Origin: a virus
Length of the DNA: 64,000 nt
IMG/VR virus record: IMGVR_UViG_3300027733_000028
Coordinates: 124,001-188,000 of that record
Reading direction: 5' to 3' (one strand)
Positions within the stretch are counted from its first letter, which is position 1; each line of letters starts with the position of its first letter. This document shows positions 1-64,000 of the stretch, piece by piece. A program made the position numbers and the translations under genes. Under the pieces are notes generated by a model. The model was not told the DNA's origin. It saw only the letters and a program-made list of their open reading frames with translations, and did not search any database.

Positions 1-284
1 CTAATATAATTACTCGTGAAATTGGTAAAAACTCTCATTGGTTTATTAATCATCCAACAGTAGTTTACAGAAAATCTAAGATTCGAGAAATTGGTGGTTA
101 CGATGAATCTTTACGAGGTCTTCCTGAAGATTATGAACTTTGGTGTCGTTCTTTACGTAATGGATTGACCATACATAACATTGCTCTTCCTTTAATATTT
201 CTAAGACTTTCGCCAAAATCACTTTCTCAAAATTTCGATTCTAGAGTACTTGATTTTCTAAATCAAAACCAGAAAACCCTATGA
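1..284 (+). CDS. Glycosyltransferase family 2, C-terminal part
   Basis: Open at the left edge; the frame starting at base 3 reads 93 residues to TGA at 282-284. The visible HPTVVYRKS, GGYDE and PEDYELW segments are typical of the acceptor-side half of GT-A fold family 2 glycosyltransferases. The catalytic DxD half lies outside the window. Its stop overlaps the start of the next gene (ATGA), so it belongs to the following sugar operon and probably transfers a sugar to a phage or host-envelope acceptor. Substrate unknown. Confidence 0.7.
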   Translation, partial: NIITREIGKNSHWFINHPTVVYRKSKIREIGGYDESLRGLPEDYELWCRSLRNGLTIHNIALPLIFLRLSPKSLSQNFDSRVLDFLNQNQKTL

Positions 285-1054
285 TAACTACTGCATTAAT
301 AGGTGGACTTGGAAATTACATGTTCCAAATTGCCACAGCTCATTCTATCGCTAAAGATGTAAGAACTGATGCCTTTTTTGATTTAAGTAGAACCGGCCAA
401 TCACAAAGACACATCAATTATTATTTAGATAATATCTTCAAAAATGTAAAGTTCGGAACCCCAATCCCGAAATACTTATATAACGAGAAAAAATTCAGTT
501 TTGATACGATCCCAGCAGTAGATGATTTATATTTAAGCGGATATTTTCAAAGTGAAAAGTATTTTGAAAAATACGCTAAAGAAATACGAGATCTATTTAG
601 ATGCAAAGAAACTGAAATTAAATTAAGGGAACATATCTCACAAATCGATTTTACTTGCTCAATACATGTTAGACGAGGAGATTATCTTCAATATCCGAAT
701 AAACACAATCAATCACCTGCAGATTATTATAAAACAGCAATTCAATTAGTAAAAGATCAATTTCCTAATTATGAAGTAACTTTTCTGGTATTCTCTGATG
801 ATATACAATGGTGTAAAAATCATTTCATTGGAATGGAATATATGTTCATTGAAGGATTCGAAGATTGGGAAGACATGATACTCATGTCTTTATGTGATGC
901 TAATATTATAACAAATTCCACCTTTTCTTGGTGGGCAGCTTGGTTAGGTGAAACTCCTAATAAGCTAATCATTGCACCAGAAAAATGGTTTGGTTCAGAA
1001 GGACCACAAGATCAACAAGATATTATACCTGAACGATGGATAAAATTAAGATAA
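281..1054 (+). CDS. Alpha-1,2-fucosyltransferase-like (GT11)
   Basis: 257 residues, close to the usual family 11 length. Visible: N-terminal GGLGNYMFQ (8-16), which is the GT11 signature; GYFQSEKYF (about 87-95); HVRRGDY (129-135), the conserved GDP-fucose-binding region; and STFSWWAAW near 213-221. These enzymes transfer L-fucose from GDP-fucose in alpha-1,2 linkage. The next genes encode a second fucosyltransferase and a GDP-fucose synthase-like enzyme, so donor and transferases are supplied together. Its end overlaps the next gene by 19 bases. The acceptor (virion glycoprotein, DNA or host polysaccharide) cannot be read from sequence. Confidence 0.85.
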   Translation: MITTALIGGLGNYMFQIATAHSIAKDVRTDAFFDLSRTGQSQRHINYYLDNIFKNVKFGTPIPKYLYNEKKFSFDTIPAVDDLYLSGYFQSEKYFEKYAKEIRDLFRCKETEIKLREHISQIDFTCSIHVRRGDYLQYPNKHNQSPADYYKTAIQLVKDQFPNYEVTFLVFSDDIQWCKNHFIGMEYMFIEGFEDWEDMILMSLCDANIITNSTFSWWAAWLGETPNKLIIAPEKWFGSEGPQDQQDIIPERWIKLR

Positions 1055-1866
1055 GAGATTATGCCTTTGCTCATGCAAAGTACAGTACAGATTTTCAAAA
1101 CTCTCAATTTATTGAATGGGATAGAGGACCTATAACTGCTGAAGACAAAGTGGTATTCTATACTGACAATTCATTAGAATTAGTTCACCGAGAATCTTCG
1201 CAAAATGCACATTGTAAAAAGATTGCATGGTTGCTAGAACAGGTGGATGTATGTCCTCATTCATACGATTTCATCCGAATAACTCGTTATTTTGATTTAG
1301 TTCTTTCGCATAACATAGATTTCGTAAATGAAATGCAAAATCGAGGAGTTGAAGCATTATGGGTACCATTTGGTGGTTGTTGGATAAAACCAGAAGATCA
1401 ACGAATATATGATAAACATGGAATGACTTCAATCATTGCATCAGATAAACAAATGACGGTTGGTCATCGTTTACGACACTCAGTCATTGCAGCAACTAGA
1501 GATAAACTAACTGTTCGAGGAAGAGGCTATACGCCTGTTGATTATAAGCTCGATTTACTCAAAGATTTTAGATTCCATGTAGTTATTGAAAACGCTAATA
1601 TTGCTGGTTGGTTTACTGAAAAGCTAATTGATTGCTTTAGAACAGGAACCGTTCCTATTTATTGGGGAAATCCTCTGATCGAAGAAATTTTTGATCGTGA
1701 AGGAATGATACTTTGCTACAATGAACAACAAATTATTGATGCAATAAATTCTGTTACTCTAGAAAAATATGATACGATGAAAGAGGCAATACAACGAAAT
1801 TTCGAAATTGCACAAACCTACCTAATTGCCGAAGATTATATCTATAAAAATATTCTCAATAAATGA
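1036..1866 (+). CDS. Alpha-1,3/4-fucosyltransferase-like (GT10)
   Basis: 276 residues. The C-terminal half holds the GT10 donor-binding signature: FRFHVVIENANIAGWFTEKL (178-197), followed by the V-P-I-Y-W-G motif near 206-211. The N-terminal half is the acceptor-binding lobe and is less conserved. The family uses GDP-fucose. Pairing with a GT11 enzyme suggests a branched fucosylated glycan. Translationally coupled on both sides. Confidence 0.85.
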   Translation: MDKIKIRDYAFAHAKYSTDFQNSQFIEWDRGPITAEDKVVFYTDNSLELVHRESSQNAHCKKIAWLLEQVDVCPHSYDFIRITRYFDLVLSHNIDFVNEMQNRGVEALWVPFGGCWIKPEDQRIYDKHGMTSIIASDKQMTVGHRLRHSVIAATRDKLTVRGRGYTPVDYKLDLLKDFRFHVVIENANIAGWFTEKLIDCFRTGTVPIYWGNPLIEEIFDREGMILCYNEQQIIDAINSVTLEKYDTMKEAIQRNFEIAQTYLIAEDYIYKNILNK

Positions 1867-2789
1867 AACAAAAAATTCTAATAACTGGATCTAATGGAAT
1901 GGTTGGTAAAGACCTTATTAGATTAATAGAAGACGAAGGGTTATACTCAGTAATAGGAGTTCCTTCTAAAGTATATGATCTTAGAGATTCTCAAGAAGTA
2001 TTTGGTTTATTGAGACTCAATAAACCGGATATTGTAGTTCATTTAGCTGCAAAAGTCGGAGGAATTGTAGATAACATAGAAAAACCTGCAGAATACACAG
2101 AAGATAATTTACTAATGAATACGAACATCGTATCAGCTTCTCGTAATTTTGGAGTAAAAAGATTAATTGGAATTCTTTCAACTTGTGCATATCCTGATAA
2201 AGTTGAAATTTATCCCATGACAGAAGAACAACTTCATGATGGTCCACCGGCACCAACTAATTTTGGTTATGGTATATCTAAACGTTGTATGGCATCTCAT
2301 ATAGATGCAATCAATAAACAATATGGATTGGAATATCAATATCTAATTCCCTGCAATTTATATGGAGAACACGATAAATTTGATAATCAAAGAGCACATT
2401 TCATATCAGCTCTAATCAAAAAGATATTAGATGCTAAAGAACAAAATGCAGAAGAAGTAACCCTATTTGGTGATGGAACTCCTCTTCGTCAATTTATGCA
2501 TTCTAGAGATTTAGCTAACATCATATATGAATGTATCAAAAATGATATAACCGAATCAATGAATGTGGCAACTGAAGATAATTTATCTATTGATGAAATG
2601 GCACATATTGCTAGAACTTCTTTAGGTGCCGATCATATAAAAATAAAATACGATATCACCAAACCAAATGGTCAATTTCGTAAAGATGTTTCAATACAAA
2701 AATTACGTAAACATTTCCCTGACTTTAAGTTCACTACTTTAAGCGAAGGAATCAAACAAATATATCAAACTTATGCAAAAAGCAATTAA
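1863..2789 (+). CDS. GDP-L-fucose synthase-like epimerase/reductase
   Basis: 308 residues, the full length of Fcl/WcaG. NAD(P)-binding GSNGMVG at 9-15; short-chain dehydrogenase triad Ser106 with Tyr136 and Lys140 in YGISK; HLAAKVGG (60-67), typical of GDP-4-keto-6-deoxymannose epimerase/reductases. It makes GDP-L-fucose by 3,5-epimerisation and 4-reduction. Because the next gene looks like ColD, the enzyme might instead be the related ColC, which finishes GDP-colitose. No GDP-mannose 4,6-dehydratase lies in the window, so the 4-keto intermediate would come from the host or from a gene further left. Confidence 0.85.
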   Translation: MKQKILITGSNGMVGKDLIRLIEDEGLYSVIGVPSKVYDLRDSQEVFGLLRLNKPDIVVHLAAKVGGIVDNIEKPAEYTEDNLLMNTNIVSASRNFGVKRLIGILSTCAYPDKVEIYPMTEEQLHDGPPAPTNFGYGISKRCMASHIDAINKQYGLEYQYLIPCNLYGEHDKFDNQRAHFISALIKKILDAKEQNAEEVTLFGDGTPLRQFMHSRDLANIIYECIKNDITESMNVATEDNLSIDEMAHIARTSLGADHIKIKYDITKPNGQFRKDVSIQKLRKHFPDFKFTTLSEGIKQIYQTYAKSN

Positions 2790-3951
2790 GTTAGTATCCG
2801 ACACAATTGATAAGAAAGATCTAAAGGCTCTATCTGATTGGATGTTACACTCAGAAACTCCACAATTAACAAAAGGTCCTTTAACAATTGAATTTGAAAA
2901 GAATTGGTCAGAATGGTTAGGTGTAAAACATACGACTTTCGTAAACTCCGGTTCATCTGCAATTCTTTTGGCGCTTGCCGCATTAAAAGAAACAAATCGT
3001 TTAAGAAACGAAAAAGTCGTAGTTCCTGCATTGAGTTGGGTAACCGATGTTAGTTCTGTTATGCAATTAGGAATGACTCCTATTTTATGTGATTGTAATA
3101 ATGAAGATCTTTCATTAGATCTCGATGATTTAGAGAAGATATTTATTGAAGCAAATCCTTCAGTAATGATTTTAGTTTCCGTTCTTGGTCTAGTACCAGA
3201 TATGAATAATGTTGTTAAGCTTTGTAAAAAATATGGAGTTTATCTTATTGAAGATGTATGTGAAAGTATGGGATCTTCTTATAATGGAAATAAACTAGGA
3301 ACCTTTGGTGACATATCTTTATTTTCACTTTACTATGGACATCATATTTCAACTATTGAAGGTGGTTTAATTTGTACTAATAACGAAGAGCTAAATACCA
3401 TAATTCGATCAATGAGATCTCATGGTTGGGATCGCGATTGGAACGATAAAACCAAACGAGAATATAGAGATCTATATGATATATCAGAATTTGATTCAAT
3501 GTATACATTCTATTATCCAGGGTATAATCTCAGATCTACTGATTTACAAGCCTTCATTGGTTTACGCCAAATAGGAAAGATCGACGAATTTGCTAAACTT
3601 CGTTCGTATAATTTCACGATCTATCAAGAACTTTTATCAGAATACAATGAATTAGATATTGAATATCGAGAAAATACATTTATTTCTAATTTTGCATATC
3701 CTATGGTACATGCAAATCGAGAAAAAATTATTACTGCTCTTCGAGAAAAAAATATTGAAGTTCGACCTTTAATTGCCGGAAATATGGCAAACAAACCATT
3801 TTGGAAAATGAAATATGGTGATCGAGATGATTACTTCTTCAATTGTGTTGACATTGATAAATGTGGATTCTATCTACCAAATCATCAAGGTTTAATCCGG
3901 GAAGACATTGAATTCATATGTTCAATAATTATCAAACATGCAAAATCTTAA
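2773..3951 (+). CDS. ColD-like sugar 3-dehydratase (DegT/DnrJ fold)
   Basis: 392 residues, PLP-dependent fold type I of the DegT/DnrJ/EryC1/StrS group. NSGSSA (58-63) binds PLP phosphate and EDVCES (160-165) the ring. The usual Schiff-base lysine in SFxxxKxxxxGEGG is replaced: residues 188-198 read YGHHISTIEGG, so His191 sits where the Lys should be. Known ColD and RfbH 3-dehydratases make exactly this Lys-to-His change and remove the C3 hydroxyl instead of transaminating. The likely reaction is GDP-4-keto-6-deoxymannose to the 3,6-dideoxy intermediate of colitose. Overlaps the previous gene by 17 bases. Confidence 0.8.
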   Translation: MQKAIKLVSDTIDKKDLKALSDWMLHSETPQLTKGPLTIEFEKNWSEWLGVKHTTFVNSGSSAILLALAALKETNRLRNEKVVVPALSWVTDVSSVMQLGMTPILCDCNNEDLSLDLDDLEKIFIEANPSVMILVSVLGLVPDMNNVVKLCKKYGVYLIEDVCESMGSSYNGNKLGTFGDISLFSLYYGHHISTIEGGLICTNNEELNTIIRSMRSHGWDRDWNDKTKREYRDLYDISEFDSMYTFYYPGYNLRSTDLQAFIGLRQIGKIDEFAKLRSYNFTIYQELLSEYNELDIEYRENTFISNFAYPMVHANREKIITALREKNIEVRPLIAGNMANKPFWKMKYGDRDDYFFNCVDIDKCGFYLPNHQGLIREDIEFICSIIIKHAKS

Positions 3952-3963
3952 TATTAAAACAAT

Positions 3964-3976
3964 CATATAAAATAAA
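3964..3976 (+). promoter_or_regulatory. CATATAA-type box upstream of 3991
   Basis: CATATAAAATAAA ends 14 bases before the ATG. It belongs to the recurrent CATATAAWWA group seen before many genes here and may be a T4-late-like -10 element. Position and recurrence are the only evidence. Confidence 0.4.
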
Positions 3977-3990
3977 ACAAACAAATTAAA

Positions 3991-4506
3991 ATGAAAGTAG
4001 TTAAAGCAAACGACGTTCCTACTCAGGAACAAACAAAAACAGGTGCAATTAATGAAGTATTAGTTGCTCAATTGGTGGAAAAATTTGATAACATGAAAAT
4101 GTTAGTAGATACTAAAAAGTACTCTATTCTTTTAGATGAAAATCAAACAAATGCATTGATGAACGAATTCTATCCAGCATTTCAATGGAAAGGTTACGAA
4201 TCTTATGCAGTGGCAGAAACCTATAATCAATTAAGTGAAATGGTTAAAGATAACAAAATCGATTCAGGTGCTGATGCTCCTATTATTGAAGCTATCTTTC
4301 ACTTCTTAAAAAATTATATTGGAACTGGTGTTGATTCTGCTACTAAATTCCGTTCAATTTGCGATCAATTTGCATTACCTATGCAAGACATCAATACTGA
4401 TCGTCAAACATTGAAAGATGTTGCTCTAGAATTAACTGCAGCGGAAAAAGGAATTACCGTAGAATCATTAGTAAATTCATTCGATCCAGAAAAACGAAAT
4501 ATATAA
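3991..4506 (+). CDS. Hypothetical protein, 171 aa
   Basis: Not recognised. Soluble, mostly helical-looking, acidic protein without membrane segment or signal peptide. It follows the sugar cassette after a short AT-rich gap with a CATATAA box and so may begin a new transcription unit. Good codon use and close packing support a real gene. Confidence 0.6.
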   Translation: MKVVKANDVPTQEQTKTGAINEVLVAQLVEKFDNMKMLVDTKKYSILLDENQTNALMNEFYPAFQWKGYESYAVAETYNQLSEMVKDNKIDSGADAPIIEAIFHFLKNYIGTGVDSATKFRSICDQFALPMQDINTDRQTLKDVALELTAAEKGITVESLVNSFDPEKRNI

Positions 4507-4522
4507 TAGAAAGAAACTCCTA

Positions 4523-4762
4523 ATGTTCAAGAAATTCTTTCAATTTATAAGTGAAGGCAAAAAACCAAAACCGCATGAGATCCAACAAGCTGACCCTCAA
4601 AGTCCTCCTGTAGATCCATCAATAGTAACTAAATGCCCTAAGTGTGGAAGTACTGGTATGATTTGCGATTGCTATACTGATGATTATTATAATGCAAAGC
4701 TGCCTCAACAGGCACCAAGACCTAATAAAAAAGTAAAACCTAAAACGAAAAAAGATGAATAA
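4523..4762 (+). CDS. Small CTS-tagged protein with Cys cluster
   Basis: 79 residues. The N-terminus MFKKFFQFISE matches the capsid-targeting-like leader found in this window (compare MFKKFRQFINE at 51350), with predicted cleavage after Glu11 (ISE/G). The remainder is Pro/Lys-rich with CPKCGS...CDC around residues 38-50, a possible zinc knuckle. If the tag works as in T4 this is a small internal head protein. Function beyond that unknown. Confidence 0.6.
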   Translation: MFKKFFQFISEGKKPKPHEIQQADPQSPPVDPSIVTKCPKCGSTGMICDCYTDDYYNAKLPQQAPRPNKKVKPKTKKDE

Positions 4763-5045
4763 ATTCGAACAATTCATAGAGAAACATTTTAACAAATTAG
4801 CTTTATTTTTGTTGATTGTTACTTTCCTAAATACATGCGGAAACCCAAACAAAGTTACAAACAAACGTTTAGATGCTTTAACAACTAAGATTGATTCTTT
4901 ACAATCAATTACTGTTAATATAAAAGATCTTCAAATCGAAGGACTTAAAGCCGAAAAACGAATGATACAATCAACCGATCGTAAAATGTTAGACGTTAGT
5001 CGTCAAACAGAAATCGATAAAGAGATTGAAAAACTTTCCAAGTAA
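4755..5045 (+). CDS. Membrane-anchored coiled-coil protein
   Basis: 96 residues. A hydrophobic segment (about 15-28, ALFLLIVTFL) is followed by a long charged heptad-like region. Overlaps the previous gene by 8 bases. Two terminators follow directly, so it closes its transcription unit. A spanin-like or anchor role is possible but not shown. Confidence 0.6.
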   Translation: MNKFEQFIEKHFNKLALFLLIVTFLNTCGNPNKVTNKRLDALTTKIDSLQSITVNIKDLQIEGLKAEKRMIQSTDRKMLDVSRQTEIDKEIEKLSK

Positions 5046-5053
5046 TATATAAA

Positions 5054-5080
5054 AGAACCGAGCAATCGGTTCCTTTTTTG
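5054..5080 (+). terminator. Rho-independent terminator
   Basis: GAACCGA-GCAA-TCGGTTC, a perfect 7-bp stem with a GNRA loop, then CCTTTTTT. It sits 10 bases after the stop of the preceding gene. Confidence 0.85.
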
Positions 5081-5089
5081 TTAATAATT

Positions 5090-5115
5090 AGGAGATCTAA
5101 ATGATCTCCTTTTTG
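5090..5115 (+). terminator. Second, tandem rho-independent terminator
   Basis: GGAGATC-TAAAT-GATCTCC, a 7-bp stem, followed by TTTTTG. The tandem with the terminator just upstream isolates the units on either side. Confidence 0.8.
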
Positions 5116-5117
5116 CA

Positions 5118-5126
5118 TATAAATAA
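5118..5126 (+). promoter_or_regulatory. T4-late-like promoter TATAAATAA
   Basis: TATAAATAA lies immediately after the double terminator and 11 bases before the next ATG. It matches the T4 late -10 consensus TATAAATA; no -35 is expected for that class. Confidence 0.6.
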
Positions 5127-5137
5127 TATACATAAAA

Positions 5138-5515
5138 ATGAAAGTTACCAAAAGCATTAAATTAGAAGATTATCTTTTCCTTGAAATCGAAAGAATTATC
5201 AATGAAGATAATTCTATAGAAAAACACTTTTACTTAAAAGATGACGAAAATAAAATTCGTCAGAAATTAGCAGTATTAAGCGATCTAAGATGGTCATCTC
5301 ATAATCCAATGGCATTGGATAAATTTTTTAAAATATCAAAACAATATAAGGTGCCTATAACAAATAACATCAATAAAGGATTGGATTTCGAACATGAAAT
5401 AAGTATTCAAAAGAGATTTAATTGTTTCAGCCGAACATTCAAAATTAGAGTAACTAGATTAACCAATCAAACAGCCAGAAATACAAGAAATGCAATACAG
5501 AATATACTTGGATGA
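5138..5515 (+). CDS. Hypothetical protein, 125 aa
   Basis: Not recognised. First gene after a double terminator and a TATAAATAA box. Basic C-terminal part (residues 95-120), no membrane segment. The start MKVTKSIKLEDYLFLE only loosely resembles the capsid-targeting leader and lacks a proper (L/I)xE site. Overlaps the next gene by 26 bases. Confidence 0.6.
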   Translation: MKVTKSIKLEDYLFLEIERIINEDNSIEKHFYLKDDENKIRQKLAVLSDLRWSSHNPMALDKFFKISKQYKVPITNNINKGLDFEHEISIQKRFNCFSRTFKIRVTRLTNQTARNTRNAIQNILG

Positions 5516-5963
5516 TGTAAGAACTCCAGTCGATAAAGACTCTTGGGTGATTGTTAGAAATTATGAAAAATTCATAGCTAAAGTTAGCGAATTAGGATTG
5601 AAGAACATTTCAACAATCTCATTAGATCATGATTTAGGCGATGGAGCTATGAGTGAATACTTCAATAATGTATCACCAAATTATAAGTTAGATTATAACA
5701 ACATCAATGAAAAAACAGGAATGGATTGTACTAAATGGTTGATTAATCATTTTTACGAAATCAATCCTAAGAGAACGGAAATGACACGTTTTGATAGAAA
5801 ATCTGTTCCATTAATATTTCCTACCGTATATGTACATTCTGCAAATCCAATTGGAAGCGCTAATATGATGGGATATATCAATAACTTCTTAATGAATGAA
5901 GGTGCTCCTCAAACATGTGTTAGAGTTCGTATCGATCATACTATGGAAACTATCATCGAATAA
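5490..5963 (+). CDS. cREC-type (cyclic-phosphate processing receiver) domain protein
   Basis: 157 residues. The order LDDVRTP (7-13), SWVIVRNYEKF, SLDHDLG (about 46-52), EKTGMDCTKWL and VHSANPIGSANM matches the receiver-like cREC family proposed to process cyclic phosphates in nucleotide repair or signalling contexts. The paired Asp residues (8, 9) and the DHD motif form the expected acidic pocket. In a phage such a protein could act on RNA ends or on defence signals; this is inference. Confidence 0.7.
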   Translation: MQYRIYLDDVRTPVDKDSWVIVRNYEKFIAKVSELGLKNISTISLDHDLGDGAMSEYFNNVSPNYKLDYNNINEKTGMDCTKWLINHFYEINPKRTEMTRFDRKSVPLIFPTVYVHSANPIGSANMMGYINNFLMNEGAPQTCVRVRIDHTMETIIE

Positions 5964-5986
5964 ATAAAGAAAATATACTTACGTCA

Positions 5987-6784
5987 ATGAACAAACGCGA
6001 CAACATAATTAAATGGACAATCATTGGAATCTTTGTTGGCTTATATGCCATGGTTTCAGCTATCTCCACTATTCACGTTATCGATTTCTTTCGTTTAAGT
6101 AATCCAAATTGGTTGGCAATTACTTTAGCGATTGCATTCGAGATTGGTGCTGCTGCATCGTTAGGTGCTATCGTAATCCTAGATAAAACTTCTCGTTTTA
6201 TGGTTTGGATGTTATTCTTAATTATAACTGCAATGCAGATGATGGGAAATATGTATTATGCATATACTCATTTAACCGAATATCAATCTTGGTCTGAGCT
6301 ATTTGGATTGATTGAAGACGAACCCATTTATCAAAAACGAATACTTTCATTAATTTCTGGTGCAATTTTACCTTTAGTTGCACTTGGATTTATCAAATCC
6401 CTAGTTGATTATATTAGACCTTCAAAAGAACAACATTTAACCGATAAAGAAATACAGAAAGAGGCTATCATAAAGACGATGAAATCTGACGAGAAATCTA
6501 ATATATATGATACTCCTGAAGTAAAAGAAAAAATGTTAGCCGATTTATTTACAAAAGATGAGGTTATTGAAGAAGACGTTCAAGTTAGTCCTAGCATCGA
6601 ATCCGAAGAAAATCCTCATAATATCACAATAGAATCGGTAGAGAATAAAGAAGAATGGCCACCAAAAGAAGAAATTCAATTCTATAAAGGACCTACTGCT
6701 AGCGAATCGTCAACTTTACCTAAAGAACCACAAACTGTTAATACTATAGAAGAGCTAAGACACTTCAATAAGATGCATGCATAA
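5987..6784 (+). CDS. Multi-pass membrane protein with long acidic tail
   Basis: 265 residues. Four hydrophobic segments (about 9-31, 42-65, 69-90 and 112-135) are followed by about 125 acidic, cytoplasmic-looking residues. Not recognised as a transporter family. Probably inserted in the host inner membrane. It sits between a cREC protein and likely virion genes. Confidence 0.6.
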   Translation: MNKRDNIIKWTIIGIFVGLYAMVSAISTIHVIDFFRLSNPNWLAITLAIAFEIGAAASLGAIVILDKTSRFMVWMLFLIITAMQMMGNMYYAYTHLTEYQSWSELFGLIEDEPIYQKRILSLISGAILPLVALGFIKSLVDYIRPSKEQHLTDKEIQKEAIIKTMKSDEKSNIYDTPEVKEKMLADLFTKDEVIEEDVQVSPSIESEENPHNITIESVENKEEWPPKEEIQFYKGPTASESSTLPKEPQTVNTIEELRHFNKMHA

Positions 6785-6791
6785 TCAATGA

Positions 6792-6801
6792 GATAAATAT
6801 A
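6792..6801 (+). promoter_or_regulatory. Late-type promoter box GATAAATATA
   Basis: GATAAATATA 17 bases before the ATG at 6819, one of several GATAAATA boxes preceding probable late genes here. Confidence 0.5.
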
Positions 6802-6818
6802 AAAACATCTCATTTTAA

Positions 6819-7361
6819 ATGGACATAGTATCATCGGGTAGTAGTATCAATGGAATTTCTCAATTTGGAACGGCATTTATGGACTTGCAAGAGAATTTCT
6901 GTTGCTGGGACACGGATAACCGACATATCATTCGTTGGATTGGTTGTAATCCATCTATTTACAAAAACAACAAAAATGTATTTTCTGCAGCCGATTTAGC
7001 ATTCTGTAATTGGTATCAGGTAGTAGATTCTTATCAATTTACTATTGTAGAAATGGCTCCTGAAGCATTAGTTGAGGTTGCTTTAAATTCAAAGTACTTA
7101 ATGATGAAAGTTATATGGCCAACCGGAACTACTGGACCATTAGAATCTGCTAAAACTATAGAAGTTCAAATTAATGAACAGGCTGGTTATGTTGGTTCTA
7201 CCGTACCTGTTAATATCGAATCTCCTAGTCCTGCTAGATATAACACATATGTTATGAAAGATGTATTTACTCTTAATTCAGAATCTCTTTTAACTAGCAA
7301 TTTAATTCTAAACAATATATCTGCCTATACGGTAGATGTTGCAATATTATACGCAAAATAA
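6819..7361 (+). CDS. Probable virion protein, 180 aa
   Basis: No recognised domain. Ser/Thr/Asn-rich with alternating hydrophobic residues suggesting beta structure and no signal peptide. The late-type box upstream and the tail-fibre-like gene downstream favour a structural (fibre or decoration) role. Inference only. Confidence 0.5.
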   Translation: MDIVSSGSSINGISQFGTAFMDLQENFCCWDTDNRHIIRWIGCNPSIYKNNKNVFSAADLAFCNWYQVVDSYQFTIVEMAPEALVEVALNSKYLMMKVIWPTGTTGPLESAKTIEVQINEQAGYVGSTVPVNIESPSPARYNTYVMKDVFTLNSESLLTSNLILNNISAYTVDVAILYAK

Positions 7362-7371
7362 ATAAAAAACA

Positions 7372-7689
7372 ATGTCTATAGCAAGTAGAAATACATTAAA
7401 AACCGGATTTGTTGCAGGTACTGCAGCAACCGCAACTAAATTTGCAGATTTAATCGATTCTGCATTTAACCGAAATGATGACTCTTTAGTATTAGGTCCA
7501 ACCGGAATGACTGGTGTTTATGGTCTATTAGGTCCAACTGGTGGAACTTATATGGGAATGTTCATCTCTCCATCTTACGCTGGATTTACTGGAGCTTCTG
7601 GAATGACTGGTCAAACTATTTTTGACGGTTATACCATGTATGTTTATAGTGGAGTAAATTGGGTAAAATTTGGTGGTACTTCAGTTTAA
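7372..7689 (+). CDS. Small fibre-like protein with GxTG repeats
   Basis: 105 residues. GPTGMTG, GPTGGT, GFTGASGMTG repeats (about 43-85) resemble short collagen-like or turn-rich fibre segments; the end VYSGVNWVKFGG resembles the tip of phage fibre proteins. Starts 10 bases after the preceding gene, suggesting a two-gene fibre module. Confidence 0.5.
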   Translation: MSIASRNTLKTGFVAGTAATATKFADLIDSAFNRNDDSLVLGPTGMTGVYGLLGPTGGTYMGMFISPSYAGFTGASGMTGQTIFDGYTMYVYSGVNWVKFGGTSV

Positions 7690-7696
7690 GTAACTT

Positions 7697-7706
7697 CATA
7701 TAATTA
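7697..7706 (+). promoter_or_regulatory. CATATAATTA box
   Basis: CATATAATTA 16 bases before the ATG at 7723; recurrent motif of this genome. Confidence 0.4.
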
Positions 7707-7722
7707 CTAAAACCAATTATAT

Positions 7723-7983
7723 ATGTCACAAAAGAAAAGTGTTACTAATGCTGGTGAAGCTATCTCAGTATTAATTCAAACCGCAGAATTAGCTCAATCA
7801 AGAGGAATCTTATCGTTAGATGATGCATTCCTGGTAAAGCAATCAATTGATTTGCTTGATGCAATGGCTAAGGCTGCACAACGTATGGATGGACCAATTC
7901 CTCCAGGACATCCTGTTCCTGAAACGGCAATTCCTACATATGATGAAAATCAAGTTTTAAACGAAAGTGCAAAAACCAAATAA
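7723..7983 (+). CDS. Hypothetical protein, 86 aa
   Basis: Not recognised. Helical N-terminal two thirds (Ala/Leu/Gln-rich), Pro-rich tail. Overlaps the next gene by 17 bases. Confidence 0.55.
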   Translation: MSQKKSVTNAGEAISVLIQTAELAQSRGILSLDDAFLVKQSIDLLDAMAKAAQRMDGPIPPGHPVPETAIPTYDENQVLNESAKTK

Positions 7984-8278
7984 AGAAAACCTGCTTACTC
8001 AAGGTGAATATAACCCAGGTACAGAAAATACTGATCTAGAAAAGATTCGTTTTTTTCGTTCTACTTGGAAAAATTTCTTCGACTACTGGAAGGCTAGAGG
8101 TGTAGAAACCGATCCTTATGAAGGTACAGAGATGGAATATCCTACTAAAAAAGTACAAGATAAACCAACTTTACCATATCAGGACTTTGGCACTTACGAC
8201 AAATCTAGTAAAAATCAGAAGCTATCTGAAAGTTTCAATGATTTCCAAAAAGAAGAAGATAATTCAATCGAAGAGTAA
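7967..8278 (+). CDS. Hypothetical protein, 103 aa
   Basis: Not recognised. Charged, soluble; aromatic stretch FFRSTWKNFFDYWKARG (about 29-45) could form an amphipathic helix. Translationally coupled to the gene before it. Confidence 0.55.
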   Translation: MQKPNKENLLTQGEYNPGTENTDLEKIRFFRSTWKNFFDYWKARGVETDPYEGTEMEYPTKKVQDKPTLPYQDFGTYDKSSKNQKLSESFNDFQKEEDNSIEE

Positions 8279-8295
8279 GTACATATAATTAATAT

Positions 8296-8523
8296 ATGTC
8301 ATACCGAGAATTAATCCCAAATTCAAATTTTTCTAATCCTCTTAACGAATTAATGTTTAAATTCATGGATCGTTTAGATATGGATGCTCGAGATCGAGAG
8401 ATCTTCGAGGATTTGGCGTTATTCATTTATCATGAAGGTAAATTAAAAGGTGCAGAAGAGTACTTAAACGAAATAACTGAAATTAAATTAATAGATAATG
8501 GAGAAAACAAAACAGCCGATTAA
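8296..8523 (+). CDS. Hypothetical protein, 75 aa
   Basis: Not recognised. Small acidic helical protein. A CATATAATTA box lies at 8282-8291, only 4 bases before the ATG, so either the start is later or transcription begins upstream. Overlaps the next gene by 26 bases. Confidence 0.5.
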   Translation: MSYRELIPNSNFSNPLNELMFKFMDRLDMDARDREIFEDLALFIYHEGKLKGAEEYLNEITEIKLIDNGENKTAD

Positions 8524-9679
8524 CGGCTTACCTACTATTGGATTGAGCATCATTGTAAAAAATGAATCCAAAGTAATTGAAAGAATGCTCAATACCGTGC
8601 ATCCTATACTTGATTACTATTGTGTAATTGATACTGGATCTACTGATGGAACGCAAGATATTATTCGCAAATTCTTTGAAGAAAAAGGAATACCCGGTGA
8701 AGTAATCGAACATCAATGGGTTAATTTCCAAGATGCTCGTAATACGGCAATGAATGCCGTAAAAGGTAAAGTAGATTTTGGATTTTGGATAGATGCCGAT
8801 GAACAATTAACATACGATCCAAGATTTAATTTAATGGCTTTGAAAATGAGTCTAGCTAAAATCGATGGTGGAAATGTAAAAGTAACTTATGGTGATCAGA
8901 ATTATTACCGTATGCAATTCTTTCGAACTAATAAACCATGGTATTGGTATGGTCCAGTCCACGAGGTTCTTATTAGTGATGAACCACTAATATCAAATGA
9001 AGTTCCTGGTCTTGGTGTCCTAGTTACTCCTGATGGTAATTCATGGACTTCTGAATCGGTACAATCTAAATATGAAGGTCATGCTAAAATCCTAGAAGAT
9101 TACGTAGCAAATGATCCCAAGAAAGATCCTCGTTGGTTATTCTATTTAGCTCAATCATATAGAGATGCTAATGGTGAAGAAAACCTAAAGAAATCTCTTG
9201 GATGGTATACTAAACGTGCTGAAACGCTTAGTGGATTTTGGGAAGAGGTTTATTATTCAGGTTTAATGGCTGCAACTATTAAAGCTCAATTAAAACATCC
9301 AACATCAGAAATTATCGAAGATTATCTTAAGATAGGTAAAACTAATATCTTCCGTTGTGAACACCTAGTTCCCATCATTATGCATTATCAAGCAATAAAA
9401 GAATTTGATATTGCATACATATTCTCATCACATGCAATGAAATATGCCGGTAAGAATCCATTCCCTAAAGCAACTTTATTCATCGATAAAAACACTTACA
9501 ATTGGAAGATTTTTGATCTTCATTGTTTAAGTTGTTTCTATTCTGGTCGTAAAGAAGAAGGCGAACAAGCATTTAGAAAATTGCTTAAAGCTAAAGAGAA
9601 AGGACTTATCCCACAAACGGAATTAGCTAGAATTGAACAAAACCGTCAATGGTTTATTAAAGCAAAAAATGGAAAGTAA
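8498..9679 (+). CDS. Glycosyltransferase family 2 with helical repeat tail
   Basis: 393 residues. Family 2 signatures: GLSIIVKNESKVIERML (15-31), IDTGSTDGTQDI (about 45-56) and WIDADEQL with the metal-binding DxD (near 97-104). The C-terminal half is helical (FYLAQSYRDANG, HCLSCFYSG) and resembles TPR repeats, as in other GT2-TPR fusions. Substrate unknown. Its distance from the sugar cassette at the left end suggests a separate target. Confidence 0.8.
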   Translation: MEKTKQPINGLPTIGLSIIVKNESKVIERMLNTVHPILDYYCVIDTGSTDGTQDIIRKFFEEKGIPGEVIEHQWVNFQDARNTAMNAVKGKVDFGFWIDADEQLTYDPRFNLMALKMSLAKIDGGNVKVTYGDQNYYRMQFFRTNKPWYWYGPVHEVLISDEPLISNEVPGLGVLVTPDGNSWTSESVQSKYEGHAKILEDYVANDPKKDPRWLFYLAQSYRDANGEENLKKSLGWYTKRAETLSGFWEEVYYSGLMAATIKAQLKHPTSEIIEDYLKIGKTNIFRCEHLVPIIMHYQAIKEFDIAYIFSSHAMKYAGKNPFPKATLFIDKNTYNWKIFDLHCLSCFYSGRKEEGEQAFRKLLKAKEKGLIPQTELARIEQNRQWFIKAKNGK

Positions 9680-9680
9680 A

Positions 9681-9896
9681 ATGAAGCTTAACAAAAGAGA
9701 AGATATTAAAGTAGCTATGTGGATAAATGAAGAGCTGGTTACTAATGATTCTAATATTGTGTATGCTGAAATTGAAGAAAACGACCTTTTCTTGTTAATA
9801 AAAACCGAGTCAAAAGATTATAAATTTAAAATATCCAAATATGAAAACATTAAAGAAAATGAACCTGAAAGGGGAAATGGAGTACAAGAGAGTTAA
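9681..9896 (+). CDS. Hypothetical protein, 71 aa
   Basis: Not recognised. Start chosen at 9681, one base after the upstream stop; in-frame ATGs at 9633 and 9669 would overlap the glycosyltransferase. A WINEE stretch at residues 14-18 resembles the tag cleavage site by chance but is not in the right context. Confidence 0.5.
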   Translation: MKLNKREDIKVAMWINEELVTNDSNIVYAEIEENDLFLLIKTESKDYKFKISKYENIKENEPERGNGVQES

Positions 9897-10056
9897 TGAC
9901 TCTGAAGGAAACAATCTTACACGAGTTGGATGGAACTTCTGTCCTAAAACTGAGTGGAAAGAAAATGTAAGAGATTTCGGTAAAACGAAAGAAGAAATCA
10001 CTAAGGTTGATAAACCTAAGAAAGAAAAGAAGATTAAAAAGGAGAAAGTCGCTTAA
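9877..10056 (+). CDS. Small Lys-rich protein
   Basis: 59 residues from the ATG at 9877 (alternative start 9841). The C-terminal 25 residues are almost all Lys/Glu/Asp with KKEKK runs, suggesting nucleic-acid or protein binding. Stop codon lies inside a terminator hairpin. Confidence 0.5.
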   Translation: MEYKRVNDSEGNNLTRVGWNFCPKTEWKENVRDFGKTKEEITKVDKPKKEKKIKKEKVA

Positions 10057-10068
10057 TTGCGGCTTTTG
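10045..10068 (+). terminator. Terminator overlapping the stop codon
   Basis: AGTCGC-TTAATT-GCGGCT (6-bp stem with one G-T pair) followed by TTTTG. Separates the small-gene block from the first capsid-targeted cluster. Confidence 0.6.
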
Positions 10069-10102
10069 CCGTTTTAACCATCGAGGATTGAATATATATT
10101 AC

Positions 10103-11416
10103 ATGAAAAGATTATTAAAGTATAAAGACTTTGTTGAAGTTTTAAGCGAAGGTGCTAGACTTCAAGCATTGGTCGATGATCTTCCTTTGTTTGAAGGTGG
10201 TGCATACGGTCACCTATCACATCCTTTCGAAGACATGAATTTGACTATGGCAGATTTGCATACGATGATACAAGATACTGTTAATGGATCTTTTGGTCCT
10301 GAGAATTTTGTTCAAGAGAAAACTGATGGTCAGCAAATATCAATATCTTGGAAGGATGGTAAATTGATTGCGGCAAGAAATAAAAGTCATCTAAAGAATG
10401 CTGGCGAAGCCGCATTAGATTCTTCTGGTATTGCTTCTATGTTTGCTGGTCGTGGTGATATCGAAATTGCCTATAATGCAGCAATGGAAGATCTTCAAAA
10501 ATCTATTGGCGGTTTATCAGATAAAGATAAATTAGCCTTCTTTGCTAATGGTAAGAAATTCGTTTCATTAGAAGTTATTACGCCTATCACACAAAATACA
10601 GTTCCTTATGGTCAAAATATGCTTGTATTCCATGGAGTACTTGAATATGATGAATCCGGAAATGTTATCGATGAAGATAAACAAGCTGCTAGAAATCTTG
10701 GTAAATCAATTGCTGATGCGAATCTAGCTGCACAGAAAATGTTCTTTGTTAGAGGACCTCAAGATATGGATATTAAACCATTTCCTAATACCGCAAAAAG
10801 ATCTTCATATTACGAAAAGAAATACAACGAAATCCTTACTACTTGTGGATTAACTGATGCATCTACCGTATTTGATTATGCAATAGGTATGGCTAGATTA
10901 GTACTTGAAGAAGAAGCTAAATCTGCAAAGGTTGAAATCCCTGCATCTGCAATCGATGGTTTGGCTGCACGTATAGCAGATATTAATAAGTCTTTTTCGG
11001 TTTCGTTAATCAAGAAAGAACTTGGTGATAATGCTGATTGGTATTTTGATCTAGAAAAGAAAAGTGCCAAACAACTTAAACGTAAAATTTATGCTCCTCT
11101 TGAATCGCTTTTCCTTGAAATAGGAACAGAATTCATGAAGAATATGTCTACCTTCCTATCTGCAAATCCTACGGAAGCAGCCGAAGCAATGAAAAATGAA
11201 ATTGATTCTACTATCGCAAAGATTCGTACAAATGGTGACGAAAAAGACGTAGAAAAATTAGAACACGAATTAACTAGAGTTACTGCTGCTGGTGGTGTCG
11301 AAGGATTGGTTCCTACTGAAGGAATTACATTCGTTTATAAAGGTAAACTTTATAAGTATACTGGAATTTTCGCTCCACTACATCAAATACGCTCTATTTT
11401 AGCTTATAAAAAATAA
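10103..11416 (+). CDS. CTS-tagged nucleotidyltransferase/ligase-fold protein
   Basis: 437 residues from the ATG at 10103; the frame is open from 10007 but the upstream part spans a terminator, and MKRLLKYKDFVEVLSE is a capsid-targeting-like leader with predicted cut after Glu16 (LSE/G). EKTDG (72-76) fits the KxDG motif I of covalent nucleotidyltransferases, Glu157 in FVSLEV motif III, VEGLV (about 399-403) motif IV and the Lys-rich strand after it motif V. It could be an RNA or DNA ligase or related adenylyl enzyme packaged in the head. Substrate unknown; Lys73 is the predicted nucleophile. Confidence 0.65.
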   Translation: MKRLLKYKDFVEVLSEGARLQALVDDLPLFEGGAYGHLSHPFEDMNLTMADLHTMIQDTVNGSFGPENFVQEKTDGQQISISWKDGKLIAARNKSHLKNAGEAALDSSGIASMFAGRGDIEIAYNAAMEDLQKSIGGLSDKDKLAFFANGKKFVSLEVITPITQNTVPYGQNMLVFHGVLEYDESGNVIDEDKQAARNLGKSIADANLAAQKMFFVRGPQDMDIKPFPNTAKRSSYYEKKYNEILTTCGLTDASTVFDYAIGMARLVLEEEAKSAKVEIPASAIDGLAARIADINKSFSVSLIKKELGDNADWYFDLEKKSAKQLKRKIYAPLESLFLEIGTEFMKNMSTFLSANPTEAAEAMKNEIDSTIAKIRTNGDEKDVEKLEHELTRVTAAGGVEGLVPTEGITFVYKGKLYKYTGIFAPLHQIRSILAYKK

Positions 11417-11429
11417 AAACAAAGTAATT

Positions 11430-11606
11430 ATGCAAAAGTACGAAGAAATCAAAACTTTAATCTCATCAATCGATGGTGACGTAGACAAATTTTATAATAA
11501 AGGAAATAAGTCTGCTGGAACTCGTATCCGTAAAGCTATGCAAGATTTGAAAAAACTTGCTCAAGACTTACGTGTTGATGTTCAAGAATCGAAAAGTGCT
11601 GAGTAA
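11430..11606 (+). CDS. Histone H1-like protein (Hc1 family)
   Basis: 58 residues. MQKYEEIKTLISS, DKFYNKGNKSAGTRIRK and MQDLKKLAQDLR correspond in order to the conserved core of Bacteroidota and chlamydial Hc1-type histone-like proteins. The usual Lys/Ala/Pro-rich C-terminal tail is missing, leaving a short, less basic protein. It sits between two capsid-tagged genes without carrying a tag itself. It may bind phage or host DNA or compete with host Hc1. Confidence 0.8.
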   Translation: MQKYEEIKTLISSIDGDVDKFYNKGNKSAGTRIRKAMQDLKKLAQDLRVDVQESKSAE

Positions 11607-11612
11607 TCCTAA

Positions 11613-12068
11613 ATGACCGGATTGTTCAAAATTAATGAAGATTCTGCCTTTGGACCGGGAATGATGTTTGGCATCCCTGGTCCTGGTCCAAAAGCGGATT
11701 CTCCAAAACAACCTTCTGATAAAAAGAAGGAAAAAGGAATTACCCCGAAACAAATGAAGAAGACTATACCATCATTCAAAAAATTTAACGAAGGTTTTGC
11801 TTACGTTAAAGATCCTTTCAGAGAAGGTGAAAGGATGTTCAGTAAAGATATTAAAATAGACAATGTTGCTGTTATTAATATCAATGGTTCTATTGATGGA
11901 TTAGATGCTACACACACAGCAATCGTATCCGTTATAACTAGTACTATGGATAACTTCGGCGAAGATCTTGGTAAAGAACGAATCATATTAACACAAAAAG
12001 ATTTTACCACTAAAGCAGAGGCTGAAAGCTTTTTGAAGAAAATTGAAAAAGAAATTATCTACAAATAA
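11613..12068 (+). CDS. CTS-like protein with two candidate tags
   Basis: 151 residues from 11613. The first residues read MTGLFKINE (possible INE/D site at 9), followed by a Gly/Pro-rich stretch; residues 48-60 read MKKTIPSFKKFNE, a much better tag. Translation could therefore start at 11754 (104 residues), or the first 60 residues may all be removed. The C-terminal domain (about 75-150) has VAVININGSIDGLDATHT and an alternating beta/alpha pattern, not recognised. TAATG overlap with the next gene. Confidence 0.6.
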   Translation: MTGLFKINEDSAFGPGMMFGIPGPGPKADSPKQPSDKKKEKGITPKQMKKTIPSFKKFNEGFAYVKDPFREGERMFSKDIKIDNVAVININGSIDGLDATHTAIVSVITSTMDNFGEDLGKERIILTQKDFTTKAEAESFLKKIEKEIIYK

Positions 12069-12655
12069 TGAAGAAATTTAAAGAATTCGTTACAGATATT
12101 CTGATATTTGAAAAGATTGATGGAAAGGAAGTTTGTATATTTCCTGGACGTTTTCAACCTTTTCATAATGGACATATTGAAGCAATACATCGAACAGCAA
12201 AAGCTTTCGGAGTTCCTGTTATCCCGGTACAAATCAAATCAAAGAACGAAAATTCACCTTTCCCAGATTCTCTTCTAGAAAAGATTGGTAAGGCCATGAT
12301 TAAAGAATTTCCTTTCATTGAAGATTATGTACTTTATCCTCCTGATAAGAAAACTGTAGTACCTCAAATGGTTAAATTCCTTCAAGAAAAGGGTTATGAT
12401 CCAATTGGTATTGGTTGTGGAAGTGATCGTTTAAGAGATTATGAACGTCAAGTTGAATATCTAACATCACCGAAATCGGATGTTCAAGTTAATAAATTTT
12501 CGGTTGCAATGGTTGATGAACGAAGAGCCGATGGTCCTTCAGGAACAAGAGTTCGTGAAGCACTTATGAATGATGATAAAGAGGCATTCGAAAAAGCTAC
12601 ACCAAGATCACTACATCCTTTCTATAAAGAGCTACAAAAATACCTTAAAAAATAA
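12068..12655 (+). CDS. CTS-tagged NMNAT-like nucleotidylyltransferase
   Basis: 195 residues. After the leader MKKFKEFVTDILIFE (candidate IFE/K cut at 15) comes a complete cytidylyltransferase-like fold: GRFQPFHNGH (27-36), the HxGH nucleotide-binding motif, and SGTRVR (158-163), the second phosphate-binding motif. Length and motifs fit archaeal-type nicotinamide mononucleotide adenylyltransferase (NadM). It would make NAD+ from NMN and ATP. Co-occurrence with ADP-ribosyltransferases, which consume NAD+, is suggestive. CTP-type substrates cannot be excluded. Confidence 0.8.
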   Translation: MKKFKEFVTDILIFEKIDGKEVCIFPGRFQPFHNGHIEAIHRTAKAFGVPVIPVQIKSKNENSPFPDSLLEKIGKAMIKEFPFIEDYVLYPPDKKTVVPQMVKFLQEKGYDPIGIGCGSDRLRDYERQVEYLTSPKSDVQVNKFSVAMVDERRADGPSGTRVREALMNDDKEAFEKATPRSLHPFYKELQKYLKK

Positions 12656-12671
12656 AAATCATAATATAAAT

Positions 12672-14195
12672 ATGAAACCTATTAAAAACTACAACGAATT
12701 CATTAATGAAGCATGGATTGGTCCATTCGTATTCAATGAAGACATGACCGATGATGAACTAAAGGCTATATACCAAGGTGCATTAGATGGATTTGCTTAT
12801 TGGCAAAAAGGATTTGAATATCCAAAAGCCGATTACAAAAAGGCATATACTGAAATTGGAAAGATTCTAAAGAAAAGAGGAGTTAATGTTGATGAATCTG
12901 TTAATGAAGGATCTAACGACGAAATGGTAAAACGGAGTTGTGTCGAAAGACTTTCTCAATTCTTTAGAGTTAGTCCAAACGCATTATCACATTTCAAATT
13001 TGATGGAACCGATAACATTAAAGCTTTAACAAAAGCTCTTAATTCTACATCAGATGAAGGAACCGAGGCATACTATAAAGTAGCAATCCGAGTTGGAAAA
13101 CAAGATGCCGGTATCGAAGAATCTATCGAGGAATCAGCTAAATGTCCTCCTATATACATTCCGGTATTATCTAATATCGATCATACTAGAATAATCAAAT
13201 GGATGGATATTCATTTTGATAGTCATAAATGGGATATGAAGAAATCCGGTGCTGGTTTTGAAATCGATGTTGAAAAACTATCTAGTCAAGAACAAGATGA
13301 TTTATTAAAATATTTACACTCACAAGATTATTTAGAAGAATCTGTTAATGAAGCTTGGAGTAATATAGACACCGACAAAGCTGCCGATCTAATCAATAAA
13401 GAAATTGGAGTTAATCCTGGTTATTTCTTTATTGGCGATGAAGATTTATGCATCAAATTTGATAAATTATGGACTGAAAAGAAATACAAAGTAGCTCTTA
13501 ATATGTTATTTTTTATTGAAAATCTAAAAGATCTTAAAGACTTCATAAAACAAAACCAAAACGAATCGGTTAATGAAGCAGTATCACCAGAAGTACATCG
13601 TATGGTTAATAAATTTGTAACCGGTATGGCTGATAAATATGATTATTCTTTACAAGATGCAGTTTATGCAATACTAGACGTTTTAAAAAGTCAAAAATAT
13701 AAAGGATTAAAAGAATCTGTTAATGAAGGTGAAACTTTAATATTTGATGAGATCGGAGAAAACCTAACCAAACTTCAGGATCAAATAGATGCAATGCTTA
13801 AATGGGAAATCACCGATCAAAAATGGATCGTTGCACTTAAAACAATTCAATCTGCCTGTTCTAAATTGGAAGATACTGTCGCTAAAGCTGATCAGAAATT
13901 AGGTGCTATTGAATATAATGAATCCATTAGTGAAGGTCTTTTAAAATTAGATGAAGGTGCTGTTAAACAATTTGAGATCGATTATAAAGACATGGAAAGT
14001 AGTATCAAACGAGGTATTGGTTGGATTGATCCTGAATATGTGGCTGAAACTTGGGAGAATTCTTCAGATACTATTGATTATGAAATAGTTAGAAATGAAA
14101 TTCTTACTCGTCTAATTAAAGCCGATCTTCTTTATACATCACTAGATGGAGAAACTAAAGGTAAAAGAATTACCAACATAAGTCAAATTAAATAA
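12672..14195 (+). CDS. CTS-tagged polyprotein with repeated (V/I/L)xE sites
   Basis: 507 residues from the ATG at 12672, chosen because MKPIKNYNEFINE is the canonical tag (cut after Glu13); upstream in-frame residues overlap the NMNAT gene. The same site recurs inside: ESVNE/G 79, ESVNE/A 227, ESVNE/A 302, ESVNE/G 352, ESISE/G 421 and LDE/G 428, with a weaker IEE near 154. Sites lie 50-75 residues apart between compact acidic, helical segments. This looks like a chain of small proteins separated by prohead-protease sites. None of the segments is recognised. The stop codon overlaps the next start. Confidence 0.75.
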   Translation: MKPIKNYNEFINEAWIGPFVFNEDMTDDELKAIYQGALDGFAYWQKGFEYPKADYKKAYTEIGKILKKRGVNVDESVNEGSNDEMVKRSCVERLSQFFRVSPNALSHFKFDGTDNIKALTKALNSTSDEGTEAYYKVAIRVGKQDAGIEESIEESAKCPPIYIPVLSNIDHTRIIKWMDIHFDSHKWDMKKSGAGFEIDVEKLSSQEQDDLLKYLHSQDYLEESVNEAWSNIDTDKAADLINKEIGVNPGYFFIGDEDLCIKFDKLWTEKKYKVALNMLFFIENLKDLKDFIKQNQNESVNEAVSPEVHRMVNKFVTGMADKYDYSLQDAVYAILDVLKSQKYKGLKESVNEGETLIFDEIGENLTKLQDQIDAMLKWEITDQKWIVALKTIQSACSKLEDTVAKADQKLGAIEYNESISEGLLKLDEGAVKQFEIDYKDMESSIKRGIGWIDPEYVAETWENSSDTIDYEIVRNEILTRLIKADLLYTSLDGETKGKRITNISQIK

Positions 14196-15097
14196 TGCTA
14201 AAATTTAATCAATTTGTTAACCTGATTCTTAATGAAGGAGGTAATGCGATTGAGGATGCTCGTCCTATTTTGCAATCTGAAATAGATGCAACGTATGCAT
14301 ATGTTATTAAAAACATATATCCTCTTATTGGTCTTGCCGAAGATTTTGCTAAACCAATAGGATCTTTTAAGAAAAAAGCACCTGATCAAACATCTGGTGA
14401 TATCGATATTGCCGTTCTTGCTGATAGAATTGCCGGAGAAAATGGAATTGATTTATCTCAGGTTCTTGAATTCATCGCATCTAAATTGAGTGATTATTCT
14501 CCGGTCGTTAGTAAAGGGTTTCAACAAGTTTCTATAGGTGTTCCAATTGAAGGTGATAAGAAAAAAGGTATTGCACAAATTGATTTGATGCTAACAGATA
14601 ATCTGAATTTTTCCTCCTTCATGTATCATTCACCAGACTTTACTCAAGCAGAATCCAAATATAAAGGACTTTACCGTAATATTCTACTAATGAATATCAT
14701 TAGCAATTCGAAACGAGAAACTACCAAGCTAACCGACAAAGGTGAAATTGAAGAATATCGTTCATATGTACTTCGTCTAAATCAAGGTGTTGTTGCGGTA
14801 ACCAAATCGTTTATAGGTAAGAAAGGGTTAGTTAAGAATCCTACATTACTCAACGATCAAGATAAATTTATGTCTAATACTCCAGAAGTTATTGCGGAAT
14901 TGGCATTCGGTCCGGATGTTCCCATTTCAGAAATAATGACTTTTGAAGATACTTGGAGACATACAATGGATTCTAAATTTATTCACCAAGATAAATTAGA
15001 TGCAATTCTAAAAGATTTCAGAACTAGATTACTTGCTGCTAAAGTTCCTTTCCCTATTGAATGTGTAGAACAATACCCAAATATATTTACATCATGA
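14195..15097 (+). CDS. CTS-tagged pol-beta-type nucleotidyltransferase
   Basis: 300 residues. Leader MLKFNQFVNLILNE with predicted cut after Glu14 (LNE/G). The DNA polymerase beta-like pattern is present: Gly56-Ser57, then Asp69-x-Asp71 (SGDIDIAV), then a third acidic residue, Asp130, in AQIDLML. The family transfers nucleotides to RNA, protein or small molecules; examples include antibiotic adenylyltransferases and MNT toxins. A second tagged protein at 46905 has the same layout. Target unknown. Confidence 0.75.
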   Translation: MLKFNQFVNLILNEGGNAIEDARPILQSEIDATYAYVIKNIYPLIGLAEDFAKPIGSFKKKAPDQTSGDIDIAVLADRIAGENGIDLSQVLEFIASKLSDYSPVVSKGFQQVSIGVPIEGDKKKGIAQIDLMLTDNLNFSSFMYHSPDFTQAESKYKGLYRNILLMNIISNSKRETTKLTDKGEIEEYRSYVLRLNQGVVAVTKSFIGKKGLVKNPTLLNDQDKFMSNTPEVIAELAFGPDVPISEIMTFEDTWRHTMDSKFIHQDKLDAILKDFRTRLLAAKVPFPIECVEQYPNIFTS

Positions 15098-16620
15098 TGT
15101 TAAAATACAATCAATTCGTTCAATGGTTAAATGAATCAGCTATGGCTCCAGTTGAATGGAATGAGAAGCCTAAATATCGAGTACAATTTCTTAGTTTCTT
15201 AGAAGATAAAAATAAAGAACTTATAATTGATGGTAAATACAAATCCTCATATCCATTTCTAACTTTCAAAGTTTCTGATATTTCTAATTTAGAAGATATA
15301 CAATCGTTTATAAAAAGTGATAAAGCGGTTTCATCTAAAGAACCTTTAATGGATGTTGATGCAGTTAAAATACCATTAACACATTTGCTAAAAACTGGAT
15401 TATTTACTAATCAATCAAAGACTTCAACTGATACCGATACTAAAGAAGGTATGGTTGTTTATTTCTACTACAATCAAGACGCAGACATTCTTTCTATAAA
15501 AAATTCAGAAGCAGTTGCATTAGTAGATAACATTCCGAATGGAGATTTACATCCAAAAGCTATGGATAAAATTAGATTATGGTTATCTGATTTTGATAGA
15601 GAAAATGAAGAACAAATCGCTCAATGGAAATCTACCGGTAATGTAATGGCTGAATTTTTATCGAATGGATATCATTTAGACCGAAATGATATACTTATAA
15701 AAGTTAGAGATAGGGCAAGAATACTTTCTGGTTTAGCACCGGATAATTGGTGTCCTGGAGACGTTTACTTAGTAGATCCTTCTGCTAAATCTACCATACT
15801 TGATTATGTAAATAATGCAAAAACCATAGGAGAATTAAATTTATTATTCAATGATTCATTCACACCAAGAGAAACCTCAGCTGAACCTATGGGATCTCTT
15901 GTAGCGGTTTCTCTTAAACAACAAGTAGCTAGATTAGGTAGAGCAAAAGAATTCCTAAAAACAATATCCACAAAAGATTCAGTATATAACCTTACAAAAG
16001 AAGAATTGGTTAAATGTAAAACTGATGAATCTTGGGCAAAAGCAGAAATTTCTAATTATCAACAACTCTTAGGAACTATCGCTTCTAAATCAGAGATAAC
16101 CGTTCATTATAACCCTGGAAGTGTAGATCGTATTAAACCGGCTTTATTACCTAGTAAATTGGCTGCCATAAAATTAACTTATCATCTACTTACTTTACCA
16201 AAAGAATCACCGGAAGATCTTGATGATAATCTTCTAAGTGTTCTTCAATTTGGACTTAAGCAAGCCGACAAATCAACAAATCCTCCATATTTCAAAATCA
16301 CCGGAAGTATAAAAGGTGAAGGTAGTTTAGAGTTCTTTCATGGAGGAGATACTTTAAAGTTATTAATTGGAGGAATTGGTAACAAAGAAGCCAAGCTAGT
16401 TATTTTAGATTTACCTAGTAGATTAGATATTGTTCTGTTTTATTACGTTTCAATTGGCGATACTGCATATGAAATTCGTTTAAGGTCGGCAACTACCAAT
16501 AGTAAACAAGCCGGATTAGAATTTGAAAGAAAAGATATTATCGGAAATCTTGTAGAAGATCCTCAAGGAACAACATCTAAAATAGATAAATTATTCCATC
16601 AAAGATCCTCGATGAAATAA
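15094..16620 (+). CDS. CTS-tagged protein, possibly nuclease-like
   Basis: 508 residues from the ATG at 15094, which overlaps the upstream stop as ATGATGA-type coupling; 15097 is an equal alternative. Leader MMLKYNQFVQWLNE, cut after Glu14. Around residues 218-285, PDNWCPGDVYLVD and, after a gap, SLVAVSLKQQ resemble the D...SLK core of PD-(D/E)XK nuclease-like phage proteins. The C-terminal part is beta-rich. Function uncertain. Confidence 0.6.
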   Translation: MMLKYNQFVQWLNESAMAPVEWNEKPKYRVQFLSFLEDKNKELIIDGKYKSSYPFLTFKVSDISNLEDIQSFIKSDKAVSSKEPLMDVDAVKIPLTHLLKTGLFTNQSKTSTDTDTKEGMVVYFYYNQDADILSIKNSEAVALVDNIPNGDLHPKAMDKIRLWLSDFDRENEEQIAQWKSTGNVMAEFLSNGYHLDRNDILIKVRDRARILSGLAPDNWCPGDVYLVDPSAKSTILDYVNNAKTIGELNLLFNDSFTPRETSAEPMGSLVAVSLKQQVARLGRAKEFLKTISTKDSVYNLTKEELVKCKTDESWAKAEISNYQQLLGTIASKSEITVHYNPGSVDRIKPALLPSKLAAIKLTYHLLTLPKESPEDLDDNLLSVLQFGLKQADKSTNPPYFKITGSIKGEGSLEFFHGGDTLKLLIGGIGNKEAKLVILDLPSRLDIVLFYYVSIGDTAYEIRLRSATTNSKQAGLEFERKDIIGNLVEDPQGTTSKIDKLFHQRSSMK

Positions 16621-16630
16621 GATAAATAAC
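16621..16630 (+). promoter_or_regulatory. Late-type promoter box GATAAATAAC
   Basis: GATAAATAAC directly after the preceding stop and 20 bases before the ATG at 16651. The identical 10-mer precedes the endolysin gene at 34150-34159. Confidence 0.6.
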
Positions 16631-16650
16631 ATAACAAAAACAAACAAAAC

Positions 16651-17238
16651 ATGTATACTAGAGAACAGATAGAAGGAGCCGTAAAGGCTAAAGGATACGT
16701 TTGGTTTGAAGGGGAAAAAGATTACGATGTTAATATCGTGGGAGTTAGAAATTCAGCCACTGGCCAAAAAGTTACTAATGTATTTGATGATACATTAACA
16801 CTATCCTATAAGATTGCCGGTCAATGGAAATTCCATACCTGGATATGTACAACTGACCCTGGTAAAAAGGGTGTTATGGAATATCATAATGCTGCTGGTG
16901 TTGCAAGATTAGTCGAAGGACAATATCGTGGATCTCATACTATCAGATTACATCAAGGAAAATATGAAGCTTTAGGGCAAGCTAAAAACGTAAAAGTTTA
17001 TAGAGATGCTAACCGAGATTTAACTTATAACGAAGATAAAATTCAAGAAGGAGTTTTTGGAATTAATATTCATAAAGCCGGTGCCGATTCAACATACGTC
17101 GAGAATTGGTCAGAAGGTTGCCAAGTATTTAAAAAATCAGCAGACTTTGAAGAATTTATGACTATAATCAGAAAATCAAGAGATATTCATGGTAATTCTT
17201 TTACCTATACTCTAATTGAATCTACTGATATCGCCTAA
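16651..17238 (+). CDS. L,D-transpeptidase-like (YkuD-like) protein
   Basis: 195 residues. The segment FGINIHKAG...WSEGCQVF (about 137-160) has the His...Ser-x-Gly-Cys arrangement of YkuD-type L,D-transpeptidases and related peptidoglycan enzymes; Cys157 would be the nucleophile. The usual final Arg of SxGCxR is not evident. No signal peptide. Own late-type box. Likely acts on peptidoglycan during entry or lysis. Confidence 0.55.
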   Translation: MYTREQIEGAVKAKGYVWFEGEKDYDVNIVGVRNSATGQKVTNVFDDTLTLSYKIAGQWKFHTWICTTDPGKKGVMEYHNAAGVARLVEGQYRGSHTIRLHQGKYEALGQAKNVKVYRDANRDLTYNEDKIQEGVFGINIHKAGADSTYVENWSEGCQVFKKSADFEEFMTIIRKSRDIHGNSFTYTLIESTDIA

Positions 17239-17252
17239 CAAATATATACATT

Positions 17253-17687
17253 ATGATACTAAACTACCAAGAATATCTTGCTTTAGAAGAAGCCGCTAAG
17301 TACTCAATCGATAAAAATCATTCTCTAATTGCCGTTCATGGTCTTTCATTGAGAGATCAAATACACGTTTGGCATTGGCAAACCGAGGTTGGCGATCAAC
17401 ATAAAGCCTTAGGAGAATTTTACGAAAACTTATTAGAAACTCTCGATCAATTAGTAGAAGCTATAATGGGAAAATACGGAAGAATTTCTGTTAAGACGGT
17501 TGGATCTCCTAAACCTCTTGTTGATCTACAAGATCTAAAAAACATTGACGCTTTTGTTGATGAATACATAAAACTTTTTGACAATTTCAGAAACACAACT
17601 TTCAAAAATGATACAGAAATTCAGAATATCATAGATGAAATCGTTGCAGAAGCTCTTAAATTGAAATATCTCCTAACAATGTCTTAA
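17253..17687 (+). CDS. CTS-tagged ferritin-like helical protein
   Basis: 144 residues. Leader MILNYQEYLALEE (possible LEE/A cut at 13). The body is a helical bundle: HVWHWQTEVGDQHKALGEFYENLLETLDQLVEAI (about 38-71) has the His/Glu spacing seen in Dps-like and other ferritin-like phage proteins. A metal-binding or oxidative-stress role is possible. Last gene of the first capsid-targeted cluster. Confidence 0.65.
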   Translation: MILNYQEYLALEEAAKYSIDKNHSLIAVHGLSLRDQIHVWHWQTEVGDQHKALGEFYENLLETLDQLVEAIMGKYGRISVKTVGSPKPLVDLQDLKNIDAFVDEYIKLFDNFRNTTFKNDTEIQNIIDEIVAEALKLKYLLTMS

Positions 17688-17704
17688 AAATACTTAATTA
17701 CAAA

Positions 17705-18088
17705 ATGTTTGTACCAAATCACATTCACGTCCTTATTAAAGGTTATGTCAAAAATCCACCTCGAACAGAGGAACATCTAAATGATTGGTTTCGACGATTG
17801 GTCGAACGTGTAAGAATGGTAGTAGTTGCTGGTCCAACTTCTGTATATGTTAATGAACCCGGAAATGAAGGTTTAACTGGAACCGTTACATTAGCAACCT
17901 CACATGCATCTATTCATGTATGGGATAACATTGAACCTGCAATGTTCCAATTCGATCTATATTCATGTTCAGAATTTACTCCACAGGAAGTTATCGAACA
18001 CTTAGAAGAATTCGATCTAGTTTCATGCGAATATATGTTCATCGATCGTAATACTGAAATGAAAGTCGTAGAAACTGGAAATGTTTAA
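17705..18088 (+). CDS. speD: S-adenosylmethionine decarboxylase-like (SpeD)
   Basis: 127 residues, the length of prokaryotic class 1b AdoMetDC. The key residues align in order: Ser66 (self-cleavage, pyruvoyl precursor) in TSHASIH, His71, and Cys88 in YSCSEF, with spacing close to Ser63/His68/Cys83 of the Thermotoga enzyme. The product supplies aminopropyl groups for spermidine, which could neutralise packaged DNA. The Glu before Ser in most SpeD proteins is replaced by Thr65, so autoprocessing is not certain. Confidence 0.75.
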   Translation: MFVPNHIHVLIKGYVKNPPRTEEHLNDWFRRLVERVRMVVVAGPTSVYVNEPGNEGLTGTVTLATSHASIHVWDNIEPAMFQFDLYSCSEFTPQEVIEHLEEFDLVSCEYMFIDRNTEMKVVETGNV

Positions 18089-18425
18089 AGCTCTAAAAAA
18101 TAAATTACACATCATATCATGGGTGTTAACTGATATTGTCTGGTACTCAGGCAATTCTGATTTAACTCTGATTATGATTATACCTACGTTACTCTTAACC
18201 GGATATGCTCTAATAGCACAAAAGGATAAAAGAGAAGAAAACTTTGTACTTGCCTCATGGGTTCTTGCGAATACTATTTGGTTGTTACATGAAATACGAG
18301 ATTGGTCTATTCTTCCAGTTTTTCTTTTCATGACGATTGGAGTCGTATTCTCTTTTCTCACTATGAGATCTTGTTTACATATCCAATGCAAAAAACCAAC
18401 ACCTATAAAAAATGGCAAAGTCTAG
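18081..18425 (+). CDS. Small membrane protein, 114 aa
   Basis: Three to four hydrophobic segments (about 10-22, 28-45, 56-70, 78-95). Not recognised. Overlaps SpeD by 8 bases and the next small gene by 14 bases. Confidence 0.55.
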   Translation: MFKALKNKLHIISWVLTDIVWYSGNSDLTLIMIIPTLLLTGYALIAQKDKREENFVLASWVLANTIWLLHEIRDWSILPVFLFMTIGVVFSFLTMRSCLHIQCKKPTPIKNGKV

Positions 18426-18555
18426 TACCAGCGAGGTTAGAAATTTCCACGCTAAAACTAAAAAGAAAAATCCTGGAGTACATTCGAAGACAAAATCTTC
18501 AAGAGCAAAAACTTCTAAGAATTACAGAAAAGCTTATGTAGGACAGGGGAAATAA
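18412..18555 (+). CDS. Small basic protein, 47 aa
   Basis: Reads MAKSSTSEVRNFHAKTKKK and ends in YRKAYVGQGK. Lys/Ser/Asn-rich, strongly basic, so likely binds nucleic acid. Fits tightly between its neighbours (14-base overlap upstream, 5-base gap downstream). Small basic proteins of this style are common in Bacteroidota phages, but I assign no function. Confidence 0.65.
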   Translation: MAKSSTSEVRNFHAKTKKKNPGVHSKTKSSRAKTSKNYRKAYVGQGK

Positions 18556-18560
18556 TCCCT

Positions 18561-19088
18561 ATGGCAAAACGTAGAATTCAAAACCGAACCATAATGTTTT
18601 TTGGTCAGGTTACAGAAAACAATGTATCTAAAGTCATCGATCAAATTGATGCCATTTTAGAAGAAGATCCGAATGACAATGGTCCCATCAAAATCATTCT
18701 GTCTAGTGAAGGTGGAGATGTGTATGATGGATTTGGCCTTATAGGTTATATGGAATCTATACCAATAAAATTCCATATTCATTGTGTAGGTAAAATCATG
18801 TCAATGGCATTACCAATCGCTCTATCAGGAGATTTAGTTACTGCATCTCCTTATTGTACTTTCATGTATCATGAAATATCCCATTCCGTACCATATCACG
18901 AGAAGATACAATATCACAAACAAGAATTAAAAGAATGTGACCGTCTACAGAAGATGTACGATGAGTATATAGTTAATCACACCAAGTTCGATAAAGTGTT
19001 CCTAGATGATATTAAGGATAAACGAGCAGAGTTCTATTTTTCACCGAAAGAAGCCATTAAATATGGTGTCATATCTAAAATAGTTTAG
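18561..19088 (+). CDS. ClpP-like serine protease
   Basis: 175 residues. SSEGGDVYDG (48-57) forms the oxyanion strand; Ser81 in KIMSMAL, His104 in FMYHEIS and Asp153 match the ClpP triad in order and spacing (E. coli 97/122/171). Shorter than bacterial ClpP (about 200) with a reduced N-terminus. In phages such proteins serve as prohead proteases, or as ClpP mimics acting with host chaperones. The capsid tag sites in this phage are of gp21 type, so this need not be the enzyme that cuts them. Confidence 0.8.
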   Translation: MAKRRIQNRTIMFFGQVTENNVSKVIDQIDAILEEDPNDNGPIKIILSSEGGDVYDGFGLIGYMESIPIKFHIHCVGKIMSMALPIALSGDLVTASPYCTFMYHEISHSVPYHEKIQYHKQELKECDRLQKMYDEYIVNHTKFDKVFLDDIKDKRAEFYFSPKEAIKYGVISKIV

Positions 19089-19113
19089 ATAGATATTAAA
19101 ATCAAATTATCAA

Positions 19114-19395
19114 ATGGAAAACAAATCAAATACCGTCTTTGGAAAACTTAAATGGTTCTTTACCGAACTTATGAAAATGTACAGCAGTGAAAAATCATAT
19201 TTCTCTAAGAAGAGAGTTGAATCTGGAATTGCTTTTGTCATATCTCAATGGGGTATGATTTGGTTCTTAATAAAGAAAATCGATGTACTAACTGCATCCG
19301 ATATGTTAATTTGGGCAGGTATTGAATTTGCCGTTGCTGGATATATGATTAATCAAATCCAAAAAGAGAAGAAGACCGAAGATACTTCTAATTAA
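19114..19395 (+). CDS. Small membrane protein, holin-like
   Basis: 93 residues with two hydrophobic segments (about 36-53 and 60-78) and a charged C-terminus, the general layout of class II holins. There is no adjacent endolysin, so the holin label is only a possibility. Confidence 0.5.
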   Translation: MENKSNTVFGKLKWFFTELMKMYSSEKSYFSKKRVESGIAFVISQWGMIWFLIKKIDVLTASDMLIWAGIEFAVAGYMINQIQKEKKTEDTSN

Positions 19396-19401
19396 ATTTT
19401 A

Positions 19402-19411
19402 CATATAATTA
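19402..19411 (+). promoter_or_regulatory. CATATAATTA box
   Basis: CATATAATTA 22 bases before the ATG at 19434. Confidence 0.4.
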
Positions 19412-19433
19412 CTATATTCTAAATAGTAATAAT

Positions 19434-19844
19434 ATGCAAACATCAGCCGGAATACTTTTCATATTAGACAACAAAGCGCTATTAGCACATTCAACTAATT
19501 CAAGATGGTGGAATTCATGGATGCCACCTAAAGGTCATGTTGAAGACGGGGAGTCTTTACCACAAACAGCAGCCAGGGAAACCGAAGAAGAAATTGGTTG
19601 GCGAATAGATCCTAAATATCTTAAAGAAAGTTTTCTAGTAGAATATCAAAAATCTAATATGGTTTGGAAACAAATACACATATTTCCGATTTATCTAGAT
19701 TCCATTAATGACGATAGATTAAAAATTGTAGGAGATCTTCAAAAAGAAGAAGTTGATGCTATTGAATGGATGGATCATGATATGATTATTAAAAGATCTA
19801 ATCGAGGTTATGTTACACATATATTAAACGCAATAAAAAAATAA
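19434..19844 (+). CDS. Nudix hydrolase
   Basis: 136 residues. A complete Nudix box GHVEDGESLPQTAARE followed by TEEEIGW (about 34-56) fits Gx5Ex7REUxEExGU. Hydrolyses a nucleoside diphosphate linked to another group. T4 NudE is a functional parallel. Substrate not predictable. Own CATATAATTA box. Confidence 0.85.
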   Translation: MQTSAGILFILDNKALLAHSTNSRWWNSWMPPKGHVEDGESLPQTAARETEEEIGWRIDPKYLKESFLVEYQKSNMVWKQIHIFPIYLDSINDDRLKIVGDLQKEEVDAIEWMDHDMIIKRSNRGYVTHILNAIKK

Positions 19845-19849
19845 AAATT

Positions 19850-20824
19850 ATGCACGAAACACGCATTCCTAAAGTTAAAGGTTTCATTGATTCACGAGAA
19901 GTAAAAGTACATGGAACATTCGTAAAAGGTTGGGTTTGTCCTCTTGATCGAAGAACTCCATACGAAATGAAGTTACTCGTTGATGGAATCGAAATGCCAA
20001 TCGCATCAGGTATGGAAAGACCAGATGTATCAAAGGTATATTACAAAAAAGAAAAACAATTTGGATTTCAAACCGTATTTCCTAATACTGCAAAAACCGC
20101 AATAGTACTTATTAAAAATGAATATGGTACATGGGATGAGGTATTCGATTTATTAGGAATTCCCGAAGCAGTAACTCCTAAAGCAGAAACCTCTAATGAA
20201 GATCTAGATAAAATATTTAAAACGACTAACGAATGGAAAACGTTCTTATGCGTTGATAATTTTTATGACGATCCTGATGCAGTTAGAGAATTTGCATTGA
20301 ATCAAGATTTTCAAATACACAAAGATTATCATAAAGGAAGACGAACTGATGTAGTATATCGTCCTGAAGGTTTAAGAGAAAAATTCGAAAAGATCATTGG
20401 TAGAAAAATCACTTCATGGGACAAATATGGAGTTAATGGATGTTTTCAACATTGTATAGCCGAAGATCAAGTGGTTTATCATTTTGATTCGCAAAATTAT
20501 GCAGGTGTAATTTATCTAACACCAGATGCACCACCCGAAAGTGGAACTACATTCTATCGCTCTAAGAAAAACAAACTAACAAAAATCATGGATAATCCTC
20601 ATGCAACAGCAACCGGAAAATCATTTGATGAATTACATAAGGAAACTTTCGAAAGAGGATTCTATGATTCTACTCAATTCGATGTAGTGGATGTTGTTGG
20701 TAACGTTTACAATCGATTAGTTATATGGGATGCATTAACACTCCATGCAGCTACTAAATATTTTGGAACAGATCTACATAATTCCAGACTATTCCATCTA
20801 TTCTTCTTCGACGTAGAGAAATAA
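19850..20824 (+). CDS. 2OG-Fe(II) oxygenase-like protein
   Basis: 324 residues. The C-terminal two thirds carry a 2-oxoglutarate/iron dioxygenase core: His211-x-Asp213 in VYHFDS, distal His299 in LTLHAATK and Arg313 in NSRLFHLFFF to bind 2-oxoglutarate. The N-terminal 105 residues are a separate beta-rich domain (VHGTFVKGWVCPLD) that may bind substrate. Hydroxylation of a protein, sugar or base is possible. Confidence 0.75.
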   Translation: MHETRIPKVKGFIDSREVKVHGTFVKGWVCPLDRRTPYEMKLLVDGIEMPIASGMERPDVSKVYYKKEKQFGFQTVFPNTAKTAIVLIKNEYGTWDEVFDLLGIPEAVTPKAETSNEDLDKIFKTTNEWKTFLCVDNFYDDPDAVREFALNQDFQIHKDYHKGRRTDVVYRPEGLREKFEKIIGRKITSWDKYGVNGCFQHCIAEDQVVYHFDSQNYAGVIYLTPDAPPESGTTFYRSKKNKLTKIMDNPHATATGKSFDELHKETFERGFYDSTQFDVVDVVGNVYNRLVIWDALTLHAATKYFGTDLHNSRLFHLFFFDVEK

Positions 20825-20852
20825 AATAGATATTCTTCATTAATGCGTAGTT

Positions 20853-20862
20853 CATATAATTT
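20853..20862 (+). promoter_or_regulatory. CATATAATTT box
   Basis: 18 bases before the ATG at 20881, in a 56-base gene-free gap. Confidence 0.4.
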
Positions 20863-20880
20863 AAAATACACATTAATCAA

Positions 20881-21576
20881 ATGAAAAAAGTAGAAGCTCT
20901 GTTTATATCAGATGTACATCTAGGAAGTAAAGGATCTAATGCCGCAAAGTTATTAGAAACTTTAAAACAATATGAACCGGAGAAATTATTTATTGTCGGT
21001 GACTTCATTGATGGTTGGCTGCTAAAGAAGCGACATTATTGGACACAGGATTATACTAACGTAATTCGTAAAATTTTATCATACTCAAAACGAGGAACTC
21101 AAGTGATTTATATAACAGGAAATCATGACGAGTTCCTTCGTCATTATGCACCAACCGATCTAGGTGACAATATACAAATTGCTGATGAATGGATTTGGAA
21201 TGGATATTTCATAACACATGGAGATTTATACGATGGAGTTGTTAGCCTAAAATGGTTAGCTCATTTAGGATCTGCTGGTTACGAATTAGCAATTACCATT
21301 GATCGATTCATGAAACGTTTTGGTTATAAGAAATCTTTATCTAAATGGGCTAAAGATTCAGTAAAAGATGCAGTAAAATTTATCACATCGTTCGAATCTC
21401 AATTAGCTTTTCAAGCAGATAAACGCAATTGTACTGGCGTAATTTGCGGACATATACATAAACCAGAGAATAAAATAATTGATGGTATACATTATCTCAA
21501 TTGTGGAGATTGGATAGAAAACAATACATACATAGTATATGATAAAGGAACATTTGACAATCGTCATTCCGTGTAA
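20881..21576 (+). CDS. LpxH/LpxG-like metallophosphoesterase
   Basis: 231 residues. Calcineurin-like motifs in order: SDVHLGS (Asp11, His13), GDFIDG (about 40-45), GNHDEF (80-85), HGD and GHIH (near 195). The closest pattern is UDP-2,3-diacylglucosamine diphosphatase of lipid A synthesis. With the following glycosyltransferase and Ugd it suggests envelope lipid or sugar remodelling. The next gene overlaps it by 38 bases. Confidence 0.8.
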   Translation: MKKVEALFISDVHLGSKGSNAAKLLETLKQYEPEKLFIVGDFIDGWLLKKRHYWTQDYTNVIRKILSYSKRGTQVIYITGNHDEFLRHYAPTDLGDNIQIADEWIWNGYFITHGDLYDGVVSLKWLAHLGSAGYELAITIDRFMKRFGYKKSLSKWAKDSVKDAVKFITSFESQLAFQADKRNCTGVICGHIHKPENKIIDGIHYLNCGDWIENNTYIVYDKGTFDNRHSV

Positions 21577-22243
21577 AAACGAAGAGAATTACATATTAGA
21601 AACCCTATATTCAATAGAAAAACAGGAGTGGATCGTTGGAACTCGAGTAATTATTGCCGATGCAAATTCTACGGATTCTACTCGACAAAGAATAAAAGAA
21701 TATCAAGAACATTCTTTACTTAATATTGAGGTAATTGATGGAGGTTCCGTTTCATTTGGTAGAAATGCCGGTGCCAAATTATGCGATACTCAATACGTTC
21801 TTTTTATGGATGCAGATTCTCATCTTTTTGAAACGGATATTATATTCGAAGCCATCTTTCAAATATTACATTATGCAGATCTAGTAACATGCAAATTAAA
21901 ATGTACACAAAAAATACTTAAAGCAAATATCATATACCGAACATTTAATATCATACAAAGTCTTATGCCAGAAACATTTTCGACTGGAGTTTTTATGATG
22001 GTTAATATGGATGAATATCGAAGAATTGGTGGATTCAATGAAGATCTACATCAATCCGAAGATTATATCTTCTCTAGAAATATTCCTAAAAAGAGATTCC
22101 AGATTATAGATAGATTTACCGGACAAGACGATCGAAGATTTAAGAAGACCGGATATTTAGGTATGTTAAAGCTGGTATTCAGTAATTACCTTAATCGTAA
22201 TAACATAGAACACTTTAAGAAAGACGTAAATTATTGGAAATAA
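21539..22243 (+). CDS. Glycosyltransferase family 2
   Basis: 234 residues. LTIVIPCKNEENYILETL (6-23), ADANSTDSTRQ (40-50) and FMDADSH with DxD (near 88-94); then GGFNEDLHQSEDY, the acceptor-side signature. The C-terminus (YLNRNNIEHFKK) is membrane-peripheral in style but has no TM segment. Overlap with the phosphoesterase suggests joint work on an envelope glycolipid. Confidence 0.8.
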   Translation: MIKEHLTIVIPCKNEENYILETLYSIEKQEWIVGTRVIIADANSTDSTRQRIKEYQEHSLLNIEVIDGGSVSFGRNAGAKLCDTQYVLFMDADSHLFETDIIFEAIFQILHYADLVTCKLKCTQKILKANIIYRTFNIIQSLMPETFSTGVFMMVNMDEYRRIGGFNEDLHQSEDYIFSRNIPKKRFQIIDRFTGQDDRRFKKTGYLGMLKLVFSNYLNRNNIEHFKKDVNYWK

Positions 22244-22248
22244 TGAAT

Positions 22249-22258
22249 CATATAATAA
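22249..22258 (+). promoter_or_regulatory. CATATAATAA box
   Basis: 16 bases before the ATG at 22275. Confidence 0.4.
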
Positions 22259-22274
22259 CTTTAAATTAATAAAC

Positions 22275-23135
22275 ATGAGTAAAGAAACAATCGGAATCAT
22301 CGGTCAAGGCTTTGTTGGATCAGCCGTTCGAGAAGGAATGCAAAATTATTTTGATATTTTAGCATTTGATAAAGATCCAAATAAATACAGCAATGTAGAA
22401 TCAATATATCATATGATTGAATCTACCAGTATTGCTTTTCTTTGTGTACCTACTCCAATGAAAAAATCAGGTGAATGTGATTTATCAATCGTTAGAAATG
22501 CATTAACAGAAATCTCTAATATAGCAAAGTCGCTATCCGTTGAAGATTTTATCGTGGTTATGAAATCTACGGTTCCACCAGGAACAACTGATAAATTGAA
22601 TAGTGAATATTCCAATTTAGATATCCTATTCAATCCTGAATTTCTAACAGAAGCTAATGCAACCGAAGATTACAAAAATCAAAATCGTATTATTGTAGGT
22701 GGTGAAAGACCTGGATCTACAAAAGTTAAAGCAATTTTCGCTAAAGCATTTCCGAAAGTGCCTATCATCAAAACATCTTCCACTATCGCGGAAACTATTA
22801 AGTATGTAACTAATACATTCTTGGCAATGAAGGTTTCGTATGCAAATGAAATCTTTCAAATGTGTCAAGCTCTTAATGTAGATTACGATAAAGTAATTGA
22901 ATATGCTCGATACGATGACCGTTTAGGTAATTCACATTGGTCAGTACCCGGACCAGATGGTGATTATGGATTTGGTGGACATTGCTTCCCAAAAGATATT
23001 GCAGCACTACAATATGTTGCAAAAAACCTTAACGTAGATTCCACTATGTTAACCGCTACAATTAATAAAAATAACCTTGTTCGCACTGATTTAGATTGGA
23101 CTAAACAAATCGGTAGAGCAGTATCTGCAGAATAA
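22275..23135 (+). CDS. UDP-glucose/GDP-mannose dehydrogenase-like, short form
   Basis: 286 residues against roughly 390-430 for the family: it has the NAD-binding domain (GQGFVG 10-15) and the central domain with Lys176, Asn180 and the catalytic Cys237 in GFGGHCFPKD, but the C-terminal UDP-binding domain is absent. Would oxidise an NDP-sugar to the uronic acid. The truncated form may still dimerise through the central helix. Follows the GT2/LpxH-like pair. Confidence 0.8.
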   Translation: MSKETIGIIGQGFVGSAVREGMQNYFDILAFDKDPNKYSNVESIYHMIESTSIAFLCVPTPMKKSGECDLSIVRNALTEISNIAKSLSVEDFIVVMKSTVPPGTTDKLNSEYSNLDILFNPEFLTEANATEDYKNQNRIIVGGERPGSTKVKAIFAKAFPKVPIIKTSSTIAETIKYVTNTFLAMKVSYANEIFQMCQALNVDYDKVIEYARYDDRLGNSHWSVPGPDGDYGFGGHCFPKDIAALQYVAKNLNVDSTMLTATINKNNLVRTDLDWTKQIGRAVSAE

Positions 23136-23136
23136 T

Positions 23137-23394
23137 ATGAGTATATTAAAAGATCAAAAAGTAAATTGGATCCAATCTAAAGAAGATACCAAGAAAGTTG
23201 AAGATAAAAAAGCAATGAGTGGTAAAGAAAGACTTAAAACCATCACTGCAATTATTACTGCTCAACAGACAATAAATGAAAAATGTAAGTTGGTATATGA
23301 AAGTAAACCAACTTCTGAATTGTATAGCATCATCATAATGAACGATGTTAATTTAAGCGTATTAGAAAAAATAAAAGTACAAAATGAAGGTTAA
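23137..23394 (+). CDS. Hypothetical protein, 85 aa
   Basis: Not recognised. Lys-rich, soluble, helical. Starts one base after the dehydrogenase stop and overlaps the cupin gene by 11 bases. Confidence 0.55.
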   Translation: MSILKDQKVNWIQSKEDTKKVEDKKAMSGKERLKTITAIITAQQTINEKCKLVYESKPTSELYSIIIMNDVNLSVLEKIKVQNEG

Positions 23395-23734
23395 TACTAA
23401 TAAGATTGATGGAATGGTTATTCGTGATAACGAAACCTACATCGTAGAAGACAATCGTTTTTTGAAGAATATGGTTCTATCAAAAACTACATTACATCCT
23501 GGTAAAGATACTTCAGGACATTCACATCCTGGTCTCGAGGAAGTTTACTTCTTCAAAAAAGGAAGTGGTGTTATGCAATTAGATGAAGAATTTATCGATG
23601 TTGCTGAAGGCGATATTGTTCTAATTCCAGACGGTGCGTTTCATAAAGTATACAATTCAAAACATCCTTCAGGATGGAGTCAACATTCACTTGAATTTGT
23701 ATGTGTATTTCAATCATACGAAAGAGAAGATTAA
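23384..23734 (+). CDS. Cupin-domain protein
   Basis: 116 residues. HPGKDTSGHSHPGLEEVYFFKKGSG has the cupin motif 1 histidines and glutamate (about 46-70) and EGDIVLIPDGAFHKV is motif 2 (about 82-96). Single-domain cupins bind metal and act as sugar isomerases, dioxygenases or sensors. Sugar-nucleotide neighbours favour a sugar role, without proof. Confidence 0.8.
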   Translation: MKVNTNKIDGMVIRDNETYIVEDNRFLKNMVLSKTTLHPGKDTSGHSHPGLEEVYFFKKGSGVMQLDEEFIDVAEGDIVLIPDGAFHKVYNSKHPSGWSQHSLEFVCVFQSYERED

Positions 23735-23746
23735 CAGATAAAATAT

Positions 23747-24046
23747 ATGAACTTAACAAACGAATTTATGCCTATTCGAGAATGGGCAAAAGACAAAGGA
23801 ATCTACGAGAAAGGCGATCCTCTAACACAATTCGCTAAGCTATCCGAAGAAATGGGTGAATTAGCTATGTCATTGCTAAAGAAGAATGATGCGGAATTTC
23901 AAGATGCTATTGGTGATTGTGTAGTGGTACTTACGAATCTAGCAAAACTTAAAGGTTATAACATTGAGGATTGTATCAATGGATCTTATGAGGTTATTGC
24001 AAAACGTAAAGGACAAATGGTTAATGGAACTTTCGTAAAAGAATAA
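23747..24046 (+). CDS. MazG-like nucleotide pyrophosphohydrolase
   Basis: 99 residues. KLSEEMGELAMSLLKK (27-42) supplies ExxE and FQDAIGDCVVVLTNLAK (46-62) the distal acidic pair, fitting the all-alpha NTP pyrophosphatase fold. Phage MazG proteins hydrolyse (d)NTPs or lower alarmone levels. Confidence 0.8.
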   Translation: MNLTNEFMPIREWAKDKGIYEKGDPLTQFAKLSEEMGELAMSLLKKNDAEFQDAIGDCVVVLTNLAKLKGYNIEDCINGSYEVIAKRKGQMVNGTFVKE

Positions 24047-24047
24047 T

Positions 24048-24082
24048 GTTAATAACTTTCAATAATTAAATTTTTTTATTCC
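24048..24082 (+). promoter_or_regulatory. Truncated early-promoter module
   Basis: GTTAATAAC (24048-24056) and the T-tract TTTTTTTATTCC are present as in nine other copies, but the TATATTT(G/A) box is missing: the ATG of the next gene stands where the box should begin. It may be a decayed copy or an operator acting on an upstream transcript. Confidence 0.5.
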
Positions 24083-24092
24083 GCAAAAAAGT

Positions 24093-24317
24093 ATGACAAA
24101 AGAAAAATTAGATAAGGAATTACGAGAGCTTGCCGTGGGCGCAATCGATGCTGGAGACATAGACGATTCAATGGCATTCGATATTGCGGATGGCTGGCTA
24201 ATGGATAATCCAACCGCGAATGCAGCGATCAAGAAGTACTATGGCGCAAGCGATGCACAAGGCTTTGTGGCCAATCGAATCTGTTGGCCTAACGTCCGAA
24301 ACTTACTTAACCCTTAA
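24093..24317 (+). CDS. Hypothetical protein, 74 aa
   Basis: Not recognised. Acidic, Ala/Asp-rich, ends in FVANRICWPNVRNLLNP. Richer in G+C than its neighbours (GGCGCA, GCGATC codons), so possibly a recent arrival. Confidence 0.5.
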   Translation: MTKEKLDKELRELAVGAIDAGDIDDSMAFDIADGWLMDNPTANAAIKKYYGASDAQGFVANRICWPNVRNLLNP

Positions 24318-24344
24318 AACCAATTAACATGACAACCCAGGAGA

Positions 24345-24944
24345 ATGATAGACAATCTAGAAATAATAAAGAGCATTCTTAATTTCCAGAAGCGAGGTGA
24401 CTTCTATATGTTATACGTTTTCAAACGCAAGAAAGATCAACCTGAAGGAGAACGTAATAATCATCAATCAGTAAGAACTATTAAAACTTATTGCATCGAA
24501 AGTATCGATCATCTAGAAAGACGATACGATGAAATCCGTCAAATGTGCGAAATGTTTAAAGCCCGAGCATATATACATGTACAAAAGCAAAATCACTTTG
24601 ATGTTTCTCTTAATATGATGGTTGCACTTGCTCAACGAATTCAAGATGGAAACGTCAATCAAAAAGGTTTATTCGATTCGGTTGTTGGTCAAATCAAAAC
24701 GCAAGAAAAACTTTGGATAGTCGATATCGATACACAAGATCTACAAGAACTAAGAAACATTCAAGTAACTATTAATCAATGCAAACCAGAAGGACCAAAA
24801 ACTAAATACATCGTTCCAACTAAAAACGGATGGCATTTAATTACTGATCGTTTCGACGTATTAGAATTTTCAAAGAAACATCCTGAAGTAGATATCCAAA
24901 AGAAGAACCCTACTTTATTATATTTACCTAATAGCTTATCTTAA
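24345..24944 (+). CDS. Hypothetical protein, 199 aa
   Basis: One of the few genes here with a clear Shine-Dalgarno (AGGAG, 3 bases before the ATG). Residues near 125-130 read IVDIDTQD and near 164-170 KNGWHLIT. The DxD and sxH pattern is that of archaeo-eukaryotic primase (PrimPol) catalytic motifs, but the fold cannot be judged by eye. Otherwise unassigned. Confidence 0.5.
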   Translation: MIDNLEIIKSILNFQKRGDFYMLYVFKRKKDQPEGERNNHQSVRTIKTYCIESIDHLERRYDEIRQMCEMFKARAYIHVQKQNHFDVSLNMMVALAQRIQDGNVNQKGLFDSVVGQIKTQEKLWIVDIDTQDLQELRNIQVTINQCKPEGPKTKYIVPTKNGWHLITDRFDVLEFSKKHPEVDIQKKNPTLLYLPNSLS

Positions 24945-24947
24945 ATT

Positions 24948-25002
24948 GTTAATAACTTTTTACGAAAACAGTTTTTTATTCCACAAAAAAGTATTATATT
25001 TA
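24948..25002 (+). promoter_or_regulatory. Early-promoter module
   Basis: GTTAATAAC (24948-24956), T-tract and TATTCCACA near 24972-24984, TATATTTA at 24995-25002. Upstream of 25026. Confidence 0.7.
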
Positions 25003-25025
25003 TACTATAATTAAATACTCAAAAT

Positions 25026-25316
25026 ATGAAAAACTTTCGAATCGTTATTAAATGTCAAGGTGGTTTCTTAACTATCATCGATAAAAAAACTGAATCCGTA
25101 ATGGATATTATGAAATCTTTCGTAACACCAAAAACTATTCTAACAATCGAACAAAAATCCGAAGCATCTGATAATTACTTTACGGTATTCGCAACTAAAG
25201 GTTCTAAAGTACATATCGCTTCAAAAGAAATTTACGATTCAAACTATATTCAATCATATTGGCCAACAACCGATATGAACAGAATTGGTAAACCAGTAAC
25301 CGAATGGAGAAACTAA
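25026..25316 (+). CDS. Hypothetical early protein, 96 aa
   Basis: Not recognised. Small basic alpha/beta protein with no membrane segment. First gene after an early-promoter module, leader about 20 bases. Confidence 0.55.
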   Translation: MKNFRIVIKCQGGFLTIIDKKTESVMDIMKSFVTPKTILTIEQKSEASDNYFTVFATKGSKVHIASKEIYDSNYIQSYWPTTDMNRIGKPVTEWRN

Positions 25317-25329
25317 AAACAAAACATAT

Positions 25330-25530
25330 ATGCTAAAATTCGAAAATCTAAAAACCGGCGATCGCTTTACTGCGAACACAAATTTTGAAAGTAATGTTGT
25401 AAAAATCATTGAGGAATTAACCTATTATGGAATATCCGAAACTGGATTACATATAGGATTAACCAAAGATGGTGAACGAATGGGATTCTATGATTTTGAC
25501 ATTATTGATATTATTCACGTAGAAAAATAA
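25330..25530 (+). CDS. Hypothetical protein, 66 aa
   Basis: Not recognised. Begins MLKFENLKTGDRFTAN, like small beta-barrel proteins; second gene of the early unit. Confidence 0.5.
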   Translation: MLKFENLKTGDRFTANTNFESNVVKIIEELTYYGISETGLHIGLTKDGERMGFYDFDIIDIIHVEK

Positions 25531-25534
25531 AAAT

Positions 25535-25759
25535 ATGATATGTAAATGTAACTCGGAAATACATCCGAAAAGAATTGAATTAGGTTATAAAACGTGTACT
25601 GGATGTTCAACCGAAGAAATGAAAGCCGTTATACAAATTAACAATCACAAGACCGGGAACGAAATCCAAATCGTTGATCAGGAAACAGCAAGACAATTTA
25701 ATTTCTTAGCTAGCCGATCATCATTTGGCGTATCAACCGGTGTAAAAGGAAGAAGATAA
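25535..25759 (+). CDS. Small zinc-finger-like protein
   Basis: 74 residues. CKC (3-5) and CTGC (21-24) around HPKR form a likely Cys4 zinc site, reminiscent of DksA/TraR-like fingers. The C-terminus is Arg/Lys-rich. Could bind RNA polymerase or nucleic acid. Confidence 0.55.
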   Translation: MICKCNSEIHPKRIELGYKTCTGCSTEEMKAVIQINNHKTGNEIQIVDQETARQFNFLASRSSFGVSTGVKGRR

Positions 25760-25763
25760 AACT

Positions 25764-26771
25764 ATGGAAAGAAAATTAGCAAGCATTCAAGTCATTCGAG
25801 ACATTCGTCCTATTGAAGGAGCAGATGCAATCGAATTAGCAATCATTAATGATTGGCAAGTAGTAGTCGCAAAAAGCGTAGGTCATCAAGTTGGCGATCA
25901 TGTTGTTTATTGTGAAATTGATTCATTCTTACCTATAAGAGAAGAATTCGAATTCTTGCGAAAAAGTTCTTATAGGAAGATGGATGATCTAGAAGGATTT
26001 CGTCTTAGGACTATAAAACTTCGAGGACAAATATCACAAGGACTTATCGTACCAATAAGTATATTTGGTGATTTTGGATGGACCGCATATGAAGGTCTTG
26101 ATGTTACCGAAAGATTAGGAATTATAAAATACGAACCACCTATCCCTGCAGAATTAGCCGGTAAAGTAAAAGGAAACTTTCCTTCATTTATACCAAAGAC
26201 TGACGAAGAAAGAATTCAAAATCTAACTGACAAATATGAGACTTGGAAAACTCAACCATTTTATGTTACTGAAAAATTAGATGGATCATCCGCAACCTAC
26301 TACTTCCGCAATGGAGAATTTGGAGTGTGTTCTAGAAATCTAGATCTTGAAGAAACTGAAGGTAATACCTTTTGGAAGATTGCTCGAGAATTAAAGATAG
26401 AAGAATGGTTAGGAACACAATCAATTAATTATGCCATTCAAGGTGAGTTAATTGGTGAAGGTATTCAAGGAAATCCTTATAAGATCAAAGGACAAACGGT
26501 TCGCTTCTTTAACGCATTCAATATAGACAAATATGAATACTTAAGTTTAGAAGAATTCGAATCCCTAATCACTTCAATGAAGTTAAAAACCGTTCCAATT
26601 ATCGATCGTGCATTTACTTTACCTAATACAATCGAAGAACTTCTTAATTATGCCGATAAGAAAAGTGAATTGAATAATCAATTTGATCGTGAAGGTGTCG
26701 TTATTCGTAGTATCGATCGAAAAATCAGTTTCAAAGTAATCAGTAACAAATTTCTACTAAACGAAAAATAA
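25764..26771 (+). CDS. RNA ligase, DRB0094/Rnl5-type
   Basis: 335 residues. The N-terminal 110 residues match the OB-like domain of Deinococcus DraRnl-type ligases. The ligase core starts with TEKLDGSSATYY, where Lys171 of KLDG is the AMP-accepting residue; GELIGEGIQGN (motif III), REGVVIR (motif IV) and SFKVISNKF (motif V) follow. Seals nicked RNA. A phage use is repair of tRNA cut by host defences. Confidence 0.9.
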   Translation: MERKLASIQVIRDIRPIEGADAIELAIINDWQVVVAKSVGHQVGDHVVYCEIDSFLPIREEFEFLRKSSYRKMDDLEGFRLRTIKLRGQISQGLIVPISIFGDFGWTAYEGLDVTERLGIIKYEPPIPAELAGKVKGNFPSFIPKTDEERIQNLTDKYETWKTQPFYVTEKLDGSSATYYFRNGEFGVCSRNLDLEETEGNTFWKIARELKIEEWLGTQSINYAIQGELIGEGIQGNPYKIKGQTVRFFNAFNIDKYEYLSLEEFESLITSMKLKTVPIIDRAFTLPNTIEELLNYADKKSELNNQFDREGVVIRSIDRKISFKVISNKFLLNEK

Positions 26772-27112
26772 TGAGAAACCTACTAATAGCACTCCTATGT
26801 ATTGTTCTAGGACAATCAATTTCCTTTATACAACTACAAGGACAATTCATAAACGAATGGATGAAGAATAACATTTGGGCATCAGTTCTTCTTGGATTAC
26901 CTATTAGTTGGTTGCTTATAACCTTTACTCGATATTGTAAAGACGCTTTCGATGGTCAAATATGGCCAGGGAGATTAATTGGATTTGCAATAGGTGCTAT
27001 CGTATTTACGATAATGTCGCAAATTATTTTCAAAGAAACATTAACTGCCAAAACCGTTTCCTGCTTATTTTTAGCAGTTTGTATTTTGGCAATTCAATTA
27101 TTATGGAAATGA
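26771..27112 (+). CDS. Small membrane protein, 113 aa
   Basis: Four hydrophobic segments with short loops (about 3-20, 35-52, 63-82, 92-110). Shares one base with the ligase stop codon (TAATG). Not recognised. Confidence 0.55.
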   Translation: MRNLLIALLCIVLGQSISFIQLQGQFINEWMKNNIWASVLLGLPISWLLITFTRYCKDAFDGQIWPGRLIGFAIGAIVFTIMSQIIFKETLTAKTVSCLFLAVCILAIQLLWK

Positions 27113-27483
27113 AATTAGAAGTATTTAAAGAGACGATCAACCGATTAAAGGAACAAAACGAATCTATTGATAGAGCTTACAAAGCTGGTATAGATTTGAT
27201 AAATTTCTTAGATCCAATAGAAAGTGCAGTATCTCATTTGATTGGATCTATCTATGGTATTGAAGGTAAAGAAGTTTTTGATTGGTGGTGTTATGAAAAA
27301 GAATGGGGAACTAGAAAGGATTTTAATATGACAGATCGTGAAGGAAATGTAATGTGCGAAACTATAGAAGATCTACATACTTGGTTAGAAGAAAATGCAT
27401 CAAATGATTATATTCTACCTAGAAGATTAAGTGATGAGGAGCGAGAAGAGGCAATAAAGATTGCATTCGGATTTGGTGCCTAA
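27103..27483 (+). CDS. Hypothetical protein, 126 aa
   Basis: Start at 27103 or 27109 (ATGA overlap with the upstream stop); the in-frame ATG at 26962 lies deep in the previous gene. Acidic, soluble, with WWCYEKEWG near 62-70 and a possible PLAC-like DREGN segment. Not recognised. Confidence 0.6.
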   Translation: MEMKLEVFKETINRLKEQNESIDRAYKAGIDLINFLDPIESAVSHLIGSIYGIEGKEVFDWWCYEKEWGTRKDFNMTDREGNVMCETIEDLHTWLEENASNDYILPRRLSDEEREEAIKIAFGFGA

Positions 27484-27502
27484 ATTAATAACATTCAACA
27501 TA

Positions 27503-27512
27503 CATATAATTA
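27503..27512 (+). promoter_or_regulatory. CATATAATTA box
   Basis: 17 bases before the ATG at 27530. Confidence 0.4.
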
Positions 27513-27529
27513 ATAATAAAAACTCTCAC

Positions 27530-27757
27530 ATGAAAAAACCATTATCTAAAATTGCTTATTTTCTACTACTATTTTTTGTTGCACATCAATTAGGTAGATT
27601 AGGATTTAATTGGATGGAATCCCATAATTCATTTTTAAGTTGGACTGGAGCTCTATCTATAATTGTTTCTATTACTACATGTCTTATATGTGGTTGGAAT
27701 ATTGGATCAAACTTGGCTGACATCGTAATCCATTGGAGATCTAATAGAAAGAAGTAA
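27530..27757 (+). CDS. Small membrane protein, 75 aa
   Basis: Start set at 27530 (MKKPLSKIAYFLLLFF); earlier in-frame ATG lies in the preceding gene. Two hydrophobic segments (about 8-24 and 40-58), Lys/Arg tail. Not recognised. Confidence 0.5.
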   Translation: MKKPLSKIAYFLLLFFVAHQLGRLGFNWMESHNSFLSWTGALSIIVSITTCLICGWNIGSNLADIVIHWRSNRKK

Positions 27758-27760
27758 AAT

Positions 27761-27815
27761 GTTAATAACTTTTAGACTCGAAATTTTTTAATCTCAAGTT
27801 TTTGTATTATATTTG
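27761..27815 (+). promoter_or_regulatory. Early-promoter module
   Basis: GTTAATAAC (27761-27769), T-tract at 27784-27789, TATATTTG at 27808-27815. Upstream of 27845. A CATATAAAAT box also lies at 27828-27837. Confidence 0.7.
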
Positions 27816-27844
27816 TTATATTAAATTCATATAAAATATACAAC

Positions 27845-28144
27845 ATGAAAAAATCATTAATTATTGCTTTATTAGCACTTCCTATTTTGAGTTACTCACA
27901 AACGGAAATGGGAAACTTTGCACAAGTAAACTCTAAAAAAGATACGCTATTTCTTTTAGAAAACGATCCATTAACGAAGTTAACTTTCAAAATTTGGAAA
28001 TCCGATTCTACTTGGAATGGACAAAATCCCACTATCGTTTTCGTCAAAGCGAAAGAAATGGAAGAAATTAAATTTGCTTATTTTAGAAAATCTAATGAAT
28101 TCGTAAGAATGAGAAAAACTCCCATCAAAACTAAAAACAAATAA
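27845..28144 (+). CDS. Secreted or periplasmic small protein
   Basis: 99 residues. Clear signal peptide: MKKSLIIALLALPILSYSQ, with a cut near residue 18-19, typical of Bacteroidota (SQ/T). The mature part is beta-rich and basic. An exported early phage protein may act on the envelope, for example superinfection exclusion; inference. Confidence 0.6.
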   Translation: MKKSLIIALLALPILSYSQTEMGNFAQVNSKKDTLFLLENDPLTKLTFKIWKSDSTWNGQNPTIVFVKAKEMEEIKFAYFRKSNEFVRMRKTPIKTKNK

Positions 28145-28152
28145 ACCATACA

Positions 28153-28401
28153 ATGAAAAACTCAGCAATGTTAATAACTGGTCTAGTAACCGTAGTATTT
28201 ACCATCCTATTCGTATCAGCAATCTTTGCATGGCCAATTCAATTACTTTGGAATCACTGCTTAGTTGGTGCAGTAAATGGCGTTAACCCTATTGGTTTCT
28301 GGCAAGCGCTAGGAATTCTAATCTTATTTACTCTTTTATTCACACCTAAAACCAGTCAAATAACCAAAGATGAAAAACCAAATACTCCAAAAAATAGCTA
28401 A
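28153..28401 (+). CDS. Small membrane protein, 82 aa
   Basis: Two hydrophobic segments (about 6-28 and 49-66). Not recognised. Overlaps the next gene by 32 bases. Confidence 0.5.
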   Translation: MKNSAMLITGLVTVVFTILFVSAIFAWPIQLLWNHCLVGAVNGVNPIGFWQALGILILFTLLFTPKTSQITKDEKPNTPKNS

Positions 28402-28735
28402 TGTAATTGATACATTACCTAAAGATTTAGATAATTCTGAAATGATTAAACTTTTAGGTGATGCTCATTGGGAAATAGAAAACCTTTCTAAAGTATCCGA
28501 TTCCTCTAAGAAAAATCAAAAAGTTATTATGAACTTCTTTGAAGAATATCAGAATATGGCTATTGATGCTGAATATATCTTGATGGATTATGTAGAAACT
28601 TCATGGTGGCATTTTTCTAAAAGACGTTCGCAAATGGCAAAGTATATTTGGTTAAGTAATAAACGAGTTTCTCTCTTTCAAGAATTGCTAATGAAAATCA
28701 AACCTGCAAGATTAGATGAAATGCTTAATAACTAA
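28370..28735 (+). CDS. Hypothetical protein, 121 aa
   Basis: Not recognised. Helical, soluble, rich in Trp and Tyr in the middle (YVETSWWHFSKRR). Overlaps both neighbours. Confidence 0.5.
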   Translation: MKNQILQKIANVIDTLPKDLDNSEMIKLLGDAHWEIENLSKVSDSSKKNQKVIMNFFEEYQNMAIDAEYILMDYVETSWWHFSKRRSQMAKYIWLSNKRVSLFQELLMKIKPARLDEMLNN

Positions 28736-29147
28736 GGAAGATTTTCTAATTGCAGCAGAATTCGCAAATTCGGCTTATCAATACCATACTTCACACGGAA
28801 GAACGGATAAACAATTAATACATGATATTGTTATTGGTAAGCTCGGTGAAATTGCATACAAGAAAATTCTCGGCGATGCTATCAATGATACAGACTTAAC
28901 GGTACATGAAGATCCCGATCCAGGTTGGGATTTTGAATTGAAGAACGGTGATCGTATACAAGTAAAAACCGTTCAATCAAATTATCCATGGGTTTCCTTT
29001 GGTAATTTCTATTGGGATCGGTTAGCAATTATTCAAATTGAAGGAAATGAATGTACTCTTATTCGAGATATGCATATAACAGAAGTTAAACCGATAGCAG
29101 AAAAATCTAAATTTAAAGGATGGTACATTCCATCATATAAAATATAA
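28716..29147 (+). CDS. PD-(D/E)XK nuclease-like protein
   Basis: 143 residues. KLGEIAYKKIL (about 42-52) supplies the N-terminal Glu; PGWDFELKNGDRIQVKTVQ (69-87) gives the Asp...Q-x-K pattern of restriction-endonuclease-like folds (Asp72, Gln83, Lys85). No DNA-binding extension, so it may be a single-domain nuclease. Confidence 0.65.
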   Translation: MKCLITKEDFLIAAEFANSAYQYHTSHGRTDKQLIHDIVIGKLGEIAYKKILGDAINDTDLTVHEDPDPGWDFELKNGDRIQVKTVQSNYPWVSFGNFYWDRLAIIQIEGNECTLIRDMHITEVKPIAEKSKFKGWYIPSYKI

Positions 29148-29148
29148 T

Positions 29149-29400
29149 ATGAAAAAGAAATCTGAATTTTGCACATACGATTCATCAATGATTCGTACAT
29201 CTCGTTATAACTTTGAAACTAAGGATTTAGAAGTAGAATTTAATGGAGGTACCACTTACAAATTCGAAAATGTAGATACCGTAGATTATCTAGCATTTGC
29301 AAATAGTGAGGAATCTATCGGAAAATCATTCAATCAGCACATTCGTAAATACGAAGGTAAAAAAACCTCAATAGAAAATCACTCACCAACACATGACTAA
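29149..29400 (+). CDS. KTSC-domain protein
   Basis: 83 residues. DSSMIRTSRYN...LEVEFNGGTTYKFENVD and SIGKSFNQHIRKY follow the KTSC pattern (Ser-Ser start, V-x-F-x-x-G-x-x-Y strand, S-x-G-x-x-F-x-x-x-I-R end). A second copy is fused to a capsid tag at 50080. KTSC function is unclear; it is often linked to RNA or ribosome proteins. Confidence 0.7.
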   Translation: MKKKSEFCTYDSSMIRTSRYNFETKDLEVEFNGGTTYKFENVDTVDYLAFANSEESIGKSFNQHIRKYEGKKTSIENHSPTHD

Positions 29401-29635
29401 AAAACGTAAAACCGTTAAAATGAAAAAGGTCGATATGGAAAATCGACTCAAATGGTACTTCCATAAAAGATGGAACACTATGTACAAAAAATTCTACATT
29501 ATTCCTTCTTTGTCTTGGACTTGGAGTGCTAGTGGAGATTTTATCGAACAAGGAGTATATGCTCCCATGTTTATTCTAAAATTAGAATGGTTGCATTTTG
29601 AAGTAGGTGTTTACAATTATCACGAAATGTACTAA
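29393..29635 (+). CDS. Hypothetical protein, 80 aa
   Basis: Not recognised. Basic N-terminus (KKRKTVKMKK) then aromatic-rich beta segment. Overlaps the KTSC gene by 8 bases. Confidence 0.5.
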   Translation: MTKKRKTVKMKKVDMENRLKWYFHKRWNTMYKKFYIIPSLSWTWSASGDFIEQGVYAPMFILKLEWLHFEVGVYNYHEMY

Positions 29636-29638
29636 TCT

Positions 29639-29995
29639 ATGAAAAGACTAATAAAAGCTTGGTTGCAGAAAAAATTAAAATCTTGGGTCTTTGATAATAA
29701 GAGTCCTTATTATAAAGAGCATAGGGTTATACAAACTCCAACCGAAACTTTAAAACTTAGATCTACTGCTAGATGGTCGATTCAGGATTTACAAGAGATG
29801 CATACAGTACAAGGCTTAAGCGAAGCTCGTATAATAGAGATGATTAAAATGGATTTGATACAAGATCTATTTAATCATGTTAAAGATTCTGGTGCTATTG
29901 AGATTGTTCAATATGACGAGCCTCCTGGAATTTCAATGAATGGTCAAGGAATTCATTTTGACGCTAAATTAACAGTGGTAAAATCTAAACAATAA
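29639..29995 (+). CDS. Hypothetical protein, 118 aa
   Basis: Not recognised. Basic helical N-terminal half, then beta strand rich end (EIVQYDEPPGISMNG). One-base overlap with the next gene. Confidence 0.55.
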   Translation: MKRLIKAWLQKKLKSWVFDNKSPYYKEHRVIQTPTETLKLRSTARWSIQDLQEMHTVQGLSEARIIEMIKMDLIQDLFNHVKDSGAIEIVQYDEPPGISMNGQGIHFDAKLTVVKSKQ

Positions 29996-30201
29996 TGGCA
30001 AACGTAATAATAAACATAACCTTAAATGATAAACAACAAAAGAGTTTAGATATTTGGGGTAAGCATTTAACGGCTATATTTAGATCACGAGGCGATCTAA
30101 CTTGGACAGTATCATCATGTGGAATTGGAGATACCATCACGGTAACCAGTTCGCATGCACCTAAACATCCTTTAGATTTAACAGATGTTGACTCATGGTA
30201 G
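29995..30201 (+). CDS. Hypothetical protein, 68 aa
   Basis: Not recognised. Small alpha/beta protein (VIINITLNDKQQ; DTITVTSSHAP). Confidence 0.5.
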   Translation: MANVIINITLNDKQQKSLDIWGKHLTAIFRSRGDLTWTVSSCGIGDTITVTSSHAPKHPLDLTDVDSW

Positions 30202-30211
30202 AATTTAAGAT

Positions 30212-30463
30212 ATGATAAAGCCTAATCTAAATTTTTACAACGAATATTATGCATTAATAGATGTTAAAGATCGTGAGAAACTTATATCATTAACAAATAA
30301 AATGTCGGAATCAAAACCGGGTTTGCTACAAGAATCTAAATTTGAGCTAAAGGATAGATTGAATGGCGATATAGAAGTTTGGATATCTAATACAGCAGCA
30401 TTTGATTATGCAACAAAGAGAATAATTTTCAACTTCATTAATGCTCTTAACAAGTTTTATTAA
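30212..30463 (+). CDS. Hypothetical protein, 83 aa
   Basis: Not recognised. Small soluble mixed-fold protein. Confidence 0.5.
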   Translation: MIKPNLNFYNEYYALIDVKDREKLISLTNKMSESKPGLLQESKFELKDRLNGDIEVWISNTAAFDYATKRIIFNFINALNKFY

Positions 30464-30491
30464 TGATAATATCAAATCAGAAAAAGAAAAT

Positions 30492-31469
30492 ATGCAAAAC
30501 AAACCAATTAAAATAATCGATGATGTTGAAGGACAGATTAGATTTATAGTAGAAAATCCAGTAGATAAAACCTATACCATGTACGCTAGAGACGTAGCTA
30601 CTGGTTTATTAAGAGGAAAAACCAAAATCGATTGTAGAATAAAATCACCTGAAGGACATTGGGTATGGTGGAATCCGCATCCTGGAACAGGACAAAGTAA
30701 AAGAAAAAACCTAGGTGACATTATTGTAGAAATCAAAGATGGTGATAAAATGATTCAAACCGAATATCTTTATCGTCATGGACCAGGAAAAAAATTAATC
30801 GTAAAAGACCGAGAGGTTAGATATCCCGGAAACCTTACTGACATATATCCTACGGTTTGGGAAATATTCATGGTAGATGATTATTACTCTGAATTTTTAA
30901 ACATTGACAAAGGTGGAATTGTTGTTGATATTGGATTTAATTACGGAATCTTCTCGCTATACGCAATAGACAATTTTGATCCCAAGAAAATATATGCGGT
31001 TGAACCAATGCCTTCTTGTGTAAAGATTGGAAAAAGAATTATGAACGAACAATCTGTTTTAGTTGATATTACCGAAGCCGCAATAACGCTTGAAAATGGT
31101 ACGGTTTTCATGGACAATTATGAAAATCAAACTAATTGTGCAACGGTAGTAGGTTCTAATATACGAACTGCAAAATTCTTAGAATCCGGACAAATACCAG
31201 TAAAAGGAATAAACATCAACGATTATCTAGCAACGATATCCGAAGATGAAATTGAATTAATGAAGATTGATTGTGAAGGTGGTGAAGAATTCATATTTGA
31301 TACTATCTCACGCCAAAACCTAAGACGAGTAAAGAATTACATTATCGAATATCATAGTGAAGATATTTCCCAAAAGATTATTAATGTACTTAATTCGGTA
31401 GGATATTCAGTTTATCAAAGACCTTCTTGGAATAATCATATAGGTACAATTGAAGCATATAAATTATAA
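30492..31469 (+). CDS. FkbM-family methyltransferase
   Basis: 325 residues; start at 30492 after the preceding gene ends (the in-frame ATG at 30441 overlaps it). IVVDIGFNYGIFSLYA (about 139-154) is the SAM-binding loop, VEPMPS the acidic strand and MKIDCEGGEEFIF (about 257-269) the FkbM signature. The N-terminal 115 residues form an extra beta-rich domain. O-methylation of a sugar or polyketide-like group is typical. Confidence 0.8.
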   Translation: MQNKPIKIIDDVEGQIRFIVENPVDKTYTMYARDVATGLLRGKTKIDCRIKSPEGHWVWWNPHPGTGQSKRKNLGDIIVEIKDGDKMIQTEYLYRHGPGKKLIVKDREVRYPGNLTDIYPTVWEIFMVDDYYSEFLNIDKGGIVVDIGFNYGIFSLYAIDNFDPKKIYAVEPMPSCVKIGKRIMNEQSVLVDITEAAITLENGTVFMDNYENQTNCATVVGSNIRTAKFLESGQIPVKGININDYLATISEDEIELMKIDCEGGEEFIFDTISRQNLRRVKNYIIEYHSEDISQKIINVLNSVGYSVYQRPSWNNHIGTIEAYKL

Positions 31470-31481
31470 TAACATGAAAAC

Positions 31482-31739
31482 ATGAAAACCCAACTACCTA
31501 AAATTGAACTTCTTAATTTTGAAGGACCGGTATTACAAGCCGTAAAACATAAAAACCTATACATCATTGTAGATGAATGGAAAGAAATTATTTCGGTTCT
31601 TCTAGAAGAAGAATTTCTTGAATTTTTCGATGGCGCATTTTCCGTAATAGATTCTGATGGAAGAAATTGGAATATGAGCGAACATCATCGAGATGCCAAA
31701 CAAACAGCAGAAAAAATACATAAATTTGTAAACTTATAA
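31482..31739 (+). CDS. Hypothetical protein, 85 aa
   Basis: Not recognised. Acidic, soluble; FSVIDSDGRNWNMSEHHRDAK near the end. Confidence 0.5.
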   Translation: MKTQLPKIELLNFEGPVLQAVKHKNLYIIVDEWKEIISVLLEEEFLEFFDGAFSVIDSDGRNWNMSEHHRDAKQTAEKIHKFVNL

Positions 31740-31740
31740 T

Positions 31741-31950
31741 ATGCAAGACTTAATAGAATCTTTTGAATCGGTTAAGTATCGAATCAAAGCCGAAGGTATG
31801 GATTATTGCTTTAAGCATTACTCTAACTTCGAAGAAATTGAAGATAAAGAATTTCATAAACTAAGAAAGGCTTATATAAAAGCATCAGAGAACATTGAAG
31901 AGTATGTGAATTGTAAAATACAAGAACTCCAAAACGAAGATGGCGAATAA
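31741..31950 (+). CDS. Conserved-looking small helical protein, 69 aa
   Basis: Entirely helical: GMDYCFKHYSNFEEIEDKEF and a coiled end. Overlaps the ThyA frame by 11 bases. The pattern is familiar from small conserved phage proteins but has no assigned function. Confidence 0.55.
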   Translation: MQDLIESFESVKYRIKAEGMDYCFKHYSNFEEIEDKEFHKLRKAYIKASENIEEYVNCKIQELQNEDGE

Positions 31951-33115
31951 CTCAATAATCAATTGGGAATTATATCAAAAGACTCTAAAACCTTCACATA
32001 TACATATTGCAGAATTAGATTTTAAAATGAAAAACAAATTAGATATACAATATCAAGAACTTTTACAAACCATATTAGAACACGGGATTGATAAAGCAGA
32101 TCGAACCGGAACAGGAACTCGTTCAATATTCGGTTATACTATTCGTCACAACATGTCAGATGGATTCCCTCTTCTCACAACCAAAAAGATGGCATGGAAA
32201 TCTATCGTTACCGAGTTATTATGGTTCTTAAAAGGTGATACTAATATCAAGTACTTAGTTGATAATGATTGTCATATTTGGGATGGTGATGCTTATAAGA
32301 ATTATGACAAACTTTGTATTGACACAAAGTGGATGGAACCGGTTAAAAAGGAACTAAATGGCGAAGTTTATGATATGGGAAGAAAATACGATCAAGAAGG
32401 GTTCATCAATCGTATCAAAACAGATGATGAATTTGCTAAACAATGGGGAGATCTAGGTCCAATCTATGGTAAACAATGGAGAAATTGGGTTAGAAAAACT
32501 ACACGAGACGAAAAGATTGTTGAACCTGGAGTATATGAAACGAGTATAGATCAAATCACAAACCTAATCAATGACATTAAAACAAATCCTGATTCACGAA
32601 GATTAATGGTCACTGCATGGAATCCTGCCGAATTAGATCAAATGGTTCTTCCACCTTGTCATTATGGGTTTCAAATGTATACAAGAGAATTAGATCAAAC
32701 GGAAAGAGTTATTCTAATGGATAAAAAATTAGGCGTTACGGAAAACCTTCCTGCATATTATACCGAAGATGAAATGATAAAACATAACATCCCAAAACGA
32801 GCAATCTCTCTTATGTGGAATCAACGAAGTGTAGATACCCTTTTAGGTTTACCATTCAATATTGCAAGTTATGGTTTACTATTAATGATGATTGCCGATG
32901 AAGTTAATATGGTTCCTGATCAGCTAATAGGTAATCTTGGAGATACTCACATATACAACAATCACGTCGATCAAGTAAAAGAACAAATCACTAGAACTCC
33001 ATTTGAACTACCAACCGTTCATGTTAGAGATGGTATTTTTTGTAGTTCTCATAATGATGTTATACTTCAAAATTACAATTCACATCCGGCAATCAAAGCA
33101 CCTTTAAGTAATTAA
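31940..33115 (+). CDS. thyA: Thymidylate synthase
   Basis: 391 residues from 31940; the ATG at 32027 (MKNKLDIQYQELL) gives 362 and fits the usual ThyA start better. DRTGTGTRSIFG, LTTKKMAWKSIVTELLWFLKGDTN, catalytic LPPCHYGFQMY, QRSVDTLLGLPFNIASY and GDTHIYNNHV are all present. An insertion after HIWDGDA (about 40 residues longer than E. coli ThyA) is usual in Bacteroidota forms. Makes dTMP for phage DNA synthesis. Confidence 0.95.
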   Translation: MANNSIINWELYQKTLKPSHIHIAELDFKMKNKLDIQYQELLQTILEHGIDKADRTGTGTRSIFGYTIRHNMSDGFPLLTTKKMAWKSIVTELLWFLKGDTNIKYLVDNDCHIWDGDAYKNYDKLCIDTKWMEPVKKELNGEVYDMGRKYDQEGFINRIKTDDEFAKQWGDLGPIYGKQWRNWVRKTTRDEKIVEPGVYETSIDQITNLINDIKTNPDSRRLMVTAWNPAELDQMVLPPCHYGFQMYTRELDQTERVILMDKKLGVTENLPAYYTEDEMIKHNIPKRAISLMWNQRSVDTLLGLPFNIASYGLLLMMIADEVNMVPDQLIGNLGDTHIYNNHVDQVKEQITRTPFELPTVHVRDGIFCSSHNDVILQNYNSHPAIKAPLSN

Positions 33116-33119
33116 CCCA

Positions 33120-33335
33120 ATGCAAATAATTCGTAGTATATTTCCATTTAAAATCGATCAACGAGTAGTAGATAGATTTATAGAAACCGGTGAAGTAGAT
33201 GAACTTTACTTAAGAGTAATTTGCTTTAAGATTATAAAAAATAAAGAACTGAACGAATTTGAAGATGTAATATTTCGAGGAAAAACCAAAGAAATAAACG
33301 AACTTATAATAGACATATCAAATTCAATTGACTAA
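33120..33335 (+). CDS. Hypothetical protein, 71 aa
   Basis: Not recognised. Small helical protein, FPFKIDQRVVDRFIETGEVDEL near the start. Confidence 0.5.
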   Translation: MQIIRSIFPFKIDQRVVDRFIETGEVDELYLRVICFKIIKNKELNEFEDVIFRGKTKEINELIIDISNSID

Positions 33336-33340
33336 TTAAT

Positions 33341-33976
33341 ATGGGATTTGTAACAAGAACACTCAGAAAAACAATGTTGGCTACCACAAATTACGTGGAT
33401 CCAAAAGAATCAATTCTTTTAGAATTAGGAACTCAAAACGCATTCAATGATTTGACTGAACCTGAGAAAATAGACAAATATCCTATACGAAATATACTAC
33501 ATCGATATTTCAAAGCCTATCATACACTAGATCTTCAAAAAGAAGATGGCGTAACAATCGTCGATTTATCCATATATCAACCTGGTTTATTTACAGCAAA
33601 CATCATTACTAATATAGGAACAACAGAACATGTTGAATATGAACAAGGCCAATTGAATTGTTGGAAGAATATACATAGTTGGTTAAAGATCGGTGGAATT
33701 ATGATACATGAACTTCCTGAACTTGGCAGTTGGCCTGGTCATGGTAGATATTATGCAACTCGAGAATTCTTTCAAAGTTTAGAAGATTATGGATATCAAA
33801 TTCTAGAATTAGACGATCATAAATTTAACATAGGAAATTCTTTATGGTGTGTAATCCGAAAGGTAGAAGATGTTCCTTTTATGGATTACGATACATTCTT
33901 CTCTACTATGGCATTCGATCAAAGTGTTCCTCCTGCTGGGGTAATATCAAGCAATAACCCAAAAAACCTAATATAA
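33341..33976 (+). CDS. SAM methyltransferase-like protein
   Basis: 211 residues. ESILLELGTQNAF is a weak motif I; TIVDLSIYQPGLF, ITNIGTTEHVEYEQGQLNCWKNIHSWLKIGGIMIHELPE (about 86-125) matches the motif III/IV region of class I methyltransferases where 'EHV' precedes a helix and the 'LKIGG' strand turn. Target unknown. Confidence 0.6.
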   Translation: MGFVTRTLRKTMLATTNYVDPKESILLELGTQNAFNDLTEPEKIDKYPIRNILHRYFKAYHTLDLQKEDGVTIVDLSIYQPGLFTANIITNIGTTEHVEYEQGQLNCWKNIHSWLKIGGIMIHELPELGSWPGHGRYYATREFFQSLEDYGYQILELDDHKFNIGNSLWCVIRKVEDVPFMDYDTFFSTMAFDQSVPPAGVISSNNPKNLI

Positions 33977-34120
33977 ATGATACGACGTTTAACCGCATTT
34001 ATCGTGCTACTATTTTCTTTATTTACCTTTTTTCCTGCGATTTTTTTGCTTATTGATGCAATGATTAATGGAGATAATTGCGTTGCTAGAAGATTGTTCC
34101 TAATAATAGCCGAAGATTGA
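33977..34120 (+). CDS. Small single-pass membrane protein, 47 aa
   Basis: ATG follows the previous stop directly. MIRRLTAFIVLLFSLFTFF is a membrane segment with a basic N-terminus; short charged tail. It lies just before the endolysin unit and could be a small holin or leader peptide; no family recognised. Confidence 0.5.
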   Translation: MIRRLTAFIVLLFSLFTFFPAIFLLIDAMINGDNCVARRLFLIIAED

Positions 34121-34149
34121 TATAATCATCAAGAAGACAAAGTACGAAG

Positions 34150-34159
34150 ATAAATAACA
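34150..34159 (+). promoter_or_regulatory. Late-type promoter box GATAAATAAC
   Basis: 12 bases before the endolysin ATG; identical to the box at 16621-16630. Confidence 0.6.
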
Positions 34160-34171
34160 TAAACGAATATT

Positions 34172-34996
34172 ATGTTATTGAAAAATGGATCTACTGGAGA
34201 AGACGTAAAAAAGCTTCAGACTAAATTAGGCTTAAATGCCGATGGTTCTTTTGGACCTGGAACAGAAGCTAAAGTTAAAGAATGGCAAAGTGCTAATGGT
34301 TTAACTGCCGATGGTATTGTTGGCGATGCTTCATGGGCTAAAATGTTTGGTACTACTCCGATTGCTTCTGCACCAATTGTTATACCGGCTTCTTCTTTTA
34401 AATTAGCCGCTCTTAAAGGACATGTTCCTGATGCAGTTATTGCACAAATCCCTGATACGGCTGTAAAATTTAATATCACAACTCCTCTTCGTTTAGCTCA
34501 TTTCTTAGCTCAATGCGGACATGAATCAGGTGGATTTAAAGCAGTTAATGAAAATCTAAATTATGGAGCAAAAGGTCTTCGAGGTACATTTGGTAAATAC
34601 TTTCCAACCGATGCACTTGCTTCACAATATGAAAAAAAGCCAGAAAAAATAGCTAATCGAGTTTATTCATCTCGTATGGGTAATGGTGATGAGGCTTCTG
34701 GTGAAGGTTGGAAATATAAAGGTCGTGGATTTATTCAATTGACTGGAAAATCTAATTATGCAGCATTCGATAAAACCGTGGATGAAGATATTATTGCTAC
34801 TCCGGATTTAGTTGCTACTAAATACCCTTTAATGTCTGCAGCATTCTTCTTCAATAATAACTCTCTTTGGACTATATGTGATAAAGGTGCTGATGTTGCA
34901 ACGGTAACTGCAGTTACTAAACGAGTGAATGGTGGTACAATCGGTCTTGAAGATCGCATCAAACATTTCAACGAATACTATAACCTACTTAAATAA
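34172..34996 (+). CDS. Endolysin: peptidoglycan-binding plus GH19 domain
   Basis: 274 residues. Residues 3-60 are a PG_binding_1 repeat (GSTGEDVKKLQTKLG, DGIVGDASW). From about 105 the GH19 chitinase-like lysozyme domain follows: AQCGHESGGF with Glu118 as probable acid, then YKGRGFIQLTGKSNYAAF, the substrate-cleft signature. No signal peptide, so a holin is needed. Late-type promoter box upstream. Confidence 0.9.
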   Translation: MLLKNGSTGEDVKKLQTKLGLNADGSFGPGTEAKVKEWQSANGLTADGIVGDASWAKMFGTTPIASAPIVIPASSFKLAALKGHVPDAVIAQIPDTAVKFNITTPLRLAHFLAQCGHESGGFKAVNENLNYGAKGLRGTFGKYFPTDALASQYEKKPEKIANRVYSSRMGNGDEASGEGWKYKGRGFIQLTGKSNYAAFDKTVDEDIIATPDLVATKYPLMSAAFFFNNNSLWTICDKGADVATVTAVTKRVNGGTIGLEDRIKHFNEYYNLLK

Positions 34997-34998
34997 TT

Positions 34999-35283
34999 AT
35001 GGCAGACGAAAAAAATTCTACTTCAGGATTTACTGATACCTTCTTTTCTAAATTAAAAGAGCAATCATTTACTATCATACTTATGATAGCCGTCATTTGG
35101 TATCAAGGTAAATTGATGGAAGAGAGAGTTGCGTATTGGCAAAAATTATATGAAGAGCAAAAAGCTTATACTGAGCAAAGTGTAAAAGAAGATAAACAAA
35201 TTATGTTAGATCGAATTCGGTATCTTCAAGAACAACGAGATAAGTATGTTGAAGATGCAATAAACGAATTAAAAACAAAATAA
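34999..35283 (+). CDS. i-spanin-like membrane/coiled-coil protein
   Basis: 94 residues. One TM segment (about 24-38) near the N-terminus followed by a long Glu/Lys/Gln coiled coil, the layout of inner-membrane spanins. Two bases after the endolysin stop. No o-spanin lipoprotein is seen beside it. Confidence 0.6.
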   Translation: MADEKNSTSGFTDTFFSKLKEQSFTIILMIAVIWYQGKLMEERVAYWQKLYEEQKAYTEQSVKEDKQIMLDRIRYLQEQRDKYVEDAINELKTK

Positions 35284-35290
35284 TACTAAT

Positions 35291-36031
35291 ATGCAAACTT
35301 ACAACAGTTTAAAAGAATTTCAAGATGCAGTATACGCAGCTGCGGTAGGAAAACAAAGCCTTAATGCAATGTGTTCTACTCAATGTAAAAAAGGAACGGT
35401 AAAATCTAAAGTTAGATCTTCCAATGATGATGGATCGTCGATGAATATGACTTCATCTAATCTAAGTTCAGTTGCACAAGATTATGTAGATAATCACCTT
35501 AAAGCAACTAAAAAAGTAAAACAAACTATTCAATTGACTGGTGATACGGTATCATATACATTTCATAAAATAGATCAATCTAGTTCTAGAACAACTTGTA
35601 ATATTTCTGTTGATCGAAGTTTTTCAATTACTGGTAATGTACAATATGGTGCTGCGAGTGTTACAGCAACTGCAGCATACTCAGATCATACCGATACGAC
35701 AACAGATGATTATGAAAGTCATTATTCCGAAGATACTTGTACAATGACATTCAGTGGTTCAACTGGTACTGCCATAATTTATTACAACGCTTATACATGT
35801 AGTGATGCACCGACATTAAATGTTACTTATACATTTGATACCATCACAATTAAAGCATCATGTACTTACAAAGGTGATACTGGAATTCCATTTGATAATG
35901 GTAATGCTCGTCATGAAACAAGAACTTATAATCTAGCAGATCTAGGTTTTAGCGGACCAGTATGTATTAAAACTCCTACCGTTTTCGATGTTAGTTGTTC
36001 TGACGAATGGGTAAGTAAAGAAATGAAGTAG
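35291..36031 (+). CDS. Probable virion protein, 246 aa, Ser/Thr-rich
   Basis: No family recognised. Very rich in Ser/Thr with nine or more Cys (CSTQCKK, CNIS, SEDTCTM, YTCSDAP, CTYKGD), mostly beta. No signal peptide. Located between lysis genes and a Rieske oxygenase; could be a fibre or decoration protein. Confidence 0.5.
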   Translation: MQTYNSLKEFQDAVYAAAVGKQSLNAMCSTQCKKGTVKSKVRSSNDDGSSMNMTSSNLSSVAQDYVDNHLKATKKVKQTIQLTGDTVSYTFHKIDQSSSRTTCNISVDRSFSITGNVQYGAASVTATAAYSDHTDTTTDDYESHYSEDTCTMTFSGSTGTAIIYYNAYTCSDAPTLNVTYTFDTITIKASCTYKGDTGIPFDNGNARHETRTYNLADLGFSGPVCIKTPTVFDVSCSDEWVSKEMK

Positions 36032-36034
36032 TAG

Positions 36035-36044
36035 CATATAATAA
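36035..36044 (+). promoter_or_regulatory. CATATAATAA box
   Basis: Just before the ATG at 36047; spacing is short, so it may only be recurrent AT sequence. Confidence 0.3.
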
Positions 36045-36046
36045 AT

Positions 36047-37069
36047 ATGCAAATCTCTAATTATTTTAGTAAAGACAATCACCAAAGAGAAAGTAAACTC
36101 TTTGGTGAATTGTTATATTGTGGACACACTCAGCTAGTCCCACGAAATTTAGATTATTCAGTTTTAGCTAATACTGATAATCGATGGACTCTCATCAATA
36201 GAGATTATCAATATTTCATACAATCAAATGTTTGCTTACATCGACAAGGTGAAATTTGTAGTGGAAGCGGAAGCGGTAAAACGATGATGTGTAAAGCTCA
36301 TTGTTGGACATATGACGTTGATGGTAAAATAAAAGGAACTCCTCATTTTGAAGAGAAGGTTGTTGGTGCACTAGAAAGAAAATCCCTAATCAATTTGAAT
36401 GGTGCTCTTTTTTCAGGTCATGTGAATAATCTTATAGATCTAAAAGAAACTGGAGTAGATCATCTTATAGACCTTCATAAATATGATTTTGATAGCTCAT
36501 CAAAGACAGAATATGCATTTAATTGGAAAACTTTCGCTGAGGTTTATTTAGAAAATCTTCACATCTATGCAATGCATCCTGGATTACGTAAATTTGTAGA
36601 TCCGCAAATACTCGAATGGCAATTTGGTCAACAATGGTCACTACAAAAAATTGGTATTCGTCCTGATCTAAATGGTAATGATTCTGCATCATATACTGAT
36701 ATGATAGACTCTCTTAAACGAGACGGTATCACACCGGAATTTGGAGCAGTTTGGATTTACATATATCCTAATATCATGATTGAATGGTACCCTAAAACAA
36801 TTGCCATCTCTACCATTTATTCACCTGAACCAGAAGTTACCACCAATTATGTAGATCTTTTCTTTGAGAAAGGAACCACTGAAGAATTTAAAGAGATATT
36901 CAAACGAGTATACGCTGAAACGGCATTAGAAGACGAAGAAGCCTGTAGTATTATACATCGTGGTCGAAGAGCACTTTGGTTAAATGGAGAAACTGAAGGT
37001 GGACCCGTTCAACCTAAGCTAGAAGCCGGAGTAAAACACTTTTGGGATTGGTATAGCGATCAATCATAA
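36047..37069 (+). CDS. Rieske-type non-heme iron oxygenase
   Basis: 340 residues. Rieske [2Fe-2S] ligands Cys63-x-His65 and Cys82-xx-His85 (NVCLHRQG, MCKAHCW). The C-terminal domain has ENLHIYAMHPGL (169-180), where His172 and His177 fit the mononuclear iron site of ring-hydroxylating oxygenase alpha subunits. Two-domain layout complete, though shorter than bacterial enzymes. Substrate, and the reductase it needs, are unknown; host ferredoxin would have to serve. Confidence 0.85.
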   Translation: MQISNYFSKDNHQRESKLFGELLYCGHTQLVPRNLDYSVLANTDNRWTLINRDYQYFIQSNVCLHRQGEICSGSGSGKTMMCKAHCWTYDVDGKIKGTPHFEEKVVGALERKSLINLNGALFSGHVNNLIDLKETGVDHLIDLHKYDFDSSSKTEYAFNWKTFAEVYLENLHIYAMHPGLRKFVDPQILEWQFGQQWSLQKIGIRPDLNGNDSASYTDMIDSLKRDGITPEFGAVWIYIYPNIMIEWYPKTIAISTIYSPEPEVTTNYVDLFFEKGTTEEFKEIFKRVYAETALEDEEACSIIHRGRRALWLNGETEGGPVQPKLEAGVKHFWDWYSDQS

Positions 37070-37089
37070 CTTATTAACAATCAAATAAA

Positions 37090-37115
37090 TAGTCGATCTT
37101 AATGATTGACTTTTG
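37090..37115 (+). terminator. Probable terminator
   Basis: AGTCGAT-(7-base loop)-ATTGACT, a 7-bp stem with one G-T pair, followed by TTTTG. Confidence 0.6.
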
Positions 37116-37118
37116 TCA

Positions 37119-37127
37119 TATAAATAA
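37119..37127 (+). promoter_or_regulatory. T4-late-like promoter TATAAATAA
   Basis: Directly after a terminator and 9 bases before the ATG at 37137, as at 5118. Confidence 0.6.
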
Positions 37128-37136
37128 AAAATCAAT

Positions 37137-37466
37137 ATGTATAATAACCGTAGAAAATCATCAATGAAGAATTTGTTACTAATTGGATTAGTCTTGTGGA
37201 TTGCGTTGTTAGGGTTTGCTTGGTTTGCCGATCAAGGTGAATTAGTTATTATGAATCGTAAATATCTAAAAACTCAATTTACTTTGGATTCGATAAATAT
37301 GGAACGCCAAAAATATATACAAACAATATCCGAATTAGAAGAAGATCTTCAAGATATACAAACTTCCATGAAAAAAACCGAAGATCAATTGATGCGATTG
37401 AATAAATTATATTGGATTGAAAAAAGTAAAAACGACACAACTATAAAAACCGAAACAAATGAGTAG
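37137..37466 (+). CDS. Membrane-anchored coiled-coil protein, 109 aa
   Basis: TM segment about 11-29, then a long coiled coil (40-95). Start at 37137; given the late box so close upstream, the ATG at 37164 (MKNLLLIG) is also credible. Spanin-like layout. Overlaps the next gene by 8 bases. Confidence 0.55.
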   Translation: MYNNRRKSSMKNLLLIGLVLWIALLGFAWFADQGELVIMNRKYLKTQFTLDSINMERQKYIQTISELEEDLQDIQTSMKKTEDQLMRLNKLYWIEKSKNDTTIKTETNE

Positions 37467-37698
37467 ATACCAATCACAAAAAGACAATTTACAAATAGCC
37501 TATGGATTCGATCATGCATTAGGTTATTGGTACGACATGTGGGATACCAACCAACGAGAATCCGATGGATCTCCTCGACATATAGAAGAAGGATCTTCTA
37601 TGAGGCGAATGTCTAGAGATACATTCGCTAGTCGACTAATGGAATTTCCCATATCACCTGATCATCTGCAAGCAATTGCACTAGATCTTCCCTTTTAA
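37459..37698 (+). CDS. Hypothetical protein, 79 aa
   Basis: Not recognised. Aromatic middle (YGFDHALGYWYDMWD), Arg/Met-rich end. Confidence 0.5.
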   Translation: MSRYQSQKDNLQIAYGFDHALGYWYDMWDTNQRESDGSPRHIEEGSSMRRMSRDTFASRLMEFPISPDHLQAIALDLPF

Positions 37699-37732
37699 CT
37701 CCTTCTCACCTTAAAAAATAAATACAACAAAA

Positions 37733-38122
37733 ATGGAAACGACAACAATCGTAGTGTTAAGCGTAGCAAGCACTCTAGTAATCATTGGACTAATAGCAAT
37801 GGTAAACGGGTTACGTAAGGCACACAAACAAATCACCCACCTATTAGAAACTTCAAATTCAAGTATTCGCCATCATGAAGAAATTCACGATCGAATAAGT
37901 GAAGAGAATGAAAACCTGAATCGAATCATTTGCACTATGGAAAATAACATCCATCGTCGTATAGATGAAACTCTACAACAAGCCGACCAGCAATATGCAA
38001 ATATTTCTCGTCACGCTGAAGAAACCTGGAAAGAAAATCAATCCGATTTAGATCGTCGATTTGATCGTCTTTATAATAAAATATACGAGGCATTACCTCA
38101 ATTGAAAGAAAAAACTAATTAA
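37733..38122 (+). CDS. Membrane-anchored coiled-coil protein, 129 aa
   Basis: N-terminal TM (about 5-25), then a heptad-rich, Glu/Gln/His-rich region to the end. A strong terminator follows. Likely envelope-spanning; role unknown. Confidence 0.55.
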   Translation: METTTIVVLSVASTLVIIGLIAMVNGLRKAHKQITHLLETSNSSIRHHEEIHDRISEENENLNRIICTMENNIHRRIDETLQQADQQYANISRHAEETWKENQSDLDRRFDRLYNKIYEALPQLKEKTN

Positions 38123-38143
38123 CAATTAATCGAGAAGGAGTTC

Positions 38144-38173
38144 AGAGAGGGTTCTAACGAACCCTCTCTTTTC
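38144..38173 (+). terminator. Strong rho-independent terminator
   Basis: AGAGAGGGTT-CTAACG-AACCCTCTCT, a perfect 10-bp stem, then TTTT. Confidence 0.9.
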
Positions 38174-38174
38174 A

Positions 38175-38184
38175 TATAAATTAA
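38175..38184 (+). promoter_or_regulatory. Late-type box TATAAATTAA
   Basis: Immediately after the terminator, 14 bases before the ATG at 38199. Confidence 0.5.
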
Positions 38185-38198
38185 ATATTCCTTATAAA

Positions 38199-38954
38199 AT
38201 GAAATCTATACTAATTGTAATTATGTTCTTGGCATCTACTGCCTTTGCACAAGATACTTCAAAGATCAATCCAATCAAAATACAAATTGGTCTTGGCGGA
38301 AATTATACTGATGGAAATGCTAAAATACTTGGATTCAATACCAACAATTCTATTACATATACCTCACTAAATCGTGAGTGGTCTTTGCTGCCATCATTTA
38401 TTTACTCACAAGTACAACAAGATAATGAGTTCAAACCCAGACAGCGAGAACTATACATAACCGGTGCTGTTCAAGAAAGACGAGGTTCCGACAAAATTAT
38501 TTCGGCTTTTGAACTAGAGACTTCATTAGTAAAACAAATCCGATTAAGAACATCAATTGGTCTTGGATGGAGTTTCGATATAATTCGAACACCTAAAACT
38601 AAATTCATCATATCCGAAGCCGCTGTATATGAATCATATTTATCAGATTTGATAATTGATAAAAACCTACAATCGCTTAGAGCATCTACTCGAATTAGAT
38701 TTTCCACTAATGGGAAAGTCAATACCGATTTTGTAGCACTTATACAACCTTCAATATGGAATGATCGAGGAGTTAGTGCAGCTAATAATACAAATTCTCG
38801 CATATCTGCAACGATTGCTATACCAGTTACCAAGAAATTACAATTTGGAATAACCTCTACATTTATTGGATCTACCTATTCAAATTTCATTAATTCTGGA
38901 ATCAATCCCGCTGACATAAATACAACTTTTTCACTCATATATAAAAATCTATAA
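38199..38954 (+). CDS. DUF481-like outer-membrane beta-barrel
   Basis: 251 residues. Signal peptide MKSILIVIMFLASTAFA with cut near 17-18. The mature chain shows alternating hydrophobic strands (IQIGLGGNYTDGNAK, ITAFELETSL, STRIRFSTNGKV) and ends in a C-terminal aromatic/hydrophobic strand, as in DUF481 porin-like proteins. Predicted to sit in the host outer membrane. Preceded by its own terminator and late-type box. Possible role: receptor masking or envelope change. Confidence 0.65.
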   Translation: MKSILIVIMFLASTAFAQDTSKINPIKIQIGLGGNYTDGNAKILGFNTNNSITYTSLNREWSLLPSFIYSQVQQDNEFKPRQRELYITGAVQERRGSDKIISAFELETSLVKQIRLRTSIGLGWSFDIIRTPKTKFIISEAAVYESYLSDLIIDKNLQSLRASTRIRFSTNGKVNTDFVALIQPSIWNDRGVSAANNTNSRISATIAIPVTKKLQFGITSTFIGSTYSNFINSGINPADINTTFSLIYKNL

Positions 38955-38956
38955 AC

Positions 38957-39187
38957 ATGATAATATCAATAATTGGCTTAATCGCTACACTCATCACAAT
39001 AGGATCATTCCTATTTAAAGAAATCAAAGACATTCGAATGGTTAATTTCATTGGCTGTTTGGTTTGGTTATTATATGGATCGTTAAAGCTCGATTTTCCG
39101 GTCATAACGGTAAATTCTGCTATTGCTCTGATACACCTATATTCATTTATAAAATCCGAAGATGATAACAATTCTATCGGTAGCTAA
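38957..39187 (+). CDS. SemiSWEET/PQ-loop-like membrane protein
   Basis: 76 residues, three TM segments (about 3-21, 27-45, 49-65). The three-helix layout and WLLYG motif resemble YgjV/SemiSWEET half-transporters. Function uncertain. Overlaps the next gene by 26 bases. Confidence 0.5.
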   Translation: MIISIIGLIATLITIGSFLFKEIKDIRMVNFIGCLVWLLYGSLKLDFPVITVNSAIALIHLYSFIKSEDDNNSIGS

Positions 39188-39365
39188 TTTAGTTAATTAT
39201 ATTGTAATTGGTGCCATTTTGGCATTCATTTCCGATATAACTATGAGATACATTATCAAAAAACCTGAACTAGAATTTACTAACGTCGAAAGATGTGCCA
39301 TCATTGCGCTTTGGCCTATATACGTGGCAATCATTATATTAGGAAATTCAAAATCAAAAAAATAG
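39162..39365 (+). CDS. Small membrane protein, 67 aa
   Basis: Two hydrophobic segments (about 10-27 and 45-62). Not recognised. Confidence 0.5.
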   Translation: MITILSVANLVNYIVIGAILAFISDITMRYIIKKPELEFTNVERCAIIALWPIYVAIIILGNSKSKK

Positions 39366-39369
39366 AAAC

Positions 39370-39588
39370 ATGCTAAATTATTTCAAACAACCTAAAACCC
39401 GAGCTATCATTTCCACTATATTGGTAGTTGTGGGAACCACTCTTTCCATCGAAGCTGCTCTATGGTTAGTATTCAATTATGGACGAGAGCTAATGGCCTT
39501 CACGGTTATTCTCGCTATGGCTTGGTTAAGTCGTAGTATATACTTTTCGTATTTGGAAAAATATCGCAAAGAAAAAGAAACAAAATAG
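39370..39588 (+). CDS. Small membrane protein, 72 aa
   Basis: Two hydrophobic segments (about 12-32 and 38-55), charged tail KYRKEKETK. Not recognised. Confidence 0.5.
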   Translation: MLNYFKQPKTRAIISTILVVVGTTLSIEAALWLVFNYGRELMAFTVILAMAWLSRSIYFSYLEKYRKEKETK

Positions 39589-39594
39589 TCAATC

Positions 39595-39828
39595 ATGCAA
39601 TATTATATAGGCATATTACCAGAAGATCGAGGTCGACTTAGATCCACGATAGAGTTTTTAAATGACAATCCCAATTGGCGATGGCAGGTTAAAGTCTTAT
39701 CAGAATTTGACGATCCTGATGGATATTATACATTCCAAATGGAAGGGAATGAGGAGACTTATCGACACTTTCTTCGACTCTCTACTAACGAAGGATTTGT
39801 CAAATCTCTTAATCATTATGAAGAGTAG
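39595..39828 (+). CDS. Hypothetical protein, 77 aa
   Basis: Not recognised. Soluble alpha/beta protein (MQYYIGILPEDRGR). Overlaps the next gene by 11 bases. Confidence 0.5.
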   Translation: MQYYIGILPEDRGRLRSTIEFLNDNPNWRWQVKVLSEFDDPDGYYTFQMEGNEETYRHFLRLSTNEGFVKSLNHYEE

Positions 39829-40075
39829 TTGGTTCGTTTATATAGTTCGTTGCTCTGATGGAACTCTGTATACCGGAATCACCGTTGACCTTCAAAAACG
39901 AGTGGCCTCTCACAACTCCAAGAAAGGAGCTAAATATACTGCGACTCGAACTCCTGTCGAGTTAGTTTGGTCTCAACCTTCAGAAACGAGATCCACTGCC
40001 GCGAAAGAAGAGTGGAGAATAAAACAGCTTTCCCGTACAGAAAAACTCGCCTTAATAGATAATCTTATATTATAA
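39818..40075 (+). CDS. GIY-YIG nuclease, single domain
   Basis: 85 residues from the ATG at 39818; the frame is open upstream but overlaps the preceding gene. FVYIVRCSDGTLYTGIT (6-22) is the GIY-YIG motif with RVASHNSKKGAKYT and the downstream Glu (EWRIKQLSR). Matches the small YhbQ/UvrC-N-like class. May be a repair or homing-type nuclease. Confidence 0.85.
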   Translation: MKSSWFVYIVRCSDGTLYTGITVDLQKRVASHNSKKGAKYTATRTPVELVWSQPSETRSTAAKEEWRIKQLSRTEKLALIDNLIL

Positions 40076-40164
40076 TAATCTAGTACAGATCACTCCCTTG
40101 CAAGTAGAGTAAATAAAAAGTTTGCTCACTCTAAACACACTCTTCTAATATAATCTACTACATC

Positions 40165-40230
40165 TTATATAGGATAAACCGCTTTATATAGAAGGTAATA
40201 CGCTATATAAGGTAATAATCTATATAGATA
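40165..40230. repeat. Periodic TATATA array
   Basis: Four degenerate copies, TTATATAGGATAA, TTATATAGAAGGTAATA, CTATATAAGGTAATA and CTATATAGATAA, spaced 17-19 bases apart, about two helical turns. Suggests co-operative protein binding (iteron-like). Confidence 0.5.
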
Positions 40231-40256
40231 ACTCTCCTCCTCGTCTGACTAGTCGT

Positions 40257-40337
40257 GGTGTTGTGAGCGGAGAAATCCGGTAAGCCACGGAGGAAGCCGG
40301 TATTTGCAGATCCGCTTATAGTGACACCTTTTGTTTT
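40257..40337 (+). ncRNA. Candidate structured RNA with terminator-like end
   Basis: Outer pair GGTGT (40257-40261)/ACACC (40324-40328), then AGCGGA (40266-40271)/TCCGCT (40311-40316), with CCGG/CCGG inside; followed by TTTTGTTTT. The nested arrangement and U-rich tail fit a small RNA or attenuator. Based on hand pairing only. Confidence 0.4.
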
Positions 40338-40368
40338 CCGCATTCTCACAAAGATTTGCCGCATATAC

Positions 40369-40433
40369 CAACGAGCCGTTAAGTACCGAGGAATCCATAA
40401 TCGTAATGGCTCTCAATCACCCAGGGCTCGTTG
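40369..40433. repeat. 9-bp inverted repeat
   Basis: CAACGAGCC (40369-40377) pairs with GGCTCGTTG (40425-40433) around a 47-base loop. Length is near tRNA size but no T-arm or anticodon arm is present. Confidence 0.5.
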
Positions 40434-40557
40434 CTAACTCCCATCACCAAAGCTACTCCGTCCACAACCCGCCTACCCTTATATAGTGATAATTGGATCC
40501 GGTGGTAATTCCGCCTTACCTTATATAAGGAATATTGAATCCAGTAGCGATTAAGAT

Positions 40558-40612
40558 GTTAATAACTTTCTCACAAAACATTTTTTTATTACAACCTTTT
40601 TTATTATATTTG
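40558..40612 (+). promoter_or_regulatory. Early-promoter module
   Basis: GTTAATAAC (40558-40566), T-tract at 40581-40587, TATATTTG at 40605-40612. Upstream of 40639. Confidence 0.75.
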
Positions 40613-40638
40613 TATATACATAATAACTAATACACTAT

Positions 40639-40917
40639 ATGGAAGAACAAGAAGATTTTAATCAGGAACTCGATCCTGTACAAAAGGCCGAGTTAGAATT
40701 ACAATATCAAGAAGAAATAGGAAAGGCCATGAGAAGTGCATTTGCTTATATAGAGGAAGATCTAGGCTGGGAGGCTTGGATCGAGAATCGAGTGATTGGT
40801 GACGCGGCCAAGAAGCGGAGAATCCTCGATAATATGATGAAATGGTTTGCTTCTCCAGAGGTGGAGGAATATGAGAAATCCGCTCGCATCAAAAGGGCTA
40901 TTGATACTCTCGTATAG
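40639..40917 (+). CDS. Hypothetical early protein, 92 aa
   Basis: Not recognised. Acidic helical N-terminus (EEQEDFNQELDPVQKAEL), helical body. Flanked on both sides by early-promoter modules. Confidence 0.55.
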   Translation: MEEQEDFNQELDPVQKAELELQYQEEIGKAMRSAFAYIEEDLGWEAWIENRVIGDAAKKRRILDNMMKWFASPEVEEYEKSARIKRAIDTLV

Positions 40918-40920
40918 GTT

Positions 40921-40997
40921 GTTAATAACTTTGTTAATAAGTTTTGAAACAAATAGTAAAATAAATTTTTTTATTCCACAAATAAGTATTATATTTA
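40921..40997 (+). promoter_or_regulatory. Early-promoter module with doubled palindrome
   Basis: GTTAATAAC (40921-40929) and GTTAATAAG (40933-40941), T-tract at 40965-40972, TATATTTA at 40990-40997. The only copy with two palindromes. Upstream of 41030. Confidence 0.7.
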
Positions 40998-41029
40998 TAT
41001 ATTATTTAATTAACTTAAAAAAGATCTAT

Positions 41030-41284
41030 ATGCAAATCAATCAAATTAAAACCGGTTCCTTTATTCGTAACAGCGGTGGATTTACCTTCCACGTAACACT
41101 TACCGAGAAGTTCGCTCACCTTCACCCTATCGATGATAACACATCTACCTCAACGAAGGTACTACCTATAGCGGTATTCAATCAGTTAATTCGTAATCAC
41201 AACTTCGTTACCGTTACCAATCCCAATAACGCACACGAAAGAATTCTTACTAAATCATATGGATCAAGATTATTAACACAATAA
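41030..41284 (+). CDS. Hypothetical early protein, 84 aa
   Basis: Start at 41030 after the promoter module; the upstream in-frame extension to 40847 runs through that module and is rejected. Beta-rich: MQINQIKTGSFIRNSGG, HVTLTEKFAHLHP. Not recognised. Confidence 0.55.
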   Translation: MQINQIKTGSFIRNSGGFTFHVTLTEKFAHLHPIDDNTSTSTKVLPIAVFNQLIRNHNFVTVTNPNNAHERILTKSYGSRLLTQ

Positions 41285-41285
41285 T

Positions 41286-41340
41286 GTTAATAACTTTCCC
41301 ATCAAACATTTTTTTATACCAAAAAAAAGTATTATATTTA
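41286..41340 (+). promoter_or_regulatory. Early-promoter module
   Basis: GTTAATAAC (41286-41294), T-tract near 41309-41315, TATATTTA at 41333-41340. Upstream of 41381. Confidence 0.75.
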
Positions 41341-41380
41341 TACTATATTTAAAAATCAAATAAAACAAAAAAAATCAATT

Positions 41381-41698
41381 ATGGCAAAATCATCTAGAGG
41401 CGGATTAACAGTTTACGATAAACAAGATGTGGTAATATCACAATTCGCAAAAATCGTACGTAACGAACAATACAGAAAAGAACCAACATGGTTCGAACAA
41501 CAGGTAATCGATTCTAAACAACGTACTGCGGATTATCAAAAACGTATGGTGAACAACCCACCTCAACCCCGTATCTCACACTATAATCCAGACAATATCT
41601 TAAATCGCACCAGACACTTATCTGCGGAAGATCGTAAAATCGCAATCAAACAATTTCTTAAAGAAGAAAAGGCTGCTAATAATTTAATCAATCAGTAA
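41381..41698 (+). CDS. Hypothetical early protein, 105 aa
   Basis: Not recognised. Basic, soluble, rich in Gln/Arg/Lys; possible nucleic-acid binder. Leader about 35 bases. Confidence 0.55.
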   Translation: MAKSSRGGLTVYDKQDVVISQFAKIVRNEQYRKEPTWFEQQVIDSKQRTADYQKRMVNNPPQPRISHYNPDNILNRTRHLSAEDRKIAIKQFLKEEKAANNLINQ

Positions 41699-41718
41699 TC
41701 TCTAAATAAAAAAAACAT

Positions 41719-42042
41719 ATGTCAGCAAGACCACACTCCCTAAATGATGAATTACCTTCTAATCCAAATATTAGAAGAGATCAATACAAACGTATACTTG
41801 GTATTCTTAAAATACATCGTGATCGTCCTCAATTAGCTTTCGATCTTATAAGAGATTACGCTAAAGGTGTAGATAAGGTGAAAACCGTTTTCCTATACCC
41901 CAATGGTACTGGTGATATCCCAACCGAAATTCGAGTAGTTTCTGAAGGTTCACATACCGAATCTATGGCTACACAAATCATGACTACCGTTTATTCATTT
42001 CCTTTCGAACGTCCTGAAATCGTTGAACCACCCGTATTGTAG
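41719..42042 (+). CDS. Hypothetical protein, 107 aa
   Basis: Not recognised. Helical N-terminus (YKRILGILKIHRDRPQLAFDLIRDYAKG) and beta C-terminus. Confidence 0.5.
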   Translation: MSARPHSLNDELPSNPNIRRDQYKRILGILKIHRDRPQLAFDLIRDYAKGVDKVKTVFLYPNGTGDIPTEIRVVSEGSHTESMATQIMTTVYSFPFERPEIVEPPVL

Positions 42043-42046
42043 AATA

Positions 42047-42056
42047 CATATAATAA
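42047..42056 (+). promoter_or_regulatory. CATATAATAA box
   Basis: 48 bases before the ATG at 42105; long leader for a core promoter. Confidence 0.3.
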
Positions 42057-42104
42057 TAAACCACTCCACTCTCACACAGACGGTGGACTAAAAACAACCA
42101 ATCA

Positions 42105-43193
42105 ATGACAATATCTCAAAAGCAATTTAGTGACTTCCGAGAAGACGCACTAAAAAATCAACCACTCCGCAAGGAAATCGCACTAGCCGATATTCGTTTC
42201 GTCACTATGGATGCAATCGAATATGCCGGTTTAAACTTTGGACTTGCTCGTCCTGCACTTAAAGATCTAATGCGTATATTAGGTGTAAACATGAATATCG
42301 AATCTCGCTTATCTGAATCTATCGGTGAGGATGGTGCGAGGAACTTCCTTAATGGTCTAAGATCTGCACTATCTAAATCAGCCGGATCTATTATCTTATC
42401 GGTTACACCAGATCGCATCATTCAACGTATCACTAAAGGTGGAAAAGAAACTTCACTCTTTACTGCACCTACCTACTTCAATACAGTAGATCGCTTTATG
42501 AATACCAACTCCGGTATGGAAATAAAGGATATGCACTTCAATCGCGAAACAGGTGGAATATCGCTCTCTGCGGCTTCACCCAAATCAGAATTTAACGTGG
42601 GTAACTTTAACGATGAGGTTTTCCATGGAGGATTAAATCTCTCTATCACTGCCGATGGAATTAAAGCCGCTCCTTATCTACACCGTCTAGTGTGTACGAA
42701 CGGAATGGTAACACGTTCTTTCGAGGAATCCTTTAATCTTAATCGCAACACCACTGAAAGTTGGACTTCCTTCTGGCAGAATCTAGAAAGAATCGAACAC
42801 TCTGGATTTCAACCCATCGCCTTTACCAACAAGGTACTCGCTGCGAAAAACACTACTGCTTCTTTCGCTGAGATGGAAAGATCAATGAACCTCATCCTAG
42901 GTAATTCAAAATGTGATCTAGACAATCTACCCCAATTCATCAATTACCGTCCGACCTTCAATCGTCTACACTCTACAGGAATCGATACCCTGAAGTTAAC
43001 ACCAGGACAGAAACGCAATCTACGTACTGGCTTAACCATGTGGGATTGCATTAATGGAGTTACCGATTTTGCCTCACACAATTATGGTTTTGAAAAAACA
43101 GCTAACTGTGATCGCCACTTACAGTTACAAGCTGGTGATATCCTCACTAAGGACTTCGACACACAAAACCTAATCCTGAATCAACCTTACTAA
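42105..43193 (+). CDS. DUF932-like phage protein
   Basis: 362 residues. The central HRLVCTNGMVTRSFEE region (about 191-207) with a preceding beta-rich half resembles the 'RLVCTNGM' core of DUF932 plasmid/phage proteins. Unlike many neighbours it uses more G/C-ending codons. Function unknown; DUF932 proteins are often expressed early at high level. Confidence 0.6.
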   Translation: MTISQKQFSDFREDALKNQPLRKEIALADIRFVTMDAIEYAGLNFGLARPALKDLMRILGVNMNIESRLSESIGEDGARNFLNGLRSALSKSAGSIILSVTPDRIIQRITKGGKETSLFTAPTYFNTVDRFMNTNSGMEIKDMHFNRETGGISLSAASPKSEFNVGNFNDEVFHGGLNLSITADGIKAAPYLHRLVCTNGMVTRSFEESFNLNRNTTESWTSFWQNLERIEHSGFQPIAFTNKVLAAKNTTASFAEMERSMNLILGNSKCDLDNLPQFINYRPTFNRLHSTGIDTLKLTPGQKRNLRTGLTMWDCINGVTDFASHNYGFEKTANCDRHLQLQAGDILTKDFDTQNLILNQPY

Positions 43194-43243
43194 GAGTAAG
43201 GAACTGCGAGTGGAGAAAACCACTCTAATTTGATAATACCACT

Positions 43244-43270
43244 AAGGCTGCTCACTAGAGTGGCCTTTTT
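43244..43270 (+). terminator. Probable terminator after the DUF932-like gene
   Basis: AAGGC...GCCTTTTTG with an inner CACT/AGTG pairing; 50 bases after the stop codon. Confidence 0.6.
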
Positions 43271-43600
43271 GTGGTTTACACAGCGAGACTGCCCTATTAC
43301 TCACCTTTACCACCTAGAAGAGACTAGATACCTTCTAGTCTCACCTAATAAGGGCCTGTACAGATCTAGACCAGCAAAACAACATCCTACTAGATCTAGA
43401 TCTTAACAAGAAGAGCCTAGATAGACTAGATGAGTACTAGCAGTGTACTAGTAGGATCTATTAAGGCTAGAAGCAGACTAGAAGAGCTCAATATATCCAC
43501 ATATAGGACAGAAGAGTGCTATAAAGACTCATATATACTCATTATATCACCGATAGATCATCTAGAAGCCGCTGAGGTGAGCTATAGGGACTAGAAAGTC
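43254..43600. repeat. CTAG-dense segment
   Basis: About fifteen CTAG tetranucleotides in 350 bases, many as CTAGA or TCTAGA and one as a back-to-back pair (ACTAGATCTAGATC). One or two would be expected by chance. Confidence 0.65.
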
Positions 43601-43617
43601 AAAAAAAGGTCACAAAA

Positions 43618-43652
43618 AGCCAAAAAGGATCACTTTTAGCCAAAAAGGATCA
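43618..43652. repeat. 15-base direct repeat, two copies
   Basis: AGCCAAAAAGGATCA at 43618-43632 and 43638-43652, period 20, with partial copies on both sides. Confidence 0.7.
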
Positions 43653-43737
43653 AAAAGGCCACATGTGCTCCTCGTAATCCATGTCTTGTCCGCGTTAACG
43701 TCCCGTGGAAGTCCAGTCCTGGCTAGGGCCCATGAAA

Positions 43738-43775
43738 TTCCGGACATTTTTGACCCTCGAAACTTTGGGCCGGAA
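43738..43775. repeat. Bulged hairpin
   Basis: TTCCGG (43738-43743) pairs with CCGGAA (43770-43775); an inner CCC/GGG pairing extends it across a 10-base bulge. Confidence 0.4.
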
Positions 43776-44199
43776 ATAAGGCGACGCACATCCCACTCTA
43801 TACGGAAAGCCCTTTCTGGTAACGCGAGTAAGAGAAGCCCAAAGGCCTTTTTAAAAAAATTTTCCAGACTATATAGGATCTCTCGAAACTCATTGACTAA
43901 TATATAGAGTAGCCGGTGAGTCTTTTTAAACCTTTCTGACTCTTTGTTTTGCTCGAAGGAGAAGGTACTGACAGAGTGAAGACGGCTACTTTGTTTACAG
44001 TAATCTGTTAATAGTAAACTCTTACCCGACGCAAACGACGAGGGGCCATCCAGACTTCTCTGATGGTTTATTTCGCATCCCTCTTTTATACTCTCGGTAT
44101 AAATTCGAGACCTCGATTGAACTGCCGATACCGCGACTCGCATCTGATAACCACGATAAATAAACCATATACTCGATCTTACCGGCGAATCGTGTAAGT

Positions 44200-44209
44200 C
44201 ATATAAAAA
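44200..44209 (+). promoter_or_regulatory. CATATAAAAA box
   Basis: Five bases before the ATG at 44215; a GATAAATAAA sequence also lies at 44155. Confidence 0.35.
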
Positions 44210-44214
44210 CTAAT

Positions 44215-44541
44215 ATGGAAATGAAAACTGTAATGTACTGTTCAACTATTGAAGATGCACGAGAGTGTATTGAAGATGATACGACGATATTTCCGCTTCT
44301 CGAAAGAGCTCTGATTACCATGTGGAAGACAACCTCTCACTCTGAGGAAGTTCTAGAAATCCGTTGTATGGATGTAGGTGCTTCTATGTGGGTAACTCTC
44401 CGTCGAAGTGAGTGTGATGAAGTATGGGAGAAGATCATCACTTGGAGAAGTGGAAGAGAAGAGTGGGAAGAACTGACGGTACTTAAAGATATTCGAGATG
44501 AGTGGTTCAACTCTAAGAAGGTTGTGGAGCCAGTCCATTGA
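44215..44541 (+). CDS. Hypothetical protein, 108 aa
   Basis: Not recognised. Acidic, Trp-rich in the second half (EVWEKIITWRSGREEWEEL). First gene after the 1-kb non-coding region. Confidence 0.55.
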   Translation: MEMKTVMYCSTIEDARECIEDDTTIFPLLERALITMWKTTSHSEEVLEIRCMDVGASMWVTLRRSECDEVWEKIITWRSGREEWEELTVLKDIRDEWFNSKKVVEPVH

Positions 44542-44544
44542 AAA

Positions 44545-44655
44545 AAAAAAGCCCTCCAGCGTTCAAACTCTGAGTTTCAGGAATAAATAGAAATATAAAC
44601 GAACAAAAAAGCGCGCAGCGGCTTCCACCTCTGAGTACCAAGAATAAATGAAATC
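44545..44655. repeat. Two degenerate direct repeats before the second CTS operon
   Basis: Two units, period 61, share in order AAAAAAGC, CAGCG or AGCG, CTCTGAGT (44568-44575 and 44629-44636), CA and GAATAAAT. The first contains the palindrome AAACTCTGAGTTT. Each ends in a late-promoter-like core, so the pair may be tandem promoters for the CTS operon. Confidence 0.55.
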
Positions 44656-45025
44656 AATACCTACATATCACGAATTCCTTAATGAGACCGTCTCATTTAA
44701 TACCGATACTACTGGTCGTGAAGATTGGGATGATGATCTAAAGAAACATTCTAGAGATTTTACTCAATCTATAGTAATAATGAGTCCGATGGATTTCTTG
44801 AAGAGAGTTCAATATCACCGATTTGAGATTAATAAATCTAAAGTGGCTAATTATGTTAAAGAATTTCGTGGTAATGTCAAAGGAATTCCAGCACCAACCA
44901 TGTGGTTCTCTGATAAGTTTCAATACGATAAAGGACTTGCTCCTGCTTTTCATGATGGATCTCATCGCATGCTAGCTCTACAAGAAGTAGGGATACGAGA
45001 AGTTCCGGTTAAAATTATATACTAA
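44648..45025 (+). CDS. CTS-tagged ParB-like-fold protein
   Basis: 125 residues. Leader MKSIPTYHEFLNE, predicted cut after Glu13. The C-terminal HDGSHRMLALQEVGIREVPV (102-121) matches the ParB/Srx-like nucleotide-binding core, here DGSHR in place of GxxR. The fold occurs in CTPases, nucleases and kinases. First gene of the second capsid-targeted cluster. Confidence 0.7.
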   Translation: MKSIPTYHEFLNETVSFNTDTTGREDWDDDLKKHSRDFTQSIVIMSPMDFLKRVQYHRFEINKSKVANYVKEFRGNVKGIPAPTMWFSDKFQYDKGLAPAFHDGSHRMLALQEVGIREVPVKIIY

Positions 45026-45026
45026 G

Positions 45027-45647
45027 ATGAAAAACATTCAAACATACGAAAGCTTCTTAAATGAACTTCGACATTCAAAAGAGTTTTTAATAGACCTATT
45101 TTCTAAAATGGATATTTTAGATAATGATGTATACAAAAACATTTTAATCCATTACATTGAACAACCACAAAATTTAGAAAAACAAGAGTTCATTGATTTA
45201 GTTTCATGGTTGATCCAGAATAAAAACAAGTACAGTGAAGTACTAAAGCCTAAAAATGGATATGCATACAGAGGAACTTCAATAACTCCTGATATGTTTC
45301 ATAAATTAAAAAATGGATTATCAAAAAAAGAAGGTGGTATAAGCATATTTAACTTTCCTTATACCAGCGAATCAGAAGCACAAAGTTGGACATATGATTA
45401 TAAAGTAGCAATGAGGTTTGCGGATAAAGGTCTTTTAAATAACCCTAGATTAGAAAAAGGAGCTAGACCAGCTATTTTAAGAGCTAAGATAGATGATACA
45501 TTTGTAGGTAATCCTAAGTTGACTGGTCCCATAGCTGACCGATTAAGTCTGAAGTCCGAAAAGGAAATATTTCATTTAGGGAATTCTATAAAAGATGCTG
45601 AATGGATGATATTCTCAGCCGATATAGAATTAGGAAAATTTAATTAG
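45027..45647 (+). CDS. CTS-tagged ADP-ribosyltransferase-like protein
   Basis: 206 residues. Leader MKNIQTYESFLNE, cut after Glu13. R-S-E class ART pattern: Arg82 in YAYRGTS, PYTSESEAQSWTYDYKVAMRF (111-131) as the STS-like strand and helix, and E178-x-E180 in KSEKEIFHL as the catalytic ExE. T4 Alt is a head-packaged ART with the same residue logic. Predicted to modify host proteins soon after injection; target unknown. Confidence 0.75.
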   Translation: MKNIQTYESFLNELRHSKEFLIDLFSKMDILDNDVYKNILIHYIEQPQNLEKQEFIDLVSWLIQNKNKYSEVLKPKNGYAYRGTSITPDMFHKLKNGLSKKEGGISIFNFPYTSESEAQSWTYDYKVAMRFADKGLLNNPRLEKGARPAILRAKIDDTFVGNPKLTGPIADRLSLKSEKEIFHLGNSIKDAEWMIFSADIELGKFN

Positions 45648-45657
45648 TATAAAGACT

Positions 45658-46056
45658 ATGAAATCAATATCGACATATGATGAATTCTTAAATGAGTCTA
45701 TTCGTGCAGAAGAGGCTTATCGAGATACAGGAGCTATTCAAACCGTCATTGATGGAAAGAGAGATATGGGATTCATTACCATCAAATCATCGGTTGATGT
45801 GAGCGAAAAAGAATTCTGGACATTGGTGAAGATACACGATCTGAGTACCATTCACCTATCTGGAAATGAATATGATGCCTATATCTATTATCATAAAGGA
45901 GCCGAGCGAGGTGCCAGAGAGCTAGCGAAGATTGCTAACAAATACGGTGGATATCTATCACATGAAGCGACTGAACGAGAATCTCGTCGAATAGGCGAAC
46001 TTCTAGGTTACGATCGACGAGACATAGATGATTATATAAAGAAAAACTACAAATAA
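45658..46056 (+). CDS. CTS-tagged hypothetical protein, 132 aa
   Basis: Leader MKSISTYDEFLNE, cut after Glu13. The body is not recognised: central beta segment (IHLSGNEYDAYIYYHKG) and a charged helical C-terminus with RESRRIGELLGYDRRDIDD. Confidence 0.65.
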   Translation: MKSISTYDEFLNESIRAEEAYRDTGAIQTVIDGKRDMGFITIKSSVDVSEKEFWTLVKIHDLSTIHLSGNEYDAYIYYHKGAERGARELAKIANKYGGYLSHEATERESRRIGELLGYDRRDIDDYIKKNYK

Positions 46057-46211
46057 TGGATAATGGAAAACGTAATCAATTAAAACCTGTGAGAATCGCT
46101 GATGTTAATAAGTTGGTGGCTAATGATCCGAGGATTCTTATTAAAGTTAATCATAAAGGTGGAAGTGGAGTTTCTCTTATGAACACTAATAAAATTAAAG
46201 ACCGAAAATAA
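46056..46211 (+). CDS. Small protein, 51 aa
   Basis: TAATG overlap with the preceding gene; reads MDNGKRNQLKPVRIADVNK... and ends NTNKIKDRK. Basic, no tag, not recognised. Ends two bases before the next gene. Confidence 0.5.
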   Translation: MDNGKRNQLKPVRIADVNKLVANDPRILIKVNHKGGSGVSLMNTNKIKDRK

Positions 46212-46213
46212 GA

Positions 46214-46918
46214 ATGAGAAAGATAGCCTTATATGAGCAATGGATAAATGAAATTGGTGATTCATCAGCCAAGCCATTCAAATGGAGTAGTCCTGTTATC
46301 GCTGTTAATATGAAGAGATGGATAGATGATTGTATCGAAGGAGCTGCAGACAAGAAGATGAGTGGAACTCAAGAAGATATTTACTATAAAACTAAAACAT
46401 TTAGATATGAATTCCGATCGGATGTGACTAATACAAATTATCATGTACACATCGGTGGATTTGTTGGTAGAAATATCTGGATTGCCTTTCAAGGAGAAAA
46501 ACCTAAAGATTGGGTTGGATATCATATAATTGCCGGATTAGGATTTGGTGTTGAAGGAGATTTCGATAAAACTACTAATCTTAATGAACAATTCCGAGTA
46601 ATGGCAACCGTTACCGAATGTGCCATTGATTTTCTACAACGATTCTTGGATGATGGACGAATCAAGATTGATAAATTTCACATGAAACCTAAGGCCGATC
46701 ACGAAGAACAAAAAGGAATAGATTCTCGTCGAGCTAAACTATATGCCCCTTATATTAAAGCCGCATTCCGCAAACTCAAAACGAAGAAGGATTATTACAT
46801 AGATCAAGAGGCAGATGGATTCGTTCTTCATTTCGGAAAGGTCATAATGAACTCTCCTTATTCCACTTCAGTATTAGCATCAACCTTTGAAAATGAAGAA
46901 TCCAATGAAATCAATTAA
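46214..46918 (+). CDS. CTS-tagged hypothetical protein, 234 aa
   Basis: Leader MRKIALYEQWINE, cut after Glu13. Body soluble alpha/beta (YRFEFRSDVTNTNYHVHIGG-like strands around 60-85); not recognised. Overlaps the next gene by 14 bases. Confidence 0.65.
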   Translation: MRKIALYEQWINEIGDSSAKPFKWSSPVIAVNMKRWIDDCIEGAADKKMSGTQEDIYYKTKTFRYEFRSDVTNTNYHVHIGGFVGRNIWIAFQGEKPKDWVGYHIIAGLGFGVEGDFDKTTNLNEQFRVMATVTECAIDFLQRFLDDGRIKIDKFHMKPKADHEEQKGIDSRRAKLYAPYIKAAFRKLKTKKDYYIDQEADGFVLHFGKVIMNSPYSTSVLASTFENEESNEIN

Positions 46919-47975
46919 GCTATATGAAGCCTTCTTAACAGAAGGAGGCTGGGCAACAACCAAAACACAAGGAACCGTTCTGACTCCAGCTGTTATCGCT
47001 GAGGTTGTGAAGGTTATGGATCTGATCAATACGGGATTCAATGGACATTTGAGAGAGCTTGAACTTCCCACTCTAGATATTCTAAAACCTATTGGCAGTG
47101 GAACTTGGTGGAGTGAAGATGTGACCGAACAACCAGACAAAACTTATGGAGATGTCGATTACATGGTTGCCTATCCCACTTTGAAGCTCACTGCTGGTCG
47201 TGATAGAGAAGATGAGATTGCTACGGTGAAGCTATACAATACCGAGCTGCTCATGTGGTTAGAGGAAGAAGGTATCACCGATGTAGATATTGATGAGACG
47301 AAGAAAATATCTTCGGATGTTTCTCTTAAGTTAATTGCGATCGTTCCCTTTAATGGAACTGATGCATATGTTCAGGTTGATATGGTTGTTACTCACAAAG
47401 AGTATAGTGATTGGGCAGTATTCCGTATGACTCCTATTCGTAACGTTAAAGGTTTTGTGCTAGGAAATCTCTACTCTTCATTTGGTGAAGTTCTAGATTT
47501 GTCTATTCAGGCAAGAGGAGTAAGAGCTAAATTTGAAGGTCAGGTTATGAAGCCTTATTCTAAACGAGCTAATGTTGAGGATCGCATCATCTCACAAAAT
47601 GCTGAATCATTCATGACCGATATCGCTCGTTTCTTTTGGGAACAGAGCGGAACAGATATTCCATTCACCGCTACTCCTATCGAATCTTGGAAGGGAATGG
47701 ATCGCAACTCTCCTCGATTCGAAGATCTAGCCGAAGGAATTCGTCTGGTTGCCGAGACACTAGGTCAGCTAGACGAATTTGGAACTACTATTAAATACAA
47801 ATCAGCTGCTGATCTACTAAATGCAGTGATTGCTCAATATACGAAGAAGATGATGGAAGCTTATAATTCTGCTAAATTTGATAAGGCAGAAACTCCAGCA
47901 GCAAAAGCCATTATCACTAAAGTTAGAGCAACCATTGACGAATATATCAGTCTGGCTAAATCACTACTTACATAA
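46905..47975 (+). CDS. CTS-tagged pol-beta-type nucleotidyltransferase
   Basis: 356 residues from the ATG at 46905, where the tag MKSIKLYEAFLTE begins (cut after Glu13). Gly64-Ser65, Asp83-x-Asp85 (GDVDYMV) and Asp159 in VQVDMVV reproduce the nucleotidyltransferase triad, with the same spacing style as the tagged protein at 14195. C-terminal helical domain of about 150 residues. Adenylylation or nucleotidylation of a host factor is a reasonable guess. Confidence 0.75.
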   Translation: MKSIKLYEAFLTEGGWATTKTQGTVLTPAVIAEVVKVMDLINTGFNGHLRELELPTLDILKPIGSGTWWSEDVTEQPDKTYGDVDYMVAYPTLKLTAGRDREDEIATVKLYNTELLMWLEEEGITDVDIDETKKISSDVSLKLIAIVPFNGTDAYVQVDMVVTHKEYSDWAVFRMTPIRNVKGFVLGNLYSSFGEVLDLSIQARGVRAKFEGQVMKPYSKRANVEDRIISQNAESFMTDIARFFWEQSGTDIPFTATPIESWKGMDRNSPRFEDLAEGIRLVAETLGQLDEFGTTIKYKSAADLLNAVIAQYTKKMMEAYNSAKFDKAETPAAKAIITKVRATIDEYISLAKSLLT

Positions 47976-47982
47976 AAGTAAT

Positions 47983-48357
47983 ATGTTATACTATTCACCA
48001 AAAATTGCAGTCGGAGAATCGACTGTAGCAGGCAGAGGTGTATTTGCCATAGCCGATATAGAGGCTGGAGAGGTACTTGAAGAGTGCCACTTCTTTTTAC
48101 TAACTAATGGTAATCATTCAGCTATGGATGATACTTTAAAAGAGATGGTATTCGCATGGCCGGCATATAATGATGTTCATCAATTTGCTGTTGTACTAGG
48201 CAGTGGAACTGTTTATAATCATTCATATGAAAACAATGCAACCTGGGATACTGATGAAGCTAAATGCTGTTTCAGATTTTCTTCTACTCGAGACATAAAG
48301 GCCGGTGAAGAGATATTCACAAATTATAACCGAAGCGGAGGAAATCACTTTGATTGA
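47983..48357 (+). CDS. SET-domain protein
   Basis: 124 residues from the ATG at 47983. STVAGRGVFAIADIEAGEVLEE (13-34) is the SET N-terminal SAM region; YNHSYENNATW (near 85-95) the NHS motif; AGEEIFTNYNR the GEEI...Y pseudoknot end. Short stand-alone form, as in bacterial SET proteins that methylate lysines. No capsid tag despite sitting within the tagged operon. Confidence 0.85.
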   Translation: MLYYSPKIAVGESTVAGRGVFAIADIEAGEVLEECHFFLLTNGNHSAMDDTLKEMVFAWPAYNDVHQFAVVLGSGTVYNHSYENNATWDTDEAKCCFRFSSTRDIKAGEEIFTNYNRSGGNHFD

Positions 48358-48365
48358 TAAATATA
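48356..48365 (+). promoter_or_regulatory. Late-type promoter box GATAAATATA
   Basis: Overlaps the stop of the SET gene and lies 18 bases before the ATG at 48384. Confidence 0.5.
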
Positions 48366-48383
48366 AAAACACACAAAAGCTAA

Positions 48384-49301
48384 ATGGCTAATTCAACATA
48401 CACAGATCTTCAAGTTCTTATTCAACGAATAAGAGGTAAGCGAGTTCTTCTTCTTACAACATCTAATAGATGGAGTGGTGATGAAGGAGGAAAACCTAAA
48501 TCTACTCAATTGGCTGAGTTAATAGCCAGATCTTTATACGACGATTCAACGGATTCTACTCTTTGTAAAGTAATAGATATTCCATCTCTCAATATTCACA
48601 ACTGTGAAGGTAATGTATCTTCCGGAAGTGGTAATGGTTGTGGAGTTAAGGCTGCTGCCCTAAAGGATACCACTAAAAATCCTACTGGTAATCTTCGTTG
48701 TTGGGCTTCTATTAATAATGCCGATGATGAGTTATGGAAAGTTAGTAATGCTATATTCGAATCAGATGTAGTCCTCTTCTTTGCTTCTACAAGATGGGGT
48801 CAGGCAAATGCATTCTATCAAAAACTTATCGAACGTCTAACTTGGTTAGAGAATCGTCACACTACTCTTGGTGAATCTAATCTACTAGGAAATATTGAAG
48901 CTGGTGGATTCTTCATTGGACACAATTGGAATGTAGAAGATGTAATGAATACTCAAAGAACGGTACTTCAGTATTTCGGATTTCAAGTTCCACCTCAACT
49001 TTTTCTTCACTGGCAATGGACTAATAGTGATACTAACGAAACTCAGAAAGGATATGAAGCTGATGCTAAAGACTTCAAAGAGGTTTGGAAAGTTGGAACA
49101 TATCCTTTAGAGGAAAGTTTTAATCGTTGGTTGAATGAAGCTGGTTATGATGCTGGTTCTAGAAAACCTACTCCGGAAGAGGTTGAAATGTGCAAATCTC
49201 CAGAAGGATTTAATCAGATAAACCACTGCAAAGCTTTAGGACTTACTCCTCGTGAAGATGGAACCAAAGCCAAATCTAAAAAATATGGTGGTGACGCATA
49301 A
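48384..49301 (+). CDS. Flavodoxin-like NAD(P)H-dependent reductase
   Basis: 305 residues. RVLLLTTSNRWSG, KSTQLAELIARSL and the later SDVVLFFASTRWGQANAFYQKLIERL (about 130-155) follow the flavodoxin-like FMN reductase pattern. NCEGNVSSGSGNGCGVKAAAL (74-94) adds two or more Cys, suggesting a bound metal or disulphide. Not tagged, but in the same operon. Confidence 0.7.
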   Translation: MANSTYTDLQVLIQRIRGKRVLLLTTSNRWSGDEGGKPKSTQLAELIARSLYDDSTDSTLCKVIDIPSLNIHNCEGNVSSGSGNGCGVKAAALKDTTKNPTGNLRCWASINNADDELWKVSNAIFESDVVLFFASTRWGQANAFYQKLIERLTWLENRHTTLGESNLLGNIEAGGFFIGHNWNVEDVMNTQRTVLQYFGFQVPPQLFLHWQWTNSDTNETQKGYEADAKDFKEVWKVGTYPLEESFNRWLNEAGYDAGSRKPTPEEVEMCKSPEGFNQINHCKALGLTPREDGTKAKSKKYGGDA

Positions 49302-50083
49302 TGAAACCGATAAAACTTTTTGAAGATTTTATTAATGAATTCGATACAGGTAAAGTATTACTAGGTGATCCTTCTTTATTGGGTAGACCTAATAAATGGG
49401 AAGATCTCGGAATAGAGTTTGAACCTAATACTGCTGACAAAACTCAATTAATACAATTGATAAAAGATTGGATTTTTAAAGTAAAGGCAGATCCAAAGAT
49501 GGGACATATCCTTAAAGAATTGCTGCCCTTAAAAAAGAAGTTTCCGAAAATATTAGAACCATCTGAAGGTAGATCCGTCTATGAAGGTACTTCTCTTTAT
49601 AGAGGAACTATAATACCATTTAAAGAAGTGTTATCACTAAAGGGTAAATGGAAACGTAACGACGCGGTTGATATTTTTGGTGGTAGCCTAAATCTCAGTA
49701 CATCATATAATTGGGAAAGTATTAATAGAAAGGGATTCACTTCGTTTACACCATCTATCGAAATAGCGGCCACTTTTGCAGGAAGCCTTAGTTCAGAAAA
49801 TTATAACGAAATTGTAGCATCTAAAACGGTTGTTAAAAGATTATTAGATGGATCCATTGATGGTATGATTCCGATGATTATTAAAATTAAAGACACACAT
49901 CCCTTAGCAATTATGAATCCGGTGTTTACTCAATCAATTCACGAATTCATGAATGAATTTGAGGTATTTGTTGTTGGAAATAAAATCCGGGTTGATGAAG
50001 TTATAATTCCAGGATGGCATTACTACGAAAGAGATGCTAAAGAATTAGGAGTAGATCTTACAAAATATTTTAACATACAATGA
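49301..50083 (+). CDS. CTS-tagged ADP-ribosyltransferase-like protein
   Basis: 260 residues. Leader MKPIKLFEDFINE, cut after Glu13. Arg101 in LYRGT, KGFTSFTPSIEIAATFAG (144-161) as the STS strand plus helix, and Glu219-x-Glu221 in NEFEVFVVG as the ExE. Complete R-S-E layout. A second predicted head-packaged ART beside that at 45027. Shares one base with its upstream neighbour. Confidence 0.8.
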   Translation: MKPIKLFEDFINEFDTGKVLLGDPSLLGRPNKWEDLGIEFEPNTADKTQLIQLIKDWIFKVKADPKMGHILKELLPLKKKFPKILEPSEGRSVYEGTSLYRGTIIPFKEVLSLKGKWKRNDAVDIFGGSLNLSTSYNWESINRKGFTSFTPSIEIAATFAGSLSSENYNEIVASKTVVKRLLDGSIDGMIPMIIKIKDTHPLAIMNPVFTQSIHEFMNEFEVFVVGNKIRVDEVIIPGWHYYERDAKELGVDLTKYFNIQ

Positions 50084-50688
50084 AACATATCCAAGGTTTT
50101 AATACATTCCTTAATGAAGGCGAAGGTTTATTTGCTGATGCCGGTAAAGGATCTACTAAAGGAATTGGATATGGAACGCCAGAAAAAGCTAAAGAGACTA
50201 TTAAGATCGCTGACAAAATGAAGGCAGACGATCCAGGAAAAGCCGTTCAAATCGTTAATGCCATGCTCAATCGAGCTAAATACTCAAATGGTCAGAATGA
50301 TGGCATGAGAGCAGCAATTCCCATCTTTCAAAAATGGTTAAAGGCCAATCAAGCATCTGAATCATTTTTAGGAGTTGATGAATTCATTCTAGAAAAACTT
50401 TGGCAAAAGGAAGTAGAATCTTCTCACCTTAACGAAATTGAATATGACTCATCAACTGAAGAACTAACTATTACTTTTAACAATGGAGACCGCTACAGAT
50501 ATTATGAAGTTCCTAAATCCATCTTCCGAGAATTTGCCAATGAGAAAACTATTCTAGGAAAGATTGGTGGAGGAATTGTCAAAGGAGCCAAGAAGCTATT
50601 TGGTAAGGATATTGACGAAGGTACATATGGTAAAAAATTCTGGTCACTCATTCGTCGAGGTGGCTATCAATACGAAAAACTCTCATGA
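50080..50688 (+). CDS. CTS-tagged protein with C-terminal KTSC domain
   Basis: 202 residues. Leader MKHIQGFNTFLNE, cut after Glu13. A helical domain (about 30-95) precedes further candidate sites, FILE/K near 108 and HLNE/I near 122, then the KTSC domain: SSHLNEIEYDSSTEELTITF through RRGGYQYEKL. The internal sites may make it a second small polyprotein. Confidence 0.7.
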   Translation: MKHIQGFNTFLNEGEGLFADAGKGSTKGIGYGTPEKAKETIKIADKMKADDPGKAVQIVNAMLNRAKYSNGQNDGMRAAIPIFQKWLKANQASESFLGVDEFILEKLWQKEVESSHLNEIEYDSSTEELTITFNNGDRYRYYEVPKSIFREFANEKTILGKIGGGIVKGAKKLFGKDIDEGTYGKKFWSLIRRGGYQYEKLS

Positions 50689-51350
50689 AAGAAATAAAAT
50701 TATATGAGCAATGGCTCAATGAAATCGATGGTCCTGCAGATGGATCTCTATTCGGTACATCCGGAGTAGATTTTGGATTCATCGGTCTGCAAGATCCAGG
50801 AGACACACCAAATTCGTTTGAACCTAATATGGTTGAATCCTTTATTATTGATCTTCTTCAAAGACACAATAATACCGTTCCTTCTCCTGGCACACTTACC
50901 GTCGAGTATCTTGAAGATATCGAAAAGGTACAAACCGGAATGAGTGATAAAGATCGATCATTTGTTCAGGCAGTTAATAATAATCCTATGGCTTTTCATG
51001 TTGAAGATGCCAAGAAAGCTGGTATTGATCTAGATGGTAAATGGTTAACTGAATGTTGGGATTATGCTACCAGTGTAGCAGGTACTGCAAAAGATATTTG
51101 GAAAGTAAAACGTCCATTTGAATTAAGCTCAAAAGTCAAGGGGTTGGTTCCTACTAAATCCTTCTCATTTCCTTCAACTAATGCGGCCGGATCTTTTTAT
51201 GTAGCAAAAAAGGTTGCAGAGAAATATCCTCAATTGAAAGAATCTCAAATGGAAGTGGCTACTCAAATAGCAAATTCACGAGTTGTTGCCGGTGTGCATC
51301 ATCCATTAGATATTGCCGTTGGAAAAATGTTAGCCTTAGGCTTATTATAA
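50685..51350 (+). CDS. CTS-tagged PAP2-like phosphatase
   Basis: 221 residues. Leader MKEIKLYEQWLNE, cut after Glu13. PAP2 motifs: KVKRP (140-144), FPSTNAAGS (162-170) and Ser198-Arg199...His205...Asp209, a perfect SRx5Hx3D. In the middle motif the usual PSGH reads PSTN, so the acid-base His is absent; activity may be altered. No TM segments, unlike membrane PAP2 enzymes. Confidence 0.75.
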   Translation: MKEIKLYEQWLNEIDGPADGSLFGTSGVDFGFIGLQDPGDTPNSFEPNMVESFIIDLLQRHNNTVPSPGTLTVEYLEDIEKVQTGMSDKDRSFVQAVNNNPMAFHVEDAKKAGIDLDGKWLTECWDYATSVAGTAKDIWKVKRPFELSSKVKGLVPTKSFSFPSTNAAGSFYVAKKVAEKYPQLKESQMEVATQIANSRVVAGVHHPLDIAVGKMLALGLL

Positions 51351-51904
51351 TGTTCAAGAAATTTAGACAATTCATTAATGAAGATATTCATATACCTTCC
51401 GGTAAATGGATAGACACTGACCTTAAAGGTCAGGATGATGATATGATGCAACTCATATGGACAATGTATACTGACACATACTCTAAACAAGGATTAGATT
51501 TCTCTGCCGATGATTATGCTGAACTTAAAACTAAATACCAAGCAACATTCTTAAAGGATGTTGACCATGATCGTATTCCAGATGCCTTTATTATATACAA
51601 GAAAACGAAGTATGGAAATAAGATTGCTCTTCTAGGAACTAATGATAAGAAGACTGCAAAACGAGATCTTCTAGAAAAAACTATTTCATTACTTAAAAAT
51701 CCTGGTTGGTTGTTAGAGGCCTCTCGTAAAATGGAAGAGATTCTTTCAAATTCAAATGTTCCTTATATTGAAGATCCTGAAATCATTGCTGATATTGTCG
51801 GTAAAGACAAGAAACCTGAAATGGTTAAACATGGATATTATACAAGACTTCTTTCAAAAACACCAAAGCGTATCTTAAAACGCATGTATGGTAAGGTCAA
51901 ATAG
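51350..51904 (+). CDS. CTS-tagged hypothetical protein, possibly GNAT-like
   Basis: 184 residues. Leader MFKKFRQFINE, cut after Glu11. The body (DHDRIPDAFIIYKKTKYGNKIALLGT around 64-89) has an alpha/beta pattern somewhat like small acetyltransferases, but no clear acetyl-CoA loop. Last gene of the second cluster. Confidence 0.6.
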   Translation: MFKKFRQFINEDIHIPSGKWIDTDLKGQDDDMMQLIWTMYTDTYSKQGLDFSADDYAELKTKYQATFLKDVDHDRIPDAFIIYKKTKYGNKIALLGTNDKKTAKRDLLEKTISLLKNPGWLLEASRKMEEILSNSNVPYIEDPEIIADIVGKDKKPEMVKHGYYTRLLSKTPKRILKRMYGKVK

Positions 51905-51978
51905 ACCAAAATGACCTAGTAGTTATTCGGCGGATCCCGTCGGTTATTAAGTAAACCCACTTTTAGGAGATATGTTCT

Positions 51979-51987
51979 TATAAATAA
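51979..51987 (+). promoter_or_regulatory. T4-late-like promoter TATAAATAA
   Basis: Precedes the giant surface protein. An ATG at 51989 lies 2 bases downstream, before any likely transcription start, which argues for the ATG at 52004 as true start. Confidence 0.6.
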
Positions 51988-52003
51988 TATGAGAAACAAA
52001 CAT

Positions 52004-55000
52004 ATGAAAAATCCTATTTTAATTTGCCTGTTACTATTTAATTTAATTGTAATTGGACAAACAACACCTAAAGAAAGATACATAAACAATTCTGATTATC
52101 TTTCTAAAAACTCCTTAGTCGATTACAAAAGCTATTACGGAGATTCCATACAAGGATTCGACGAAGCAGCTATGAAAGTTGAACTACTAAGACGAAACGT
52201 TTTTGGTTCAGAATACATCAACTACATTGCTCTTGTAAAAAGAGAATGGGTAAATCAAAAGTACGGTATCAAACCTGTACTACCTATCAATTCAAACAAC
52301 CGACCTATTGGAGGTCCTAACTCAGTTAATTCACCTGGTAATGCTTGTGTGAATGAAGACTTTGAGCTTACTGCACCTGGAGCTTATAATGGAATGAATT
52401 CTGTTTTAGGATGGACAATTCAAAGTGGACAAAATACTTCCAATATCTGTTGTGGAAATCCTACATATGGTGCTGGCTGTGTTGCTAATCCTATTGCTAA
52501 TTGGAATGCAGGTAGTCCTGAATTTTCTATTGTTGCTACTCCAATACTACCTGCTCCTAGTTGTGCTAATCCTCCTGGATTTAGTATTGACAATGTATCA
52601 ATACCTAATTCACCTCTTGGCGGTAACCGAGTTGCAAGACTACAAAACTCATGTCCAACCGGTTTGATGACTCGAATTATGACACAATTTCCTGTTTCAA
52701 ATTCTAATACCTTATTTCAATTTTGTTATGCTGGTTCATGGGATGGTGTTCATGAATGTTGTGGACAACCTGCTTTTAGAATCGATATGTATAATTGTAC
52801 AGGTTCATTAATCCCAATACCATGTGCCAATGTAAGCCTAACTCCTTCCGGACAATCTTGTCAAAGTGGAGTTCCTGGATATCAGGTAACCAGTGGAGTT
52901 TCATGGGTTAATTGGCAAACAAAATATATTGACTTAACTCCTTATATTGGTCAGTGTATTAGAATTGTGGTAACTTGCTCAGATTGTTCTTATTCTGGAC
53001 ATCATGGAACTGCTTATTTTGATGCAAGATGCGGTGGTCAATTAGTTGGAGTTGGATTAGGTGGAGTTGGTGGAAACATTGCAGGACCTGTTAGTTATTG
53101 TGCTGGTTCAAATCAAGCTATTATTGCCGCACCATTGGGATACTCGTCATATCAATGGATATCTCCTATCACAGGAACAATTCCTGCTAATGCAGGAGGT
53201 ACAGCTCCAGTATTAACCATAAGTCCAGTAGTTGCAGGTTTAGTGTATACAGTTCAGTTAAACTCACCATCAGGGTGTTCTTATATTGCAACCAATACAA
53301 TCATGCCTACTCTTGTAAACATTGCAGGTATTGGTTCAGGCACAAGTTGTGCAGGAGGATCAAGTGGAACGGGTACTGTTCAAGGTAATGGCAGTGGCAC
53401 AGGATACAATTATACTTGGGTAAATTCAAATAATGCTGTAGTTGGTACCTCAGCAACAGTAAGTGGACTGCTTCCAGGAACATATAGCGTAACTATAACT
53501 GGTCTTGGCGCTGCAGGATGTGGTTCAGCAACATCAACTATATCAATAGGAGTTGGAATACCTCAAATGCAAAATCTATTAAAACCGTATTGTGGTTCTC
53601 AAGCCTATTTAAGTGTAACGGGTAATAGTGTTCAGTGGTCTACCAACAATACAGCTATCTCCGCTCCATTAGGAGTGGCAATGGGATACACAGTAAACAA
53701 TCCAGTACAGGCTTCAGTATACACAGTTACCTATACTTCATTACAAAATTGTAATGAAGCAGCTTCATTCACCCTAATACCATCTCCGCCGGGCAGTATA
53801 TCATTACTAACTACTTCTGTTTGTTTAAACTCGACAAATGGCAGTGGAACTATTAATCTAACTCCTGCATCTGGTTCTCCTCCTGGAGCTAATTCATATT
53901 CAGTATGGAATTCTAATAATACTCCGGTTTACAATTCATCATTGTCTCCTACTAATCAAAATAATTATTTGTTTGGAAACATGGGAACCGGTAGTTATCA
54001 AGTAAGAGTATTTGATGGTTCCTGTGCATACACAACTTCCTTTATTATACCTACTCATGTATTTTCTCCTACATTAAGTCCAACCTCAACAACTCTATGT
54101 CCTGGTGGAGGTATTGCAGCCGGAGTAGTATTTAGTATTCCACCATCATTATCTCAATACACTTACTCTTGGACACCTAATATCTTTTTAGCAGGAAACA
54201 CTCAACAATCAACGATTATCATACCAAATCTTGCAGTAGGTACGCAATCAAATATAACTTACTCAGTTGTAATTACTCCTACTGCTATTAATTGTCCGAT
54301 GACTCGTACATTAAATTTATGGGCAATCAATCCACCAATTCCAACTATTACTGCAATACCTAATATGTGTAACAATATGCTTCCATATCAAGTATTGGCT
54401 AATCCCAGTGGTGGTATCTTTACCGGAGTTGGAATGAGTACATTAGGTTTAATCTCTCCGACTGCTTCACTATTAGGAATCAATAACTTTACATATGCCA
54501 TTTCAATTAGTACTTGCGCATCATCTAATACTGGAAGTTATCAGGTATCATATTTCAATACTTCATCATTAAGCTCTTCAATAAATCCTATATGTTCTAC
54601 TAATTCAACAATAAATCTTATGACTATTGTTCAGAATACCTTAGGATCTTGGTCAGGTAATTATATAACGAATAACATATTCAATCCAGCAAATCTAAAT
54701 GGAGTATACTCATTAACCTACAATAATTTATCAACACCAAATCCTACAGTATGTCCTTCATCTACTCAAATGAATATATCGGTTACTAATACAATAATTC
54801 CGACTATTGCAAATTCCAATCCATTCTGTACGAATGCCTCCTCTTTTGTATTGATCGCTAATCCAAATGGAGGAATCTGGTCTAACAATTCTGCAGTGAG
54901 CGGTTTAGGTATTGTAACTCCTTCATTGACATCTCCTACAAATACAACGGTTAATTATGTCGTTAATGTTGGTCCATGTATAAACACAAACACATTCAAC

Positions 55001-56956
55001 ATATATCCATCAACTTTCAATACGGCTTCTTTAACTGGATCTATCCCTAATTTATGCGTAACGAGCTCATCAATAAATCTAATGTCAATCGTACAAAATA
55101 CGACTGGATCTTGGTCAGGAATGAATGTTACTCAAAACATATTCAACCCTTCAGGATTACCGACCGGAAATTATACTTTAACATACAATACCAACTCGGC
55201 TCCTAATGTTACTCTATGTCCAGATAACCGAACAATAAACATATCGGTTCTTAATCCGGCATCTCCGAACATTACTACATTCGGACCTATATGTAGCAAA
55301 GATGCTATTATGCAAATGACCGTTACTCCTAATTCTGGTAGTTGGATTTCTACTCCATATCTAAACATTAATGGAATATTAAATCCTTCGCTATGTCCTA
55401 TTGGAATTAATGCCATTCAATATGTAATAGGAACTAATACTTGTTCGGCTCAACAAACAAAAACCTTTGTGGTTGAGATGTTCATTCCATCAACGATAAC
55501 AAATCAAATACCTGACTTGTGTAATACCAGCTCTCCCATAAATCTTAATTCATATTCTGGTTTTCCTGGATCTTGGTCAGGATTAGGAATCAATGGTTCA
55601 ATGTTTACTCCATCGAATTCAGGAACATTAATTCTAGTACATACCACATCATCATCTAGTGGTTTATGTCCTAGTACGTCAAGCATATCAGTTAGAGTAT
55701 ATTCATTACAATCTCCAGTAATAATCAAGCCAAATTCTGTATGTAACACATATGCGCCTTTCCAATTACAAGTAAATCCAATCGGTGGTATATTCGGAGG
55801 TAATGGATCTAATACTAACGGAATTTTTAATCCAGCATATGGAGCGATAGGAAACAATATAATTAATTACAGCATTTCTGCCGGTCCTTGTATAGCATAT
55901 GCACAGACTACTGTTAATATTGAGAAATTTATATCGGCTGATCTAGATCGATACCCTAAAACCGTTTATTGTAAAGGTACTGAATATCCTTTTAATCTGA
56001 ATTCGTTAGTCAAAAATCCAAATTATAATTGGTCTGGTCCTGGAGTAAATGGTTATATGTTCGATCCACAAATGGCAAACATCGGAAACAACCTAATATA
56101 TTATCGAACGCATTCTGCACCAACGGCTTCATTATGTCCGGATGAAAAATCATTTAACATAAGGGTTGCTCAAATAAGTAAACCCATCATATCGCTATCT
56201 GATTCAATTGGTTGTGTTCCTCTTAGAGTAATTCTCAATTCAAACGAAAATACTGGATTATCTTCTTGGAAATTTAGTAATGGATATTCTAGTGAAGCCA
56301 ATTCTCTTGCATATACATTTACTTCAAGCGGAATACATTCAATAATATTCTCATATATCAATGATGAAGGTTGTGTATCGCCAAATCAAATGATTACTCT
56401 TATTAGAGTTGATGAGGTACCTTTTCCCAAGTTTCAATTACCAAAATCCATTTATGCAGGAGATTCAGAAATCCAAGCAATAAATCTAACTCCTAATGTA
56501 GGAAGTTACACTTACACATGGATGGTATCTAATGGATATTCAGTAAACACAATTAATCTTGCATACGATCCCAAGAAAATAGGCAAGTACGAAATAACAT
56601 TAATTGCAAAGACGGTTAATGGATGCACGGCATCTACTAGAAAAATGATAGAGATACAAAACGAATTTGAAGTACATATCCCAAATACTTTCACTCCTAA
56701 TAGAGATGGTCTCAACGATTATTTTCTTCCAGTATTTTCTGACTATGGAGTTGAGTTATCTTTTTATACACTAGAGATTTTCGATCGATGGGATCACTTA
56801 ATTTATAGATCAATCGATCCTAAAAAAGGATGGGATGGAAAAGCCAAAAATGAATTATGTCAACAAGGATCCTATGTATACAGACTTAAGTTTTCTGATA
56901 AAGAGAAGAATGTGTATGAGAAGATTGGACATGTTCTCCTTTTAGGATCCGATTAA
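52004..56956 (+). CDS. Giant T9SS-sorted surface protein (CHU_C type B)
   Basis: 1650 residues from 52004; the frame begins at 51989 but that ATG sits inside the late promoter. Signal peptide MKNPILICLLLFNLIVIG. Cys-rich lectin-like N-terminal domain (about 95-350, GSPEFS...CGGQLVG), then many repeats of about 100-150 residues with a recurring (N/S)xGSWSGxx...NIFNP pattern, a PKD-like segment near 1385-1480, and a final domain (last 95 residues: PNTFTPNRDGLNDYF, LEIFDRWDHLIYRS, KGWDGK, GSYVYRLKF) that is the type B T9SS sorting domain. It would be exported and attached to the host cell surface. Possible roles: receptor masking, aggregation or adhesion. Confidence 0.9.
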   Translation: MKNPILICLLLFNLIVIGQTTPKERYINNSDYLSKNSLVDYKSYYGDSIQGFDEAAMKVELLRRNVFGSEYINYIALVKREWVNQKYGIKPVLPINSNNRPIGGPNSVNSPGNACVNEDFELTAPGAYNGMNSVLGWTIQSGQNTSNICCGNPTYGAGCVANPIANWNAGSPEFSIVATPILPAPSCANPPGFSIDNVSIPNSPLGGNRVARLQNSCPTGLMTRIMTQFPVSNSNTLFQFCYAGSWDGVHECCGQPAFRIDMYNCTGSLIPIPCANVSLTPSGQSCQSGVPGYQVTSGVSWVNWQTKYIDLTPYIGQCIRIVVTCSDCSYSGHHGTAYFDARCGGQLVGVGLGGVGGNIAGPVSYCAGSNQAIIAAPLGYSSYQWISPITGTIPANAGGTAPVLTISPVVAGLVYTVQLNSPSGCSYIATNTIMPTLVNIAGIGSGTSCAGGSSGTGTVQGNGSGTGYNYTWVNSNNAVVGTSATVSGLLPGTYSVTITGLGAAGCGSATSTISIGVGIPQMQNLLKPYCGSQAYLSVTGNSVQWSTNNTAISAPLGVAMGYTVNNPVQASVYTVTYTSLQNCNEAASFTLIPSPPGSISLLTTSVCLNSTNGSGTINLTPASGSPPGANSYSVWNSNNTPVYNSSLSPTNQNNYLFGNMGTGSYQVRVFDGSCAYTTSFIIPTHVFSPTLSPTSTTLCPGGGIAAGVVFSIPPSLSQYTYSWTPNIFLAGNTQQSTIIIPNLAVGTQSNITYSVVITPTAINCPMTRTLNLWAINPPIPTITAIPNMCNNMLPYQVLANPSGGIFTGVGMSTLGLISPTASLLGINNFTYAISISTCASSNTGSYQVSYFNTSSLSSSINPICSTNSTINLMTIVQNTLGSWSGNYITNNIFNPANLNGVYSLTYNNLSTPNPTVCPSSTQMNISVTNTIIPTIANSNPFCTNASSFVLIANPNGGIWSNNSAVSGLGIVTPSLTSPTNTTVNYVVNVGPCINTNTFNIYPSTFNTASLTGSIPNLCVTSSSINLMSIVQNTTGSWSGMNVTQNIFNPSGLPTGNYTLTYNTNSAPNVTLCPDNRTINISVLNPASPNITTFGPICSKDAIMQMTVTPNSGSWISTPYLNINGILNPSLCPIGINAIQYVIGTNTCSAQQTKTFVVEMFIPSTITNQIPDLCNTSSPINLNSYSGFPGSWSGLGINGSMFTPSNSGTLILVHTTSSSSGLCPSTSSISVRVYSLQSPVIIKPNSVCNTYAPFQLQVNPIGGIFGGNGSNTNGIFNPAYGAIGNNIINYSISAGPCIAYAQTTVNIEKFISADLDRYPKTVYCKGTEYPFNLNSLVKNPNYNWSGPGVNGYMFDPQMANIGNNLIYYRTHSAPTASLCPDEKSFNIRVAQISKPIISLSDSIGCVPLRVILNSNENTGLSSWKFSNGYSSEANSLAYTFTSSGIHSIIFSYINDEGCVSPNQMITLIRVDEVPFPKFQLPKSIYAGDSEIQAINLTPNVGSYTYTWMVSNGYSVNTINLAYDPKKIGKYEITLIAKTVNGCTASTRKMIEIQNEFEVHIPNTFTPNRDGLNDYFLPVFSDYGVELSFYTLEIFDRWDHLIYRSIDPKKGWDGKAKNELCQQGSYVYRLKFSDKEKNVYEKIGHVLLLGSD

Positions 56957-56960
56957 AATT

Positions 56961-57015
56961 GTTAATAACTTTCCCGTAATAAATTTTTTTATTCCAAAAA
57001 GTTTTATTATATTTG
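56961..57015 (+). promoter_or_regulatory. Early-promoter module
   Basis: GTTAATAAC (56961-56969), T-tract 56984-56990, TATATTTG 57008-57015. Upstream of 57041. Confidence 0.8.
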
Positions 57016-57040
57016 TATATACAATTTAAACAAATATACT

Positions 57041-57235
57041 ATGGAAAATAATTTTGAAGTATCCGATCTTGAATTACTCACAACATCGGAATTAAAAACT
57101 CTACTAATCGATTTATTCGATGGTAATGCAGGTGAAATTCTTTATGGTTTTCGAGAAATGGGAATTACCAAAGATGCTAATCTTAAATCGGCAATAATCC
57201 GATACATCATTCGTAAACAACCCATCAATGCATAA
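57041..57235 (+). CDS. Hypothetical early protein, 64 aa
   Basis: Not recognised. Acidic helical protein; overlaps the GIY-YIG gene by 8 bases. Confidence 0.55.
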   Translation: MENNFEVSDLELLTTSELKTLLIDLFDGNAGEILYGFREMGITKDANLKSAIIRYIIRKQPINA

Positions 57236-57548
57236 ACGAAGAAGCGATCGTAACCATCTCATCTACAAAATAGAAAATCTCTCAACCGGAGAATTCTATA
57301 TAGGAGTTACAGTCGTAACCGGTAGAGCATATCTTAAATCTCTTAAATCTCGATGGAAGCGACATATCTATAAAGCAATGGTGCTTCGTGAAGAATGGTT
57401 ATTTCCAAAAGCGATTCGCGAATATGGCGAATCTCAATTTAAACCTGAGATTATCGAAATTGTACGTGGTAAATCTACCGCATTCGGAAGAGAATCTCAA
57501 CTTATTAACGAAATCCGACCAGCATACAACACACGAATGAAATGTTAA
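57228..57548 (+). CDS. GIY-YIG nuclease-like protein
   Basis: 106 residues. HLIYKIENLSTGEFYIGVT (10-28) is the GIY-YIG motif; KSRWKRHIYKAM supplies the Arg/His helix; Glu in REYGESQF. Ends in GRESQLINEIRPAYN, like segF/segG-type homing endonuclease N-domains. May be a domain left from a homing enzyme. Confidence 0.75.
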   Translation: MHKRRSDRNHLIYKIENLSTGEFYIGVTVVTGRAYLKSLKSRWKRHIYKAMVLREEWLFPKAIREYGESQFKPEIIEIVRGKSTAFGRESQLINEIRPAYNTRMKC

Positions 57549-57619
57549 TAACTTTTTTACATTTAGCCAAAAATAAGTTTCAAAAAATTTTTTTATTCCA
57601 ATAAAAAGTATTATATTTG
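57544..57619 (+). promoter_or_regulatory. Early-promoter module (long spacer)
   Basis: GTTAATAAC (57544-57552), T-tract near 57588-57594, TATATTTG 57612-57619. The palindrome to T-tract spacer is longest here. Confidence 0.7.
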
Positions 57620-57658
57620 TTATATCAATTTAATATTAATCTTTTAAACTCAAAAAAT

Positions 57659-57970
57659 ATGAAATCTAAATCAAGTATCGAAAAAATTGCTGCAATTCAA
57701 TCATTAGTATCGAAATCATTTAACATCGAACTACCTAAATTACTTTCACCATCTCGTACTGGTGAAATTGCATACATTCGCCAAATATCAATGTATCTAT
57801 GCAGATTCAACACAACCGCTTCTCTTAAAATAATTGCGGCCGAACATAATCGTACTAATCACGGTACCGTTATCCATGCTTCCGAAGTAATTGGATTCGA
57901 TTATCGCAAAAACGAAAAAGTACGTAATCAAATCATCGCATTAGAAACCCAAATTAAAACAATAGCATAA
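57659..57970 (+). CDS. Stand-alone DnaA domain IV-like protein
   Basis: 103 residues from 57659. The layout FNIELPKLLSPSRTGEIAYIRQISMYLCRF (21-50), SLKIIAAEHNRTNHGTVIHA (55-74) is that of DnaA domain IV, with RTNHGTVIHA matching the signature helix-turn-helix. No AAA+ part precedes it. It could bind DnaA boxes in the host or phage origin. Expressed from an early module. Confidence 0.85.
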   Translation: MKSKSSIEKIAAIQSLVSKSFNIELPKLLSPSRTGEIAYIRQISMYLCRFNTTASLKIIAAEHNRTNHGTVIHASEVIGFDYRKNEKVRNQIIALETQIKTIA

Positions 57971-57972
57971 TC

Positions 57973-58227
57973 ATGAAAGTACACGAAAAAGCAAAATTAT
58001 ACGATTCACTCATAAAAGATTATGAGGAACTTATCACCGAAATGCAAAATCATTCAAACTCTATTAAAGAAATTGAAACTCGAGAAGATCTTAAAGAAAT
58101 GAAGGAAAATAACGTTTCAACTTATTATCCTCTTTTAGCCGGAACCTATCAAGGTTCTAACTTTGGTTTAGATCTTAAAATCTCAAGAGCTCAATCTAAT
58201 CTTAAATGGTATAAAGGCATAAAATAA
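57973..58227 (+). CDS. Hypothetical protein, 84 aa
   Basis: Not recognised. Charged helical protein, between the DnaA-like and photolyase-like genes. Confidence 0.5.
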   Translation: MKVHEKAKLYDSLIKDYEELITEMQNHSNSIKEIETREDLKEMKENNVSTYYPLLAGTYQGSNFGLDLKISRAQSNLKWYKGIK

Positions 58228-58229
58228 AT

Positions 58230-59432
58230 ATGGCAACATTAGTTTGGTTAACCCATTCATTTCGTACAGACTCTAGGCTAACATCTAAATTATCCGGTCC
58301 TTGTACATTCGTATATTATTCACCATACTACTTTGCTGGTGATCGGGAAAAACAAATTCTGAAACAATGTTCAACGGCTAATCTTGAAGCATTTTACGAA
58401 TCCCTTGATATTATGCGTAAATCGCTTAAGGCTATTGGCCACGAGTTTTACGTCTTCAAACAATCAAATCCTATTGAACATATCAATAGCCTAATTGATA
58501 AACATGGATTTGATCGAGTTGTAATAGATCTTCCTCTTTTTGGAATGTGGAAAACAACCGATCCAATGCAAATCAAAGTTCCTTTTGAATTAATCGATTC
58601 TGATCTTGTCGACGATACTTGTTTTAATATGACGGCTAAATCTAGGTGGATGTCACATACTCGCAAAATATCTACACACAAACCAAATCAATGGAATTCT
58701 GAAATTGTACCAAATCCTATTAATGAAGCAATCAAAAGTTATCCGCAATACACTAAGAATAACTTGATTATGCCTCACATCATAACATCTCGTGCATCGG
58801 CTATGGCTCCTACATATGCTCAAACTCGAGATAAACATAATGGCCAAACTCGTTTATCTACTGCATTTCAAAATGGTACGGTAGATCCTTGCAATATGTT
58901 CTATAGCATCGCAAACGATTTTCTAAAATCTGGCGCAGACTTCTCGATAAATGAAGGTGCCCATGCTGCAATGCTTCGTCAATTTGCTTTTCGTGAAATG
59001 ACAATCATTCAAACTCGTCGAGCTAACCTAACCATGGAAGATTCCCCAATGCAATGGGCACAACAATTTATAACAGCAACCTCTCTACAAAATCTAAAGA
59101 GTCAAACAAATCCAGATAGCACTTTAACATTTGAACAAATCAAAACGGCTAGTACCAGCGATACATTAATAAATACAATTCTCGCTGAATCGTTTCAAGT
59201 TGGTGTAATGCCAAATCGTGCTAGAATGTTCTTTGCCGGATGGATGTTTTACAATGCACCAACTGGTCAACAAGCACTTGAATGGTTAATCGATACATTT
59301 GATCTTCTTCTCTTAGATGGTCAATGTCCTACAAATTATACACAATGTACATCCGCTATGAATATGCAATATGGTAAAGTAATGTTGCTTAATCGTCATA
59401 ACGTTAAAGCATTACTTGCCTACGAAAATTAA
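58230..59432 (+). CDS. Divergent photolyase/cryptochrome-like protein
   Basis: 400 residues. LVWLTHSFRTDSRL opens the Rossmann-like antenna domain; TRLSTAFQNGTVDPCNMFYSI (about 206-226) and RQFAFREM are FAD-domain motifs; the end NRARMFFAGWMFYNAPTGQQALEWLIDTFD and NYTQCTSAM mirrors the conserved 'NRxRM..F/W..D..LD' FAD-binding region. Shorter than standard photolyases. Would repair UV dimers, or act as light sensor. Confidence 0.7.
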   Translation: MATLVWLTHSFRTDSRLTSKLSGPCTFVYYSPYYFAGDREKQILKQCSTANLEAFYESLDIMRKSLKAIGHEFYVFKQSNPIEHINSLIDKHGFDRVVIDLPLFGMWKTTDPMQIKVPFELIDSDLVDDTCFNMTAKSRWMSHTRKISTHKPNQWNSEIVPNPINEAIKSYPQYTKNNLIMPHIITSRASAMAPTYAQTRDKHNGQTRLSTAFQNGTVDPCNMFYSIANDFLKSGADFSINEGAHAAMLRQFAFREMTIIQTRRANLTMEDSPMQWAQQFITATSLQNLKSQTNPDSTLTFEQIKTASTSDTLINTILAESFQVGVMPNRARMFFAGWMFYNAPTGQQALEWLIDTFDLLLLDGQCPTNYTQCTSAMNMQYGKVMLLNRHNVKALLAYEN

Positions 59433-59556
59433 TCAAGCAACCTTTATTACTGAATCTGACCTGTGATTTTTAACATATAACCTTTATCTAAGGTGATCGA
59501 GGAAATAATATAGTTCTTCAGGCAGATTAGGTAATTCAAGGTTACTCCATCATACT

Positions 59557-59566
59557 CATATAATTT
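59557..59566 (+). promoter_or_regulatory. CATATAATTT box
   Basis: In the 175-base gap before 59608; the rest of the gap shows a short inverted repeat but no gene. Confidence 0.35.
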
Positions 59567-59607
59567 ATACATTTATCTATAGAATTACGACTAATCAAAA
59601 ACAAAAT

Positions 59608-60072
59608 ATGGCAAAGACTAAAAAACAAATCGTTGAGCTTACTCCGGTTGAACGAGTATTCGCTGCATTCATGGAAGATTTCAATGATACTGAATTACAA
59701 GAAAGACTAGATGGATTTGAAAGAACTCTTAAATCTCTAAAGGCTCGTTACAATGAATTAGTTCCTAATTTGAATGATGCTTTGAGAGATCAAACAATTT
59801 TAAACAAAATGATTTTGGATTCGGCTAAAATGAGTTTCATTAATAACGATGCTTTCAAGAGACTTAAGATTGTGGATTCATATCTAGACGAGAACATGGA
59901 ACTTGCCAATGATCTTAAAAGTAAAATACAATCCGAAGAAGATCTTATCCGAAAATATAAAGAGAATTCACATGATCGTCTTTTTCGATGGTGGCAATCT
60001 ATTAAAGCCGTAGAACCTAACACTATCCCTTGGTTAGAATGGAAAATCATGTATGATTCCAAGATAATTTAA
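59608..60072 (+). CDS. Hypothetical coiled-coil protein, 154 aa
   Basis: Not recognised. Helical throughout with heptad-like spacing; Arg/Lys and Trp at the end. Possibly a scaffold or binding protein. Confidence 0.5.
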   Translation: MAKTKKQIVELTPVERVFAAFMEDFNDTELQERLDGFERTLKSLKARYNELVPNLNDALRDQTILNKMILDSAKMSFINNDAFKRLKIVDSYLDENMELANDLKSKIQSEEDLIRKYKENSHDRLFRWWQSIKAVEPNTIPWLEWKIMYDSKII

Positions 60073-60076
60073 AAAT

Positions 60077-60131
60077 GTTAATAACTTTCCATCAATAAAT
60101 TTTTTTATTCCACTTATTTGTTTTATATTTG
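60077..60131 (+). promoter_or_regulatory. Early-promoter module
   Basis: GTTAATAAC (60077-60085), T-tract 60100-60106, TATATTTG 60124-60131. Upstream of 60156. Confidence 0.75.
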
Positions 60132-60155
60132 TATATACAATTTAAAACAATATAT

Positions 60156-60416
60156 ATGCGAACACATGCTTCAACAACTTACTTCGAAACGCAATCATCC
60201 GCTTTAAACGAAGCATTTCAACACGTTCAATCTCGAGGTTATTTGGTAAACGAACCCGATAATCTATGGACTGAACATGTTTCATACGGAACAACCGTTC
60301 ACTATAATCTTCCTCTTATTCTCGAACGAACAGGTAATCCTGCTCGTAAATGGTTGCATGTAAATCTTCATCGTATGGATTCAGGAAGATATGAATTAAA
60401 CTACTACTTAAATTAA
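60156..60416 (+). CDS. Hypothetical early protein, 86 aa
   Basis: Start at 60156; the earlier in-frame ATG lies in the promoter. Small alpha/beta protein (RTHASTTYFETQS, NLHRMDSGRYELNY). Not recognised. Confidence 0.5.
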   Translation: MRTHASTTYFETQSSALNEAFQHVQSRGYLVNEPDNLWTEHVSYGTTVHYNLPLILERTGNPARKWLHVNLHRMDSGRYELNYYLN

Positions 60417-60422
60417 TAAATC

Positions 60423-60650
60423 ATGATAAGAAAAAAAGAAGAACAAACCGGACCTATCGTTATCGATCTTACTGGTCCTGATGGTAATGCATTCGCCATA
60501 ATCTCATATGCAAATCGTTTCGCAAAACAAATGGAAATGCAACCAAACGATCGAGCACAAATGAATACCGATCTTATGTCTGGAGATTATGAACATCTCC
60601 TTCAAGTATTCGATAAGCACTTTGGTGAATTCGTTATTCTTGAACGATAA
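60423..60650 (+). CDS. Hypothetical protein, 75 aa
   Basis: Not recognised. GPIVIDLTGPDGNAFAII then a helical, acidic half; resembles small conserved phage proteins of early regions. Confidence 0.5.
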   Translation: MIRKKEEQTGPIVIDLTGPDGNAFAIISYANRFAKQMEMQPNDRAQMNTDLMSGDYEHLLQVFDKHFGEFVILER

Positions 60651-60656
60651 AAAAAT

Positions 60657-60711
60657 GTTAATAACTTTTTGTCAAAATATTTTTTTATTCCACAAATTTG
60701 TTTTATATTTG
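60657..60711 (+). promoter_or_regulatory. Early-promoter module
   Basis: GTTAATAAC (60657-60665), T-tract 60681-60687, TATATTTG 60704-60711. Upstream of 60742. Confidence 0.8.
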
Positions 60712-60741
60712 TTATATCAAATTAATTAAAAAATCATATAC

Positions 60742-61836
60742 ATGGAAGCAATCCAATTAACAAATGCTCAAATCCTCAAAGCTGAAAAACGTCATGAACG
60801 TTCGAGATTTGCAGATAAGTATCAGCTAAAAAACCCATACAATGGAACTGAATATTTGTTCCGTGGAATATGGCGTTCAAATCGAGAATTTATTATTTCT
60901 CGAGGAACAGAAACTTATTTGGTACCATTTGATAATGTGAATCCAAATCCAACAAACGCAAAAATCGAATCTGCTGAGAATCGCAAAATCGAATTGGTAC
61001 TTATTGATGATCTACATTATGATGATCGTATCTTTCAACCAATGCGAACCGGAACCCCAATCGATTACATGTTTTCAAACGATGGTGGAATTTATCCGGC
61101 TACAAATTACATGGTTATCGGTGATCCTGGCATTGGGAAATCTACACAAACACTTGATCTCCTTGCAAAAATCAAAAAGAACGAACCTCATCGAAAAATA
61201 CTTTTCATCTCTGGCGAAATGAATCAAATCGATATGTATGGTTATGTTAAACGTTATCCATCATTCGGTAAAATACCTACTCTCTTCCTTTGTGATTATC
61301 TAGACGAGGATCCTAAAGAAATCATCGAACAAACATTTAATCAAGGTTGGGATATCATCCTTATCGATTCATTTATCGAAGTTCAAGAATCCGTTCAAGC
61401 TTCTTCAAATATGACAAGAACTGCAGCAGAAAAATGGTTAATCGATATGATGGTCACTCAAAATAAAGGAAACAATGAAGCAAATCTATTTACATCCGTA
61501 CTTGCAATTCAACAAGTAACTAAGGGTGGTAATTTCGTTGGTTCCAATAAATTAAAACATAATACAACCGGTATGATCGAATTAAGATACTCATCCGAAT
61601 TTACCGGTGATCGTTATGCTAAGGTAACTAAAAATCGTCGAGGTTTCAAATACGAAAAAATATACTTCTCTCTTGATAATCCACTCGAAGTAGAATACGA
61701 TCAAAAACGACTTGAACGAGATGAAGAAATTCGTAAACGTTTACAACGTGAAAAAGAAACTCTTCTTTCCGAGGAAGAGAAATTCAATAAGATTTTCGGT
61801 ATCATACAACCGGAATTAACCGAAACAGAAAATTAA
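60742..61836 (+). CDS. RadA/RecA-like ATPase
   Basis: 364 residues. Walker A GDPGIGKST (127-135) and Walker B WDIILIDSF, with ILFISGEMN and NLFTSVLAIQQVTKGG between, as in RadA/Sms- and DnaB-type recombinase-fold ATPases; the 120-residue N-terminal part is unfamiliar. A role in DNA repair or replication loading. Driven by an early module. Confidence 0.75.
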   Translation: MEAIQLTNAQILKAEKRHERSRFADKYQLKNPYNGTEYLFRGIWRSNREFIISRGTETYLVPFDNVNPNPTNAKIESAENRKIELVLIDDLHYDDRIFQPMRTGTPIDYMFSNDGGIYPATNYMVIGDPGIGKSTQTLDLLAKIKKNEPHRKILFISGEMNQIDMYGYVKRYPSFGKIPTLFLCDYLDEDPKEIIEQTFNQGWDIILIDSFIEVQESVQASSNMTRTAAEKWLIDMMVTQNKGNNEANLFTSVLAIQQVTKGGNFVGSNKLKHNTTGMIELRYSSEFTGDRYAKVTKNRRGFKYEKIYFSLDNPLEVEYDQKRLERDEEIRKRLQREKETLLSEEEKFNKIFGIIQPELTETEN

Positions 61837-61876
61837 TCAATAATCCATAAACAAACAAAATCAAAAATAAATAATT

Positions 61877-62389
61877 ATGCAAGCTACAAAAGCAACACCA
61901 GTAAGAAAAGATCGCGATCTAATGCGTCAAAAATCTAATGCCAGTCCTGTTCTCCTTAAACATTGGGAAGCTAATTACACACATTTTCATCGTAATGTAA
62001 TTAATCCATCATTGTTAAAACAGGAAGATCTTGGCCTTGAATTTAAACATAAAGAAAGAACTTTTAAAATTATCGGAATGACTTCTATTTGGACAATGAT
62101 CGTCGAAGAGATTCGCGAACCAGGAATGAAACCGGTGTATTGGGAATGTTCTCGACATTTTGTTCAATTCGCATTAGGCCGTAAAATTCAAGAGTACTTC
62201 AAAATTAAAGGAAAGATACATGAACGTCCTAGAGATTATGATGCAGTGCAATTATATCTTCCACCAATTTCCGTTCTTAGAAAATTGAAAATTGATAAGG
62301 ATGAAGATGAAATTCAAGAAACTAAACCTAAATTCGAGATCTTTCAAGAAGACAACACAAAGGACGATTACAATAACGAATACGAATAA
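61877..62389 (+). CDS. Hypothetical protein, 170 aa
   Basis: Not recognised. Basic N-terminal half, acidic tail (KDEDEIQETKPKFEIFQEDN). Between the ATPase and exonuclease; perhaps a DNA-metabolism accessory. Confidence 0.5.
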   Translation: MQATKATPVRKDRDLMRQKSNASPVLLKHWEANYTHFHRNVINPSLLKQEDLGLEFKHKERTFKIIGMTSIWTMIVEEIREPGMKPVYWECSRHFVQFALGRKIQEYFKIKGKIHERPRDYDAVQLYLPPISVLRKLKIDKDEDEIQETKPKFEIFQEDNTKDDYNNEYE

Positions 62390-62390
62390 T

Positions 62391-63032
62391 ATGAAATATC
62401 TATCAATCGACATAGAAACATCTGGCTTAGATCCGGAAAACAATCAGATACTTTCAATCGGAGCAATCATTGAAGATACGGAAAACCGGCTACCATTCGA
62501 TGAGATTCCTAAATTTCATGTATGCATATTGACTGATCAATTAACCGGATCTCCATTTGCACTCGACATGAATCGTGAACTCATCGAATCAATGGTTCAT
62601 TATCAAACTGCCGAGGATCAAGATGAAAAGAATGATTTAGTAAACATGACTGGCATGCAATTCTTACAACGAGATAATGTGGTTGAATCTTTCTACGATT
62701 TCTTATTTCGTAATGGAGTCGTGGAAAATGTTGATTTTCCTATTAATCCAGGATTAAGTTCTAAAATGAAACCGGTAACAATCAATGTAGCCGGTAAGAA
62801 TTTCGGTACATTCGACAAGTTATTTCTTGAACGTTTACCTCGTTGGAAACAAGCAATCCGAATCCGTCAACGAATTATCGATCCATCAATACTTTTCATT
62901 GATTGGAAAGCCGATAATGCAATGCCTTCATTAAACACCTGCAAAGTTCGAGCAAAAATTGGTGGTATCGTAACTCATAATGCTATCGAAGATGCATGGG
63001 ATGTAATTCAATTATTAAGAACTCAATATTAA
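62391..63032 (+). CDS. DEDDh-type 3'-5' exonuclease
   Basis: 213 residues from 62391. SIDIETSGLDPENNQILSIGAI (5-26) gives Asp7 and Glu9 of ExoI; VAGKNFGTFDKLFLE is ExoII with its Asp; THNAIEDAWDVIQLL supplies the His and Asp of ExoIII. Two bases after the preceding stop. Likely proofreading or RNase T-like trimming. Confidence 0.85.
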   Translation: MKYLSIDIETSGLDPENNQILSIGAIIEDTENRLPFDEIPKFHVCILTDQLTGSPFALDMNRELIESMVHYQTAEDQDEKNDLVNMTGMQFLQRDNVVESFYDFLFRNGVVENVDFPINPGLSSKMKPVTINVAGKNFGTFDKLFLERLPRWKQAIRIRQRIIDPSILFIDWKADNAMPSLNTCKVRAKIGGIVTHNAIEDAWDVIQLLRTQY

Positions 63033-63054
63033 TTAAACCTTAAATAAAATCAAA

Positions 63055-63396
63055 ATGGAAATCTACACTGAAAAAAACGAAAAAACTGCATTTAAAAATC
63101 TATTGGAGCCAACTCGTAAATTCTTCCTACAATTAGGAAATTACCTACTAATCATCATTGCAATTACTGCCGGTTTTTTTATTGGAAAGTATTATGATGA
63201 AGTGTTCTCTAAGGATAAACCTGATGCACAAAAGTTAATCATTACTCAATCAAAAAATGTATCCGTTGCAATCTCACAAAACAGCGAATTGATTATTCTT
63301 GATCGTAACACCGGAAGCATCGCAATGTTCTCGGATACGGTAGGAATAAATATATTCAAGTTATATGCGAATCAAATCGCTGGTTCTATAAAGTAA
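63055..63396 (+). CDS. Single-pass membrane protein, 113 aa
   Basis: One TM (about 30-48) preceded by a basic region, followed by a soluble beta-rich part. Not recognised. Confidence 0.5.
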   Translation: MEIYTEKNEKTAFKNLLEPTRKFFLQLGNYLLIIIAITAGFFIGKYYDEVFSKDKPDAQKLIITQSKNVSVAISQNSELIILDRNTGSIAMFSDTVGINIFKLYANQIAGSIK

Positions 63397-63430
63397 ATTA
63401 ATTCATAAAATCTAAAAAAACGTAAGTAAT

Positions 63431-63967
63431 ATGAAGAAGCTAAAATTTTTAACCGTTATTGTACTAGGTCTTATCGTTGGCCTAATCCATTTAAGAATGG
63501 AAAGTAAAATGTACCCAAAAAACGAAAGCCTATCTCTACTTGATTCTGCTAAATCTCTAGGAATTCCACGGAATGCGGATTGCATTCAAATGTTTGAATC
63601 TATCGAGAAATGGTCAGAATTCTATAAGATACCTAAAAGTTACGCTTATGGAATTGCTTACGAAGAAACTAGATACGAAGGACCCTTTCATTGGAACTAT
63701 CAATCGGAAAGAATTAGTCCAGTAGGTGCAGTTGGTCCTATGCAAATTATGATTGCAACTGGAAAATCTATGGATCCATCTGCAAATCGCAAAAGACTTC
63801 TAACTGATATTGATTTCAATGTTAGATTATCAATGAAATTACTTCGCCATTTACATGATCGTTATGGTGATTGGCACAAGGTATTCGGTTGCTACAATAC
63901 CGGTAGACCTATGGTAAATCAATATTCAAAAAATGTAGCATCACACAAAATAGATTGGTCATTATGA
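63431..63967 (+). CDS. Membrane-anchored lytic transglycosylase (SLT)
   Basis: 178 residues. N-terminal anchor (about 4-20), then SLT core: YGIAYEETRYEG with catalytic Glu78 or 79, PVGAVGPMQIM and FGCYNTGRPMVNQYSKNVASH, the usual motifs. Cleaves peptidoglycan; early position suggests host-wall or entry-related use rather than final lysis. Confidence 0.8.
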   Translation: MKKLKFLTVIVLGLIVGLIHLRMESKMYPKNESLSLLDSAKSLGIPRNADCIQMFESIEKWSEFYKIPKSYAYGIAYEETRYEGPFHWNYQSERISPVGAVGPMQIMIATGKSMDPSANRKRLLTDIDFNVRLSMKLLRHLHDRYGDWHKVFGCYNTGRPMVNQYSKNVASHKIDWSL

Positions 63968-64000
63968 AAATTAAAATGTTAAGAATAACAGTCGATCAAG
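63964..64000 (+). CDS. Start of next gene, cut by window edge
   Basis: ATG overlaps the transglycosylase stop (ATGA) and reads MKIKMLRITVDQ before the window ends. No assignment possible. Confidence 0.5.
   Translation, partial: MKIKMLRITVDQ

Follow-up and report, generated by a model that had tools for sequence, protein, structure and literature searches.

Bacteriophage T4 carries internal proteins I-III (IPI-III) and Alt behind a leader of a common kind; among T-even relatives this leader is conserved and the bodies that follow it differ (PMC3012670). The leader of T4 IPIII has been mapped experimentally, with residues 4 and 7 controlling targeting and residues 8 and 10 controlling cutting (PMC9026906). 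About four proteins are tagged in T4, and in the T4 record IPII and IPIII start MKTYQEFIAE-A. Giant phages of the phiKZ group also package many proteins, mostly with long propeptides (PMC5694885). In phiKZ and SPN3US, a related prohead protease does the processing and cuts after Glu, but the propeptides are mostly longer than 100 residues, end in S/A-x-E and share no short common leader. Sphingomonas phage PAU, whose capsid protein is related to that of the phage described here, carries a short leader of its own, MKTLxKLYE, which ends in a Glu site and is found on 20 genes clustered near the portal, protease and scaffold, two of which are annotated as internal capsid protein; the PAU record and the papers found do not describe this leader set.

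The window considered here is a 64-kb stretch of DNA (positions 124001-188000) from a virus record totaling 207,040 bases (207 kb), and ORFs were called on the whole genome, read in pieces (n = 297). A sequence-only reading of the window had proposed that about seventeen unrelated proteins share a T4-like capsid-targeting tag, and an ORF with a leader is present at all 17 of the coordinates it listed (Table 1). About 10 of the 17 leaders fit MKxIxx(Y/F)xx(F/W)(L/I)(N/T)E closely and the remainder, those of 4523, 10103, 11754, 12068, 14195, 15094, 17253 and 51350, are degenerate, with that of 17253 being weak and that of 11754 requiring an internal ATG. Clear leaders are present in relatives' homologues of 10103, 12068, 14195, 15094 and 51350, and the homologue of 12068 in a 294-kb relative (G032) carries the canonical form. 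The placement of Glu at residue 13 was correct for all listed genes from 44648 to 50685 and for the polyprotein at 12672, although the list holds eight genes in that interval and not the nine that were given.

Table 1. Leader-bearing genes and an associated motif in the 64-kb window (window coordinates; G032, 294-kb relative).
Feature	Coordinates	Strand	Leader or motif	Remarks
Tagged gene	4523..4762	+	MFKKFFQFISE	Short form, Glu 11; G032 homologue starts MSFKKFFQFILE
Tagged gene	10103..11416	+	MKRLLKYKDFVEVLSE	Degenerate; LR756500 homologue has canonical leader
Possible tagged gene	11754..12068	+	MKKTIPSFKKFNE	Internal ATG start uncertain; frame open from 11613
Tagged cytidylyltransferase-like enzyme	12068..12655	+	MKKFKEFVTDILIFE	Upstream of catalytic GRFQPFHNGH; PF01467, E = 1.4e-8
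Tagged polyprotein	12672..14195	+	MKPIKNYNEFINE	Internal ESVNE(G/A) at residues 77, 225, 300, 350
Tagged gene	14195..15097	+	MLKFNQFVNLILNE	Degenerate; G032 homologue MRNMLKFKDFVSTFLNE
Tagged gene	15094..16620	+	MMLKYNQFVQWLNE	Degenerate; G032 homologue MKMLKFKDFVLSLNE
Weak candidate, DUF5856	17253..17687	+	MILNYQEYLALEE	Profile 0.6 bits; PF19174, E = 2.6e-16
Late-promoter-like motif	44580..44589	+	GGAATAAATA	68 nt before 44648 cassette
Tagged gene	44648..45025	+	MKSIPTYHEFLNE	
Tagged gene	45027..45647	+	MKNIQTYESFLNE	ADP-ribosyltransferase-like motifs by eye only
Tagged gene	45658..46056	+	MKSISTYDEFLNE	Sub-cutoff cysteine methyltransferase family match; G032 homologue MKHIPTYDEFVNE
Tagged gene	46214..46918	+	MRKIALYEQWINE	
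Tagged gene	46905..47975	+	MKSIKLYEAFLTE	G032 homologue MRNLQLYNEWLTINE
Tagged gene	49301..50083	+	MKPIKLFEDFINE	ADP-ribosyltransferase-like motifs by eye only
Tagged gene, KTSC domain	50080..50688	+	MKHIQGFNTFLNE	PF13619, E = 1.6e-13
Tagged gene, PAP2 superfamily	50685..51350	+	MKEIKLYEQWLNE	PF01569, E = 1.7e-7
Tagged gene	51350..51904	+	MFKKFRQFINE	Short form, Glu 11; G032 homologue MTQFKKYNEFVSE

The leader set extends well beyond the window. A profile built from nine leaders, all inside the window, scores at least 8 bits in 30 of the 297 genes, compared with 0.35 expected from shuffled N-termini and 0.31 from a second control scored at internal protein positions. Among the held-out genes beyond the window, 18 of 184 reach this score, one of them spuriously, leaving 17 additional genes where about 0.2 would be expected. 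A second set of proteins with the same leader, which the sequence-only reading would have counted as support, is found in these held-out genes as well as in relatives. When the profile matches are combined with degenerate forms picked by eye, the genome holds 42 tagged genes (approximately 14% of ORFs), 25 of which lie beyond the window; the original figure of about seventeen is right for the window and understates the whole. Ten consecutive tagged genes are found at genome positions 84424-88841, where neighbors have near-identical leaders. The sequences behind the tag are unrelated, as had been claimed, since BLASTP among the 42 bodies links only two pairs.

When the leaders are aligned on Glu (E), the most informative columns are E-9 (Ile), E-6 (Phe/Tyr), E-3 (Phe/Trp), E-2 (Leu/Ile/Val), E-1 (Asn) and E itself. 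T4-type propeptides have about 10-19 residues and end in L/I-x-E. In 41 of the 42 leaders Glu lies within about 20 residues of the start and L, I, V, F or M precedes x-E, with Val among the residues seen. The helical hydrophobic moment of the leaders is 0.445, compared with 0.269 (sd 0.018) for shuffled leaders. Residues 4, 7, 8 and 10 of T4 IPIII fall at E-6, E-3, E-2 and E when counted from Glu, and it is these columns that this phage conserves, so that the likeness to T4 holds for both the targeting (E-6, E-3) and the processing (E-2, E) positions. Similar to T4, the leader is short and N-terminal, with aromatic residues at E-6 and E-3, an aliphatic residue at E-2 and Glu at the cut; a common leader precedes unrelated bodies, and a gp21-family protease is encoded. 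In contrast to T4, there are about 42 tagged proteins, the leader typically has 13 residues, among them an additional Ile at E-9 and a near-invariant Asn before Glu, one product is a polyprotein, and the protease seems to be joined to a scaffold-like region. The T4 internal protein bodies were not noted to be related in sequence to the tagged bodies of this phage. Unlike the long propeptides of phiKZ and SPN3US, the short leaders here have (L/I/V)-N-E at their end. These features, taken with the findings below, point to a T4-type capsid-targeting propeptide that has been expanded to about 42 proteins, with packaging, cleavage and injection as predicted consequences, a reading to which we assign a probability of roughly 0.8.

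Among the passengers, curated models support the assignments of 12068 (cytidylyltransferase-like), 50080 (KTSC), 50685 (PAP2) and 17253 (DUF5856, with the weak leader) and, beyond the window, that of a tagged RimK-like ATP-grasp ligase at genome position 60359. The product of 45658 may tentatively be placed in a cysteine methyltransferase family, and the 10103 body is related to a cytidylyltransferase-like protein of a Microcystis phage, in the C-terminal portion of the latter. Motifs in the products of 45027 and 49301 suggest that these could possibly be ADP-ribosyltransferases (ARTs). Searches of the PDB and of phages with these two products returned no ART match, so the assignment is by eye only; just 2-4 close homologues were found, and AlphaFold predictions run without alignments gave unusable models (pLDDT 37.5 and 41.6). 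Among the tagged G032 proteins, one matches ART-PolyVal below the cutoff (E = 0.0011). Because T4 Alt is itself a head-borne ADP-ribosyltransferase (PMC9026906), the ART reading of 45027 and 49301 is plausible, if unproven. In Stenotrophomonas phage Moby and cyanophage P-HM1, the homologous cytidylyltransferases lack a leader and begin at the catalytic motif or close to it; the leader is an added module.

A gp21-like prohead protease, whose absence from the rest of the genome had been named as evidence against capsid targeting, is encoded outside the window at genome positions 52920-54821. The gene matches PF03420 (Pfam S77; 52977-53330, E = 1.6e-14) and the PHROG head maturation protease family phrog_207 (E = 5.6e-42), and it sits between the genes for the portal (E = 7e-72) and the major capsid protein (phrog_138, E = 7.5e-36). 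A DNA end protector gene lies upstream. The C-terminal 453 residues of the protease contain 25 [LIV]xE sites, compared with 9.7 in shuffles (maximum 19, 500 shuffles), and the protease therefore resembles a fusion with a self-destroying scaffold. Two negative results count against a T4-type system: the genome yielded no separate gp22-type scaffold gene, and no clear LxE lies around capsid-protein residue 65, where a T4 gp23-like cleavage site was sought. Just upstream of the end protector, portal, protease and capsid genes lie four tagged genes (genome positions 47247, 47535, 48867 and 49191), the first of which weakly matches internal head protein families (E = 0.0098). This arrangement would suit a leader that serves as a core-assembly tag only, its bearers building and filling the prohead core like T4 gp67, gp68 and gp22, with most of them destroyed or retained at maturation and not sent into the host to act there. 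Such a role is unlikely to account for the set, since many of the passengers are enzymes or contain enzyme domains and are mutually unrelated, unlike scaffold. The subset of tagged proteins encoded near the portal may nevertheless be core components and not injected cargo.

Several observations suggest that (L/I/V)NE is a site of cutting. The major capsid protein starts with M..(L/M)(L/I)NE in all 34 relatives inspected (34/34). In Chryseobacterium phage MA9V-2, the capsid protein contains WSEFINEA and the leaders MKNFFSFINEA and MKTFTYFINEA are similar. Per 1000 residues, the motif [LIV]NE[AGS] is found 1.05 times in the tagged bodies of our phage and 0.26 times in untagged proteins (p = 0.004); the corresponding values in G032 are 1.95 and 0.26 (p = 3e-8). 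This enrichment is 4-7-fold with the polyprotein included, and rearranged control motifs show no comparable excess in tagged bodies. The 12672 polyprotein contains four ESVNE(G/A) linkers, and a 395-residue G032 protein has a complete second leader inside (KVPTFKKFINES), where another relative, L103, has two separate tagged genes instead. Of 168 metagenomic leaders, 101 continue with Ala, Ser or Gly after Glu. Based on these patterns, we infer that the protease would cut behind the Glu of (L/I/V)NE, in most cases with Ala, Ser or Gly as the next residue. An amphipathic helix could also bind membranes or other partners, and the leader might sort proteins to the tail, a replication compartment or a membrane, with its resemblance to T4 being coincidental. 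Sorting to another destination is very improbable, as it predicts neither the cut-site-like ending, the small residue after Glu and the duplicated or internal NE sites, nor the same motif in the capsid protein or the gp21-family protease.

The leader is widespread among related phages. Its pattern is found in at least 119 stretches of viral contigs, compared with 8 for the reversed pattern, and a relaxed version is present in 22 of 22 related records, with up to 30 exact matches in one and 0-1 in reversed-pattern controls. G032 has about 48 tagged genes; among its matches to our tagged bodies, a strict rule assigns a leader to 15, and inspection by eye to most of the rest. A longer but near-identical record (G002, 254 kb) adds about 4 tagged genes in its first 14 kb, and the 462-kb uncultured phage LR756500 has 11. 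PF03420 is detected at E 0.001 in 17 of the 19 leader-bearing records of at least 140 kb, 15 of these being above the curated cutoff, in a set that includes three near-duplicates and four records below or without that cutoff. This co-occurrence may be due in part to shared ancestry, the comparison having been made without unselected phages of equal size. The canonical pattern is absent from T4, P-HM1, Moby, Mel-JY01, pT24, PTm1, MaF61, PAU and MA9V-2, and its one match in Lak-B2 is out of frame with a stop. Its exact form is thus clade-specific, with PAU and MA9V-2 having forms of their own. The host of this large T4-like phage is probably a member of the Bacteroidota, because related cultured phages infect Tenacibaculum, Chryseobacterium and Flavobacterium and one gene contains a type IX secretion domain. 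Synonymous codons are mixed at the conserved leader positions, mostly near genome-wide usage, indicating that it is the peptide that is conserved and not the DNA. Although the leaders stand at gene starts and are near-identical among the neighbors at 84424-88841, it is hardly credible that they are recently duplicated gene starts or a DNA-level translation-initiation element, as codons vary, the bodies are unrelated, and the leader is kept in homologues of 40-70% identity and recurs inside a fused protein.

The capsid-targeting reading suggests the following course of events. First, the tagged proteins would be made late in infection. The late-promoter-like GATAAATA/GAATAAATA motif lies upstream of the capsid gene, the portal gene, an endolysin-like gene and several tagged genes; tagged genes as a whole show no significant association with it in a rotation test (26 of 269 rotations as high), which counts against the reading. 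Next, the hydrophobic helix face of the leader (Ile E-9, Phe/Tyr E-6, Phe/Trp E-3) would dock each protein on the prohead core during assembly, so that the docked proteins become enclosed in the prohead. Cutting by the gp21-family protease after (L/I/V)NE would follow and release the mature proteins within the head, and at least one tagged product, the polyprotein, would be cut again at its internal VNE sites. Finally, once freed, the enzymes and small proteins would leave the head together with the DNA and go to work on the host immediately. Loading into the head and injection with DNA, the mechanism put forward in the sequence-only reading, is supported as the best inference, short of demonstration.

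A greatly expanded T4-type capsid-targeting system is the best reading of this leader set. No paper was found on a short common leader on 40-50 proteins, on its polyproteins or on its spread in this group, in a literature search that had most subscription journals outside its reach. It is likely, though less so than the capsid-targeting role itself, that a widespread clade of large phages, probably of Bacteroidota, uses the T4 capsid-targeting leader as a general loading code, by which any gene acquiring it enters an arsenal of 40-50 pre-loaded proteins, including polyproteins that the head protease cuts inside the capsid and possibly several ADP-ribosyltransferases. Cultured relatives exist, which makes a direct experimental test easy. 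If the reading is true, the injected proteome at time zero could be listed from sequence for hundreds of uncultured phages, yielding an extensive list of candidate factors for host takeover and counter-defence, the majority lacking a known domain. It would also show a phage lineage recruiting cargo by the gain of one short leader.

The prohead protease is similar in length to those of relatives, and its C-terminal 453 residues look like a scaffold-like region packed with the protease's own cut sites. A start resembling the leader (MKTFKEFIKE) is also encoded in T4 (NC_000866, 19101-19130, minus strand), outside the T4 internal proteins read in this analysis.

A bipartite, promoter-like motif, GTTAATAACTTT ... 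TTTATTCCA, is found genome-wide and lies approximately 80 nt 5' of at least 19 genes, which are mostly small and untagged (lacking the leader). Its orientation follows the coding strand (21 versus 0), and it probably represents an early or middle promoter class. Separately, the type IX secretion domain CHU_C occurs together with PKD in a phage-encoded protein, and a gene run at window 281-3951 was judged by eye to resemble glycosyltransferase, nucleotide-sugar and aminotransferase enzymes.

Coordinates of the protease, two further proteins and example motif sites
Feature	Position	Detail
Prohead protease	genome 52920-54821 (L004:14920-16821)	633 residues
SET-domain protein	window 47983-48357	untagged, within tagged cassette; PF00856, E 2.6e-14
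PKD + CHU_C protein	window 51989-56956	1655 residues
GTTAATAACTTT ... TTTATTCCA motif	upstream of window 57041, 57617, 60129, 60742	example sites

The neighbouring tagged genes 12068 (cytidylyltransferase-like) and 10103 are separate here (window 10103-12655), whereas in Microcystis phage Mel-JY01 (L289:7365-9284) their relatives are fused in a single 639-residue protein. This fusion suggests that the products of 12068 and 10103 work jointly.

Follow-up and report, generated by a model that had tools for sequence, protein, structure and literature searches.

Our analysis supports the assignment of P0001, a gene in the window studied here (the whole stretch of 64,000 nucleotides taken from a 207 kb IMG/VR virus record), to the ligase-type nucleotidyltransferases, on the grounds of its invariant catalytic residues, of a fold search and of an intein that interrupts relatives at the catalytic lysine. 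Beyond this, we hold it a little more probable than the contrary that P0001 is a covalent (lysyl-AMP) nucleotidyltransferase of the RNA ligase type, belonging to a nucleic-acid (probably tRNA) repair module that is packaged in the phage head, matured by protease and injected. A first-pass annotation of the same DNA had proposed a ligase-type protein with a head tag, and in both respects it agrees with our results; it misplaced one catalytic motif, and it missed the partner enzymes and fusion proteins described below.

Conserved motifs and predicted fold of P0001

The features of the gene are as follows (↓ marks a cleavage-type site).

10103 to 11416, + strand: P0001, gene for a ligase-type nucleotidyltransferase of 437 aa, from its ATG at 10103 to its stop at 11416 (relatives, AlphaFold2, Foldseek)
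10103 to 10150, + strand: capsid-targeting-type tag MKRLLKYKDFVEVLSE, residues 1-16, followed directly by GA, with an LSE↓G cleavage-type site (site scan)
10151 to 10195, + strand: second propeptide segment, ending LFE31↓GG (site scan; low confidence in the AlphaFold2 model)
10211 to 10234, + strand: conserved element H37-x-x-H40-P-F-[ED]-D44 ahead of motif I (alignment)
10316 to 10330, + strand: motif I, E72-K73-T-D75-G76 (invariant; K73 on K99 of T4 Rnl1 in hhalign; split intein between K73 and T74 in L010)
10319 to 10321, + strand: codon of K73, the predicted adenylylated lysine
10373 to 10381, + strand: motif Ia, A91-R92-N93 (invariant; pairs with SRN in the classical RNA ligase of the window)
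10559 to 10609, + strand: motif III, FVSLE157VITP161xxxN165xxxY169 (aligned with E159...P163...Y171 of T4 Rnl1)
10679 to 11287, + strand: mostly helical insert of about 200 residues (193-395) between motifs III/IIIa and IV (AlphaFold2 secondary structure, alignment)
11312 to 11332, + strand: motif IV, P404-T-E406-G407-I-x-F410 (invariance in the alignment)
11351 to 11365, + strand: motif V, Y417-K418-Y-T420-G421, which is KxT and not the classical KxK (alignment)

The first-pass annotation had let its proposal of a covalent nucleotidyltransferase stand or fall with the conservation of Lys73. This residue is invariant, together with D75 and G76, in 43 aligned relatives reaching down to 39% identity, and all three are also unchanged in three remoter relatives (31-33% identity). 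Invariant in the 43 aligned members are E72, K73, D75, G76, A91-R92-N93, E157, P161, N165 and Y169 in the N-terminal part and E406, G407, F410, Y417, K418, T420 and G421 in the C-terminal part; they make up motifs I, Ia, III, IV and V as known from the covalent nucleotidyltransferases. The three elements KTDG, FVSLEV and VEGLV, on whose order the earlier proposal was built, are indeed found at residues 73-76, 153-158 and 399-403, and E157 within FVSLEV is one of the invariant positions. VEGLV, however, had to be given up as motif IV, as its residues vary among relatives; the true motif IV is PTEGI five residues on, with the consensus P404-T/S-E406-G407-I across the family. Motif V reads K418-x-T420 in 43 of the 43 relatives, its first Lys being retained and its second replaced by Thr, and it is for this reason that we file the family as working like covalent nucleotidyltransferases and qualify its membership. 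With this qualification and a corrected motif IV, the covalent nucleotidyltransferase reading stands on the invariant motifs, on fold matches to RNA ligases and on the intein at Lys73.

That intein is a natural split intein located exactly between K73 and T74 of the ligase-type gene in two relatives, L010 and L011, and is recognised by the Pfam model Intein_splicing in both its N-half (1e-10) and its C-half (1.4e-6). Inteins favour active-site motifs, and the insertion therefore supports the role of K73 independently of the alignment. In L010 (6010-7791), and at the same site in L011, the ORF carrying the intein N-half ends in a stop and the ORF with the C-half begins afresh.

P0001 is not recognised by any Pfam, PHROG, NCBIfam or PDB sequence model. 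Over the 43 family members the Pfam model RNA_ligase (PF09414) gave a best E-value of 0.0086 and matches in 9 of the 43, without reaching its cut-off, and PF09511 (Rnl1) is absent among the matches listed for them. Structure prediction, which had been proposed as a check, was more informative and places the core of the protein with RNA ligases. The AlphaFold2 model, built from the alignment, has a pLDDT of 82.7, residues 1-36 being disordered and of low confidence, and the top 16 Foldseek matches in the PDB are without exception RNA ligases or entries annotated as such ligases, led by a fungal tRNA ligase (E 1.8e-3, probability 0.99) and including T4 Rnl1, a Palaeococcus RNA ligase and T4 Rnl2. 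Since the E-values of the PDB matches all lie above 0.001 and the TM-scores range from 0.2 to 0.25, the likeness is one of the core fold only; both weak values are probably due to the helical insert. Classical DNA ligases appear in this search only at E>4. Against BFVD, full-length phage homologues come first and RNA ligases next.

At the level of profiles the relationship is faint. The hhalign comparison of the family with T4 Rnl1 is weak (0.088 for the whole, 0.014 with the insert removed, 0.48 for a Pol-beta control) and is in register for motifs I, Ia and III, with K73 falling on K99 and E157, P161 and Y169 on E159, P163 and Y171. The classical RNA ligase that had been noted at 25764 is confirmed by Pfam RNA_ligase (8e-27) and PHROG 968 (7e-86), and motifs I and Ia of P0001 align with it at E 0.008. 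In summary, P0001 shares with T4 Rnl1 (PF09511) and with the adenylyltransferase domain of fungal tRNA ligase the KxDG motif I, a motif III of the E-x3-P-x3-N-x3-Y type, the EG motif IV and the best fold matches; it differs from both in having no significant sequence homology, in the insert of some 200 residues between motifs III and IV, in the KxT motif V, in its capsid tag and in the absence of a C-terminal domain, the AlphaFold2 model ending without a domain, OB-fold or other, beyond motif V. Two other weak signals were discarded: a match to the NgoMIV restriction enzyme (E 0.034), one among several of its kind, and PDB profile matches to ribosomal protein S6 and colicin, which lie mainly inside the helical insert.

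Capsid-type tags on P0001 and its neighbours

The second element of the earlier proposal, a capsid tag, likewise finds support, as the tag recurs in relatives and neighbours of P0001 and a similar one is carried by an NMNAT of cyanophage S-SCSM1 that is seen in virions. In P0001 itself [LIV]xE↓[AGS] sites occur only at residues 14-16 and 29-31. Of 64 distinct relatives, 44 read xxE↓GG and the other 20 LLM↓GG at the position ahead of the conserved GGAYGH, and free-standing relatives begin similarly, for example with MKLLSYSKFQDMLKE↓A and MNKLFTYEEFLTE. P0001 thus combines an N-terminal tag bearing an [LI]xE↓[AGS] site with a gp21-type protease encoded in the same genome. The record encodes a prohead protease of the gp21 type and a capsid protein of the gp23 type, which indicates a T4-like head; among the carrier records of the family the protease is present in 13 of 13 and the gp23 capsid protein in 12 of 13. 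In T4, ten residues of IPIII are enough for targeting (PMC9026906). The internal proteins and Alt of T4 resemble P0001 in their short N-terminal tag, cleaved after [LI]xE by gp21 (PMC9026906), and differ in cargo, which here is a set of repair-type enzymes and in marine versions takes the form of polyproteins with internal sites. A match of P0001 to phrog_3499 ("internal head protein") was not significant (E 0.26).

A simple tag pattern, which shuffled ORFs match at a rate of 0.6% each, picks out five ORFs between 10 and 17.3 kb (P0001 and those starting at 12068, 14195, 15094 and 17253) and only two elsewhere in the window; the tag of the ORF at 12672 was recognised by eye. The tagged neighbours are the following.

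12068 to 12655, + strand: tagged NMNAT/cytidylyltransferase-like enzyme, GRFQPFHNGH (Pfam CTP_transf_like 1.4e-8; NCBIfam PRK01153 3e-7, below its cut-off)
12672 to 14195, + strand: tagged protein with 12 [LIV]xE↓[AGS] sites against 1.9 expected (site scan)
14195 to 15097, + strand: tagged Pol-beta-superfamily nucleotidyltransferase, GS...SGDID...QID (alignment, AlphaFold2, Foldseek, synteny)
15094 to 16620, + strand: tagged 508-aa protein, MMLKYNQFVQWLNE↓S
17253 to 17687, + strand: possible tagged small helical protein, MILNYQEYLALEE↓A

In the NMNAT-like protein the tag is followed by no consensus site (DILIFE↓K). The 12672-14195 product consists of small segments with near-identical ESVNE↓[AG] linkers between them, and six of its 12 sites lie in this repeated linker, in general form ES[VI]xE↓[AGS]; from its sequence it looks like a small beads-on-a-string head polyprotein. 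The Pol-beta protein carries the GS...DxD signature plus the third Asp, and its AlphaFold2 model (pLDDT 83) matches DNA polymerase beta in Foldseek (E 5e-6, probability 1.00); its tag is conserved throughout its family. In this protein and in the 15094-16620 product the sole [LIV]xE↓[AGS] site is at residues 12-14. The latter has no Pfam or NCBIfam match, and matches only weakly the unknown PHROGs 22706 and 1462. The ligase-type, NMNAT-like and Pol-beta genes lie close together in at least eight related contigs and overlap in one of them (L028). In the window's genome a CCA-like enzyme and a P-loop kinase are encoded separately, neither with an obvious tag, and no tRNA genes were found within the 64-kb window.

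Two further genes of this region deserve mention. By eye, the 17253-17687 protein is like Dps/ferritin-like phage proteins, and a packaged DNA protector is conceivable. A YkuD/endolysin-like protein (PHROG 3000, 33083) is encoded at 16651-17238 amid the tagged genes, and in some relatives such a gene stands between the ligase-type and NMNAT-like genes.

Fusion proteins of marine relatives and the DUF6267 proteins of cyanophages

With at least 577 IMG/VR stretches encoding relatives of P0001, the ligase-type family is widespread, and current annotation does not recognise it; three phage-collection records encode relatives as well, and in 84,980 bacterial and archaeal genomes searched a relative was found on one contig only. 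In marine relatives the ligase-type domain forms the C-terminal end of fusion proteins of up to 1,909 aa, and 39 of the ORFs retrieved have an NMNAT-like motif upstream of it in the same frame. Further domains found in fusions are a PolyA_pol/CCA tRNA nucleotidyltransferase (6.8e-30 in L059, 1.5e-29 in L095), an HD domain (6e-7, L059), a P-loop kinase of the AAA_33/Zeta type (3.6e-9, L046) and a Nudix domain (L083, L087). A huge-phage version (L014, 3462-6218) has an N-terminal ParB_N-like domain followed by the NMNAT-like and ligase-type domains. The NadM/NadR fusions of phages share with these proteins a HIGH-type adenylyltransferase, sometimes together with Nudix or a P-loop kinase; unlike in NadM/NadR, however, the NMNAT-like domains here have a KxDG domain of the ligase type and a capsid tag attached to them, and they score below the NadM model cut-offs.

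In 14 non-redundant fusions the motif [LI]xE↓[AGS] occurs 40 times in the linkers, where 11.9 are expected and none of 200 shuffles reaches 40, as against once in the ligase domain (6.6 expected), and the mirror motif is found in the linkers 12 times (12.3 expected). This restriction of predicted protease sites to linkers suggests polyprotein processing inside the phage head as a strategy of delivery. The fusion gene shares its strand with the prohead-protease gene and lies 5.8-8.0 kb upstream of it in each of the six marine contigs examined and in the cultured Microcystis phage Mel-JY01 (PP395634, protein WWT39297.1); in the window's genome the ligase-type gene is about 82 kb from the protease gene.

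Virion proteomics of cyanophages covers enzymes of the partner type only and not the ligase-type protein (PMC9602691, PMC10665884). By mass spectrometry, S-SCSM1 virions contain an NMNAT, ORF91 (PMC9602691), which we take to be the 409-aa NMNAT-like ORF of the S-SCSM1 genome, whose product begins MKSFLQFLKE↓AAESG and thus has a tag of the P0001 type. S-CREM2 virions contain a cytidylyltransferase, the partner enzyme alone being named in that study, whose authors caution that virion proteins may be carried over from infected cells (PMC10665884).

S-PM2 and many other cyanophages encode a protein recognised by the Pfam model DUF6267 (PF19782), with a cytidyltransferase as its neighbour or its fusion partner. 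The DUF6267 proteins of S-PM2, P-RSM6 and S-CAM4 share with the P0001 family an HLEHLED element, in the same place as H37-x-x-H40-P-F-[ED]-D44 of P0001, a motif I reading KWDGAP, the elements GTK, QGDLL and, near the C-terminus, PEGFV...K, and the cytidyltransferase partner; HLEHLED, KWDGAP, QGDLL and PEGFV come in the same order. The partner follows DUF6267 in cyanophages but precedes the ligase-type domain in the marine fusions. P0001 matches the S-PM2 DUF6267 protein by fold in BFVD (E 3.4e-4), yet hhalign of the two families is not significant (E 0.42), and there is no DUF6267 Pfam match for P0001, nor among the matches listed for its relatives. The shared motifs and the fold match, set against the missing profile match, make common descent likely. 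S-PM2 p143 was rejected as a ligase-like partner, as it is without KxDG. A frame disruption divides the DUF6267 protein of S-PM2 in the older record of this phage (p141/p142; L115, 5026-6805), whereas UniProt A0A0M6VVW4 lists a 591-aa S-PM2 protein; the old annotation probably hides a fusion.

A proposed packaged repair module and competing explanations

The results show conserved catalytic residues, the fold class, the tags, the linkage of genes and of domains and the distribution of protease-type sites; from them we infer adenylyl transfer, cleavage and packaging of P0001, an RNA substrate and a role in counter-defence. The propeptide of P0001 would act in capsid targeting in the manner of T4, so that the protein is packed into the prohead with the tagged NMNAT-like, Pol-beta and other enzymes, trimmed after [LI]xE by the gp21-type prohead protease and, with its partners, injected along with the genome. 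Inside the new host the enzyme would most likely seal RNA, with tRNA as our best guess, RNA and probably tRNA being favoured by the CCA-type and kinase partners. The kinase may tidy ends at the 5'-OH, and the HD domain possibly at 3' or cyclic phosphates; Pol-beta or CCA-type enzymes would restore missing nucleotides and the NMNAT support NAD. A host defence of the anticodon-nuclease type could in this way be undone ahead of phage gene expression. The same kit would take the form of one long polyprotein, cut at its linkers, in many marine T4-like phages. We advance tentatively, and as a proposition falling just short of an even balance, that T4-like phages, mainly unisolated marine ones, package such a protease-cut polyprotein kit of kinase, CCA-type tRNA nucleotidyltransferase, HD phosphohydrolase, NMNAT-like enzyme and a previously unrecognised RNA ligase family, and inject it to reverse RNA or tRNA damage in the host before phage expression.

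But might the set not rather serve NAD supply or repair, the NMNAT-like enzyme being after all the most constant companion of the ligase-type protein? It would then rebuild NAD+ on entry against NAD-depleting defence, with the KxDG domain as an accessory adenylyltransferase or a NAD+-using enzyme. Nudix fusions as in NadM, the NMNAT of cyanophage virions (PMC9602691) and established phage NAD salvage (PMC9503650) would all fit. NAD salvage, however, needs no ligase core and has no place for CCA-type, HD and Pol-beta partners; the NMNAT-like matches stay below equivalog cut-offs; and ahead of motif I, where the AlphaFold2 model has disorder and one helix and Pfam finds no match, inspection of sequence and model reveals no recognisable NAD-binding domain Ia. 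We consider this explanation unlikely, though not negligibly so.

The similarity of the Pol-beta-like partner to a gap-filling DNA polymerase raises another possibility, to which we give rather little credence, namely that P0001 is a head-packaged DNA ligase or nick sealer which, with this gap filler, mends nicks and restriction cuts in incoming phage DNA. KxDG enzymes include DNA ligases, and incoming DNA is the first target of attack at entry. Yet the fold matches of P0001 are RNA ligases, an OB-fold domain after motif V is missing, and CCA-type tRNA nucleotidyltransferase domains are among the fusion partners. The missing C-terminal ligase domain together with the helical insert would permit a different acceptor, and T4 injects head enzymes such as Alt that modify host proteins; P0001 might thus transfer AMP (or RNA) onto a host protein or RNA 5' end in a role comparable to that of Alt. 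This we regard as improbable, since repeated association with CCA-type, kinase, HD and Pol-beta enzymes is more in keeping with end processing. Finally, a structural internal head protein or pseudoenzyme on a ligase fold, as tagged head cargo, abundant helices and a KxT motif V could be taken to indicate, is very hard to reconcile with catalytic positions of motifs I, III and IV that are all invariant across highly diverged sequences and with an intein inserted at the catalytic lysine, a choice of place that usually marks an active site.

The RNA repair enzymes Rnl1 and PseT of T4 are made after infection starts, and anticodon-nuclease defences can act early. If our preferred reading of a packaged RNA repair module is true, the packaged enzymes close the time gap between the two, in a pre-emptive, protein-delivered form of RNA repair. 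Parts of the picture have precedents. Polyvalent proteins are already known as injected multidomain phage proteins (Iyer et al. 2017, PMC5512222), and phage RNA-repair sets of RNA ligase, CCA enzyme, RlaP Pol-beta, kinase and phosphoesterase have been described (PMC7824862). In the passages of these two papers considered here, no domain of the RNA ligase type figures as tagged head cargo or in fusions with CCA-type, kinase and NMNAT-like domains, and a literature search for a packaged RNA ligase or for DUF6267 returned nothing matching; priority for such cargo and fusions is nevertheless not certain.

Elsewhere in the window, inspection revealed a cluster at 281-3951 of fucosyltransferase-like, GDP-fucose-synthase-like epimerase and sugar aminotransferase-like genes, and more glycosyltransferases at 8498 (Pfam Glycos_transf_2) and 21539. 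Taken together, these genes suggest that the phage builds glycans.
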